Assembly: GCA_013398955.1 (NCBI GenBank)
Contig: VWPU01017436.1
Span: 1-64,000 of the forward strand
Direction of reading: 5' to 3'
Origin: Callaeas wilsoni
Lineage: Eukaryota > Chordata > Aves > Passeriformes > Callaeidae
Length of the DNA stretch: 64,000 nucleotides
The notes beneath the pieces are model-generated. The model had not been told where the DNA came from. It worked only from the letters and a program-made list of their open reading frames with translations, and did no database searches. Position numbers and translations under genes: made by a program. Every line of letters starts with the position of its first letter. The first letter of the stretch is position 1. Positions 1-64,000 of the stretch are shown here, piece after piece.

Positions 1-620
1 CCTTCCCCCGCCTGCCCCTCGGCCTGTCCCCCCACCCCGTTCCCCGCCTTTCCTCCGCCTGTCCCCCGCCTTTCCCCCGCCTGCCTCCCGGTGCCTCCCG
101 GTGCTTCCCGCCTGCCGCTCTCCGTGCGCGGGCGACGCCCGGCGCTGCCGGGGCCCTGCCCGTTCCCAGCACCTGCCCCGGGCGGCCCAGCGGGCATGGA
201 GCGGCTGCAAGTGGAGGCGCAGGCGCTGGAGGACTACGCGGAGTACCGGCGGTGAGGGCACAGGGGCGGCGCGGTGGGCTCCCGGGGCGGGGGCCGGGCG
301 CTCCCGGCCGGCCCGCGGGTGCCGGCGGCAGCCGTGTCGCATCCCCGGTAGCTGGCCCGCGGCCCGGGATTCCTCCGGGAGAGATGCTCGCCTTCGGCCC
401 TCCTGAATTGGCTGCTTCGGGGTCTTCGGCGGCTTCGTTGAGTGACATGCACCGCCCACCATTCACTGTCGCATACGGAGGTGCCGTGGCTCGTGTGCCC
501 CGGTGAGGACACGTTGCAAACCTTGGCTGTCAGCAGTGGAGTCACGCATCGTCCCTCGCATCCAGGCCCGCCCGGCAGCGTGTGTGTGCGATGTGCTGCT
601 GTGAGAGGCCATCTGCTCTA
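1..620 (+). promoter_or_regulatory. FAM221A: CpG-island promoter and first exon region of FAM221A
   Basis: The first ~600 bases are strongly GC-rich and CpG-rich, unlike the AT-rich remainder of the window. Positions 1-120 form a C-rich pyrimidine tract made of imperfect repeats of a CCTTTCCCCCGCCTGTCC-like unit. No TATA box is visible, as expected for a CpG-island promoter. The FAM221A start codon lies inside the island at 196, and the island continues into intron 1. The transcription start cannot be placed from sequence alone. An upstream, possibly divergent, gene may share the island outside the window. Confidence 0.75.
196..251 (+). CDS. FAM221A: FAM221A coding exon 1
   Basis: It begins MERLQVEAQALEDYAEYR and ends in phase 2 (CG) before a GTGAGG donor. 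The split Arg codon is completed by the first base of exon 2. The ATG follows GCGGGC, a fair Kozak context. Confidence 0.92.
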
Positions 621-3600
621 CCAGTGGCATCCCTGCCCACGGCAGAGGCGCTGGAATTAGGTGGTCTTTAAAGTCCCGTCCAATCCAAACCATTATTTGA
701 TAATCTGCCAGACGTACTGCTCTTTCAGAATACAAGGACTTCTGTGCATCACGAGTTCCAAGTTTTGCGTTGTATAAATCCCTTATACTGCTGCGTGTCT
801 TTGCTAATCTTGTCAGCGGTCCTCTCGAAAGGCTGAACAAAAATAAAACACAGTCGTTGTGCTGAGATCTTAATTTAGTTTAGGAAAACCTTGAGTAAAA
901 CACCAGAGGAAGGCACAGTGGTATTTCTTACATAAGATGTGCAGTGATTCAGTGGGTGTTGGCTGGGTCGACATGCAAATGATAGCGTTGAGTTGGCACA
1001 TTATCCTGGTGCTGTACAGCGCTGGCAGTGCACAAACCCACAGAGTATTTGACAAAGAATCTCTCGTTCAGTATGTTTTAGCATATCCAATAAATAATAC
1101 CTGAAATATTTACAGACATTAATAAAATCACTTTTAGCATAAGTAGGTGCTGCAGTTAAGCCTCAATTATATTTTATATATTTTATTTATTGTCATTGTT
1201 TCCATAAATGCGGGATTTGGATGCTGCTCCAGAGTTCCAGCTATTCAGTGATCTTGAGTTAGAACATAGTGATAGTTTAAACAAATGGGCCTGTCTGAAT
1301 TGAGGGATACAGCTCCCACCAAATTCAGCTACAGAAACTTAACTACAAGCAGTTACTTGCAGTTGAATACTCAGACTAGACTAAGATTAATCTCCTGATA
1401 CAAGTTTGCAGTACAGTTGGGTGTAGATGGGTGAAGTGACTTGCCAGAGGTCAGTCAAGAAGCCTGAGGCAGAGCTGGCTGGTTACATGACCCTTTATGC
1501 TCATTGCTTTTTTTTTCCACAAGAACTCCTGGTAGTTTGCTGTATTAATTTTTTCCTTCTCTCTGAGAACTGGTTTTCAGTCCATTAGAGCAAATTTTTT
1601 AAAAGAGCATTATTCAAAGAATATTCCCTAGAAATCAGCAATAGTTCTGTTAAATTATTAGGACAGTAATATGAAATACAAGATTTGTTTTGCATTTCAG
1701 AAAAAGTGCTGTTATATATTATTTGCAAAAAAAAATCTGGAGAAACCTACTTTTATTGTCTTCATTTTCTTACGGCTTTTTTTGTGCCATGTATACAGAA
1801 TTGTAGGTGATGATGATGGAGGAAAGCTCTTTACTCCTGAGGAATATGAGGAGTACAAAAGAAAAGTATTACCAGCTCGGCTACAGAACAGGTTGTATGT
1901 GAGCTGGAGATCACCAACTGGCATGGACTGTAAGCTTGTGGGACCAGAGACACTGTGCTTTTGCACTCACCGGTGGGTAGCTTCCCTTCTTTTACACTTT
2001 AGTATTTTTAACAATCAGGAAAATGTGAAATATTCCCAGACACATTACAGTAGCACTAGGCAAATTTATTTAAGGTTTAAGGGTTGATAAAATTAGGTTT
2101 TAAATAGTAAGAACTGTTTGTAAATATAAATGTCAATATATTTTTGAGACGAAAATGATTTTGTAGTCTCAATAAATTCAGCTGTAAGGCATGAGTTAAC
2201 ACAGATCAGATTGATTCTGGTAGTGCTGTCTAAATGAAACATAAGCATATGTGATATTTATGTAATGAATAGATGTAAAACCACCTGCTATTATGCATTT
2301 AATTGAAAATTAACAATTAAGAGTAAACAGTACAATTAAAATTACTTCAAAACAAAACTTGTGAAGTAAATGATAAGCCTTTCAGGTAGTTTTCTCATAA
2401 ATACTAACAAAGTCATAAAAGTTATTATTTTTCCTGTTTTAGGTATAAACAGCACAAAACAGACTATGAGGTGCTTCCCAAAGAGCGTCCTCTCTGCGTG
2501 CCTTGCAGAGTGAAGCGGTGCCCGTGCCAGTCCTACCAGTTTGTCCCCCTGAACGGCACCCAGCCCGTCCGCTGCCGCTGCAAGCACTTGGCGGAGCAGC
2601 ACAGCGCAGCGCCTGGGTTTCCCTGTAACTCCTGTAAGTCACTGCTGGGCTTGCTGCGTTCTTTGCCAGGAAACTCAACAGCAACAGCGCGTGAGGGATC
2701 TGTGTTCTGCCCAGGGTGTTGGGTGTGTGCTGCTCTTGTCACCAGTGTGTATTTTCATCCTTGAGGAAGGCTGAGAAGTGGGAAGGAAGACATCATCTTT
2801 TGCACAGGAGGGTTTAGAACAAGATCCTTAGTTTCCCCAGGTCCTGTGAAGGAGTTTAAATCTCTGAATGCTTCAGATAGGTGCTTATGGAGACGGATGC
2901 CTGAAGATAGGCAGTATGAAAGCACCCTGTTTGCAGTTTGTCACTTCCAGCTGCATGTACCTGCTTTTTCTACCTGAACTTGGTAGTTTGAGAGAGAGAA
3001 GTGTTGATCTCCATTCCTCTATTGCCTGGTTGACTATAACATTAATATATTTTTATGTCTTTTCTCAACTCAGCAGGAAGTAGTAGTCTGTTCTCAAATA
3101 ATACTATTGCTAGCATTCTAACAAAGCTGTTCATGACCATACAGATTGTGGGTCCAGAAATGCAAATGAGAATGGAGTTTCAGCAAGATCTTAGACAAGG
3201 GATTAAGAGGAAGCTTTCTGCCACTGTTGTTTGAGGTTAATGTAATGAAATAACAGTAATTATTAACCACAGGAAATAAATAATGCATAAAGATGTTTTA
3301 GTTTGAAACCTCAAATTGCATTAGCTGAAGATTTTTTTTTTTGAGTTCTGTACTGTTATTAAATTTCTTTCACGGAATGTCTCTATTTTGTACAGAAAAA
3401 ACTGTAAACAGCTTTTGCTGGTTGTCAATCGTATCCTACAGAATAAACCATAAAATATCTGTATGACAGCCTTTCAAGAATTTGCACTAAGGAATGTGAA
3501 AATCTTAGATGTGCAGCTGGATAATTCAGACTGAATCGATAGAAAACAGTGTTTTCAATATTAATATATATAAGGGCTTTTGTTTAGTGTTTCTCAAAAA

Positions 3601-6600
3601 TGCCAGACACTTCTGAGGGTTTCACAGATTTCACAGTGAAGTGCCAAGAATTGCTTCTATTTTGGACTTGTTTTGTTTTAGTGTAATGGTATTAGTCTTG
3701 TCCAGTGTTGATAAATCTAACATGAGAGGTAAATTATAACTGAAAAACTTAACTGCTTATCGCTCTGTTTGTATTGCATATACTGTATTCTGTGTCCAAA
3801 CATAGAGTTCTGTTTCTGAGGAGTGCCCAAAATAATATGAAAAACCTTTAACATTTTCAAGAATGTGATCAACATATTACAAAAGACTAAAAAGAAATCT
3901 TTCATGGTGCTCCACAAAGAACTCTGAGCTGGAAGCAGGGTAATTTGTATAATGAAACATTTGCAACATCGCTTCCTCAGTTTTTTTGGTCACATCATTG
4001 CTCCAGAGGGGCTTTGATGACAGTTTTAGATGTAGCTAGGGCAGACAGGTCACTTTACTCTGTTTCTGAATGTCACATAACATTTGTATGACTATTTCAA
4101 TTACATCCTGTGGCTGTATAAGCCTAAAAACCCCTGAAAGTCAGTCTAGTGATACTCCTTTGTAGAACTCATTTTGTTTCTTCCGCAGTCTCTATTTGCT
4201 ACTGAGAAAATTTTGCTAATTTTAGAAGACATTGAAGTTGTGATTTGTGTAATGAATTGTGGTATGAAGTTTCTTAGCCATGCAACATTGACATGTGCTA
4301 TACACCTTTGGAGGGAATGCTGCCAAAATGCTGGCAGGTCGTCAGCTTTACCCAGTGTCAGAACTTCTTTTCCTTTTATTCGTTGTAAGTGGATGGAGAG
4401 GCGTGTTGCTAATGGCAATGAACACAAGTTGCAACATAGGAAATACAGTTAGATATCAGAAAAGAAATTTCTGATCCAGCATTGGTCCAGGCTGCTCAGA
4501 GAGGTGGAATCTCCATCCTCAGAGGTACTTGAAACTTGGCTCAGTAAGATCCTGTGACTGGATGGCCCTCATGATCTAATCCCTAGAGTCGTCCTTTCTC
4601 TTTTATACAGCCTTTTCATACAGCTGGATGCTTAAATCCCATCACCATCTCACTCATTTATTTGTTTCTTAGGTTCCAAGTGTTCAGGCTTTCATAGCTG
4701 CTTTACCTGCGCCTGTGGTCAGCCAGCATATGCTCACGAAACCGTTGTGGAAACGAAAGAGGAGCGCTTAGCCCAAGGCAAGCCGGTGGGGCAGGATGTT
4801 CCTTACGCTGCCATGGGAGGACTGACTGGTTTTAGTTCGCTAGCAGAAGGCTACATGAGGCTTGATGACAGTGGAATAGGTGTGTGCAGCTGACCTGAGA
4901 TGAAATTTTAATTGCTCACCTAAGTTTTGAAAAGTACTAAATCAAAATAGGGTTTCGAAGTTTGAAGGCAAATTGGATGAATAGGAGTAGGACTGCAGAC
5001 TGTTCCTTTCCATCTCTCCTCAGGTGTTAAGGGATCACACTGTCCTACTCCCTGTAGTCAGTTGATTAAAAAAGTATTTTTCAACAATTCTGATGTTCAA
5101 CACAGTTGCTGCTTCTTGAAATGCAGCATATCCTTTAGAGAGAACCTGTAACTTCTAATACTTCCTGTAACCTAATACTTCCACCTTCTATTTATGTTAG
5201 TCATTTAGCCTAATACTGTCCAGGTATTTCTTGGTTATATATTTACAGCATTTTTGTTTCCAAACTCAAAGGTTAATAGCTGTTCAGCATAAAAAAAGAG
5301 ATAATTGGTATACCTTTTTAACAGACATGTTAGTTGGTCTTGATACTTTTTCTGCTCTGTGATTTTGTGTCATTTAATAACGCACATGTTTTGTCCTGAA
5401 ATACTGTTTTATCTATTATTGTCACATACCCACTATTTCTTTTTAAAAATTCTGATCTGTATTCCTGGATTTGTCTGAAGTTTAGAAGCTAAAACATTAC
5501 CATAGTAATTGAAGAAACAAAGCTTTTCATTGCTTTTAAAGCCATCCTTGTAATGCTTTTGTTAACTCCAGTTTATGGGGTCTGAGCTGAGAGTTGTAGA
5601 TATGAATCTGTAACCTTCTTTTGACCCCATCATGTGTAGTAGGACTGTATCTCCTAGAGTTAATTATTGTTTTCATTCAACTTATTTTCTAACAGGTCCT
5701 CCTTCTGCTGAACTTTTGGAAGCCCCCATTACCAGCATGGATCATCCATTTTTAAAAGCATTTCAGGGGCCTTCGGGTTCTGCTCAAATAGCAGGTGATG
5801 TATAAGTAGGGTAATACTGTTATGCAAAAAGAATTTAATATAAAATTAATTCATTTTATTAATGAATGGAACGGCATTAAAATGAGTATTGAAGCCTTGC
5901 TATGTGATAAGTTAGTACAACATTCATGTACTTCAAATGCTGAGAATAACTTAATGCTTGCTATTTTTGCTTGTGACATGTTTTTTACCTTAAATTATTT
6001 TTTTCTTAGTGTTTGTTGTCTTTCCCATTAATGGTGTCATGTATTCCTTGAGTCAGTTTTTAAAATTCTTAATTCCTCCTAGAAGGTCATCGTATCTGAA
6101 CGGGTTGTACATACTCAGCACAATCCTGTGAAACTGCCTTCTACCAGAAAGCTTTTTGTACATGGGATTATGGATCACATACATTTATTTTGTGTCCCTT
6201 ATTTAGTACAACAATTTAGCAATTACTAGAACTGTTGAACTCCTTTAAGACAGTTTATATTATGTGCAAGCCTAGACTAAAAAGGTTTCTCTTTGGTCAC
6301 AAGTGCTGGGTTTTGTACTTGCCTATAAAGGTGAGTTCCCATTTTAAATGGGTTTTGCCAAATGTAAAACATAACTAATGGAATAGCAAGTATCATTAAT
6401 AAAAAAAGGGTTTTGTTTTTTGTTTATGTTTTGTTTCTCAGGTAGTTCAAGTGCCACAGGGCAAGTTTCTCATGGAAAACAATCAGAAGCTGATGACATG
6501 GCTTACTTTGAAAAACGTTATCAAGAACGGGCAAGTTACATCATATATTGCTTAATTTAAATACAATTTCACAAGGGGATGTCTAAAACCTATAAATGTA

Positions 6601-8310
6601 TGATTTAAGTGGCATATAAATGCATTATATAATTCCTTCTCAATTCCTGAGAACGCTAGCTTCTTAACATAAATTTTTAAATGCAATTGAGCTATTACAG
6701 GATTTCAGAGGTCAGTCATGTGTGGGATGGCATTTACCTTAACCAAGCAGATTTTAATTGAGGTAACTCTCTCTTACAGAAAACCAAACATTTTACTATG
6801 TGGCAAAAAGAAAAAACAACTCAGAGTCACAGAAACTCCCCTGTGACATTTAGGATTGCATGTTTGCTACCTCACTTATAAAATTTTATAATGTTCTTTT
6901 TTTAAAAAATGAATGTCTGTGTAAGTTTGGCTAAATTTGATCTGTCTTTCTTAGATGATCTGTATCACTCACTTGGAGGGGCGTCCTCCACCCCACTGAC
7001 TATCTTTAACTTAAATGCCATGTGGTGTAGGTTATTCACATGTTTAAATACCTATTCTTTCCCCACATTAGCCCTTTAGCTCCACTATCTCAGCTGAAGT
7101 ATGTCTTGACTGTTTATGAATTCTTTTGTAGGGCAATGTTGCATAATTAACTTTTAAAATCTGAACTGTTTTGCTGTTTTGCTTGCTGGCTTGCAACATG
7201 GTATTTGTTAAGGAGAAAGCTGTTATAGCTTTGTGAAATTTTAAATAATTTTCTTTGTTTTGTAAATCATCACAAAATATGGACAGATGTTACAAATATT
7301 ACATCCGTTCATAGAAAACATCAAATTCAAATTTCTCCGTTTCTTTTTCCTCCCAAGATTTTATTTTCTTTGCAAAACGTAGCAGGAATTTTAGATAGAA
7401 ACCTCAAGCCTACAAATAAGGAAAAGTGTTTTAAAATACATTTCTGTGTAGACCAACAATATTTTCTTAGCAGTGAGTTCATTTGTTGACATCCAAATGA
7501 GGTCTTGTTTCCTTTTGATATTTTATTATGGTGGGAAAAAGCATGTTAGTATTTTTTTCTTGCATTTTTGATAGCAGCATATGTGTTAGATGGTATGCAA
7601 AGTGTCTGCATCCCTTTTATATAATTGCTCTAAATACAATTTCATTCACTAGTGTAACAATACTTGAGAAAAATTGTAGCTTCCAAAACCAACAGATGTA
7701 TTTGTTTGGATTAATAGTCTTAATACAAAATGACAGAGTGAAATGCGTATGTGTTGATAAATTTTACCACGCTGTAAGAGCCTGCTGTGTAGAAAAAGTC
7801 TTACAGGGGGAAGTCATGGCCTTGTGGCTCAGTGTGGAGACAGTGGGATGAAGGATCAGCACCACTCCCGTGCGGTTCTGTGTGTGCCGATGTGTCTCAC
7901 TGTATCCGTTAGACCCCTGCGATAAAACTGCTCTACCTTTCACTACATAGAGATAAACTCATGAACATTCGTGAGGCACGCTGGCCTTGAGGGACACTTG
8001 AATACCTAGATTGCCATTATCAGAGAAAATGCAGCCCTGGTTTCAGCAGGGGAGGAGCTGCAGCGCCATGGAGGTGCCGCTTTGTCTTGTGGTGCGAACG
8101 CAAGCAGTGCTAGGTTTGAATGATAATGTCGTGTACCTTTCTCCACTGCAAGTATCACCCTGGTAAATTGTAGAAATGTAATATTGCATTGTTAGCCGAT
8201 TTGCAAATCAGTGTTTGAAAGACTGCTGGTGTCTCTTTGTGTTACAGCTGAAAATGGAGAAAGCTGCTAAAAGGAAAGAGAAGAATCCAGTGCCATCAAA
8301 GAAGCCATGA
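196..8310 (+). CDS. FAM221A: FAM221A, seven-exon protein-coding gene (spliced CDS)
   Basis: Coding exons are 196-251, 1799-1972, 2443-2633, 4673-4879, 5696-5794, 6442-6530 and 8248-8310. They total 879 nt and read through without a stop for 292 residues; the human protein is about 298. Residues 20-40 contain the FTPEEYEEYKRKVLP segment and residues ~54-77 the SPTGMDCKLVGPETLCFCTH segment. Residues 95-155 are very cysteine-rich, with CVPC (95-98), CPC (103-105), CRC (121-123), CNSC (138-141) and CSGFHSCFTCAC (144-155), a pattern suggesting metal binding. The AMGGLTGFSSLAEGYMRL segment follows. The C-terminus (~255-292) is charged and lysine-rich. This is the FAM221 family; its molecular function is not established. 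The start was chosen because its ATG precedes the conserved YAEYRR(IVG) junction. All splice sites are canonical except the last donor, which is GC. Confidence 0.96.
252..1798 (+). other. FAM221A: FAM221A intron 1
   Basis: The first ~370 bases continue the CpG island. A short CR1 tail lies at about 618-695. The remainder is ordinary AT-rich intron with no exon signal recognised. Acceptor: TGTATACAG at 1790-1798. Confidence 0.8.
618..695 (+). mobile_element. CR1 LINE 3' tail fragment
   Basis: The sequence GGTCTTTAAAGTCCC, followed by a TCCAATCCAAACCATT-type end, matches the standard CR1 3' terminus. It is 5'-truncated and lies in FAM221A intron 1, in + orientation. Confidence 0.6.
1799..1972 (+). 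CDS. FAM221A: FAM221A coding exon 2
   Basis: It encodes residues 19-77, from RIVGDDDGGKLFTPEEYEEY to ETLCFCTHR. The acceptor is TATACAG and the donor CG|GTGGGT. This is the most conserved part of the family outside the Cys-rich core. Confidence 0.97.
2443..2633 (+). CDS. FAM221A: FAM221A coding exon 3 (Cys-rich)
   Basis: It encodes residues 77-141 and holds most of the paired cysteines (CVPC, CPC, CRC, CNSC) plus conserved histidines at 125 and 130. The acceptor is TGTTTTAG and the donor GTAAGT. It is GC-rich compared with the flanking introns. Confidence 0.97.
2634..4672 (+). other. FAM221A: FAM221A intron 3
   Basis: This is AT-rich intron. A degraded CR1 fragment is visible at about 4475-4590. 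I see nothing else in it. Confidence 0.8.
4475..4590 (+). mobile_element. Degraded CR1 LINE 3' fragment
   Basis: It resembles the CR1 3' region: a CAGGCTGCTCAGAGAGGTGG box, a CATCCTCAGAGGTACTTGA-like box and a GGATGGCCCTCATGATCT-like end. It is clearly diverged and lies in FAM221A intron 3. Confidence 0.6.
4673..4879 (+). CDS. FAM221A: FAM221A coding exon 4
   Basis: It encodes residues 141-210, starting with CSKCSGFHSCFTCACGQ, followed by a charged KEERLAQGKPVGQD segment and AMGGLTGFSSLAEGYMRLD. The acceptor is TTTCTTAG and the donor G|GTGTGT. Confidence 0.97.
5696..5794 (+). CDS. FAM221A: FAM221A coding exon 5
   Basis: It encodes residues 210-243 (GPPSAELLEAPITSMDHPFL and onward). This is a low-complexity, probably disordered, Pro/Ser-rich linker. 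The acceptor is TCTAACAG and the donor GCAG|GTGATG. Confidence 0.95.
6442..6530 (+). CDS. FAM221A: FAM221A coding exon 6, followed by a GC donor
   Basis: It encodes residues 243-272 and ends DDMAYFEKRYQER. The acceptor is TTTCTCAG. The reading frame continues into exon 7 (LKMEKAAK) only if the exon ends after CGG at 6530, which makes the donor GCAAGT. No GT donor close by restores the family sequence. Confidence 0.95.
6531..8247 (+). other. FAM221A: FAM221A intron 6, GC-AG type
   Basis: The intron begins GCAAGT and ends GTGTTACAG. GC-AG introns are a known minor class (about 1 percent) processed by the U2 spliceosome, usually with an otherwise strong donor consensus, as here. An ORF of about 107 codons at 7528-7851 has no family resemblance and looks like chance. 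Confidence 0.9.
8248..8310 (+). CDS. FAM221A: FAM221A terminal coding exon
   Basis: It encodes the last 20 residues, LKMEKAAKRKEKNPVPSKKP, followed by TGA at 8308-8310. The lysine-rich tail matches the mammalian C-terminus in character. The acceptor is GTGTTACAG. Confidence 0.95.
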   Translation: MKMEKAAKRKEKNPVPSKKP

Positions 8311-8460
8311 GATTAATAAATAAATATTTATTACTTGGCACATTGTTCATTACTGCACTGAGTCATTTTCTCTGTGCCTACCCGCATACCTGTATTTATT
8401 CATTTATTTATTCTGTTGTTTTGTTCCTTTGCTGAAAATAATTTTTAATTATCTCATCGT

Positions 8461-8466
8461 AATAAA
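8461..8466 (+). terminator. FAM221A: Probable FAM221A polyadenylation signal
   Basis: An AATAAA hexamer lies 151 bases after the stop and is followed by a T/GT-rich stretch. Another AATAAA at 8315-8320 lies only 5 bases after the stop and is less likely to be the main site. Confidence 0.6.
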
Positions 8467-8470
8467 ATTG

Positions 8471-10273
8471 GTTCTTTAATCAACGTGTTTCTAATCTCCA
8501 GAACTGTTACACAGATATTTCTTTGAGAATGGAGAAGCATATTTAGAGAGTTGCAGAACTGTTATTTAAGGTCTGAGAGAATAACCTTGTATTTAAATAT
8601 TAGGAGGGCAAAGAAAATATATATCTTATTCTTAGGCTTTTATAATACATCTTCTTTATTTGTAGAGTCCTTTAAACTCATCTTGATTATGGATTTTATG
8701 TGGTGAGATTTGTTCTGTTAATATTGACATTTTAATATTGTCTTTAAATCTTTTTCCCCTTTCTGTTGATTTCATCACCTTGACATAAAACTCAAACATA
8801 CTCTTCTTCTCTCACACTTCTGTAGGCTCTGTTCTCGCCATCATATAAATATTTTTTTTAATGTGACATTCTGTACGCTTGCAAACCCATTTCCACACTT
8901 ACGAGCTACTTGAAGGGATCATGCTTGTATGCTTTATCCCAGATTTCTCTGGTGGTACCATTTTCCCAATTCTATTTGTCTGTTACTGTCCATAACAATT
9001 ATTACACTGAACTTCTGAAAACCTTAAGTGGAAATGGGTATGTTATTTATAGTATGTAAAGCAATAGTTGCATGCTGTTTGGTACAAACTTACTTATCCA
9101 AGAGATTCATAATCCAATCTGTGTAATCCAACACAGACTGAATCACCTCAAGGAGATGTACTTTTGTATTCTTTGTCCATATTCACGGCTGTGGCAACAT
9201 ATGTTGTATTAAAGGTAGGGGACCGGAAAATAGAAAATTCAGTAACTGTGTGGTGGTTTAATTCTGCAAAGCAGCACAGCAAGAACTTGGAACAGAATAA
9301 CTGGCAGAGAGTGCAGCTTAGGAGGCAAAAGCAGAGCCTAGGTTAACTTACTCTCCTTTGAGAACAGAGAGGTGTAAATCAGTTTGTTCTTAAAAATACC
9401 TGAAGTTATCTCTTGGACTGGAGGCTTTACAGGGGGTGTGTGCGCTGAGACTTTACAGCAACAACTGGGAGAAGCCTTCAAAGCTTTGTTTCCCATTGGA
9501 GATAATGCCTCCATGTGCCTGATGGGCAAAGGAAAAGACGTGAGTTTGAAGGCGTTTATTGCAGGGCAACTTGGTTTTTGTTCAGATATCAGCTGTGGTG
9601 TGAAGGCTCAGTGTTAAGAGAGCCTTTTACCTTAACTCTGACCTATACTGCCATTACTACAGATGCCAGTCAAAGAGGCTAATCTGTTACTTTAATTTAA
9701 ATGCATGATACATCAAAGCGTCTAATTAATGTTTGAAAGTTCCTTGACTGTTAAATTCTACAGTTACATACGGCTTTAGCCTAATAAATCAAAGTACTAA
9801 TTTGAGCTCCCTCTTCTGGCCCTGGCAGGCAATCCATTCTACACATCTGCTTGGTCTTGAAAATGAATGGGGTTTTCACAGTGTAATCACAAGAAACAAA
9901 CAAATATAAATAACATTCTAAAGAAAAGTAAATAAAAGTACCGAAAAAAATTATTTCCATTTTTCAAAGAGATTATTACAAGCATAATGGTGGAAGTTTA
10001 CTCTAGTTTCCTACTTATCCCCCTGACTATACCCATGAGGGAATGCAGTTCTGGAAATCTCTGTGTGTGCTGCAGAAGTGAGATTTCTCACAGCAAAATA
10101 TTGTTAAAGAGAGAGGTTTTAATAGTTACAAAAAATTTAATTTTTGTTCCTTTTCATGCTGAGAGCATACGTTTTAGGAAATAAAGTGATTTTTTTTACA
10201 TTTTGAGTTGACAATTGTTGTCTGTTTTAAATGTTAGCTCTGCTAAATTCAGTCCTACTGTGCTGTACTTTGA
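8471..10273. other. Intergenic, no gene recognised
   Basis: AT-rich sequence downstream of FAM221A. An open stretch at 9384-9617 (77 codons) shows no domain I recognise. Confidence 0.6.
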
Positions 10274-10278
10274 TCATC
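10274..10278 (+). repeat. Target site duplication of LTR A, left copy (right copy 10929-10933)
   Basis: TCATC directly abuts both ends of the LTR. Confidence 0.85.
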
Positions 10279-10928
10279 TGTGCCGGTTTGGACACAAATC
10301 CGGGAGGAGACAACCTGAGAGGGGCGTCTCTCTCTCTCTCTCCTGCCTGCCAGGCAAGCAGGCCTCGGCAGCACCTCCCCCACAGGCTCAGGAAAAATAA
10401 TTTCTCGAGTGAAAGTGAAAAAAACTATTTATTTAACAAAACAGAGCTCCCGGGTGGCACGAGGAAAAAAGGATATTGAAACCCCCTCCCCTGTCCCCTA
10501 AAAGAGGACTATGGCTTTTAGAGTTCTTTCTGTAGGTAAAACCTGCAGTCCTGAGCTGGGCCGGGCCGGCCAGGCAGGGTCCGACGACCCCCCTTGGAGG
10601 GTCCCGCCGAGCAGGTCCGGAGATGACAGCCGGTCTCAGATGAAAAGCAAGCCAAAAACAGCCCAAAAAGGAAAAGAAGCTGCTGAGGCAGATCACAGTC
10701 CCTTCTCCGCTGAAAGCCGAAGAGACTAGCGAGCAAAAATCCTCTAACCAACCAGATGTTGTCAGAATCGGGAGAGAAAAGAATGCAAAACCTTCTAGTT
10801 GCAAGGTCAAGCTGGCCGCTTTGAAGAGTTCTCTCGGCTTCTCTCTCTCCCCTTTGCAATTTAAAGGTACACTAGAAATCAAGCAGGCGATGGGGAATAC
10901 AGTATGGTCATAGAATCACCCCAAGACA
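10279..10928 (-). mobile_element. Solo LTR A of an endogenous retrovirus (650 bp)
   Basis: The + strand starts TGTGCCGGTTTGG and ends CACCCCAAGACA, giving TG...CA termini. It is flanked by a perfect 5-bp duplication TCATC at 10274-10278 and 10929-10933. Read on the minus strand it starts TGTCTTGGGGTGATTC and carries an AATAAA near its 3' end (+ strand 10428-10433), so the LTR is oriented minus. No internal retroviral genes flank it, so it is a solo LTR left by LTR-LTR recombination. A 5-bp duplication fits the ERVL or related classes. The 149-aa ORF on its minus strand lies inside the LTR and is not a gene. Confidence 0.88.
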
Positions 10929-10933
10929 TCATC

Positions 10934-13900
10934 ACAAACTGTTTTTATTAAAGAATTAAAAAAAATTTCTGTCCTTTATCTTTTTAATGTTTCCACTTTA
11001 ATGATAAAAAAGTTATTATATTTATTTAATGATGTTTATTTTTATTTGGAAAACAGTTTGGATCATAAAAATATCAATGGCAATAAATACTGCTTATTCA
11101 GTTGATGATGTCCAAGAAAAAGAAACTTGCATTTCTTACTAGAAGACATGTTTTTGACTTGTTAGTATTTGCCGAAATAGGACTTTTTTGCTGAAATTTT
11201 ATTGATATCTATACTTGAAAAGCCAGGTACAATAGATCCCATACCGTTGCTGGCTGTGAAAACTGGACACTGATGTCACGTCTTAAGTGAAATTTGAATT
11301 TATGATTAAAAAAATTAGTCATTTTGCAGGATCAATATTGCAACCTCCAATTCTATTGAAAAATTTCTTTGGATGTCTGTTAGAAAAGAATTTATTTTTA
11401 AATTATAAAAACAGACAGCAAATGCTAGTATGTGTGGCATTAGCAGTGTTCATTAAATAAAGAGCTCGGTTTAACGGGTACTTGCCGATGGTTTGTTTTC
11501 CTGAGAGCAGCCATGAACTTTGAACGAAATATCATGGGACGGGTAAGTTACCAATTCATCTGTGTGATTTATTGGGTGGGTGTATATCTGTCATTCAGCT
11601 GGAGGCATTAACTGTTTCTGACACTAATCCAAGGAATCAGGCACAGGGGAAAGGGTTTGTTCTCATACACACGAGCCCTCTAAGCTGTTAAAGCCTAATT
11701 GCACAGGCCCTGGGCAGTGCTTAAGCAGGTCTTATTTTTAAAATAGCCGGCTTTCAGTGTTTTGCCATTATTTTAACATTCCTAGAGTGTACAACAGCAT
11801 TTTTTGGCTAGTTTTGACCGTCCTGTGGAAAGGCTTAGATGCACCTTGGCTGTTAGGATAGTGGACACTGGTCAGTGATCCTGAGTGGCGCGCAAGAAGC
11901 TCCTCCCTGTTCTGTGTGCGTCTGATACTAAATATAAACCACGTCTGTCTGTCTCAGCTTCAGGAGAGAGGGGAAGGCGATGTGTGAATTCACAGCCAGT
12001 AATGGCATCCGTGCAGTTACTTTGTCAAGTTGTCAGTGTCTTTACAGCACGTTGTGCATATTAAATGGTTGGCAGGTCTCGTGACTGTATGTCCCCAAGC
12101 CTCTCTAGAAGTAGTTTGTAGCCATGTGGCCTAAGAAAAGAGACAACTTTGCAAGTAGTGATAGTATTTGTTCTTAGCACAAATAGAGTTGAAAAAAACC
12201 AACAAATGTTTTCCAGTCTAAAAGACCTTGCACAGGTGTTCCTGTTATGGGGTTCTTTTGTAATTAAATCCACTATTTTGCTCTAGAAGCCTGCTCTTGC
12301 TTTGAAGCCTTTAGCATCTCACTTCTGGTAGAAGGAATTGTTACTTGCTTTACACTGGTTTTAGCTCTGATTTTACATTCACTGTACCCACGCTGTCCGA
12401 CATGGCTGGGCACTGGTCCCATGGGCTTCTTGAGTTACCTCCCTAGGGAAGGTCCCAGGCTCAGCCATAACAGGTCACCTGCGTGATGCTGTGTCATGAG
12501 CAGAATGGGAGCCTCACACAAAGTTTATTAGCTGAGTCACGAGGTGCAGAAAGGACAGCCTTGATTTCTGAACTCCTCGGAGGGCAGTCTAGGTGTGGCT
12601 GGATCCAATCTTAGCCCCAGACTTAGTCAAGAGTTTATGTCTAAAGGATTATCCAGGTGCAATTGAACCTTCGTACAATTTTGTCCTGCAGAATTAAGAA
12701 TAGCAAACCAGATATATTTGTATAAAATTCTTAATTAATTATGATAATGATTAGGCTAAAATATATTAACCAGAATTATTTACTCCACAGGGTAGAAGCT
12801 ATAACTACTAGTACAGTCTAATGCACTGTTTTTAAGCAATATGGAAGCAATTACTGGAAAGCTAGCAAAAGCAATTAATAAGTAGAGATTGATGTTACTG
12901 ACTCATCCCAAAGACTGTAGGCAAATCTCTTTTGCTCAGCCTTGAGGAGTAATCTTGAAGGGCAACTCCAACCCAAGGGAGGATCTCCACACACTCCAAG
13001 AAGGGGGATGTCAGAAGGCCCTGCCGTTGAAGATTGTGACTGGTCAGTCAGATGTCTCCAGGCCAGCTGTGTCAGTTCAGCAGCTTTAGATAAGTTATCA
13101 GCAGTATCACTTCTTCTTCTTTTATCAGGTACTTTACCAGGCCAGCTACATCTTCACCTCACTCTCAGGATGTTTAATTTTGGAGCTGATGAATCAGTCT
13201 GCTTTCAGCATTATTCAACACCAAGAGCAGCATGGATAGCTTTGCAGATAGGGTGTTGTTCAAGTTGGTTTACCCCATTCTAAGCAGAGTATCCTGTTAG
13301 GTGCTGGCTGAGCACATTCAAAACTATTTGATTCTAACTGAGGTGTTTAATCTTATCCTCCCTCTCCCAGCAAGTTTCTGTATAAGTGAGAACAAAAGAC
13401 AGCATTTAATTTTGGAAAAAGAAAAATAATCTAATTCAGATTTCAGAATTTTGAATACTGTTGTTCCTCTTCTAAGTGCAATCAGTTGTTCTTTTCCAAA
13501 AAGTCATAAAGAATTGTTCATCAAATGAACACATGATGAATGAGAATCTGTTACAAAATAAGTTTGTAGCTATGCTTTCTTGAATATTTGGTAGGCCAAA
13601 AAATGAATACGTTGAGGGCTAAAATACTTGCTGTTGACTGAAGAATACTGTAGGAGGCAGTTGCAGTCCTGCTGGGAGTGCATCTCCTGCTCTAAAAGCA
13701 TCAATTTTTGTGTAGATGGGCAGGAGGATGTTGGAAGGGGGGGAGTGAGAAAAAGTAAAAATCCCCTAACAATTAATAGTTTACTTTAACGTGGGAGTTG
13801 CAGCAGGGAGAGGGAAAAATCCAGGAACACCACAGGTTGCCTTTCCTCTTTGGTCTGCTGGCTAGTTGGTGTGTGCATATTGGACAGAATCGGTGTAGCT

Positions 13901-16393
13901 TTGAGCCAGCAGGAGGAGGTAATGCTGCTTGTTGTGTCCCCAGTAGGAATTTAGGGAGGTGGACCAAACTTTCCTCATTCTGTTTATGGAATAACTTTTT
14001 CTAATAAAGGGGTTTTTAGATGTAATAGCCATGGGTAATTCTCCTTTGGGTTCTTATTCTGGCATTGAGAGTCAGTCAAAGCATTTTATTTAATATTGTA
14101 AGGTACAGAGTGTAGGAGTGTGCTTCTAAGGTTATCAAAACATTCGGTTGCACAGGCATTTTATTTCCAGCTCTGAACTCTGGATCTTTTCCTCTGAGTT
14201 ACAGGTAGAATGTTGTCTACCAAAAGCCATGTTTCTGGAATTGACCTCGTTTTACAGTGGTTCAGATCCTAAGTTATAATTGGAGAACCTATGCTTCTCT
14301 GAGCCAACCCAAAACCCAGGTCCTGCATGTAAAGAGAATGAGGAGTATGCCAGAACTGCTGTCTCCTTTGATTAAGGAGAGAAAGAGAATTGATGCCACA
14401 CTCATGCTAACAGCTGTGAGGAAGGATTGAAAAGTGAGATCTGCATACTTCTAGCTGGTAATTAAACTGTTAAAAATGTAATTGCAAACTATTTCTCTAA
14501 GGTGCTTTACCTGTCCTGATCTCATCCATTAAGTCTTGGAAGAAAATGAGAACAGGCTTGCAAATGCACCTAAAATTATAAAGACTGAAAGTTTAAGGTG
14601 GGGCATTACTTGTCTCAACAGCAGTGTGACGGTTTTGATTTAATTTTTGGCTGTTATAAGCCATCAAGCATCTATGAAAAATGACAGCTAATAACTTGTA
14701 CGCTCTCTCCACACTTCGAATGTCAGTAAATGTAATGACTTTTTGAAAATAAGTTCTGTGTTGACTGAAGCTTGTCTTTGGACTAGTGCAGTTTTTGCCA
14801 AACCTGGTTTTAGTAAGGTAAGTAGTTTGTGTATATGTGGAGTTTGTTTTTCACCTGGATGTAAAAGCTTTAATTCTATGCAACCATTTTTTAAGGTACT
14901 TGCTTGATCTTCGAGTATGTCGTGGGGTTATATTCTCTTAAGTTCTCTTTAAGAACTGTTGGCTCTCCTAAAGAAAATGCTTATTTTGTGTGAGCAAGTC
15001 TTACTGCACTTCACACTTCAGTAAAATTATGGAAACACTGTTTTGGTTTTTTTTAACACTCAGGAAATACTACAAGAAGGTAATATATGGAATGCTGAAT
15101 TCTCTTTCTTTGTCCAGTATACATTTTGGGCTTTCTTTAACAAGAAAGCAATGCTTTTTTAAGAGAAGTAGTTCTTTGCTCCATCTCAAGAAGTGAAAAA
15201 GATTTTTTAAAAACCTGTGATGTTGAATGTGCTGGACAAAGTACTCTTGAGAAGGCAACAAGGACATATTTAGTAGCAGTTCTATGACAAGCATAAAAAA
15301 GGGTGATGGCAGCTTTTGGTTTTGTGTGTGAACTACTGGTGGTTTTGTCTGTTGCAAACTAAGCCAAAATGAAAAGATATGTCTGAACTTTTTGTGTGTG
15401 TAGGTAAATGACTTTCTACATTCTTCTTGGAAAGGGAAGAAAACAAACCCTGCATGTTTATTTTGTGACTGTCCTGTCCTTTGTCATGTGTATTAAGATG
15501 TCACTGTCAATAAAATGTTGTACCAACACATCAAGAGAAAAGCCATGTGAGGCTGCTGTGTAATGTGTTGGTGTTCTTCTAGTCACAAAGCTGTCTTTGA
15601 TCTATTGCATTTAGATTAGAGGATTATGTTTTTGAAACATTAGCGTATATTTTTTTGAGAGATATCAAATGCATTGCTTTATTTTCCATAATTCTGTTGG
15701 GATAATTATAGGAAAGTGTAGAAACAAGAGCCGTATTCCATTCCACAAATATCAGTTTGAGGTATGCTTATATTTTCATAATAGCATTCTTGATTTTTTT
15801 TTCCTAATTTCTGAATTCCTAATTTCCTTAATTTCCAAATTTATGATGACTATTTTTCTGAAGACAGATATTGGTACAGCATGAAATCAATAGTGAATAG
15901 GCAGTAACTGTTTTATTAAAGTTTTTAATTGTATGTCAGTTCTACGTACAAAATGATAGTAATAAATGAATCTTTCTCTTTTTGAAACCTGCTACGTGAA
16001 TGCATTTTAAAACAGTGAATATACACGTGGGACACAAATTCAAGTGACCTGTAATTTAAAAAAAAATGTAGTGAAAAGACTGGCAAACATGACATATTTG
16101 CAAAGTGCTGTTTGTATCTCTTTATAAAGAGATTCACAAGTGGTAGTTAATGTTGGTAAGCAATGTGATTTAATTTCAAAACTTCTGTCTGATGAAAATG
16201 GTAGGCTTTGTGTGACATATTAGCACCGATGGAAATAACCTGAAAGAGCTGCTAATCATCATTAGGAGACTGATACAGAGGGCTAGTAGCTCCTATTTAA
16301 AATGTTAATGTCTAGACAGGCTGTTTGGCATGGAAACATTAGACTACATAGCTGGTCATGAAGAAAGTCTTCTGCATTGCTTCTTAATTGTAG
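10934..16393. other. Intergenic or upstream STK31 territory, no supported gene
   Basis: Mostly AT-rich. A start-like segment at 11512-11543 (ATGAACTTTGAACG..., then a good GTAAGT donor) sits where STK31 exon 1 might be, but nothing supports it further. The Tudor N-terminal exons were looked for here and not found. A somewhat GC-richer block at 12390-13310 may be an old retroelement. Confidence 0.5.
11512..11543 (+). pseudogene. STK31: Possible first coding exon remnant of STK31 (weak)
   Basis: An ATG in a good context (CAGCCATGAA) opens MNFERNIMGR and is followed directly by a strong GTAAGT donor. In human STK31 a splice junction follows a short N-terminal stretch. The peptide has no convincing identity to it, so this is placed on position and splice signal only. 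Confidence 0.18.
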
Positions 16394-16458
16394 CCTTTAG
16401 ACAAAAAAATTGCCAGCAGAGATCTGTTCTGTTACTTAAAGTTTTGTCACTAAGCTTT
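16394..16458 (+). pseudogene. STK31: Possible STK31 Tudor exon remnant (weak)
   Basis: After the acceptor TTAATTGTAG the sequence reads PLDKKIAS, comparable to the human NLDPNKIYGG segment. In another frame it then reads QQRSVLLLKVLSLS, comparable to DQCWYRCKVLKIIS. A frame change is needed. Its position just upstream of the clear Tudor exon supports it, but identity is low. Confidence 0.3.
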
Positions 16459-16629
16459 TAGATGCCAGTGTAAGGGATTTCTCTCAGTTCCTTCCTCTGA
16501 AGGGCATCTGGCCTTAGTGTGGAAGATTCTGATCTCTGCAGCATATTTATATTCTAGTAGTTGTCAGTGCACATTTCTGTAGGAGGTTTGCACAATCTCT
16601 ACTGATTTGTATGTTATCTTATTAATCAG

Positions 16630-16779
16630 TATCAGGTGACTGTGGAAAATCTTAAATTCTGAATAGACCAAACACATCTAAAATTCCATCAAACTCAACA
16701 ATATCCAAGTGTTGATGAGAAGTACAGTCTCTGAGCACTACAGATACCAGCTGATCTGAACTTAAACGTGTGTGACCAG
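16630..16779 (+). pseudogene. STK31: STK31 Tudor-domain exon, broken by two stops and a +1 insertion
   Basis: After the acceptor AATCAG the frame reads GDCGKS*ILNRPNTSKIPS, matching human IDYGNTEILNRSDIVEIPL; the Tudor DYG core is now DCG and Glu has become TAA (16653-16655). An extra A near 16698 shifts the frame to QYPSVDEKYSL*ALQIPAD and then LNVCDQ, matching human QFSSVAKKYKLWGLHIPSD and then the segment ending QFDQ; the conserved Trp is TGA (16732-16734). A consensus GTGAGT donor follows at 16780, exactly where a junction after FDQ would lie. Length is 150 nt, one more than the inferred ancestral 149. Confidence 0.85.
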
Positions 16780-18217
16780 GTGAGTAAAAAATTTTAAAGC
16801 ATTTAGATGATAGGACATGTAGCAGATGTTTGCAAATACCAGCACAGTGTTCTCTGGAGAAGTTGTCTGTTTAACTGAAAGCAGGGCAGTCTGGGAAGGA
16901 CCGTCTGATCTGTTGCCATGAACATACTCTAGAAATTAAATGGTTTTGTCAAAAATGGTTCAAGTTGTGCTGGTGAAGTGGTTTTTAGAGTATGATTTGC
17001 CTCAGGTCTATTTCTATCTGACCCAAGTTCTTTCTAGCGCCAAGGAAACAAAGCACCTCTGCTTCTTCCCCTTCTGAGGAAAAAAAATACCTCCTTTGGT
17101 CGCAGAACCTGCAATAAATTCACCTGCACCTGTGAGCTGCTTGAATGCCTGGGTGCTGTGCAAACTTTTGGTCAAAAGAGAGACTAGCAGGTGGGAATAG
17201 GAACCCTGTTGTTCCTGGCCAGCACTGAACATGAAAGGCTCAGGGGCTGATGCCAACACGGCTTGAAAAAGCTTTGGGCCCTTCTGAGGTGCACTGGTGA
17301 CTCTTGGACAAGTTCTGCTAATGCCAGTCTCCGTTTCTGGGACACCTTTCACAGTGATCATAGCATGCCTCCTCAGGGATTGGCACTGGCACTGCTCGTG
17401 CTGCACTAGCCCGTGGCCTGGGACCAGCTTGCCTTGTCTATCCTTCTATCATACAGAAGAGGTTCCAAGAACCCTTGTGCATGGCCTCATCCCTGTGGTC
17501 CTATTGACACTGCAAAATGTGATTACTTAAAACAGATTAATATCTGTTGTCTGTTCCCTGGAGTTTTTTGTTGGCTTTTTTTTCTGCTTTCTTCCCCCCA
17601 CTCGTCTTTAATAGTTTTTATTGCTTGAGCTACCTTTTTATTTGCTTGCTCTGTGTAGCTTTCCAGACCCTACACCTTCCACTCTTAGTTTCCAGCAAAA
17701 CAAGTTTGTTTTCAGAAGTGATATGGCAATAAGAGAAAAACCCTGTTAATAAAAGATTAATTTCTCCCAGATATCCTGCAAAGGTCTTGAGTGCATTCCT
17801 CAATCTTTCAAAACCTTTTTTCTTTGATATTATGACGAAACTGGTAGCTGCTAATTCTGGCCTTTCCCGATTTCTAAATGAATAGTTTCAGCAAACACTC
17901 TGACTGAGTAGCTGCCAGCTCAGGGAATCAGAATTTTACTGGAAACCATATATTTGGCCCAAAGTAAGGCAGTGGAATGTCAGAGGACACTTGCTATAAG
18001 TGATCTGACCAGCTTAGTTGCTGAAATGGGGGTATATGAGAAGATGAGAGTGAGTATCTAAAATATGAATTTTAGTTCCTGTCTTTTCAGCAGCAGGTAG
18101 TACTGGTACTCAAGGGAAAGAAAATATATGTGAGTATGTGTGCATGCTATTGTCAGGAAAATTAAGCTACCAACGCCAGAGGTATATGTCCAACAAGGAG
18201 ACAGAGGAGCCCCGTTA

Positions 18218-18233
18218 CTTTATTCGAATAAAG
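18218..18233. repeat. Perfect 16-bp palindrome in LTR B
   Basis: CTTTATTCGAATAAAG is its own reverse complement. It gives an AATAAA hexamer on both strands. Confidence 0.9.
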
Positions 18234-18456
18234 GGAGAGGCCATGGGGCATCCCCCTGGGGTCTCTCAAATTTTAGAGGACGCCGCCTCCTTTTTATCCT
18301 AATTTTTCGACTGCATTTTCCCTCGCTCTTTCCCCATTGGCTGAGGTACTTGAGAGGTACAGACTTCTCGGAACGCCTAATTTCTAAGACTCCCTTCTAA
18401 TGTATACCCCCCCTTGCCTTTTTTTATTAAATTCCTATGGAATTTATGGTTCTTCT

Positions 18457-18660
18457 CATTGTTTCTTTTATCTTTTGATATTCAATTTCATTTATTATCA
18501 GACCTACAGTTTACTGACAAAGGCAAATCTCTCTTTCCATTCATCAATCAGTGGAATCCTTTCCCATTGTTTCTTTTATCTCTTAGTGCTAGTTTTTGTC
18601 TACCAGCAAGCCCACAGTTTATTTGTAAAGACAAGTCTCTCATTCCTTTCACTGTGGTGG
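18457..18660. repeat. Imperfect ~108-bp tandem duplication within LTR B
   Basis: Both units start CATTGTTTCTTTTATCT. Both contain an A(C)CTACAGTTTA or CCCACAGTTTA box and an ACAA(A)GxCAAxTCTCTxxTTCC box at the same spacing. Confidence 0.75.
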
Positions 18661-20172
18661 TGGGAATTAGGACATTAATCTATAGTAAACTGTTCATTAG
18701 TAACGTTGTTGGTTGGAGAGCTGGTTCTTCCTCATTTGATTTCCAGAGACAAATTGTTCTTATGTATCTTAATGCAAGATTTTGAAAAGAAGAAAGGGGT
18801 AGCAGCTTGTAAGTAGAGGAGAAGATACCAAAAAGCTTTGTTGAAAGTGAAGGCTGCAGGTCATTAGGCCTCTAAGCAGATTTTGCAGTGATGCTAGTTT
18901 TAGCATCTGTGTAATTTCCATAGGCTTGTCCTTGTGGCTTTTTGCAGCTATCCCCTCTTCATTTATCTCTATTAAAAACTCACTGAACACAAATGTGGAT
19001 TGTAAAAGCATACTTGCCTACCAGGGCAGACATATTATGGTGATTTAGTTGTGTGGGAATGTAACAATGTGTGCTTATATGAAATAAAGCCAGCTATCAC
19101 AGTTTGAAGCAGGCTTTAGGGGATAACGGTTTCTCTGCAACTTGTAATTACATTGACAAGAGGTGCTGCTAAGTTGGCAGATACAGCTGTTGTCAGAAAT
19201 CTTTTTAAAGAGACTTGTCCTGCAGTTGCTAGGATTGCCATGGCAACAGGCTGCTGAGGAAAATGCTTGTGGGTGGGAAAAACGGTACTTGGCATTCAGA
19301 AAGTTGAGATGGTGTAAGAAGTATAATGTTCTCCAAAAAAACTTGTTTAGGATTTGCTAATGTTCCATAATTTGAGCTTTTGGAATATGTTAATGAATTA
19401 CCTGAGGGCACACTCTTCCACATACCAGCATAGTATCCAATTCTGGTTTAAAGTTAGATCATTTAGACAAGTCTGTGCTGTTAACAAATATTAATATAAA
19501 ATGACATGCTTTTCAAAATTGTCTAAATTTATAGTAAAATGCCTCATATTGAATAATTTTGATACTCTGATCAGCCCTGTTTTTTGAGTTACAGTTGTGC
19601 TGTGAATCTGATTTTAAAAAAAGGAAGAGGGTTTTTTGTTTTTTTGGCACACATGTTGAGATACTTTGATGTACAAAGCTGTCCTGACTGGCCTGAGCAG
19701 GCGGCAGCCAGCAGATTCTCTGTTCCATTTCTGTACTTTTTGCACATCACAGGCATTTTCGGGGTAGCATACCTGAGGAGGAAACAAGCTAGGATGTAAC
19801 CAAAGCCATGCAGGGGAGGGTGGAGTTGATGTGGGGTGTAGTGGAGCTTTGGGAGTGTGTAGTATTGTCACAGTGCTCAGAGGTAGACTGCTTCACAACA
19901 CCCATTTTTGTTACAGAAACAGCTTTTAGGGTAGACATCCCAAACACTAACCCTAATGTGCTTTGGCTTATTTAGTAGATGGGAGATTTGAGCTACGATG
20001 GACCTTGACTTTCCCAGGTTTTGTATCGTAAGTGTATCTTGTAAAATATAAATGTATTGTAAGATGATTTTTGAATAAAAAAGAGTTTTGAGTTAGTGAC
20101 TGGGAAAACACAAAGGGTTTTCTGTAAACTGTGTATTTTTTAGATTAATTATTCTTAATTTATTTTTAAAAG

Positions 20173-20340
20173 GAAAAGATGCTAGCTTCTACCTCAGTGC
20201 CAGACACCACATTGGCACAAACAAGAACAGATCAGAAGCTGTCCAAAGAGAAACAAGTTCTCAGAAGGGAGAGTGTAACTCTTTTGCAGAGGCAGAAGGA
20301 ACTAGAACTGCAGGTTCAAGAGCTGAAATGTAAACTTGAG
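20173..20340 (+). pseudogene. STK31: STK31 coiled-coil exon, still open
   Basis: There are 56 open codons between a TTTTTAAAAG acceptor and a GAG|GTGTGT donor. The part TRTDQKLSKEKQVLRRESVT followed by KELELQVQELKCKLE aligns with human IKQDQKLIEENEKLKTEKDA and ALELKVEQIAQELQQEK. The heptad-like Leu spacing fits the coiled coil. No lesion is visible. Confidence 0.85.
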
Positions 20341-20731
20341 GTGTGTGGAAAGGCAAAGTGGACACTCCTCACTGCGAGCGTTTCTGACAATACTTCTATC
20401 TGATGGGCTCATCGTACCGCAGCTCAGCTATGGAGTGCTGTTTGGAATACAGAAGGATTAAGCTGGTTGAGTGAACACCTGCCTTGCCCTGGTTGAGGAG
20501 ATGCTGTCGCTGTGCTAGCACGAGTTTTGCAGTCCAGGTTGAACCCCAGCTCCCCTTGGTGTATGTGCTGCCCTGCCACCACACTCGATGCAGCTTCTGG
20601 TTTGGGTCTAGGTGTTCAGTTTGACCATGGAATCACTTTGCGATTAAAAATGTGCTTTGTGTGTAAGGATGCAATCTTTGCCGGGTTTTATTTTTTTTTC
20701 CTCTACATAAAAGGAAAAACAGATTTCTGTG

Positions 20732-20737
20732 TGTTTG
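20732..20737 (+). repeat. Target site duplication of LTR C, left copy (right copy 21208-21213)
   Basis: TGTTTG lies immediately outside both LTR ends. Confidence 0.88.
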
Positions 20738-21207
20738 TGTAGAAGAATGGCTCTCTGAGCAAGGAGATACAGAGCAAAGCTACGTGCACAACCCAGGTTT
20801 CAGTAATTGTTGAGCAGTTTCTCAGGGAAAATGGATACTGAAAGCAGTTTCTCACGGGAGCTGCTCATTGGAATGTGCACAACCTAGGCCTCAGCAACCT
20901 TGATTATCCTGAATAAGCAAGAAAGAAGAAACAAAGTCACTGGTAGGAAAGTAACAAGACGGGAAGACAGGATGAGAAAACAGGAGCATGTAACCACCAG
21001 AAAAGACTAGAGAAAAAGCATGATTGTTTAGCTAGAGCCAATCCGCATTAATTATTATACGCGTGATAATAGCTATTATCCAATCATAAGTTGCTAAGTG
21101 GCTGGTGAACAAGCTAACTAATGTATATAACCAGGCCTATAATAATCAATAAAGAGAGTTCCACCAATAACTCTATGAGTACGTGTTCATCCCGGCAACT
21201 CTCCACA
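20738..21207 (+). mobile_element. Solo LTR C of an endogenous retrovirus (470 bp)
   Basis: It starts TGTAGAAGAATGG and ends CAACTCTCCACA. It is flanked by a perfect 6-bp duplication TGTTTG at 20732-20737 and 21208-21213. It contains a TATATAA box (21124-21130) and AATAAA (21148-21153) in + orientation. A 6-bp duplication fits class II (ERVK-like) elements. No internal retroviral sequence flanks it. Confidence 0.88.
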
Positions 21208-22739
21208 TGTTTGGCTAAAAATTCCTAAGCATTACAGAATCATAGCAGCTGTGGAATTTTAGAGTATTTCCTTAACTGCTGCCTTATAAAAAGGATGCTT
21301 TTGTTTCTTCCTGGCATTATCTGAGAGGCACAGTACGTACTAATAGTTACTGATATGGTTACAAAGGCCATGAATGGTTTTAAGTGTGATAAACAGCAGA
21401 GATATGAAGAGATTGTGTGAAAAGATGTTATGTTGCATGAATTCAGAAAAATGTACAAGCAACAGATATGAAAGGAAAATCTGCCATTGTGTAAATCCCT
21501 TTGACATCCCCCAAACCTGAACTTGCACACAGCTGTTTCTTTTTCTTGCAGACTAAAACTAGTCATAACCAGCTTTGTTACTTGCTTAGCTTTTCCTAGA
21601 GCATCTATGTTTCTAGATAAACCAGAGTGTCATTGCGTGGATCCTCCATCCACTGAAGATGTGATGTTTGTGCACTTCTATGAAAACTAAATTTCCACAG
21701 AACACAGCTAAGAAAAAATATTTGAATGTAAGGAAATCTAATATGCAGTCTGATGATTTTTTTAAAAGACTGTTTTCTACAAATTTTAATTACTATTTTG
21801 TGTTGAATGCAAGTAAATTACTTTGAAAGAAAAGGTTGTGGATATTTTCTTAAGTGAGAAAATATTTGCTCACTGCTAAAACCACTTGGTAGGCAATGAT
21901 TTATTTGAGAAGGGTGATTTGTGGTGATGGTGGCTTTGAGGGGTACTTAAAAAAAAGTGCCTTCATAAGATTTTGGATGCACATCTGAAGGTACAAAATT
22001 ATTTAAATCCTCCTTTTTTTTTTTGTTTGTTTGTCTGTTGGTGTTCTTGGTTTTGTTTTTTGTTTTATTATCATATAAGTGAGTCTGAAAAGCTAACAAC
22101 ATTAAAAGACTCATTCAATACCTAAAGAGGACTTTATAAAAACATATCTGTGGATTAGGAGCAAAAGTTTTTAAATTTAGGTTGCCCCCTTAAGACATAC
22201 AGCCCCACGTGGTGTTTGAGCTTTTTTTGAGGTCAAGAATATTTCTTATTTTGTCTCAAGAATATTCCTCATAGGAAAGTCAGGCTGGCTGTACATAGAG
22301 GGAGAGTTTTGCTGCACTGCTTTGAGGTCTGGCAATGATGGGAGTGAGGAGTTTAATGAGGCCCTGGACTTGATATGCCTGAACTAATGGGTAGGAATTT
22401 TCAGCTGCAGAAGAAAACATTACATGTTTTCTGGAGACTTGCTAGCAAATGGGGAGTAGTTGGAGAAAAGCAGTACCGAAACGAGAGGAAGGAAATTAAC
22501 CGTTAAACTTTACAAAGCTATTAAAGAAAATAAAATTATTCCCATTGGTTTCTATGTCTTTCTAGGCATTTTGTTAGTGTTTTGAGGAGGGCCGGCTCTG
22601 TGTGTGTTTATCTCCAGTTTTCAAAAGTCTAAACTGTGGTCTGTGTGTTAGTAGTGCTGGCTGGCTGTTGTGACTCTTGATGGATCTTTCCCTGGCTTTG
22701 TTGAAACATTGCTCCAAAAATGATAAATAATTCATAGAG

Positions 22740-22849
22740 AATGAAGCATCTAAGAAAACTGCTGAAAGCTTTGAACGAACCCTACATACTTACATTAAAA
22801 TAAAAATGAGAAGTTTGGCTCTTAGGGTGAAAGCATTGAAAAAAGCTAG
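22740..22849 (+). pseudogene. STK31: STK31 coiled-coil exon, open
   Basis: The stretch reads NEASKKTAESFERTLHTYIK and then MRSLALRVKALKKAR, matching human LEYTLKTYIDTRMKNLAAKM and EILKEMR. The acceptor is CATAGAG. The donor AG|GTATAT leaves phase 2. It continues in phase from the 20173-20340 exon. No stop or frameshift is seen. Confidence 0.85.
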
Positions 22850-25588
22850 GTATATTTTTTTCTAAAATAGAACTATTAATCATTGTCTTGCTTATCTCTT
22901 GAAGGCATACCTGCTTTATTTGTTTCCCAGAAGTTCCATTTTCTTAATTTTCTAAGAAAAATGTAGTGTTTTATGTATGGAGAGGGGAGTATTTCCCAAA
23001 AGCATGTCTGAAACCTGATTATTTTGGCAGCTCATTTTGGAATTTGCATTATCTGCCTCTCAATGCTTATCAGATGACTTCGGTTCCCTTCTGCCCCTTT
23101 ACTAGAAGAGCTTTCAATTCCATCTCCAAGGAAGATGCTAATTAGTAAATGCATCTAGTTGCTAGAAGTAACTGGGTAGTCAGAGTTCCTTGGGTGTTTG
23201 TATTGCTGTGAGAGGTGTATCTCTTTGGGTAGCCCAAATTACATCTCTAGCTTTAAAAGAATAGGCAAAAGTGCAGTGGGAAGAGACTTGAAATAGAAGT
23301 GACCACCAGCTCCTTTAAGAGGGCAAGTGTATATTGGTATGTGTGTGTGTGAAAGATGAGTTAAAAAAATACCAACAGAGGAAATAAGACAAAAGGGAAA
23401 TTAGGAGCAGGAGGGAATTGCCCAGTACAGCCTGGTCAATACTGAGATATAATGAATGTATTTTTGGTCCTTCCACAGTCCTTAAAAAAAAAAAAAATTA
23501 ACAGCTGAATGAGACATTGCTCCTCCTACCTTTCGAAAGAAACTAAATTATTAATGTGGCAGGTGTTATCTAAAAATCTGTATGTTCAAGGGGCCTGAAT
23601 AGAGTTAATTTTTAAACTGCTTAGGTTGGGGGAAAAAAAATCCTGGTAAAATGTTGTTTCCTCTTTACAACTTAGGCCACAAATAAGAACAGTCATTTTG
23701 GGGAGCAGCTCTCACAAGCCACAAAAGTGGTTACAGAAGTTTGTCTCACTGTTCTGTGTTCTTTGGAATAATTGCGGAAAACTTGGACAGAGTATGACTT
23801 AACTCAAAAGAGGATTCAATTATGCAGAAATGTAGTATGTTGGAATTATTTTTGTCTTAGAAACCAGAATTTAACAGTTATTGACGCAGTATTTTAGTTT
23901 TCTAAGCATAGCCGGACAGAATCAGCACAGCATGAAAGCATCTGTCCTGTGCTAGATAACATGAAAGGCTCTGCTACCTTTGTCACATCCGATGTACTTG
24001 TGGAGTTTTACTTTTTGTGTGTGTTAAACCTAGACTTTTTGACACCCTCGCTTTTGTAAAGAAACACAAGGAAATCAGAACATGGTAACGAAAAGGTTTC
24101 TGTTCGGTAAGAGTTAAAAACCTCTTCAGCTGTGCAGCTTCAGTGCCTGTCTTCAAAGGCAGAATGTCGGCACTGAGCGTGTGCTCCCCTCCCGCGGGGG
24201 CGCGGGCCGGGGGAGCGGGCTGGGAATGCGGTGCTACGGGAAGATGGGTTTGGCCAGGGGGAAGCTGCCATCTAGTGCAGCTTCTCTGGAGCCACAGAGC
24301 TGAGGAAACCCGCCTGCATGTGCTGGCACAGCTGTGTGGTAAGGATGGGGATGTGCTGCTTTTGGGAGCCGGGTGGTTCCCTGGTCCGTGGCAGGCGACG
24401 TGGAAAGGCAGGGAAGGGATGGCAGCTGTGCATCTGGGACAGTGACAGCAAGTACCTTGTGGCTATTTTCAAGTATAACCTAAACCACTTTAAATGTGTT
24501 TGCTTAAGAAGCTTTGCTGTTTTATACTGAGTCAGATTAGAAAATAATGAGCTACAAGGAGAACCCAAGTTAAGTTCTGTTTTTGTTGCTTGAGAAGGGA
24601 AAACATCTAGAGCATGGCATGCATTTGATTGCTGTTGGAGAAAAGAAATAATTTTGTTTGCTAAGTCCCAATTTCAATGTTTAAACTTGATACGGTAAGT
24701 GTTAATAAGCAGGTGCATTTTTAGTGTTGCATCCTGTATGGGGGAGTAGTGTGTAGAAGAATAGCTAGGTTGTGAGACAGGGCTATTTAGGGACTGACGT
24801 TCACAGACTTTACTGATCCCATGTGAAACAGCAGCAATTGCAGTTTTCTGGAGATCACAGGGCTGATTGAGCTCAGTGGGGTCCATAAGCCATGTTAAAC
24901 AGCAGCCCAAAAGTAGAGCAAAGCTGTCTTGGAACTTGTTTTCACTCCATTGTCCAGTTTGGTTTTGACTCAGTTGGGTTGGAGATAAAGGGAAAGAAAA
25001 CTATTAATGTGGACCTGATGCCTTAGGATTTTAGCTTTTATGTTTTCGTATATTTGTAATCCTGCAATTTTTTAGTGCATAACTCTGAACTCCATATAGA
25101 GTGTTAGCAACTGCTTTTCCCATTTTTGTCAGACACAACAATTCCTCTCTAGGCCTGAGAATCAAGGACACCTCACTGTCACAGGCCCTAAGAAAGGTAA
25201 ACAAAAGTGGGTTGGGGGGGAGCAAACTAAGAGAATGGGACTGTACTGCCTGAAGCTGTAACTGGACAATTAACCTCTGATGTGCAAATGGACAAATCTT
25301 ATATCTGTCCAAAAAACGTGTGACTGTCATCCATCTCGGGTGTAGTCTCTGTGAGACTCCTGCACTGCCCAAGGTGTGCCCTGTGAAGGCCTTTAATAAA
25401 TACCTACCCTTTATCCTTTCACTCTTTCCAGCCTGTTCCAGGTCAGTCTCTACAGGGCCTCAGACCAGAGCTGGAGCAGATGCAGATCCAGTGGTGAGAC
25501 TGGGGAGTCTCAAAGGCATTCATTTGATAGAGGAGAGAGTTTCTTTGGTGCTGTTCTGATGACAGTGTGTCTGAGGTGTGGGTTTTTG

Positions 25589-25613
25589 TTTTTTTTTTTT
25601 TTTTTTTTTTTTT
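25589..25613. repeat. Poly-T run, 25 bases
   Basis: It is an uninterrupted T25 preceded by T5-G. It could be a simple repeat or the poly-A tail of a minus-strand retrocopy. The adjoining minus-strand sequence has no gene I can identify. Confidence 0.9.
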
Positions 25614-28600
25614 GTGTTCCCAACCCCAACAAGTAGCATTCTTCCACTATAAACATCATGAAAAGGGCTTCTGTTCTTGAAGACTACTTGAGTGATGTAC
25701 TAAATCATTGAAATATTAGACAGCCTGGGCATTGTCACCTGTTTCAATTTTGAATAGCTACCAATGAAGTTGTGTCTGCATGATGCGTTGTGTCTTACAC
25801 TGCCAAAATATCTGAAATGCTGCTGAAATGAGCTTACAGCGCTTTGATGCTTCTGGTAGTTCCACACGTGTTTGTGTAGCCCTCTCTGTTGACAATGTGT
25901 GGCCTCCTGTGTGGCTTGAAAACTATTTTTATTCAGGAACACCACAGCTCCCACCCCATCTCCTCACCCATTCTGACATGATTCCTGGTTGCCTAAGCTA
26001 AGGTGCAAACGAATGGTGACATGAAATCTTCTGACTTTTCAAGAACATGCCATTGTGAAAAAAAAAAAATCCAGCTATCTGAAGTGGGGAAGTTATCATC
26101 GCAGTCTCATAAATATTCTAAATGGGGAACAATGAAGAAGAGAGGAGTTCTGCAGAATGTCAGGTATCCCCCAGAGTGCCTGAGTGCTGCCAAGGGTATG
26201 CAAGTGGTAATGAGTGTGGAAGTGTAGAGCTCCCTGCAGAATTAATGTAGTTTTCAAGATGACTAAGTAGCAGCTGGAAGCAGCCCATCTTAAGACTCTC
26301 GTGGAATTTGTCCGAAGTATTTTGAAATCTTTGGTAGGTGAAGGATACAGAAGAGGAGTTTTGCTGGCATCATGCTAGAGCTGTGGAGGCACAAAAGTTG
26401 TCCCGTTTTAATGCACAGAGTAGTGACTTCACTTTTTATTTTGCAGAGAGTAATTTTTAACTATCTATTTTCTGCGTTGTACCATTCCACCAAATCTTGG
26501 CTATGGTGTTTTCAAACAGAAGAAACGTCCAAGATGCACACAGCAAACGTACCATTTGCTGTACCAAACATAGTATTGGTATTCTGCCTGTCATACCCAC
26601 TTAAATGACACTGACTGCAGGTAGGCAAGCAAATATTTTCGATAGCGCAACCAAGTGTGATGATGTCACTGATTTTGTTTTCAGCTCAGTTAAAATGAAG
26701 TTCGAGCAAATCCATTGTACAGGAGGCCCAGTGAACCCAAACAGATGGATGAGATAGCTGGCTATTAAACTGAAGCAGACTGTTTAATTCTGCTTAATCT
26801 GTCAACCTAACTGTCAAAATAGGCTTTACTGAGTTAAGTCTTGCTGTTCAGTTGCCTAAGCAATGTGCTCTTCCTTCCAGATCCCAGAAGTGCTGGTGCC
26901 CCGTCTCACTGTCACAAGCCTCACTTGTTTTGAAGCTCTTGGAACTGAACATCTTGTCTTGCCTTGGGGAAACCTGGTGCATGTCAAACAACCATCACAG
27001 GTGTGAGTAAACCCAATAAAGTCTGAGTGCAGAGTAAATGGCATTATTTCAGTTGTCGTTGCCTGTGCTTTCTTAGTTAGTTTATGCTGGCTTAATTGTG
27101 TCTCTCCTGGATACTGTCCCAAAAATAAAGATGAGTGACTGGAACATTTGTTCTTAATGAAGTATTGATATAACGTATGTCTTGGAAACATAAGGAAGAT
27201 AATCAGTGAACTGGGATATCACTGGGACATGATGTGTATGAAAATAGCAAAGACAGTTCTTCTGGAGTGGAAATGCTTAAAAATAATTTCAAAACTTACC
27301 GAACTCGATGTAAATTCTGCGTCCAAAGAGGAATGTAGTTGTGCTGACCACTTTACCAGCTCTCCTATGAAACGTTGCTGAGAGGATGACAGCTTTATGG
27401 ATGGAAAACAGGTAATTAGAAGTTCCCTTGATTGGAGATCAAGTAGTTACTCATAGTAATAGGGTGTAATATACATACTGACTTTTCAGACACTGTAGCT
27501 TGTTTTATGTGGAAGTATCTGCTAATTTGTGATTTCAATTTTGAAACTTATTGGAGACTGTAGTGTACATATTCATCTTTTTTTTTGGTGGGAAGAATTA
27601 AAAAAATATTTATGCTAATGTTCACAAAAAGGGGAACTATTCAGTTGCTCATTAAAATAAAAAAGTGGGGGAGGGTGGGGTAATTTGAACCATTTAAGGA
27701 TGCAAGCTGATGCCAGAGCTAGCTTTAGCTATTCCATATACTGCAAAGTAGTAACTTGCACTAAAGGGCGTCAAAGCCTGCTCTTGTAGACTCTCATGAG
27801 CATTGCTATAGTTATCAGAAACAAGATGGGAAGCTAGCTTGGAAAGTGGTATGACTGAGTCTGGTGGTTGGTTGTGTAGGGTGGTTTGTGTGGGTCTTTG
27901 CATGGTGGTTTTTGTTGTTGTTCTTGTGGGGTTTTTTTTAATAAACTAAATTTTGTAGTTTGAAAAGCCTTTAGCCTGTTTTAAAGGAATTTAATTCTAC
28001 TGTTTGCTAGTGTGAAGAGCTTGCATCTTTGTAAAGCAGACTATTAAAATGTTGCTGTGTACTTACTGTCTGTGAAGTTATTTAATGGGCATTATCTGAG
28101 CCATGAACTGTCTCATGTACACAGGCTGGAAGGAGATTTGTCCTGTCCAAGCCATCTGTTGAGCTCCTGGATTTTCATTTAGTCATGTGTAGACTGTTAA
28201 ATTTTCTCTAGTGCTCGAACTGGTATTAACTGGAGTTTGGTTGCCTGGTCGAATCTTCTGCTATATTAAGTTTCTATTGCTTGAGTTTTTGAAGTGATAT
28301 CCTGCAGAAATCTTGTATTGGAAAGTGTTCTTTGTGAGATGGCCTCCTTACAGTTTTTCATGCAGTGTGCTACAGTATTATTTTACAAAGTAGCTCTTGT
28401 CTCATGCAGGAAAAACAGAAGGAAGTCTGTAACAAAAGTGTGTGCTTTTGGTCACCAGAGATGCCCAAAAGTGCAGGAGTGCGTACTAAGTCTTTTCTGT
28501 TGTTGTTTCATATTTTTAAGTGTTGAAGTAATAAATTCTGTTCACCTTCTATAGAAGAACTTAATCCACTGGCTTTTGTTATCCAGACCATTGTGTCTGA

Positions 28601-29039
28601 ATTACAGCAACAGTCCAATTGCTAATCTAAGTTTTCAAAGCAGTGTGTGCTACAACTTGGGGATTTATTTGTAGTTGGAGTTTGTCCATCTTGCAATTTC
28701 CAACCACTGGATCTCATTTTGCCCTTGTTTGTTACAGGTAAAAGTTTTCTAGTCAATCTTCTGTGAATACTTAAAAATTCCTGATGAAGTCCATTTTTAA
28801 GATTTCACTAGATACACTAAATTTAGAAACACTACTGAACCTGTGTTTTTGTATACTTATTTCAAATATATCTGCAGATACATTTATATTATATATTGCT
28901 TGTTAGTAGGAGATGTTAATTTGATTGCTCCTTGGCTCCATGTGAAACTGGCATTAGTGCCATGTTAACTCTTCTGTTGTGTCCTGTTTCCCCACTAATT
29001 GCCCTCCACACCACACTTTCCAAGATTTTGAGGTGAATA

Positions 29040-29053
29040 TGTGTGTGTGTGTA
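29040..29053. repeat. (TG)n microsatellite
   Basis: Seven TG units in a pseudogene intron. Confidence 0.85.
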
Positions 29054-29917
29054 GTAGGGGAGAGAACACGTCAGGACAGCGTGTTAGAGGTGCTTCAATA
29101 ATTTTACTTACATTTTTAGTTTTGGAGATGAATGTAGAATGGAATAGCAAATCTTTACAGCAAATCTGTAGAGCTGTAGCTTGGTCTTCCATGTTCATAT
29201 ATATTTTCATATTTCTGTGAGTATGTTGGGTTAAGTCACAGTGAAAAGAACATTGCAGGCCTGCTTCTAGGTATGGATTTTTAACTTCCTTCATCCATTT
29301 CAAGTTTTGTTTTTGCTGAGTCTGAGTCTGATAGGTACCTTGTCTGATATGAATATGGGGTTCCTCTAACTAATCCAGCCAGTCATTCAAGGAAGCTTTT
29401 TGTTTTGTTTCTAGAAAATTATCTTTAGTTTAATGACCTTTCTGCAGATAATCAGTAGGCAGTTCACAGGTCACTTGCTTTTTCTGCTAGAAGGCAAGGA
29501 TGTATTTTTATTCTAGAGAATTCTTTTCCAGCAAGAAATCTTTTGCAGTCTGACTTTGTGGATGTTATTTTGGCTGTATGGAAGTGTGGATAATCCAAAT
29601 TCTAAATTTGGTAATAGAATCAAAAACTGGAGGACAGCTAGGACATTTTAAAATTTCAGTGGCAGTTGAGACTCACACTGTTATCAGCAGTCATGCAGAA
29701 ACTCTTCCTTTAGTTGTCTGATTATGTAGACATGTTTTTACTCTGTGAAGCAAGGCAGTCATGTCATAGGAGTAGAGGTTAAAAAATTTGCTTTTTCACT
29801 CATTTCTTGTCAGGCATGTATTATATTACGTGTATTTTACAAGGATTAATACTTTTTTGGTATCAAGTTTCTAGTTCTTTAGGTGAGACTTGCTGACTTG
29901 CTTTTCCTTCTGCATAG

Positions 29918-30040
29918 GAAGAAACAGATGAATTGATTATCAAGTGAGATGGGGTGCAGCAGAACTTGTATTCAGCAGTGACAGAACTAATTTTGGAAGT
30001 GGATCAACCGCCCCTCTCTGAGCATTCAAGAGTGTTACAG
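29918..30040 (+). pseudogene. STK31: STK31 exon with in-frame TGA
   Basis: There are 41 codons between the acceptor TCTGCATAG and the donor CAG|GTGAGG. The sequence reads EETDELIIK*DGVQQNLY, then TELILEVDQPPLSEHSRVLQ; human has EGNILIAQRNEMQQKLY, then EDFILEVDESSLNKRLKTLQ. The stop (29945-29947) lines up with a human Arg, consistent with a CGA-to-TGA change. Exon ends and length agree with an intact ancestral exon. Confidence 0.9.
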
Positions 30041-32694
30041 GTGAGGAGGTTGCTCTGATCAGTATTCATTTGGAAACACTGAGAACCTGTTGAGGATGTT
30101 TCTTCTATGTGAAGCATTTTATAGTTGGAGACCCAGCAGCAGCAGATGAAGCTTTAGGTTACGCTTCCAAGTGAAACTGTGCAGCTGACACCTGTAGTTC
30201 TTAGCAGAACTTTTCGATCCTGGTCTCCTAGATGTTTTGTTTCCAGAGGCGAATTTTTATCTAGATCCCGGATTTGAGCATTAGCTTTTCTTTTATGGTA
30301 CTGTGTTTGGTGGCTAACAAGACTTCATAAAGAGCAGAATATTTAGAAGGTGAGTGTTAATGAGAGAACCTACAGTTAAAAAGCCAATGCGGTTACCCTG
30401 TAAATTGTGGTAGTGTGTTGGTTGGTTGGATTATATTCTTCCCTACCAAGAGTCTCTTTCCCTCCAAGCCAACCCAAAACCTGAAAGTAAGGATATAGAT
30501 GGGGAAATAGGCTCCATAGTGGCAGTAAGAACTTTTGCAGAGGACTTGGCCAGTAGAAATTTTACTGGCCTTTACTATTAGAAATAATTTGTTTTCTTCT
30601 CTTTTACTTCAGAAAAATGACTTCCCTTAATTTTGACTGTGCAAGTGTGTGTGGAGAGGGGAAAATTTTGCCAGTAGTTGGGCAGTTTGTCTGTACAAAT
30701 TCCAGAGATTTATTCATCCACACATATATGAGATTGCATTATTATGAATAATCACCAAGGTTGCACTCTGCACATAAGTTCATGTAAGGTTGGATCAGCA
30801 GTACTGAATTGAAGCATTCAGATTTTCATGGAATCACTTAGTTACCAATGGGGTTATTTTTCAATGCTATTCAAAAAAGCTGTGATATGCTTTTTTTTTT
30901 TTTAATAGTCTGATATACAGATCAGTATCTAATTGGAAAAGATACTGGATAGGTAGCATTCCATGGCTTTTTATTGCTGGAGGCTCTGTGAGCATCCTTC
31001 TCCTTCAGATGGAGAAAAGTTGTGGTGTGTTGTTTGTAGGATTTTTTCTGTTTTATAGTTGGTTTGGATATTTTTGTCTGTGTGTGCTTAAAGGTTATGC
31101 TGTGCAAATCCACTAGGTGGTAGGCATTAAGCATCTTCTAGCTTACTGCACAGCAGTGAAATTTTAAAAGTGTTTTGAAAATAGTTGAAGGGATACTGAA
31201 ATGCTGCTAGTAGGTGTATTGATTGAATTTTGAGCTTTAGCTTAACAATGCGGATGGCCCTCTCTTGTGTTAGGAGCTGGAATCTGCTTCTGCATCCACA
31301 TGCTGGTGAAATTGCTAGTGTTTTAGAGAACTGTGTTTATAGTATGAAAAATAAATGGGAAGAAAAGGACGTAATTACAGGATTCTTTCCTCGAGGATAG
31401 CCTGATGGAATACATGCAGATACTCTTCTGGTGTGACTGGTGCTATTATTTTTGTAAACAGAGTGTGAATATTGGATATGAAACTGTTACTGATCACTTT
31501 GCTCTATTACCCATTTTTGTCTGCTGTTAAATGGGCTGATTTTTTTCTCTCTCCTTCAGAGTGTTCCATCTGAACCTGGCTTTTACCTTGTCCTGCCATT
31601 TTCTACTCATGCGTATACTGGTGCACTGAATCCCAGCTATTCTAAAAAATGAAAAGAAATTCTGTTGAGAACTTGAATGATTTAAATTGTCTCCATAGAT
31701 ATAGCACAAACCTCTTCCTGGTACTTACTTATAGGGAAGCATATTTGTACAAAGCTCATGCCACTTGGCTCAGTTGGAAATTGCTGTTTAAACAACTGAT
31801 TGTATGGATTGAATGCTGCTCATTGTAGCAGCTATTGTTATGAAAGTAGGTTTATAATTTTTATAAAATACTGTTTGTTCTGGAATTTTTTTTGTCACTG
31901 TATTCAGTAATCATAATGTGAGGAAATTCTTATTTCTTTGACCCCAATCTGAACTTTTGCTGTGGTGTGTCTGTAGTGCCAGTTCACATTGTGGCATCGT
32001 CATGCATAGTTCTATAAAGCTGGTTAAACTCACTTCCTCACCTCTACAGTTCCTACAGCCCTCAGAAAGTGGAGGCCACTGCTCTTCCAGCCTCTGGTGG
32101 TGGTGTCAGTCATTTTACTTGGTTCTACTTGGTTGCTCTCACCTCTCCGTTTCAAGGGTCAAAAGGCTTTACATTCAGAAGCATTCCCTGGCTGCTCACC
32201 CTGTTTCTTAGTACAAATTCACTTTGTTTTCTGAATTTGTTTTATAATTTTTTTTTTGTGAGTTTAAGCAGTTGTTTGAGGAGCATTATAAATTGGACCC
32301 CATTTAGCTCTTATCCTGATGAGTATGATTTCAAAGTCCATTGGGGAGAAGCGACGAGAATACAAAAAACTTCTGTAAAACTTTTTGTGGTTATTTTTCT
32401 TCCATGCTTTCAGTTTAAAAATCAGTCAATGATCTCTGTGTGAGATTCTTTTCTGCATTGCATTTTCTAGTAGACATACTGGCACTTGATCTCATAGGAA
32501 AGTGGAATGTAAAATAAAGTAAAATTTGCTTCACTGGATATAGAAAGAGACTTTTGTAGTAAATGTAATTGTACGTCAGCAGATAGCGCTAACTTTTTCC
32601 GTGTTAAATGTATCTTGATTTTAGTGGGTCATATGTGGTCACAGAATTCATCAGGTATGCAAACCTGTTTTTGTTTGATTCACTTGACACACAG

Positions 32695-32872
32695 GAGCTG
32701 ACAGCGTCTCTGGAGATGATGTATGGTCAAGATTCTGAAGCAGATGACTCAGGAGGTATTTCAACAGTTCTTTGAGTGGAAGGGTACTAAAACAAAGAAA
32801 TTATTTTGTGTCAGAAATAATATGGACACAACTCTGCAAATTCTTGCTGACTGGTTCAGTGACATCTTAAAG
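32695..32872 (+). pseudogene. STK31: STK31 exon with a 2-nt deletion frameshift
   Basis: The frame starts ELTASLEMMYGQDSEADD (human DLSVSLEAVYGQAKEGA). From 32750 it must shift to read QEVFQQFFEWKGTKTK and NMDTTLQILADWFSDILK, matching human DEILKKFYDWKCDKRE and ETDASLHRLVAWFQRTLK. Exon length is 178 nt, against 180 for the 60 human residues, so two bases are missing near 32749. Without the shift the frame stops after VL. The acceptor is CACACAG and the donor AAG|GTAAGA. Confidence 0.9.
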
Positions 32873-35315
32873 GTAAGATGAGCAATCAGTCTTTCCTGTT
32901 GGTGAAAATGATGAACTACGACACTGTCTATCCAAGCTTGTGAGGAATAGGCATTAGCAGGGACAACCGTCTGAGGCAGGGAGATTGTGCATATGAACAA
33001 TGGCTCTAAATCTCAGTGTTTCAATGCAGAGGGAAAGGTAATTCATTGAGGAACAGAGTGTTAATTTTCCTTTTTTCTTGGTGCAGTAAACTGGAGTTTA
33101 TACAAAAGATGTCCTCTCAAAAGAAAACACAGATGTCACTTTTATGCAAGTATAATTTTGGGTGTGCTCTTCCATCCTGGTTGTGTGACTGAAATGCTTT
33201 AATTAGTCCTTTCAAGTGGCCTTTGGCTAGAAAGATTTCAGATTTTAAAAGATTCTAGTTCAAAAATGTTGCTGAAGGTGATGATTAAAAATTACTGTAA
33301 AGAGCAGCCAATCTGACTGGATGTGGTATAGGTATAGGCTGCAGACAAGTATATAATAGATTTTCTTCCTCATTGAAATACTGAGTATGGGGAATTTATA
33401 CAAATAAAGTGCACACCATTCTGCAATAGCATTCTGATGCTCTGTCTCAGTCTGAGTTGTAGGAGGTTTGGAGCAATGAAGTTGGGTGCAGGTTATTTGT
33501 CTTAAAAGGAAATGGATGGTGCAACTGGATTACCATTCACTGAGTTCTGCTTGTGAAGAAAGCACAGACTAGGGGGGTAACTTTGAGACTTTCCTATCTC
33601 TGTGCTTAATATCTATGTTTTTACTCAGTTTAGGATTCAATCTTCCTGGAAAGACTGCCAGCTGCTCCTTCTCCATTCCTGCAGGCCCAACTTCCTCGAT
33701 CTCCTTCTTGTCACTATTGCAGGCAAATGTTCTGTTTGTGTCAGCACAACCTCCCTGCCCATGTGAGTTGTATATAATCACAAGAGTTGTGCCCTGTCAC
33801 AGTGAATAAGTTTCCTGCTCTTGCATTTCATTGTACCCAGAGCACTTGCTGTAGCCAGATGCAGCAGTTTAGACTTGGTGCATGTCATGTGGAGTATAAT
33901 GTTAATGAATATAATTACTTACATCTGTTTATAATCATGTTGATTATTAGAGGGGGCAAACAAACATGCACGTGGGTTTCTGTGATTGCAATTCAGAGTG
34001 GTATTCTGCATGTAGAAGCATGGCTGGAGTTTGTTAGTAAAGTGACAACTTTGGTTTATCTATTTGAAATCTGAACTTTTCTGCAAAATCTTTATAGGTA
34101 CAGGAAATATACAGAAATTCAGTATGGATCGGTAGGGCACTGGTTGGTATATCAAGGAAGAAATTTTCATTTATCCTTCTTTGTCACTTCAACTTTTGCT
34201 ATGCAATTTTTCTGTTGCAATTTAACTTCTACCTCCTTTAAAAAAAGGGTGAGCGATTGTGTAGAGAAAATGCTTCTTTGAAGTGTTTCCCTTCTCTTTA
34301 TTTTAAATACATACCCCTCTTCCTCTCTTTCTGAATCAGAATTAATCTACTGTAGCATCTATGAGAATCTATACAGTAGGAAATGTGTCAGTGACAGACA
34401 AGGAAATTTTCAGAGCCTTGAAACATGACTTCTTTCCAGCATGTGTCTCCAGGCTTTTGAGAGCAACACTGTTTGAACTCGCTGTTCAAGTTTTTATTTT
34501 TAGTTCCTTTAAGCTTAAGACAGTAAAACATTTTCACAATATTTAGTGGAATACACAAGTCTGATAGGTAAATGAACAAGGTGGGGTTTGCAGGTTTCTC
34601 TTATGTCTGTGTATCTTGCGTGTTAAATACAGGACCAGGTTTCTATTTTAGTTTTGGTTGCCAGTGTCATATCTCTTCTTCTGCAGATATGAGCAATAAA
34701 ACTTCACTACAAACAATATTCAGTGCAATTATAAGCTGATCTTACTGATTTTTCTTTGACCCATTCTGCATTTTATATCTTGAAGTTATTTCTGACTTTT
34801 ATGAAAGTACTTAGGGTTTCCTGGTGAAATCTTTAACCTCACACCACACTTGATAAACCGTGTGGTAGATCCCAGGACTGTCTTCATCTCAGGCAGTACC
34901 ATATAGGAATGGAAATCTTGTGTATCGTTGTGTGGGCAGCACATGTTGATTTTTTACATGAAACTCAGTAGGAGAGGGATTTTGATTCTTTTACTGTTTC
35001 ATATTTTGATAAAAAGCAAAATGAGATTAGGAAAATAAAACCCAGTCAAGGGAATAATTAACTTTATTTTTGCCTGGTGAATCTCAAATCTGTTAGTTCT
35101 AGAAATTGTTCTATTACTCAAGTGTGAAGTGAGATCTGACACAAATCCTGATTATATTTCCAGTAGGTCTAACTCTTTGCATTTCTTGCTTGTTTCTGCT
35201 GTCTGATTGCTAGCTTCTTATTTTCAATTGCAAGGCTGATTTCTTGGGTGAGTTTGGGTTTTTTTTCCTTTTCTATTCTTTGACATGTTGTAACCTGATG
35301 CCATAAGCATCTTCA

Positions 35316-35363
35316 GATTCAGAGGAAGTGGTTTGCCGTGGGGATGAAATTCTTGAGTTGACT
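35316..35363 (+). pseudogene. STK31: Possible STK31 exon fragment (weak)
   Basis: After a CATCTTCA(G) acceptor-like end it reads DSEEVVCRGDEILELT and then TAA. Human has SEDAMDNIDEILEKT in the position expected between the flanking exons. The shared SE and DEILE residues are suggestive, but the piece is short. Confidence 0.4.
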
Positions 35364-36142
35364 TAACTAAGAAATACTGGGAAAACTGGTTCTTCCCTCT
35401 CTATGTGCTGAGAAGCTTTCTCTGAGCTTTACCAAATTTTTGTGCATGTGCTGAAAATGCAGGTGAAAATTCTGTTTGAAATAATGGGATCGCCTCTCTG
35501 GGTCCATGTGTATGCATACATTTACTTTTTCTGGTCTTAAGAGATTACTAATTCCTCATCACTTTCATTTTGCATGGGGCAAGTGCTCTTGCCTTACTGG
35601 TACTCTTCTTCTGTGCTGATGTTAGCCTTTTTCTCAGTTATTTACGTTTTCCAATAAGCATTTCCTCCATTCTCTTTTGCTCACTCTGAGGTACTTGCAT
35701 TGTCTCTGCAATGAGAGTCCCTGCTGTGCCAGAGAATGGCCCTTTCAGTAAACGTTGCACCTGTCCTTTGATGTAGCATCATACTAACAAAAAACCCAGG
35801 AGTTTAGCCTGCTTGTGACTGCTCTTGGTGATAGAATCAATGACTCTCACTGCTTGTGTGCTTTAATGTTCCATATCCATTTAACTGTGCTAGCCTTAGA
35901 AAAACCTCTTTAGTAGCATGTGGTTTATGAAATTGGACTTCTGCATAGAAGTACCAGGCAGTTTTATTCTATTGAATCTCTTGGATGAACTCTTAGACTT
36001 GCTAACTTCTCTTTTATAATCTCTATAGGAAGAGAGAGAAAAATCTGATAAAAGAATTTTTCCATTAACAATGGAATTTGTCAGTAAAGGTTTTATGTCT
36101 TAGATGTTGGTGTGTATAAATGAAGAATGACTCTCGATCTTT

Positions 36143-36161
36143 ACTCTCTCTCTCTCTCTCT
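36143..36161. repeat. (CT)n microsatellite at a splice acceptor
   Basis: About nine CT units lie directly in front of the AACTCAG acceptor of the 36169 exon remnant. Confidence 0.9.
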
Positions 36162-36168
36162 AACTCAG

Positions 36169-36243
36169 TCCAGGAGCATGATGAAGCACTATGAGCAAAG
36201 CATGATCACTGTCATACACAACAGATACTTGGCCAGTGTTGAG
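36169..36243 (+). pseudogene. STK31: STK31 exon remnant, 25 open codons
   Basis: It ends QSMITVIHNRYLASVE before a GTGAGT donor, matching human ERLIATVQAKYKDSIE. Its acceptor is TAACTCAG, preceded by a (CT)9 microsatellite that acts as the polypyrimidine tract. Confidence 0.7.
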
Positions 36244-36340
36244 GTGAGTTTATGCCTTATTTACTTCTGTCACACTGATCTATGCAGGTAACCCTTTATG
36301 ATACAATTTATTTTTGATAAATGTCCTTTTATCTTTTTAG

Positions 36341-36370
36341 AAGAAAATTCTAGGAGAATATTGGTGATGA
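36341..36370 (+). pseudogene. STK31: Start of the next STK31 exon, running into two stops
   Basis: A good acceptor (TTATCTTTTTAG) is followed by KKILGEYW and then TGA TGA. Human has KKQLIEYLNK directly after the DSIE-F junction, so position and K-K-x-L-x-E-Y agree. Beyond the stops no homology is seen. Confidence 0.5.
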
Positions 36371-37231
36371 GAGGTTAGTTGGGTTAAAGCTTTAGAATCC
36401 CAGTGGTACATTGCCCTACTCAATGCTTCATTTCATACATTTAAATACAAAGATACTTTCTTAAAAAATGAAGCAGTGAAAGCTGGAATCTCTAGATTCG
36501 TGACAAATCAGTAGTATGTAGCTTAAGGAGATTGAGCTTTAAGTAGAATGTTGGTTTTTCAGAATATTGTTAATGTAATTAAAAAGAAACACAATAAAAA
36601 CCCTCTTTTGTGGGAAGTACCCTGAAAAGCTGAGTTCAAACAGGCTCCAGGCTGTTTCTTTAATGCATTTGAGTAAAACATTAAATATAGAAAGATTTAA
36701 CAATTTCTGATTTTTTTCTTTTCCTCCTAGTTCAAAAAACCAGGCAGAGGAATGACTGAATAGAAGACATGTTATTAACAACTTATTATCTGTTAAGAAA
36801 ACTGTGAAAAACTTAAAGGTGGAAGCTGTTTGACAAGAACAATTTTGAGAAAGTATGAAAATGTTATAGTGTTGGTAATTTTGTCTGTTAGGAAACATTA
36901 ATTTTGTTTACTCCAAGTAAGCTGTAACCATGTAGAACAGTTTGTTTTTTCTGAATTCAGTTTTGCCTTTAAATGTGTCAGTTTTACAGGCCCCTGAGAC
37001 CAAGCTTGAATGGTTTAAAAATCAAAAAACCGTCACTAACCAATCATCAAGAAAAAAAGAGAAATACATAGACTTTCCTGTTTCCATCTCCAGCCATGAC
37101 ACGGTGCTTTTAACTAATTCCCTCTGGTGACAGGTGCTGTTCACAGCATGAACAATTTTGTCCAACTCTTTCTACTGTGCCAATTGCTTTTAACTTTGTT
37201 GATAACGTGTATATCTTCTCCTTGGTGACAG

Positions 37232-37292
37232 AAGTCAACGTCTGTTCCAATTTTCAGGGTTCCCCACTATTCCTCAGAGAGGTTTAAAGAAG
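37232..37292 (+). pseudogene. STK31: STK31 kinase-domain exon remnant
   Basis: Between a CCTTGGTGACAG acceptor and an AAG|GTAAAT donor it reads KSTSVPIFRVPHYSSERFKE, comparable to human KSDPMAYLMVPYYPRANLNA, the hinge region of the kinase-like domain. Twenty codons are open. Confidence 0.6.
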
Positions 37293-40062
37293 GTAAATAC
37301 TATTTCAGCTTTGCTGCTGTTGGTTTGATTGCACAATAATTATTCTAATGATGATGCTTAAGGAAAAAAAGAACCTGGACATTTGCCTCTGAGCGTTGTA
37401 AAGGGGCAGTAAGCTCCCAAGAGGGATTTAAAATGAGATGCACTAAGGAAACCTATTGGGAAAAGAATTCTTGAGTAACAAGGTGACATGAAGAAAATGC
37501 CTGCTTGTGGGAGAAAAAAGTGAATGAATTATGGAACCTGGTGTCGGTGGTAGATTAGTGATGTTGCTGTTACTTTTATATGTGATCAGCTAATTAAAAT
37601 AAATTAAAAAAAGCTCTTTGACTTGGGAAACAAGTAGGCAAAAGGCTAGAACATTTGGCTTGTCACATAAATAAAGGGAACACCTTTCTCAGTGATTAAG
37701 TTTTCAGAGATTCTCTTGGGTTTCCAGGAAGGAGATTGAGTAAAATACGTGTTTGAGAATATATTCAACTCCAGAACTGTTATATGGAAGCTGTTTTTAA
37801 ATCCTGATAGAGTAGATTGCTGTTGCTTGGTATAATAGCAGAATGAGAATTATACACAGACTTTGCTATTCCTAATGCAGTCTGATGATTACAGCGATTT
37901 TGAAATTACATTAAAAAAACCTTCCTCTTAACGTAAAATTCAATTCCAACTGTCATAGACAGGGAATTGTACTACTTGTTGGCAGCTGAGTTTCCTGAAG
38001 GGTCATTCTGGAGACAAATGGTGTAATTGTGAGAAGTATGAGAGCTGAGGAAGATTTTACCCCTCCCTGGTGGTATGGGCTGTGCTGAAATGAGCACCTC
38101 AGGTGACAGAGCAGGAAAGTTTCACCCATGGTTCCCAGACTGGATCAGGTTTGTGCCTCCTCTGTAACTGTGTCAGTACTGCTCAGTGCTCCTACTTTCT
38201 GCATGATCACAAAAGGATGGAGCTGGTGACTGATGTGCTACCAAGGACTCCTACCAACCTGCAAACTAGTCTCCTCCAGTCTGGCCAGAGCTGGCGCTGG
38301 CTGCCCTCATGGAAGGGGATAGAAACTCAGGGTCTGGCTTTTATTTTGACAGTAGACAGTCCCAAAATATGTTGTGAACCAGGAAGGGGGCAGCAACTAG
38401 TAACAGGTAAAAAGCAGAAAGGCAGAGAAGAAAAAATAGGCAACCTGGCAGAACTAAAGTTCTTCAAAACAGCACTGAATGTCTTTTTATATTTATAATT
38501 TTTTTTAAAATTTGAGAAGTTTTGCAGTTTGTATTCTTTGCTACCTTATGAGCTTTAATAGTTTCTTAGTGCACTGTATGCCAGGGAGGAAAAAGCAGCC
38601 TACTTTCCTGCATTAGGAGGACAGCACCTCCTCCACCTTCTTATTGTCTTCTGGCACTGTATTGCTGCCCCCCCAACTCGGGAAAGCTCCCAAATTTGAA
38701 AAGCCACAAGCTACCCAGCAAGTGCTCATGTTCCCATGCAGAGACTTTGCATGAGCAATTAATATATTTGAACTGGTTCGCTGAGTACCAGCTGTAGCTC
38801 CAGGTATGTGGGCAGATCTTGGGAAATACTGGCAGTTCCATTATCTCTACAGTGATGGCTTCAGTAAAGCCTCTTGTGCTGTCATAGTTTCACAACAATT
38901 CCTAACAGAGATGTGAACTGCTAGTTGATGGGTAACCACTGTCGGTTACCTGTACCGAGAAGATGAAGCTGATACATATAAAAGTCACTTTTCATTGTCT
39001 TTTATTCCCCATTTAGAGAGCAGTTGCTTAAAATTAAGTAATTTTTCTATTTGCATGAATGAATGATGAAATAGATTAACTAAAGTGTAGCTTGATAGCA
39101 TACATGTTTATGAATTATTAACATGGTAGGATTTAGTTAGAACACTTTTGCTACCATTATTCAGATCTTGCTCTGTTCTAGAGGGTTTTTCACATAGAAG
39201 TGAGGACAAAAGAAAATGTAAAAAACCCCACCAAAACCAACCAAAAAACCTCAGAAGAAACAAATGCAGTTGTACAAATGATTGATTCTTCTTGAAGAGA
39301 ATATCTGGGGTGCAGCAAGATAGGCATTCGAGTACCTCATCCAAGTTCACCAGGTGAATTTCAGACTGCTTCACATGTAACTAATGTTCAGTTCAGACTT
39401 GGTGTTGCATTGATTATTTGATGGAAAATTCTTAGTATTGTGTTCAGCAGTTGCCAGTTTGATGTTGAGCATCTGAAATTGTGTTCTCTCTTATTTCATA
39501 GCAGTGCCATTTCAAAAATGGAGATGGTGATTTTCCGAGTTCTCTGCTGATCTGTGTCCCAAGAGCCCAGCACTGACATAACACGTTTCCTTTTGCTGTC
39601 TATGTAATCTCTCAGAACACAGGCATTTTCAGCCTAACCTGCAGGCAGTGTCTGAAAAATGCTGTACTCATACCTGCTTCTAGGCAATAGTGAAAACTGG
39701 GGAGATTTTACTTGGTTTATGAGTACGAAGTTCACATTTGAGTGTGCTTGCTCCTCAACATTTCTTTAACATACAACTTGGGCAGGGGCTTTTCAGTCAT
39801 ATTTTTAAAAGTCTATTTCTTTTGACCTGTAGAAGTTTCTTCTGACATTATTTTTTTCCTCTTGTTTCTGTGTAAGGGAAACTTGAGCCCCTTGCATATT
39901 TTACCCTACTGTAAAATTAGAAAAGAATCTTTCCTTGCCATTTTTTAATATCAATCCATTTTCATTTGGAACCCGAAGAATCTCCTTGACTGATGTTTAG
40001 TTTTGTTAAACTAAAGGGGAAAACCCACCAGTGTTATGTATTAGATATCTTTTCATTTACAG
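37293..40062. other. Spacer where STK31 catalytic-loop and activation-segment exons should lie
   Basis: No convincing copy of the human HGSLHQNN or VGDFDF motifs was found. Two weak look-alikes (near 37889 and 39516) were judged to be chance. Confidence 0.5.
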
Positions 40063-40128
40063 CTTTGCATACAAAACCAGGAATTTGGCATAAATGATGA
40101 TGGAACACATGAGGTAGATGTTGTCATG
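40063..40128 (+). pseudogene. STK31: STK31 kinase C-lobe exon, open
   Basis: There are 22 codons, LCIQNQEFGINDDGTHEVDV and two more, against human LSVQNQEFEINKDGIPKVDQ. The acceptor is TTCATTTACAG and the donor ATG|GTATGA. It joins in phase 0 to the last exon, which begins DDKVKSLL in both species. Confidence 0.88.
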
Positions 40129-43100
40129 GTATGACAATTGTCAGATGAGGAAGAAAAGACTGTTCTTGTTTAGAGGTGGTTGGTTGGATTTTAAAGTGAA
40201 ATATTTCATATGAAGTGCTGGGCTGAGAAAATGTTCTTAATTGACTATTTCCATAATTCTAGATAGCCTGCACAAATAGAACAATGATTGAGGAGGTAGA
40301 AAGCCCCAGAGTTTTCTTAATATTTAACTCAGATCTCAGAAGGAGCAACTAAAAATTGAATGATACAGTGTTATGGACTTGGAGAACAAGTCATTGAGAT
40401 TCAGCCTCAGAGGAGGTATTTGTATTTAGAAACTTATTTTTTCTGAAGTCAGGAAGTTGACTTTTTTCATCTGTTTTACTGCACAATGACTGCACCGTGT
40501 TTGAGCATTAATAAAACAGCTAAATTCAATTTTAATCACATAAATGCAGTTGAAAAATTGTACTGTGCCCTTAATTCTTTGGTTTGGTTTTCTTTTTTTG
40601 TGCAGCAAGTTTTCCTATGCCTCTGAAACCAATCTACAGATATAAGTGAACCCTTCATGATACAAATTGTTGTTGCTGTTTTCATTCTTTCTACTCTCAG
40701 CTGTTATTCTCTGCCTGCCTTATGGCAGCAATTGGTGTCTTCTTGAAATCCATGTGCAGACCCTTTTCTGAAGTTTATCCTTGCCCAGGGTCTCAGTGAC
40801 TATTTGGGAATAAGAAGCAGATCTGTGCACCTTCATGCTTCACAATTTGGCTCACCAACTTTGAAGTCAATCTTCACTAACTTTACTTTCTCTTGGATGC
40901 TGATCATGAGCACATAATTTTATAGCCTCATATCTCTGCATTCTTTACCTGGCTGCCTGTCTTTCCTCAGGTTCATTTTCTCATGTAACTATTTTCTAAA
41001 ATCTTTCAGTCTTCTGGCCAAGAGTGAAGACCAAATAATAAATCCCTCTTTCTTAGTTATACCTGTGTATTAATGATCTACCAGCTTTACAGAGATGACT
41101 GTTTAAGCATAGGGCTAAATTACAAGAGTTGTGTTCATTATGATCTTCATGTATCCTGTTTACTGTGTTTAGGATAAGAAACTGGCATTATACAGTAGCA
41201 GGCCAACACAGCTGTAGTGGCTCCAGTGTCCTGGTAGGGTAATTTGTGTATCACTTCATATCACATATACAGTACTGTAAATAATCTTGTTTTATTACAT
41301 GACTTCCCTACAGTACGTCTTTTAATAGCTTCACTTCAACCGTTCTCTGCACTGGTGAAAGAATTTTTGATAATGCAGAGGACTCTCTACCAAATCCTTC
41401 TGCAAAATTATTTCCAATGGGACACTACCATGGAAAACAGAAAAATAAAACACGCAGCATTTGAGCAGGGAGGTTGTCCTGTAAATAGTGTATCTTACTG
41501 CTCATTATAGTTGATGGATTTCTTTTATTAAAAATTAAGTGAATCTCATGAAACACACAATACTATAGGAAAGAAGATTCAGCACTTCGTGACTGAACAT
41601 CAGGGCCAGCTAGGGCATTTTAAATGTGTTTCACAAAACTTGTACAGAACCATCTGCCCAGAGCAGCGTTCAGGATTGTGCATAATAATCCTTGGATACT
41701 AAAACCCCCTAACTTTCTCTCATGCCTGAGGGAAACTTACTTCAAGGATGTAGAAAAGATTTCTTGGGACATTAAAACTAGTTGCTTCACTTCTGCTTTC
41801 TGTAAAATTTCTGCTGTGATAACGTTTTATAAATAAGGTCTGAAGTACGCAAGTAAAAATTTTAATGGCCAGTTTCAGGGTATTATACTTCTCTGTTCTC
41901 CTGTAACAGGTGCCCTCTGTGCAAAGAGCTGCTCTTATCTCAAGAACCATTAATGAATTTAGCTGGTATTGTTTTTAGCAGGGATTAGTAAGTTTTACAG
42001 CTATTAATAAGACCAAATTTCTTTGACATTTTTTACCTGATGAAAATAAGCATTTGATTTTGATTTTGTCAGGTGATACAATACTAATCAATACAGCACT
42101 GCTGTCAGTTTTTAAGGGTTCATTCTGGATGTGTATACATGCACGTGCCCTAACCACTAAAGTCAACTAGAAAACAATCTGTGCTGCCTGCAGAGCACAG
42201 AAATACAGATGAGAGTTTTACTAAGAACTGTAATACTAATAAATATCTTTCAGCTGTTTCTTGGGGAATCTTTTAGACCTCTGGCTGTTAATCCTTGTCC
42301 CAGTTCTTGGGGAAAATCTATTTTGCTTCAAAGTGCTTTATCTATAATCAGCTTATTTGGAATTAATCTCCATGCCCATCTGCAGGCTCCTGACAGACTG
42401 GTAATTTCCTTTCCATTTCAATCTCGTGCCCAGAGGAATTGCACACTTGTAACTAGTAAAATTTTTGTTGTTTTCAGCAAATGTAAAATTGCCGCAGGAA
42501 AATAACATAAGGCTTTAAAACAGGGATGTTAATGTTAGGTGACTGCAGCAAGAGCAAGGTTTAGCAGTAAGATCTTGCAGCCACTCATTTAGTCACACCA
42601 GGATTTAATGTTCAGTCTGCTTCAGCATCCAGTTTTGTGTATTTAAAAAAAAATAAAAAAGCAAGTAAGATCAAACACAATGAAATGGAGTAAACACGAT
42701 GAAATGTTGTCCTATAGCCGTATTCCTTGTAGAATCAATTTTTGGTTTCCTTAATGTGAGAAGGGGATATTTGTTGTTGACAGACATTTGACAGTATCTT
42801 GAAATGCAAATACGCAAAGCTGTTCAAGCTCTTCAAATGCCCACATTTTCTTCACTTTAATTTTAAGTGTGTAGTCATGGTTCACTCCTGTATTTCTTTG
42901 CATGTATTTGGATCCTCTTAGCTAGAGATTCTCCTTTGAGTATTTAAAATATTTTATAAATATTGAACAATGCTTTATGCCTGCAAGATCCACAGTTTTC
43001 AGATCTCATCTTTTAACCCAGATTTCTGGTTACTTGGGGAGTGACTAATTCTCTGGGGTCACTCTAATAATTAGTGAAAGAGTTGGAAATTTTTTGTTTT

Positions 43101-43975
43101 TCTCTTCAAGTTTTTGACTAGTTGTGTACAATCCCTTACATCATATCCTTCTCTATGGGTGAAATAGTGATGGGTGAGAGATGTGCAGTTGTCCTGTACT
43201 TTGCTGTTAATATTGACCCAGGTCAGAGGAGTTCCTGGCTTGGAGATTGTGAACAAGCAAGCCTTCCTATGGAAAAATTCTGTTCCTGTTGAGTTTTGGT
43301 AATCTAGGTTTCTAGATCAGCCTTTGAGATTGTGTTTCTTGTAGTCCTCTTATCCAAATCCAGTGTGTGCCCTTCCTCCTCAACAGCTGATGTTTATGCA
43401 TATGTGTGGAGTTGTGGATTTATGTTTTGTGTATGGAGTCTAGTGCTGTTAATGTGCTAAGTATTTAGGCATGTAATCCCTTCTGATAAACCCAAAGAGC
43501 CTAAGTGTAAGTGATGGTTTAATAGCAAAATAGCTGCTGTTGATTTAGAGTCCATTACTTTGGGGTTTTTTTTCCCCTATACTCCTGTAGAGAGATAAAA
43601 CTATACTCCAAAATTAAAAGATAAAGTTATAGAAGGTGAATGGCACCTGTTTCATTCATCCTCAGTAAAAAGACCAACTTGAGTATTTCTGTAATTTATA
43701 GTAGTTCAGCGAATTCATATTTCAAAATTTCAAAACCTCACACTCTTCTGGCTGGCATTGAGTTGACCGACCCGGTGCTGAACATTTGCTTGTATTTTGT
43801 TTTAATGAGCACTATGATGTTAAGTGTTGCTGTCTATTGGGAATGCTATGGTACAACACCTTGTGAAGGCTTTAGGCCCTAAACACTTACAAGATGTGTT
43901 CATCAAATGCTTGGTTGTTATTTGTAATCCAGTTTGTTTTGCTTACTGATGAAATCCTTCTCCCTCTGTTTGTAG

Positions 43976-44251
43976 GATGATAAAGTTAAATCTCTTCTCC
44001 TGAATTTGTTATGCTGTAACAGACCGATGCCTGAGCAGGTGCTGAGGAATGATTGCTTCCTCATAGCTGATGCGATTCCAGTTTCACTGCAACCAGGTGA
44101 AGAGTATGAGCCACATAAAAAACAAAATTCTGAGAAAACACATTGGAAAAAAGTGATTAACCGAGGAGAATGGAGCAATTCCTATTCAATACATGAAAAC
44201 TTTTCCATCAGGTGTTTGTTTGAGCCTTCTGTTTTGAAATCAGTGACCTGA
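43976..44251 (+). pseudogene. STK31: STK31 last exon, 91 open codons
   Basis: After the acceptor CTCTGTTTGTAG it reads DDKVKSLLLNLLCCNRPMPE and then QVLRNDCFL, against human DDKVKSLLCSLICYRSSMTA, EQVLNAECFL. The middle part (GEEYEPHKKQ) still resembles human TEYTLYKKEE. The tail after about codon 50 is unlike the human end and stops at TGA 44249-44251. There is no lesion in this exon, so it could persist in a non-coding or truncated transcript. Confidence 0.88.
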
Positions 44252-47200
44252 TCTGAAATATCCAAGCATAGAAGGTTTGGTAGGTGCATGCATATTTTGA
44301 GATTATACAGTCTTCACTGTGTTTTTTATTTTTTTTAAGTATATTTTACTCTAAGCAAGTATTTAGGATTATAAGTGTCAATTTACTGATTGTATTCTTG
44401 GTTTGTCAGCCTTTTTCTTTTACTTATATGCAGGCTTTAAATTTACAGACACTAGTCTTGTTAGATGCCAGAGATCTTTAAGATGAAGCTTTAGTGAGTT
44501 GGTTTTTATTGAGTTTTCTGTCCCTCTTCATGCTCTGATTCCAGATAACATATTCCGCTTAAAGATGTTCTGAGGCATTATTTTTTTGCTGAAGATTTGT
44601 TTTTATTGCATAGACCAGTTGTTCTTAAAGAAACTGCCTTCAGGATTTAAAGAAAAACCCCAATGTACTGCTTTGACAACTCGTAAAAGAAATGGTGAAC
44701 ACCTTTCCTCTTTTCTGCCTTTTTGCCTTTGAAAAATGCAATTGGCTTTCTGGAGAGCAGCTATTCTTCTAGTTCCTCTTTTGCTGTTCTGCTGCCAACC
44801 AAAATATTCTACACACACCTTTGCAAAACCTACTGTTTACTTGCTCTGTGTGTATATGTTGTCTGTTATTAAATGCTTTTCTTGCAGTACCTATGAGGGT
44901 GTGATTTTCATGAACGGGTTTGTTTGCCTGCAACACTTTGCTGTTGATATTTCTATTAAAAAACTTTTGTCAGCTCTTTATCTTTACAGGAAAATGTTGT
45001 TTATCTTTATGAAGGTTTTTCTTCTCAGAAAGGAACAGGTCAGAGTGTGCAGTGTTGCTGTAGCAGTGTGTTTAGCCTCTGGGTGTTGCTCTTGGACAGC
45101 GCTGTTGGCAGACTGCTGTGTTGCAGAAGGGTTGCTGAAGCTGCTTGTTGTTGGATGAAGAATACCAAAATGCAGTATGTAATAGGCAAGCAGCAGCTCC
45201 AGGGGACTTGGGGAGCCTTAAGGTGCAATAATATGATCCACAGTGAATAGAGGATATACCCTTGGCAGGCTCACGTTTGATATTAGACTTGGTTTTCTAT
45301 CCTTAAACCAAAATCAGGGTTTTTTACATGGAATAGTGTGTAAGATGCTTATCCTCTTTTCAATAAATGATACTGATTTTTTGATTTCTGTAACGTGTGT
45401 ATAACCAATGACAGTAAAATATTTGTTAGGAGTATTTTTATGTAGAATTTTTGGTTAATGTGATAAATATTTTCATTACAGAAACCACAGAAGAATAATA
45501 CCTTGTCAATGAATATAAACATTTTAGAAGTTTTGCGGAATGCTTTCCAAATACTGATTGCACTCCTTCACTATTAACTAGCATTTTATTTCATTATTAA
45601 AATGCTAACTCTAATTTCAATGGATGTTAAGCACTGAAGAGAGGTTAGACTAACCTGATTGTTTGTATCATGCTGTGTAACAAATATTAGAATAAATTTT
45701 TGCCTGGTTATCGTGCTCTGGAGTCAATGCAAACTAAAGTGTACTTAAATCCCCAAATTGTTAACCTTCTTGGTTTTCTGAAACCAGAAGTCTTCATGTA
45801 TGCTTGATTAAAGAAAAATAGATTGCAGATTACTCAAAATTTCTTCACCAGCTGTAAGTATCATGAAACCTTTTGTTATCTATGAGCCTTTTCTATCTGA
45901 ATTAAACTTTGATTAAAGTTTTAGTGTCACCAGTTCTGTTTGTTTCTACCTTGACATTTTCTATGGTAATTTTGTAGCTCTGGCTTTCTTTTCCTTTCTC
46001 ACTTGCCAGAGGCCTTAAGAAAATAGGTTGGTACAGGGTCATATTGCACAGCTCTCCTGCTGAAGCTGAATATTAATCTATGATAATAGACTGCCTGCTA
46101 TGTAGTTTGAGACATCTCTTTCAGCTGCGTCTCTTCTGGCTAGAAATAGGCGCTTGGAGAACAGGGAAGGGAGGCTGAAATGATCCTGTAGGAACCATCT
46201 GCCTCCTTGCTCACTTGCTGCTGCTTCTAAGAAGCCCAAAGGAAACTCGCCTCACTCTTCCTTGGTATGAGGAATCTGCAGCTTTGAGCAGAGTCCTTGC
46301 ACAGGCCAGGAAGGTGAGGGCCTGTCAGGGGTCGAGTGTTGCTTTACTGGGAGGTAAGGTATTTAGTTGTCATGGGCCCAAGACTCCTCAGAGCCTTTAC
46401 CAGTAAGGCTGCAGTTCCAGCCCTAGGTACTGACAGCTTTCTCTCGTGAGGGCTGTCACCTTTGTTACTTTTTCAGAGCTGTGTTCTCTCCGCACTCCTC
46501 ACCTTGATGCTCACCAGCTGTGCCTTGGAACAAGTCTTGGATTTTGCCCAGTACATCATACCCGAGTTGGCCATTACAGTTGCCTTCTAGGGTGTAGAAA
46601 TGGTGACAAAGTCACCTCAGAGGAAATGGTCTCCTCAGGCACCCGCAACCACTTCCTCTGGCTCTACCTAACCCAGCCTGCAGACCTGCGATAGGACTGG
46701 TTTTCTTCGGGAAGAGGAGTTCTTTGGGCAGCTTGGGAGAACATCAGCATTTCTTATCTCCATGGTTTGGGTGGAGCAGGAGGAACTATTTCAGTTCTGA
46801 CTGCTGCACCTCTGGTCAGTTCTGGAGACTCCTGCTCTTCTGTTTGATACCTTTCAATCTTAATCTACCTTAGCATCCATAATAACATTACTACATCTTT
46901 CCAGGTAGTTTGCTGCTTGCTTCATTAATATTTAATACTTGTGTCTGTGTAGTTTTGAGAAGGGTTGAGGTGGGTATTTTGTACTTCAGAATAGATTTCT
47001 CCTAGTGAAGAGTCCTTCTTGTCAACACTCACTGGTATTTTAACAGTTTTTTCCTGCAAGTATGTATAGCCTGCAGGTTAAATTATATTCCTTCATAGGT
47101 AACTGACTCAAGAACTTCCCCTAAATGGGCAAAAATTGATTTCATCTGGAGTCGCTTAATTTCCCCAATTTGCAAGGAAACTGGCATGAATTTATCCTGA

Positions 47201-47619
47201 TTTCAAATCAGGAGTCTGATAGCTTGCAAGTTGATGACTTTCTAGACTGATGAATGTTCGAAAGCCTGATCTTCATTCACATAATTTAAAATCCTGGTGA
47301 AAACTTTCCTCAGATTTCTGGATGTGTGCTGACAGGCAATAAGATACTGAGCTGTGCCACAGCTCCTGCAGCAGTTGCCTTGGACTGTGTGTTTTTCACA
47401 GCAGACACACCATGGCTAGATGAAGAATTTTCAAATTGTCCTGAATCTGCTGTTATCACAGGTTGTGGTGGCACATGGGATCAAGTGTTGGAGTCAGGTT
47501 TTGGCAGCTTTAGGTTCAGGGACTGCAATATATCAAGACCACAACATGTAGAAGCCTGAGTCAAAATGCTGAATTGGTCTTTTTGTAAATATATTTTAGT
47601 ATATATAATACGTCTAGCA

Positions 47620-47959
47620 TCTGTGTGTTAATGCTGTAAGTTACGTTACCAACAGGTGCAGAGAAACAAGATTTGCTCTGCTGTGTGAAGATGTGGTGTT
47701 GGATTGTATTCGTCACCTGCTGTGTTCCCAGGAGCTATTTAGCTGCCTGAGGCCTGTGGGTGAGACCCCCTTCCACTTCCTGTACTGTGGAGATGGGAAA
47801 GCTTGCCGAAACTCCCTGAAATGCCTTTCTTCTCCTGTGAACTGTCAGCTGTTCAACTTTCCTGCAACCTTAACAACTGATAGCATAGTCAAGCAGACCG
47901 GATCTGTTCTGTCTCATCTCGGCAGCCCTGGTGGGGACCAGAAGTTTCTGGTATTCTGA
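47620..47959 (+). other. Unassigned open segment, about 112 codons, Cys-rich
   Basis: The frame is open from just after a TAG at about 47617 to the TGA at 47957-47959. It includes LLCEDVVLDCIRHLLCSQEL and a later stretch with several more cysteines. It has no good ATG start. I do not recognise it; it may be a chance ORF, an untranslated exon or part of an old retroelement. Confidence 0.25.
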
Positions 47960-48048
47960 ATATGGTATTGCAAGTTTAGTCTGTCATCTTAGCAGCCCTC
48001 TGGCTTCTTTCTGACCTCCTTTTCCAACTCCATGGCCTGGTGTTTCAG

Positions 48049-48222
48049 CAAAGCCAAGAGCTGTACCGCCTAGCACTGTTATACTGGGTACTGACAGACT
48101 TGACAGCTCTGGAGAAAGAGTCCTTGTTTGAAGTCAAAGAAGATGGTGAATGTGAACCTTGGGGCTTTGAGATGCAACATGATATTCCTTTAGATGCCTC
48201 AACAGCAGGTTTTGCCCTTATC
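48049..48222 (+). other. Unassigned exon-like open segment, 58 codons
   Basis: It is flanked by a GGTGTTTCAG acceptor-like end and a CAG|GTGTGT donor-like start. It reads QSQELYRLALLYWVLTDLTA and continues with an acidic part. No family is recognised. It lies 90 bases after the preceding open segment. Confidence 0.2.
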
Positions 48223-51200
48223 AGGTGTGTCTTGGGTTTTCTCTTCTCCCAGATGTGGCCTAGGATGCTTGTGCTGTAAAAACGCTTGTTACAGCCTTGG
48301 TTGCATGCAAGGGCTGCAAGGGCTGAGGGAACATACACATCTTGCTCTCCATCACTGAGCCCTCCATGCATTGCTGCAGCTTTTCTTTCTAACCAACTTC
48401 TTGAGAACATTTCTTCTGTTCTCTCTCCCTACTCTGGTAATAAAGTTTCTCTGTTGCTCTCAAAGACAGTCTCTTTTGGTGTTACTGGAACCCAAAAATC
48501 TGTGAAACACAAGTTCTTAATAGTGTTGCCTGATGTACCCTGGGGTGGGTTAAGTTATTGCCATGCCAAGGCAGCAGCAGAGTAAACACAAGGACAATTC
48601 CTGAAGGAAAATAAGAATTATGTATCCAGTAGACAGTATTTCCACTGTCTTGAAGCTCTGTAGAAGGATTTTTAAGTGGTAATTAACACATTTCAAATTT
48701 TTTTGCTGTGTTTGCGTGAACTGTGGTAAATTGCAAGCTGTGCAAGTCCTACCAGCTGAAACACTGAATAAACACACAAGAAGCCTTGTGCAGTGTAAAA
48801 GTCACATGTGGTGGGAATCTGTATAGCCAGCACAACTCAGAGGATTTCTTTATGTACAAGTGTTTCAGTTTACAGGATCAATTTAATCTCCTTCAGGAGA
48901 GAAACTGGGAGAATTCTTTTGGAGCAAGTAGATTGAAGATGCTTTGGTCCAACTACTGTGATGAAAGCTGGGTGAATTGTTCAAAGGAAAAGCCTACTGA
49001 CCTCTAGATCAGGAGATGCAGTTAAAGCCTGCTGGAAGTAGAAGTGGTGTTATTTTAAAAACATGTTTTTTCCTCATAGAACTTTGTTTAAAGTTGAAAT
49101 CTGCTGTTGGGAAATGCAGTTCTGTTCCACAGCAACTTTTCTTCCTCCTCCTAATTTAAGATAATTGTCAAAATGGTGATTCTGCAAAAGCAAAGCCAAG
49201 CTCTCTTTGAAGGCTGTTGTGACTGGCAGGCACAGTTAAGGCCACGGTTTCCAACATATCACATGAAAGAAAGAAATATTTCAAAGTTGTTCTGGTTGGA
49301 CAACAGTATGTTTACACTAATGCCTTTTTCCTAATACTTCTTTGAAATATTTTGTTAACCAGAGCCTGACTTTATTGTATTACAGTGACATATCTGCAAA
49401 GCTGTTACATTCTTGAGATGTCTTTTGCTGTTGGGGCTTTGTAGTTCAGCCACTATGACTCGACAGACCTTGTATTTCAGCATTAATTCCTTACGTTGCT
49501 GCTACAAATGTTGCTATTGTAGATAGTGAGAATGGCTTGGTGCTAGTATTCTCTTGGAGACACTGTTATTTGTTTCATGGTGCCATTTGCAAGTAATGTG
49601 ACTGCTAATGTGCATAAACTGTGAGGCTGAACATTTGGGTATTCTATAGCGTTTTGCCTTTTTCCCTCCAACTTAATAATAGACTTCCAGCCTTGTCTGC
49701 ATGTGTGCTGCAGATTTTCCCACTGTTTTTGCTAGGGAAGAGCTATTCTTTAAAGATGGGATAATAATCTCACTCTTATTTATAGTCTTCTGTTCCTACT
49801 GCTGCAGACAGAAATGGTGTGGGGAACTTGGGGAGATACCGGATACCAATGACTTGGTTTTTGAATGCCTCTTTTTCCTTCCTGGGTATTTTTGTTTCAG
49901 TGAAAGTCTCTCTAAAAAAAGACAGGTTTTGATAGGAAACTTAAGAAATACACACTGGAACTTGCTCTAAGTAGTTCACCTGAGGTGTACTTGATAGTGC
50001 CTATACATACCACCCATACACTATTTCAAACAAGGGTGGCAGTACGAGCTCCTGCTGCTCCTAACTCTACCAGAAGTTACAGTTTTAGTCCTTTGCAAGA
50101 ACACAGTGTCAGGAAACAACCTGTTAGTGCTGCTAGGTGAGCCAAAATGCCGACCCTGTTTTATCGAATACTTGGTGTATTGAAAATTTTCTAGTCAGAG
50201 CATGCTGACAGGCCGGCAAGTTGTGTTAATATCTTAATACCTCAGGGCACTTATAAAGTTAATCTTTTGACATTTTTATTTGCTTTTTGGCTCAACATCA
50301 CGATCAATTTTTTATCTTTTAAAAGTTCCGTTTATGACTGTCATTTAATTGATGGTAACTACAAATTATACTAGCTGCAAAGCAATAAATAAAAGAAATG
50401 CAAGTAGTATAATTTGGAACATGGTAATCTTAGTAGCCTGAGTCATGAATTTCATCATCCGCTGCAGTTAGTATAATTTTATGATTCATAAATCTATTCA
50501 TTTCTTTTTTTAGTGTGTCATCAGATAAACAGCTCAACAGTAAGGTGGCAGAATTGTCTTGTCTCACCTCGGTTGCAAGAGAGAAGGCAGGTCTGATTAT
50601 TCCTATGTATATGTACTAAATCTGTCCCTCTGACCTCTTAAATCTGCAAAACAGCTTCCTGTGCTTCAGTGGAGCACTAGTTCATTAAAGCATTCAGATT
50701 ATCAAATGACCACTACCTCAACCTAAAATTTATAGTTTGTTCAAATTGTTTAGAAATGCATTTGTTCATTTGCTGAAGGTGACCTTCCACCACGGATCAG
50801 TGCGCAGACACTTACAGAGGGATCCTGGGCTGACTTAAGCAGGAAGTGATGAGCATTTGCTTAATGTTAAGTCAGTGCTAGTACAGAAGTACTGTCAGGC
50901 CCTCAAAGAGTTGATGGCTCTAACTTAATTACAGAAAATGTGCTTTTTCCAAGTACTCTCTGTGGATTCACTTACAATTTAAATTCCTCAAGTGGTGTGA
51001 TTTGTTTTGGAATGTCCCCTCTTTCTAGGTGCCATGCCAGCCACAGTACGTGCCATCTACTAAACCTGAAGTGTGAAAAGCCCTACAGAAAGGATCAATC
51101 TTTAGATAGATAGGTAGGTAGAGACTCATTATTAAATCAGAACTTGCTTTAATTCAGGAGAACTATTTTGCTCTAGTAATGCTTCTTTTTCAGGAACCAG

Positions 51201-51269
51201 TGTGGTGAGAAGAAACAAGCTATGGGCATTTGAACCTTTGAACCCATGGTCATTCATTATAAAATCCGT

Positions 51270-51590
51270 ATCCTCGATTCATCACAGGATCAATGAAGTT
51301 GAAAGGGACCACAGTGGATCATTTGGTCCAACCTCCCTGCTCAAGCAGGGCCTTCCTAGAGCACAGGGCATGGGATTGTGTCCAGATGGTTCTTGAGTAT
51401 CTCCAGTGAGGGAGAGTCTCTGCACAACCTGTTCCAGTGCTCAGCCACCTGCACAGGAAACAAGTTCTTCTTCATATTCAGGTGTACCTTCCTGTGCATT
51501 AGTTTCTGCCCATTGCCTCTTGTCGTTTTTTTCAGCATCACTGAGAAGAGCCTGGCTCCATCCTCCTTTCAGATACTTATAGACATTGAT
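51270..51590 (-). mobile_element. CR1 LINE fragment with end of ORF2
   Basis: The minus strand translates to the typical CR1 ORF2 C-terminus: [20 protein letters not shown], then [10 protein letters not shown] and [12 protein letters not shown]. The CR1 3' end follows towards 51270. It is 5'-truncated and diverged. Confidence 0.9.
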
Positions 51591-52554
51591 ATATAAATAA
51601 GCTTATGCTAAGGTAAATGCCATACAAGCCAAAAGTGCTGGGGCATTGGCTCATGGCACTGTCTTGGCCAATTAACGACAGAATCACAGTGTGACACAAA
51701 GAGGCAGCACTTCTCACTGACCCAAAGCCTAGGTTTTTAAAATGCTTGCCAGGGTCCCTCTCTGCCGTGTGTGTGTCCATGTTAAGGACAGTTGAAACTA
51801 TCCTGCACTGGCATGCATACCTGTATGCATTTTGGTGTTTGTATTTATCATCTGTGACTGCTACTTTCTGGTTTTCATTTAATTCACCTACATCTCTGCT
51901 CTGTGAAAAGTGGTTCAACACTGCGATTAGAAATGCTATGTTAATTTTGGAATGGTCCATGGACTATGAGCCACTGTATAATATCTCCAAATTTTTTCAT
52001 AATTTTTACAAATCTTAGCATGATAACTCACTTTCATTTGCATAACTTGCTGTGCAAGATTGTCAGCTCTAAAGAGTATGCAAAATCATGTATTTTGACC
52101 ATGCAGTGGTCATGTTAGTAGCCAAAAACCAGGTTAAGTTGGCTTTATCAAGTTAAATGCCAAGCAACTTCAGCATAAACAATTGGAGAAGACAGAATTT
52201 TTTAAGACTTAAAATATGTCCAGTGACCTCAATGCTATGATCTCTCATTTCAGTATAATAATGGAGAAACTCTTTTTGGCCAAGGTACCTTTCCCACATT
52301 TTGACATCAGTCATCCAGGAAGAATAAAGACTCAGAGAGAGTTTAGAGAGGAGTATAAGAAAGTCAAATGTCTACAAACTGGGATCTGTGGGCTAGAAAA
52401 AACACTTGGGTAAAGAAAAGGTTTAATTCTTCAAAGAGGCAGAAGCCTAGAACAGAGCTGAACAAAATGGAGTTGTGTTCCTGCATCTTTCCTTTGGGGA
52501 TTAATGGATTGAATTTTACTGCAAAGGAAGTTTAAATTAGATATGGCTTTAAAC

Positions 52555-52785
52555 TGAAAGAGAGAAGATTTAGATTAGATATTAGGAAGAAATTCTTTAC
52601 TCTGAGGGTGATGAGGCTCTGGAACAGGTTACCCAGATAAGCTGTGGATGCCCCATCCCTGGAAGTGTTCAAGCCCAGGTTGGATGGGGCTCTGAGCAAC
52701 CTGGTCTAGTGAAATCTGGCGGGGATTGGAAGTAGATGATCTTTAAGGTCCTTTGCAACACAAATCACTCTATGACTCTATGATA
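52555..52785 (+). mobile_element. CR1 LINE 3' end
   Basis: The typical 3' segment is present: GAGGCTCTGGAACAGGTTAC, GATGCCCCATCCCTGGA and GGTTGGATGGGGCTCTGAGC. It ends with CACTCTATGACTCTATGAT, the short CR1 terminal repeat. It is 5'-truncated, and the intact terminal repeats suggest a relatively well preserved copy. Confidence 0.93.
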
Positions 52786-54129
52786 TTAACAGGCAAAAAC
52801 ACATTCTAATTCAGCATAATTAAACTCTGGAATGTATGGCTTAGTAGTGAGATAAGGTAACTGGCAGAGTGACATAGGTATTATAGTTACTGCTGAGTAG
52901 AAGCTGGGCTGGAGAACTATTTTTCTGTTCTACTTGGCTCTGTCTTTTGTAATTTTTTTTAATGTATCATTTTGCCTTAAGCCATCACTATTAGGTAGGT
53001 TGGTTTCAGCAAGAAAAAAATGTGTAAACTTGAAGTACCTTGAAGAGGGTGAATTAAAATGAGGAAATCTGTGTCATAAACTCTCTTTTGCAGATGGTAG
53101 GGAACAGAGACCTGGGTTAACTGCACGCAATTGAGATGTGTCAGCCCTAGGAAGCTTAAAAAGTGGCTGACATTTTTCGTTTATTGGAAGCTGCACACAA
53201 GTTGCTTTGTACCAGAGGCAACCTGACATTTGCAGAGACCTGCAGCACTCAGATTAATAGGTTCTACTTGCAAGGATGGCTTCAACAAAGGCCTTCTCCA
53301 TTATAGTGTCTTGTTCAGTACATCTCTAAATCAGTTTTAAAAGTTCTTAATCTATTTTATGCAAAGGCCTGTTATCCTTAACTGGTTGTCAAATCCATTG
53401 CTGAAAACAGCATCTCTCTTTTGTGGCCAGAATGCTATGGGTAGATGATTAGCGAGATACTGAGCTTTGTTTGGATACAAGGCTGAAAAAACCCACAAGT
53501 GCCTCATCCTGTCGGAAAACGTTCTATTTAGAGTATGCTGCCTAGAGGTCTTTCACAGGGGAAGACTTGTCAGTTAGCACACTGCCTCAATTCACCAAAT
53601 TGTCGGGCTGGGGAGGAAACCGCATTTACATCAGTATTCGTATGGGACCCACCTGCTTCCCAAATATCTGCTTTAAATAGGGTTGACTTTGCCCCTTGAG
53701 AGAGTTTACCAGAATCTTACAGGCTGTTTTTATGCCTCTTCTTTTTTTACAAACAGTACCTGACTACAAATACAGTGTCTCTTTCTATACAGGTCATAAT
53801 TTGCTGTTGATTTCCCTCTACTATGCTTGTTTGGCATATCTGCTGCAGAGGTACTTACGTTGATCCAGTCACAGCTGCCTTCAGACAGAGAAATAAGCAG
53901 CAGAAGGAGGGGAGCTTCTGAGAAATACACCTTCTGCTTTTGTTCAGCTGTTCCTGGTAGGAGTAATGTTAGTAATAATACACTAGTATGATGCAAGCAG
54001 GCTTGTTTTTTAAAGGAAGCAAAGTGTTCCAGACCATTAGCTCATACTGTATTTTTGCTATTAGGCTCTTTCTCAGGAAAACTGAAGATCAGAGGCTGAG
54101 GTGGAATCCTGAACCAGGAGAAGGTAAAG

Positions 54130-54720
54130 AAACCCACCTCACTCTTTGGAAGGTTGGAAGGGGCAGCAGGAGACTGTCTAGTCCTATCTCCTGTCCAAAG
54201 CAGGATCAATTACAGCAGGCTGCTCTGGACCATGATCAGTTGGCTGGTAAATATCTCCAAAGAGGCAGACTTCAAATGTCTCCATGCAGTTTGTTCCATT
54301 ATTTGACCAGCCTGACACTTAAAAAAAAAAGATTTTTCTTACATTTAAATGGAATTTCTTGTATTTCTGTTTGTGCCCTTTCATTAAGAGTCTGGTTCAG
54401 TTTGTTTTACACTCTCTTATCTGATATTTATATACTTTGATAAGATCACCCATGAGCCTTCTAGTTTTCAGGCTGTGAGCTCTCCACCTCTCTGGATGTG
54501 TCAAATGCCCTAGTCCATGTAGCATCTTCATGAATCTTTGTTTCACTTTATCCAGTATGTCCAAGTCCCTTTTGTAGCTGTGAGCCCAGAACTGGACATT
54601 GTGGTCCAGAGGACTTACCAGTGCTGAGTAAAAGGGAAGGATCCTCTCTCTCGACCTACTGGTGATTAGCACAGGCAGGTGCTTCCCCTCTGCCTCAGTC
54701 AAGGGAAGATTCCTCCTGAG
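54130..54720 (-). mobile_element. CR1 LINE fragment with reverse-transcriptase ORF C-terminal part
   Basis: The minus strand carries CR1 ORF2 sequence: PFYSALVSPLDHNVQFWAHS, KRDLDILDKVKQRF, and LKTRRLMGDLIKVYKY. The 3' end towards 54130 has the CR1 pattern CCTTCCAACC (minus strand). An A10 run at 54319-54328 interrupts it. This is an older, diverged copy. Confidence 0.9.
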
Positions 54721-57700
54721 ATGTCTTACAGGAGGTGTTTGAATGCATTGCTGCTCACCTGCAGAGCTGAGCAGATGTGTAAGTACATTGTATGTGTTTG
54801 TGATCTTGCTGACTGATGGGGGAAAGTTTTAATCTGAAAATATTGGTGTAGTTTAACTGAAAGAATAATCTTTTGTCACTTGAATGACAAAGGATTGCTG
54901 AGGTGATCACCTTTGTTGCAGGCACATTCAGCAGCTAAGTGGGGGATCATGATGATCAGGGGGCAGTTTCCTGATCCAGGAAAACCCCAGGGAAGCTCAA
55001 GGTCCCACCAGATGCTGGCAGTTTGTGTTGGCAAGTCAAGGAGTAAGGATGGCCACCTCACCCCAGAAATGACAGCCGTGGGGACGACCAGGACACCAGT
55101 AGCCTTCCTTTTAATCATGAGCTGTCTCTTTGTGGTTTCATCTTGGTGTCTGAAATGTTAACAGGGCCATGCATGCTAATATAAATACTGAACTCTGACA
55201 CATAAAAACAACCCAATCCCCCCATAACAGGGCAGTGGTGGTGCTCCTGCTCTCCACTGCTGGGTGGTGAATAGCAGAAACAGGGGCTGGTTGATGCAGG
55301 TTGAGAATCTTGCCAAAAGTGAAGCATCACCAGTGTTTCTGTAATAAGCACCTTTCTTTAGTGTCTAGCCTGTAATTTCATATTCTGAAGAACACCAAGT
55401 CCTTGGAGGGCAGATGGGAAGTAGGGGGAGGGCGGGATGACCTGGGACCTGGGAATCTTGGTACTAGGCAAGGGTCCTTTCTGCCATGTTTTGCTGCCAG
55501 CCGAGACCCACTAAGTACTGAACCCTTGTTCAGCTATGGTGCTGCTGAGGACTGAGCATTCCTGATCTCCAGCAGATAGGAAAGGGACAAGCTTTGAGTA
55601 CTCCCATCCACCATAAATTCTGCCAGGAGGTACTGCAAAGTGGGAAGTGTGCTCTCCAGTTGTGATCACTGAGAGATAAAGCAGAGTGCTCTGTACTTTC
55701 TGCAGAGTTTCAGGCCTTGTGGCTGGTGTGTAAGATGAGGAACCAAAGCCTTGACGTTCTCATTCTCTTTGATGTGTCATCAGTGATGCAGATGCTTTCC
55801 ATGGCACTCTTTTGCTGGGGCTAATCAGTATGGGTTGGAAGGGCAACCTCAGAAATTCTTTGAATGTTGATAATCAGACTTCCATGCTGAAATTGCTTTG
55901 AAGGCAGTAAAGAAATAAGATCTGACTCCTGTTAAAGCAGCTGTCCTTGAAAAGAAACCATTTGAATCTTCGTATAAGTCTCTTGGCTAACAGTATGCTT
56001 GAGGTACCCAATACTTATTAACCTTCCTTCCAGGAAAAAGTATTATTTGACTCTAATATCTTATTATTTATTTTAAAAAATACATTTTTTTGCAGTACAT
56101 GGTCAATCAAACTCACTGACAGACCAATCATCTCATGACACTTTAATCGTTCTTCTTTCACTATGACAATAAAGAACTGTGCAAAATCTACTGCTATAAG
56201 GAAGGGCACATACATGTAATTATAGGATGCTTTTGGTGTTTAAAAAAAAATAAAGGAAATTAAATGACTAATACACTTTGCTGGTGGAACTGACAGCTGT
56301 AACAAACCTGCTTCTCTCATCAGCTGTAAGCTTTTATCCCTGCCTTGTACTAATGAATAAATCATCTTATTACATAAAATTACATTCTAATTGCTCCCGT
56401 GTCAGTCTATTTCAGGTTAGACCTAGGCAGTAAGGTTCCCTTGGTGCCTGGGTTTTCCCTTTCTTTTTGACTGCTGAGCAGTCACATTTACAATGCCTAG
56501 GAATGGTCTAGGAGAGGAAAAAATGGGAGAAGGCAGGAGACAAAGGGAGAGAAGGACAAGAGAGGATATAAAGGGGGCAAGGAATGATGTAGGAAACATG
56601 AGAAAACCCTGAAAGAGCTGTTGAATGGAAGAGCCAAATGAAAAATACTTAGAAAAGCTAGTGGGATGTGAGTGGGAAGAGAGGGGAGATGAGTCAAAAC
56701 TACGGCAAACCTTTCTATGTTACGCCTTGCAGGGAGCAGCTCATGGGAGTTCTTGGTGTTGGCTAAACAGCCATGGCCATTTGTGTGACAGGAGCTTTTC
56801 CTCAAGATGTGACAAGTTGTTATCGTCTAAGTTCTCCTTTTCCTCTTAACTTAAAATGTTACCTGGAAAATATTAATTAGTCATTTAATACTGCAGAGTG
56901 AAGGCATGTATCCCCCCACCCCTCCCCATCTTCAAGTGAAATGATTGGTTCTCAGATAAGAGAAAAAGGCAATTTCAGTAGGCTTTCTGTAGTAGAGAAA
57001 GTGTTTCCAAATTAATTGTAACTAAATGACTTGGAATTCATCCTTCAATTACTAACAGGTGGTATCAACTCTCATATATCGATTTTGTTAAGGCTGATTA
57101 GAAAAAGGACCAAGAGCAAGTAAGACTTCTTTGAACAAAAACAAGTGCACCTGTGTAGAAATCATGCAACTTTAATTAATTAGGTTTAATAACTGATTTA
57201 ATTTAGGCTTCCTGTTGTAGATAATGCATTTGGTGCAGCTCCTAAATTACTGATGTAATCATTTGCAAAATGGTAAAAGTAGGGCTTCTTGTTGCTCTTC
57301 TAAGATGTGCTAAAATGATATCTAGAATTTTTGCTTTTGTTTCTTTTCATAATGTGAGATTATCTTGTCCACCCCATTTTTTATGAAAGACTAGAGTACT
57401 TGTAGGATCATACATTATAAAAAAATGAATTTGATAAACTAAGGCAGGGCGATTCTTTGTTCTAGGACTGTTTACAGTTCTCTTTTGTAGGTTGTCTATA
57501 AAATAGATTTATCTTAAAATCCTGCCAAATGGAAGAAAAGCTGTCAATGCTAAACATGCAGAATGCTATTTCCTACCCAATATTTCTGGGTTGTTTTGGA
57601 GTAGAGATGTAACATTTTTGACCTACCTAAATTTTTTAAACAAAAGTGCTCAACAAAAGGAAGTCTTACATCCAGCAAAACAAACTGTTTGTTCTGCCTT

Positions 57701-60700
57701 TCCAGTACAGTAAAAAGAAAAGGAGACCATAAACCTTGCCTTTTTTTGTTTGCCGAGTCCCTGCCTTAGAAGACCCACATTACTCCAAGAAAGAGTCCCT
57801 TTGTAGAGTCTGCGCAGGGAGTGTGTGGGATCTCTGTTTTTATTTCAGGTTTGAGTGTGGAAACAAACTGGCAATCATTTGGTTTTGTCGGGAAAAATGG
57901 ATAGGGAGTTCTGTGTCTGTTACAGCACCGTGAGGCAAGAATAACCCAAACAGATGAATAGAAGTAATTCCAATCCTTGATTACTTTTCCTGTATGAATG
58001 CAGGCAAACTGGGTTTAGCATAGGCCTAAAGGCAAAGGTTTGTTACAATTCCAGACTCAAATGTTGTATCATGTTTTTCCCTTCAGTTTAATTGCCACCA
58101 TGGACATTATATTGAGGGACCATTGTGATTTCTGGGCATTGCTGTTAAGGTTTGCTTTTGATTAAGGGTCTTTCAGATAAAGTGTTTTTTATTTTCATTT
58201 CTATTCCTTTTTGCCAGCTTTCTCCCTCCTGGTACTTGAGGCACCTTCTGCTACCCATTGCTGTCATGTGTTTAACTCTTCGAGGTGACAGGACTGCTTG
58301 GTATCACTTCTGAAGCTGGGAGATTCCCAGGGAGAGGTCAAAACTATTAGCACCTGAGAGAATTTAATGCCACTGTCCATCCATCTTCTGGTTGCTGTGT
58401 GCACTTGGAGTTAAGAACTCATATACACTGACTTCACACACAGTCCTCTTGGACTTTAAGCAGCAGGAGGACTTCAGAAATGGGTATTAATTACCATGGG
58501 GAATGGAGTTGGTATCCTGAAATGGTGCTGGTGAGAAGTCCTGTTAACAGATGAGGACAGAGGGATAGGCTATGCTACTACAGTGTGCTGATTCTGACCT
58601 GCTATTTGGGCCTTTGGCCAAAACCAACTGGGCAACATGTAACTAATCAGCAAAGAATACTTAAAATCTTTGAAAGGATGAGAAAAAAAATACTTGGATT
58701 GATAATGGCTGGAAAGAGAGATTGAAAACAGAGAAATGGGATAAATGAGTTGTGAAAGAACAATATGCACAGAAGAGTGAGAATGAGTTAAATTAGTAAG
58801 AAAGGCTGGATGGCCAGTGTAGATCTGTTTGGATTCCCATGTAGGCAGTATCTAAGGAACTGAGTGAAATGAGAGAAGAGCGTTTATGGTAGACTGTAAG
58901 AGAAAACAGCATAGAGGCTGTTTTGAGGGAATTCAGATGGTCAAATATAAGATGGTAAGTTTGGATGGACTGTGGTGCCTCTCTGAGCAGGATGACTTCT
59001 CCACGTTCTGAAAGAGGGGGCAGCAGGCACTGGTCATGCATGGGCAGAATCAGCAGAGAGGATGCTGAAGGTCTGCACATCCTGAATATCACATGAAGCA
59101 CCGTAAAAACAGGAGTGGAGATGTGCTGTGGGCAAAGGGAGCAGGGGTACAAAGGCCGTAAAGTTAATCTTCGGAATACCAAGCTTATTTCTGTACAATA
59201 TCTAGTGAGAACCATGTCTGAACAGTACATGTGCAAGCATAAGACTGCTGGGATGTCTGAACTGTTGTGGTCACTTTTTCCATGTGAAAAGAAGCTGAAC
59301 TGAATGCAGAATATAGGGAAGAAGAGAAATCTCAGACTATAAGGCATGTGTGTGAAGACAGACCTGTGAAAGCCATCTTTATGGTGCTTGACAGTAAAAG
59401 CCTTGCCATGATTTCAGGAGAGTAGGATTTGTTCCCAGGTGCTGAAGAAGAAACTACTTTGAGATAGAATTAAATAAAATTTTCATTTTCCAAGGAAAAT
59501 AAAAAAATTGTTTTTCCAAGAGCCTTCTATCTTTCATATTTTTGCCTGTTTCTTGAAATGGGTACATCTTTTGTGGCAGAAGGAGCTGATTCACACATCA
59601 TCCATAAATAAGAAAGTCTGCTGTGTTTAACTTGTAGCACAAGTAATGCCAAACATCTAGATTAGGTCTGCCCTCAACATTTTCTGCTGTTTTCCAAAGG
59701 GTGTCTCTTAGATGTTTGAGATTTACTTGCAGTGTTCATGAAGTAACCTTCAGGCTTTGGGTTATTTTTTTTTGGCTGTCCTGTGTACTTGAGTGAAGGT
59801 CAGATGTGAGCAAGAGCCCATACTGATTTCAAAAGTTCTAAGTAGAGATTGTGAGGTTTTTTACCCTCTGCACTAATGCTTTTCCCATTGTGAGTCGATG
59901 GAAGCACACGTCCAGGCTGTGGTGTAAGCAGACCTAATCTTGGGCTGTCTCAGCAGGACTGAGTCAACACAGAGCTGAGAGCAACACTGAGACTTTGGTG
60001 ATTATTGAACAGAAGGTGGCTGGAGGTGTATGGAAACTGCTGCCATGATAACACGAAGGAGAGGAAAACCCAGACCTAAGCAGTAAATGAAATGGAAAAA
60101 AAGTAGCAATGGGGCCAGAGATGAATTGGTAAGACTTTGTTTAAACACCTCCAAGAAACAAGCTGCTGGGTCCAGTGTCAGTGGGGTGTGCATTAAGTAG
60201 ACTGAGTGGGAAGTTAATAACAGAGGAGACTGGTGCTGCTGAGAAGAGCTTAGTGTGCTCTTTGTCTTACGATTCATTGGAAGGACCACAGGATTACTTT
60301 CTCTGGATATGTTTTTTCTTAGAAAAGGAACTGTAAAGCTCTATGAATGTCAGATCAGGTACACCAACAGTTGCTGCCATTAAGTAAAGGGTAATGTGTA
60401 GTCAGATCACCGGAGAGTTCTGCTAATACAATCAGCCAAAACAAGCAGCTTAATTAATGGTCTGTGCATTTTAGTTACTTATACTGAAAGCTCTATTAAA
60501 TATAAAAGTTGCAAATCTGTTTTTATTAAGAGTCTCCAGCTCATTAAATGTGCAATACCCCAGGAGATGCTTTTTGTCCAGGTCACCTGTGTAACAGGCT
60601 GGCACACAGAGAAACTGCTGTTACAGAGCAGCAGCTGCTGGGGTGTGAGTGAAGTGTGTCCTTTACAGCCTCCTGGGACAAAACAGTCTACTGCTGAAAT

Positions 60701-63700
60701 CTGAATTTGGGGTGGGAAACTAATAAATAAATATTAAAAGTTTTTTTGGGGCAGGGCTGTATGGGATAGTTATAGAGCTGATGGATGTGGTCAGTTTTGC
60801 TGTTTGTTTCACTTTCTTTGGATGCTGTGATAGTCAAGTTTTGTTTTCCAAAGCTGTAGCCATACAGTCTGTGTGTCAAAATCGAGCATATAATTATTTT
60901 GCAGTAATTCATTGTTTTACAATCTCATGGTTTTCCGATTGCTTCCTGCTCTCTGCCCTGCTTTATGGATTTTCATATTCTCTCTTGTTGGCCTGTGAAG
61001 ACAAGTACATGCAAAGACAGGAGCCTACACCAGCAACAGTGCCTTTGTATGTGATTTCATTACCCCAGACAGCATCGGCCTCTGCTTTAGAGGCTCTTCA
61101 CGTGCAATGGCTTTTGCGTGTCACTGGGGCCAGCCCATCACCCTGCACAGGCAGAAAGAGGTGATCTGGACAAGATGATTCCCTCAAGAGCATGATGAGT
61201 CCCCTGACCATCATGCAGATCATCAGGGCCCATCTCAAACAAGCAGCAGCAACATCCTTTGGATGTGTGCCCACAAGGCACATGCTGGCTTGCATCCCGG
61301 TGCTAGCTCATGAACATGGCCTCTGATGCCCTTTTACAGTCTCTGTTGCTTGTGGATGCTGGAGAGTGAAAGTAAAGGACAGATGGGATGGATGCTCAGA
61401 GCAGTGGGCCAAGTGAGGATGGGGCGAGATGGGAGTGACACAGCAGAGAGAGGAGAGGCCAGTAGATAGGAAGAAAGATGGCAGGTAAATGTCATTCATT
61501 GCCTTCCTTTCAGGTTTTCCTGATTCTCCCTTGCTGAGTCTTAGAAGGGCAGTGCAGTTTTAGTTTGTTTCATGAACTTAAAAAAAAAAATCAGGGATGA
61601 GGCAAAATAATTGGGCCCAAATCTGTATTAGGACCTGGAATCCCCCTCAAGGCTTGACAGAGATGCCTTTTGCGAGGTCAGCCATGTCACTTGGAGAAGT
61701 TCCATGACTGATTTGCTGCTGTTTCTGAAATAGCATGTAAATGTGCATTTTTTTTTATAAAGCCAAACAGAAATCAAGGCTCTCCTTTCCCCTTTTGTTC
61801 CTGTCCTTGGATGGACATGCCTGTCCTACCTGCTTCATAACCGTTGTTTGTATATGTGCCCTGACAGCCATTTTAGCGCTTTCTTCTTTCTTTTTTTTTA
61901 GTAACACAAGCTGAGTTAGTTGTGTTTCATCTCATCCTGGCATTTTTGAGACTTGGCACTCTCATACGCCTTGCTGTGTCCCCTGTCCTTTTTTGTTTGC
62001 ATTTGTACCTTTTTTTCCATCTTAGTAACCTACTCATATGTTGACATAGCATCTAAGCAAGTGTGCCCTACTGTTCCCCAGTAAGAGGCAGTGTAATTAA
62101 TTTCAAAGACCTTCCACTGAAAGAAACCTTTGCCTTCCTCTGAACAAGGAGAGCTGTTCAATTATACTGGAAAGCTGCATGTGGGCCCAGGCAGAGAGAC
62201 ACTCCCTCCCACCCCTCTCCCAGCACTTTCTCAAGGGCTGCTATATTGTCATCTGACAGAGTCACTCATTTCCAGATAATTGGGTTTTTAAAGGGCATCT
62301 ATAGGACCCAAATAACTCCTGGCATACTGTTTATACCATTGGCCTGCCAGGTTAGCAAAGGTTACACTTAATTGCCTCATTTATGGCTAATGGATTCCAG
62401 TTTTGCTGTTGCTTTTTCTCTGAGGATAATTGCTCAGACCTGTATTTTTGTTTCTGAAATCTTGATGAATAAAAACAAAGGTCCTGCTTTGTGAATTGAG
62501 ATGTTGCTTTTATTGGGAGAGACAGAGGTCACGTAAAATTCTTACGTTTAGGAAGTGACCACATCCGTGGGTGAGAGGTTGTCTGGGTGAGCCTTGCTCA
62601 GCCCTTTGACAGCGCAGATTTCCCACTGCGCTCCATCGTCAAACCTCTTTGTGTGGTGCAGCTTATTGCAACAGAAAACAATTTCCAGGCGAATTGTGTC
62701 CAGCACTGCTCTTCTCAGTCCTGTCCACAGAGCACATGCCCTGTGGGTACAGGGGTGGTGTAAGGGATGCTCTGCAAGTGCAGCTCTCCTCATCACAGCC
62801 TCTGCCTGAACATCCCTACGTGGATGGAGGCTGGTGCTGATACAAGATGAGACACAGAGCACTTTCTGGGATGGTCTGGGGTGTAAACACAGCACTGCCC
62901 TTTTGTGTTCTGCAGAACTAATCCTGAGGTTTCTACAAATACGTTTTGTATGCATCCTATGTGTCTCCAGAAATTTTACTGGTGAGGATGGAACAAACTT
63001 CCAGAAGCATACACTTCAGTTTTATGGCAGTAGTCACTCTGCCCTTTCCAGCACCAGGTGATGTTTGTCTTTTGTTAGGAGTAAAACAAGAGCTGCAGAC
63101 TTCAGTGCTTTTGTTGCGGCTTAGTAAAGCCAACACTATACACTCAGTTATGGGTTTTGTTTATTTTATGGTCAAGGTAGTTCTGGCAACAGGTTTTGAG
63201 TGAACAGCTCTAAGAAAACAATGTCATGGCTGTCAAGAGGAGACGACTCTAGCTTTCATTAACAATCTGAGGTTACTGAGGGCCAAAAATGACAGCCAGG
63301 AGAAGAGCCTGCTTCCTCTGGCATCCCAGGGCACTGTGAAGCTGTCAGCATGGGAATAGGATGTAAGTTAAGTGTCCATTCATCATGGGCTTCACATGCT
63401 CACGGCTCTGCCTCCAACTTCACACCAGTGACAGAGACACCAAGTTGTCATATTTGGCATCCTTCATAACTTGGTTTATAAGGCTTCCCTGGATTAATTC
63501 CCATTTGATTAAATCACATCCTTTACATAAAGAGCTGATCTTGATTGACAGCCTTCCTCTCATAAAAATGCCTCCAATGTACTTGTGCACATGGTGAGAG
63601 AGAATCATAAATTTGCTGTAAGTGCTTTAAAAGATGAGAAAGCTGAGTGTCAGCTGGTGCTCAACCTTGCCAAATCTGTGCATAAGGAGGAGAGCACTGG

Positions 63701-64000
63701 GTCTGAAGATTAGCAGTTAGCTTGTAGTAGTGAGCAGACTGATTCAGGGGATAAACACCATCACAACACATTTTGGGAGTGTGTGTGTTGCACAAGATTA
63801 AAAGTGAAAGTAATCAAGGAGACAACTTACTGTTGGATGTGATGGATCTACCATTGTTCAAGGCAGGGTTAAATGTCTTTATAAAATGTGTACTGTGTTT
63901 CTGACAGAAGTGATGAGTTTAGTGCTGGAACTTCTGGTGTGAACGCCTTCAGGGAAGTGTACTTCTGTTCTTGGGGATAAATCCCTGAGGAAAGGTCTCA
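54721..64000. other. Intergenic; no gene recognised
   Basis: No known protein family is seen on either strand. The longest ORF (58793-59347, minus, 184 codons) has no domain signature. Several AT-rich blocks (57150-57260, 60420-60560, 62270-62480) look like possible conserved non-coding elements, but that needs comparison with other birds. Confidence 0.55.
55408..55436 (+). other. Putative G-quadruplex motif
   Basis: Five G-runs of at least three (55408-55410, 55416-55418, 55424-55428, 55430-55432, 55434-55436) are separated by loops of 1-5 bases, which meets the usual G4 rule. Confidence 0.7.

Follow-up and report, generated by a model that had tools for sequence, protein, structure and literature searches.

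The 64,000-nucleotide stretch of Callaeas wilsoni DNA analysed here (the window) very probably holds STK31 (TDRD8) of an oscine passerine at its ancestral locus, as an inactivated and decaying unitary pseudogene. On the evidence of its sequence, this bird appears to live without STK31. Fourteen remnants of the gene (termed A to N) lie in order on the + strand from position 14713 to position 44189, downstream of an intact FAM221A gene (196-8310), and 10 frame-breaking lesions are found in seven of them. A previous sequence-only reading had proposed a unitary pseudogene in this bird from eight or more ordered exon remnants, on the expected strand and beside FAM221A. That proposal is supported, with a larger number of remnants and with 'this bird' sharpened by FAM221A to an oscine passerine. 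The remnants start at about 14.7 kb, further upstream than the 16.4 kb of that reading.

STK31 remnants beside an intact FAM221A gene

FAM221A comprises seven coding exons on the + strand (196-251, 1799-1972, 2443-2633, 4673-4879, 5696-5794, 6442-6530 and 8248-8310), which give an intact frame of 292 codons with splice sites, one of the introns having a GC donor. Stretches of the predicted product are 48-93% identical to human FAM221A, and the closest row among the best 120 of 450 in a protein search is that of Vidua, at 95%. In a tree of 23 rows, made up of the window and 22 sequences chosen from those best 120 and rooted for drawing only, the window groups with seven oscine rows (support 100/98), and the suboscine Manacus joins at 97/91. 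By this sequence comparison, FAM221A places the window among the oscine passerines (songbirds).

The STK31 remnants begin approximately 6.4 kb beyond the end of FAM221A on the same contig. The synteny expected of an STK31 orthologue, with FAM221A upstream on the same strand, is therefore present; the order on chicken chromosome 2 is reported as FAM221A, STK31 and NPY (PMC11507135). The window is the first 64000 bases of a contig of 83360 bases, and human NPY found no match either in it or in the remaining part.

A profile built from 97 bird STK31 proteins gave 14 + strand matches of at least 7 bits when applied to the whole window, collinear from 14710 to 44158. The best match on the - strand scored -0.2 bits, and the best in 20 dinucleotide shuffles scored 3.5 bits, with none of the 20 reaching 7 bits. 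All 13 best matches of a mammal STK31 profile in the window are likewise on the + strand and in order, and the tblastn matches of human STK31 with E values under 0.05 follow this order as well. The 14 remnants themselves were defined by a frameshift-aware alignment, which covers 541 codons with 73% identity to the bird consensus. They do not pair one to one with the 14 profile matches, and remnant I is matched in two pieces. When the read-through of the remnants was searched against 5.8 billion proteins (proteins of at least about 488 amino acids, with rows representing clusters at 90% identity), 164 rows were obtained, the best with an E value of 2e-131. The best 120 of these 164, read by representative name, are all called STK31 or serine/threonine kinase 31, as expected of an STK31 orthologue.

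Lesions, splice sites and missing segments

The Tudor part of the protein corresponds to remnants A-C, all broken, when these are placed on pelican STK31, in which Pfam identifies a Tudor domain at 7-124 and a kinase match at 772-908. Remnant A (14713-14832, profile positions 18-57) has a donor GT at 14818 and an unrecognisable 5′ exon part. Remnant B (15836-15877, profile 52-65) scores 2.8 bits with the bird profile; this value is within the shuffle range, so B is recognised by its position between A and C. Remnant C (16638-16794, profile 84-134), the end of the Tudor part, contains stops at 16653 and 16732 and a frameshift near 16695. These are followed by remnants D (17908-17964, profile 231-249), E (20170-20340, profile 249-305) and F (22737-22850, profile 307-344), the latter two being open. 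Single lesions are found in remnants G (23679-23834, profile 346-397; stop at 23769), H (29918-30040, profile 398-438; stop at 29945) and I (32692-32875, profile 438-499; frameshift near 32752). Remnant J (35280-35357, profile 497-522) has a stop at 35304 and is missing its 3′ part. Remnant K (36187-36246, profile 559-578) precedes L (36735-36849, profile 579-620), which carries a stop at 36753 and a frameshift near 36816. The end of the kinase part is represented by remnant M (40057-40131, profile 886-910) and the last coding part by remnant N (43976-44189, profile 911-982), with a frameshift near 44156. The exact places of the frameshifts shift by a few bases with the alignment.

Several segments are without a counterpart. 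In a gap search of the window, profile stretches 1-17, 66-83, 135-230 and approximately 523-558 gave scores within the range of 20 shuffles. The kinase core (profile 621-885), whose expected place is 36850-40056 on the + strand, scored 19.9, compared with a maximum of 19.1 in 20 shuffles and 17.7 for the reverse complement. This borderline score comes from a short segment near 37.9 kb that may be a faint trace of the kinase core; the interval otherwise holds no clear remnant. The stretch following the Tudor part and nearly all of the kinase part are thus without a clear remnant in this search, in keeping with the original observation that several exons are missing. Instead of the continuous frame with Tudor and kinase domains of a functional STK31, the locus presents six in-frame stops and four frameshifts, distributed over seven of the 14 remnants (C, G, H, I, J, L and N), and no clear kinase core. 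Lesions had been claimed for at least three exons, a number now exceeded.

Many splice signals remain. As judged by eye, the acceptors of E, G, H, I, L, M and N still show AG and the donors of A, D, E, F, G, H, I, K and M still show GT, either exactly where expected or a few bases away. Two acceptors appear to have been lost, as no AG is found before 15839 (remnant B) or near 35286 (remnant J). Since introns and many splice signals persist, the locus is the ancestral one and not a processed copy, as the sequence-only reading had also argued from the introns. Retained introns and ancestral position, together with disabling lesions in several exons, are features expected of a unitary pseudogene and are found here.

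We also considered whether the lesions could be artefacts of sequencing or assembly in an otherwise functional gene. This is extremely improbable, because the FAM221A frame is intact in the same contig, as opposed to 10 lesions in seven STK31 remnants. Moreover, the window contains no N, near-invariant sites are altered (see below) and a clear kinase core is missing; nothing positive speaks in favour of error.

Constraint and tempo of decay

The constraint test used here is a protein comparison that asks whether site variability among bird STK31 proteins predicts where changes fall, expressed as the area under the curve (AUC). Changes are expected at variable sites because a protein that still matters would gather them there. 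For STK31 of the window the AUC is 0.519 (bootstrap 0.464-0.578), whereas the 97 bird STK31 proteins give 0.671-0.888, with a mean of 0.779. FAM221A of the window, serving as a control, gives 0.804 against 14 non-passerine rows. Among 103 near-invariant columns, 31 are altered in the window, compared with a mean of 0.66 and a maximum of 5 in other birds. The six stops observed compare with 8.3 predicted for a lack of constraint on all 145 mismatches. If the scale is taken to run from 0.779 to 0.5, the share of changes that arose under constraint comes to about 7%, or about 28% at the upper bound. These values show that STK31 of the window is decaying without detectable constraint on the protein as a whole, less sharply so for the middle exons; relaxed or absent selection of this kind is a further feature expected of a unitary pseudogene.

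The decay is uneven, with identities of 61% in A-D, 79% in E-I and 73% in J-N. This heterogeneity is not significant over the 14 remnants (p = 0.13), but p = 0.0015 over the three groups, which were formed after seeing the data. The corresponding AUC values are 0.449, 0.572 (0.469-0.667) and 0.572. Two of 74 Neoaves rows are as low as the window for E-I, and none is for A-D or J-N. Individually, remnants D, E, G and I match the consensus roughly as well as an average member of the 97 bird proteins does. On these sequence measures, there is a small chance that the middle part was lost later or only in part, although nine of its 35 near-invariant columns are altered.

A truncated protein, or a non-coding RNA with a function, might even still be made from part of the locus. 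The open remnants E and F, the persistence of many splice sites, and the identity and AUC of E-I, with the identity significantly above the rest only in the post hoc grouping, are in line with this idea. However, G, H and I each contain one stop or frameshift, and nine of 35 near-invariant columns are altered within E-I, as against at most five of 103 over the full length in other birds. A functional RNA is further disfavoured by the lack of any Rfam match at the gathering threshold. We regard such residual function as improbable and prefer decay of the locus as a whole.

Neutral rates in passerines are about 2-3.3 per 10^9 per site per year. Together with the 27% of residues that are altered, these rates suggest that decay has continued for some tens of millions of years, although this dating is loose.

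Probable loss of the only copy and comparison with known systems

The assembly to which the window belongs (1.0 Gb, 12470 contigs) was searched for a second copy. Pelican STK31 produced nine matches, seven at the locus and two elsewhere at 26% and 30% identity. Cockatoo STK31, with E values up to 1 allowed, produced 13, of which nine are at the locus and four elsewhere (26-27%, on three contigs). As a control, Columba FAM221A matched at the present locus only, with five of seven exons. By sequence, the two off-locus pelican-query matches look like paralogues: one is a kinase (26%), and the other gene carries three or more Tudor-like repeats (29-31%). Neither query thus revealed a second STK31 copy in this assembly, and an intact one is rejected because the off-locus matches are weak (26-30%). 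The claim that the only copy has been lost stands to this extent. A duplicated or processed pseudogene with an intact parent elsewhere is accordingly very unlikely. Nothing favours it, no parent is found in the assembly, and introns and FAM221A adjacency are both retained; the introns between remnants rule out a processed copy.

For the assembly searched, therefore, no functional copy appears to exist elsewhere, as expected of a unitary pseudogene. The locus could be dead and a working STK31 present elsewhere in the organism, for example on the germline-restricted chromosome, which is absent from somatic-tissue assemblies. A germline-restricted chromosome is described as likely in all songbirds (PMC10387091). 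In the same paper the nightingale chromosome was annotated with flycatcher protein-coding genes as queries, so a gene missing from the flycatcher set would escape this annotation. Against this, the main text of that paper contains no word starting with STK or Tudor, no open-access paper was found that names both STK31 and the germline-restricted chromosome, and nothing directly supports a location of STK31 there. We judge a working copy elsewhere in the organism to have little probability. It is similarly doubtful that STK31 would have disappeared from the ordinary chromosomes of all Passeriformes around the origin of the germline-restricted chromosome, leaving the sole working copy on the latter; divergence early in passerine evolution has been reported for cpeb1, a gene of this chromosome (PMC10387091). 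If true, a germ-cell gene would have been removed from the ordinary genome and would escape somatic assemblies as well as annotation based on flycatcher genes.

The distribution of STK31 among birds bears on when the gene was lost. The best 120 of the 164 protein rows comprise 116 birds and four reptiles, several of them marked partial or low quality, and include near-full-length STK31 proteins from many bird orders. Among these 120 are ratites, fowl, ducks, doves, cuckoos, swifts, hummingbirds, cranes and shorebirds, as well as penguins, pelicans, storks, raptors, owls, woodpeckers, seriemas and parrots, the last with six rows from six genera. By representative name, none of the 116 bird rows among these best 120 is from a passerine, and no falcon is found among the 120. 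Passerines are well represented for FAM221A (nine rows among the best 120 of 450, holding 184 members). An intact STK31 from a passerine would be expected to score above that of the gharial, the last of the best 120, and is therefore unlikely to be among the remaining 44 of the 164 rows. Loss in birds at large is ruled out by the near-full-length proteins in many orders, together with the listing of chicken STK31 as expressed in oocytes (PMC9570461). The gene is thus a unitary pseudogene in a songbird and not one lost throughout birds. Judging from these protein rows, the loss was probably an early passerine event. A study of layer chickens lists STK31 among the genes for which each of its three groups carried potential loss-of-function indels (PMC4563830), a hint that tolerance of STK31 loss is not limited to songbirds.

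In the course of events that we favour, STK31 would have become dispensable early in passerine history, and a first disabling mutation would have drifted to fixation. Stops, frameshifts, lost splice acceptors and the loss of kinase-core exons would have followed, and the loss would be common to passerines. We infer the early date, redundancy as the reason and the sharing of the loss among passerines. Such redundancy would make loss by drift plausible, as mouse mutants are fertile. Mouse STK31 is described as a cytoplasmic protein of germ cells that combines a Tudor with a kinase domain; an interaction with MIWI is reported, and disrupting either domain leaves mice fertile (PMC3929691). This account matches what the sequence-only reading had stated of a germ-cell Tudor protein with a PIWI link and fertile mouse mutants.

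Open-access full texts, the scope of our literature search, yielded no report of STK31 loss in songbirds. A natural songbird knockout beside parrots that retain the gene offers a comparative test of STK31 function. It also allows a test of whether peculiarities of the passerine germ line, such as the germline-restricted chromosome, accompany the loss.

The segments of the window follow the same order as in STK31 of pelican and chicken, and the chicken neighbours are also the same. However, the pelican (990 amino acids) and chicken (1007 amino acids) proteins have Pfam Tudor and kinase domains, whereas neither domain is whole in the window, with its 10 lesions. The mouse Stk31 mutants resemble the songbird in the loss of the Tudor or kinase part, but they are engineered, and fertile, whereas the songbird loss is natural (PMC3929691). 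Another likeness is provided by STK33, a further serine/threonine kinase gene and one that may act in spermatogenesis, which is described as a unitary pseudogene of neognaths with degenerate remnants showing lost exons, indels and stops (PMC4509753). STK33 is reported to be degenerate in all 28 neognaths analysed there, whereas STK31 is near full length in many neognath orders and broken in an oscine. Songbird STK31 is a fresh case of the known kind of gene loss that avian STK33 exemplifies.

STK31 in falcons

When the STK31 remnants were used in a protein search, no falcon (Falconiformes) STK31 appeared among the matches listed, which are the best 120 of 164 rows; parrots and seriemas do have STK31 rows among these same matches. 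The absence of falcons could be an effect of clustering, as each row is a cluster at 90% identity, or a falcon row could rank among the other 44. Alternatively, it could reflect a second loss of STK31.

A Tudor-like gene elsewhere in the genome

Outside the window, pelican STK31 weakly matches L008 in the same genome assembly (G000, contig C2655, around 32.5 kb). This gene sits inside an open frame of 2311 codons and contains three or more Tudor-like repeats.

Other features of the window

Positions 18453-18651 carry a 91 bp direct repeat, whose two copies are 71% alike and spaced 108 bp start-to-start. In FAM221A, the neighbour of STK31, the donor site of intron 6 is GC (GCAAGT, 6531-6536) rather than GT, and the reading frame is unbroken.
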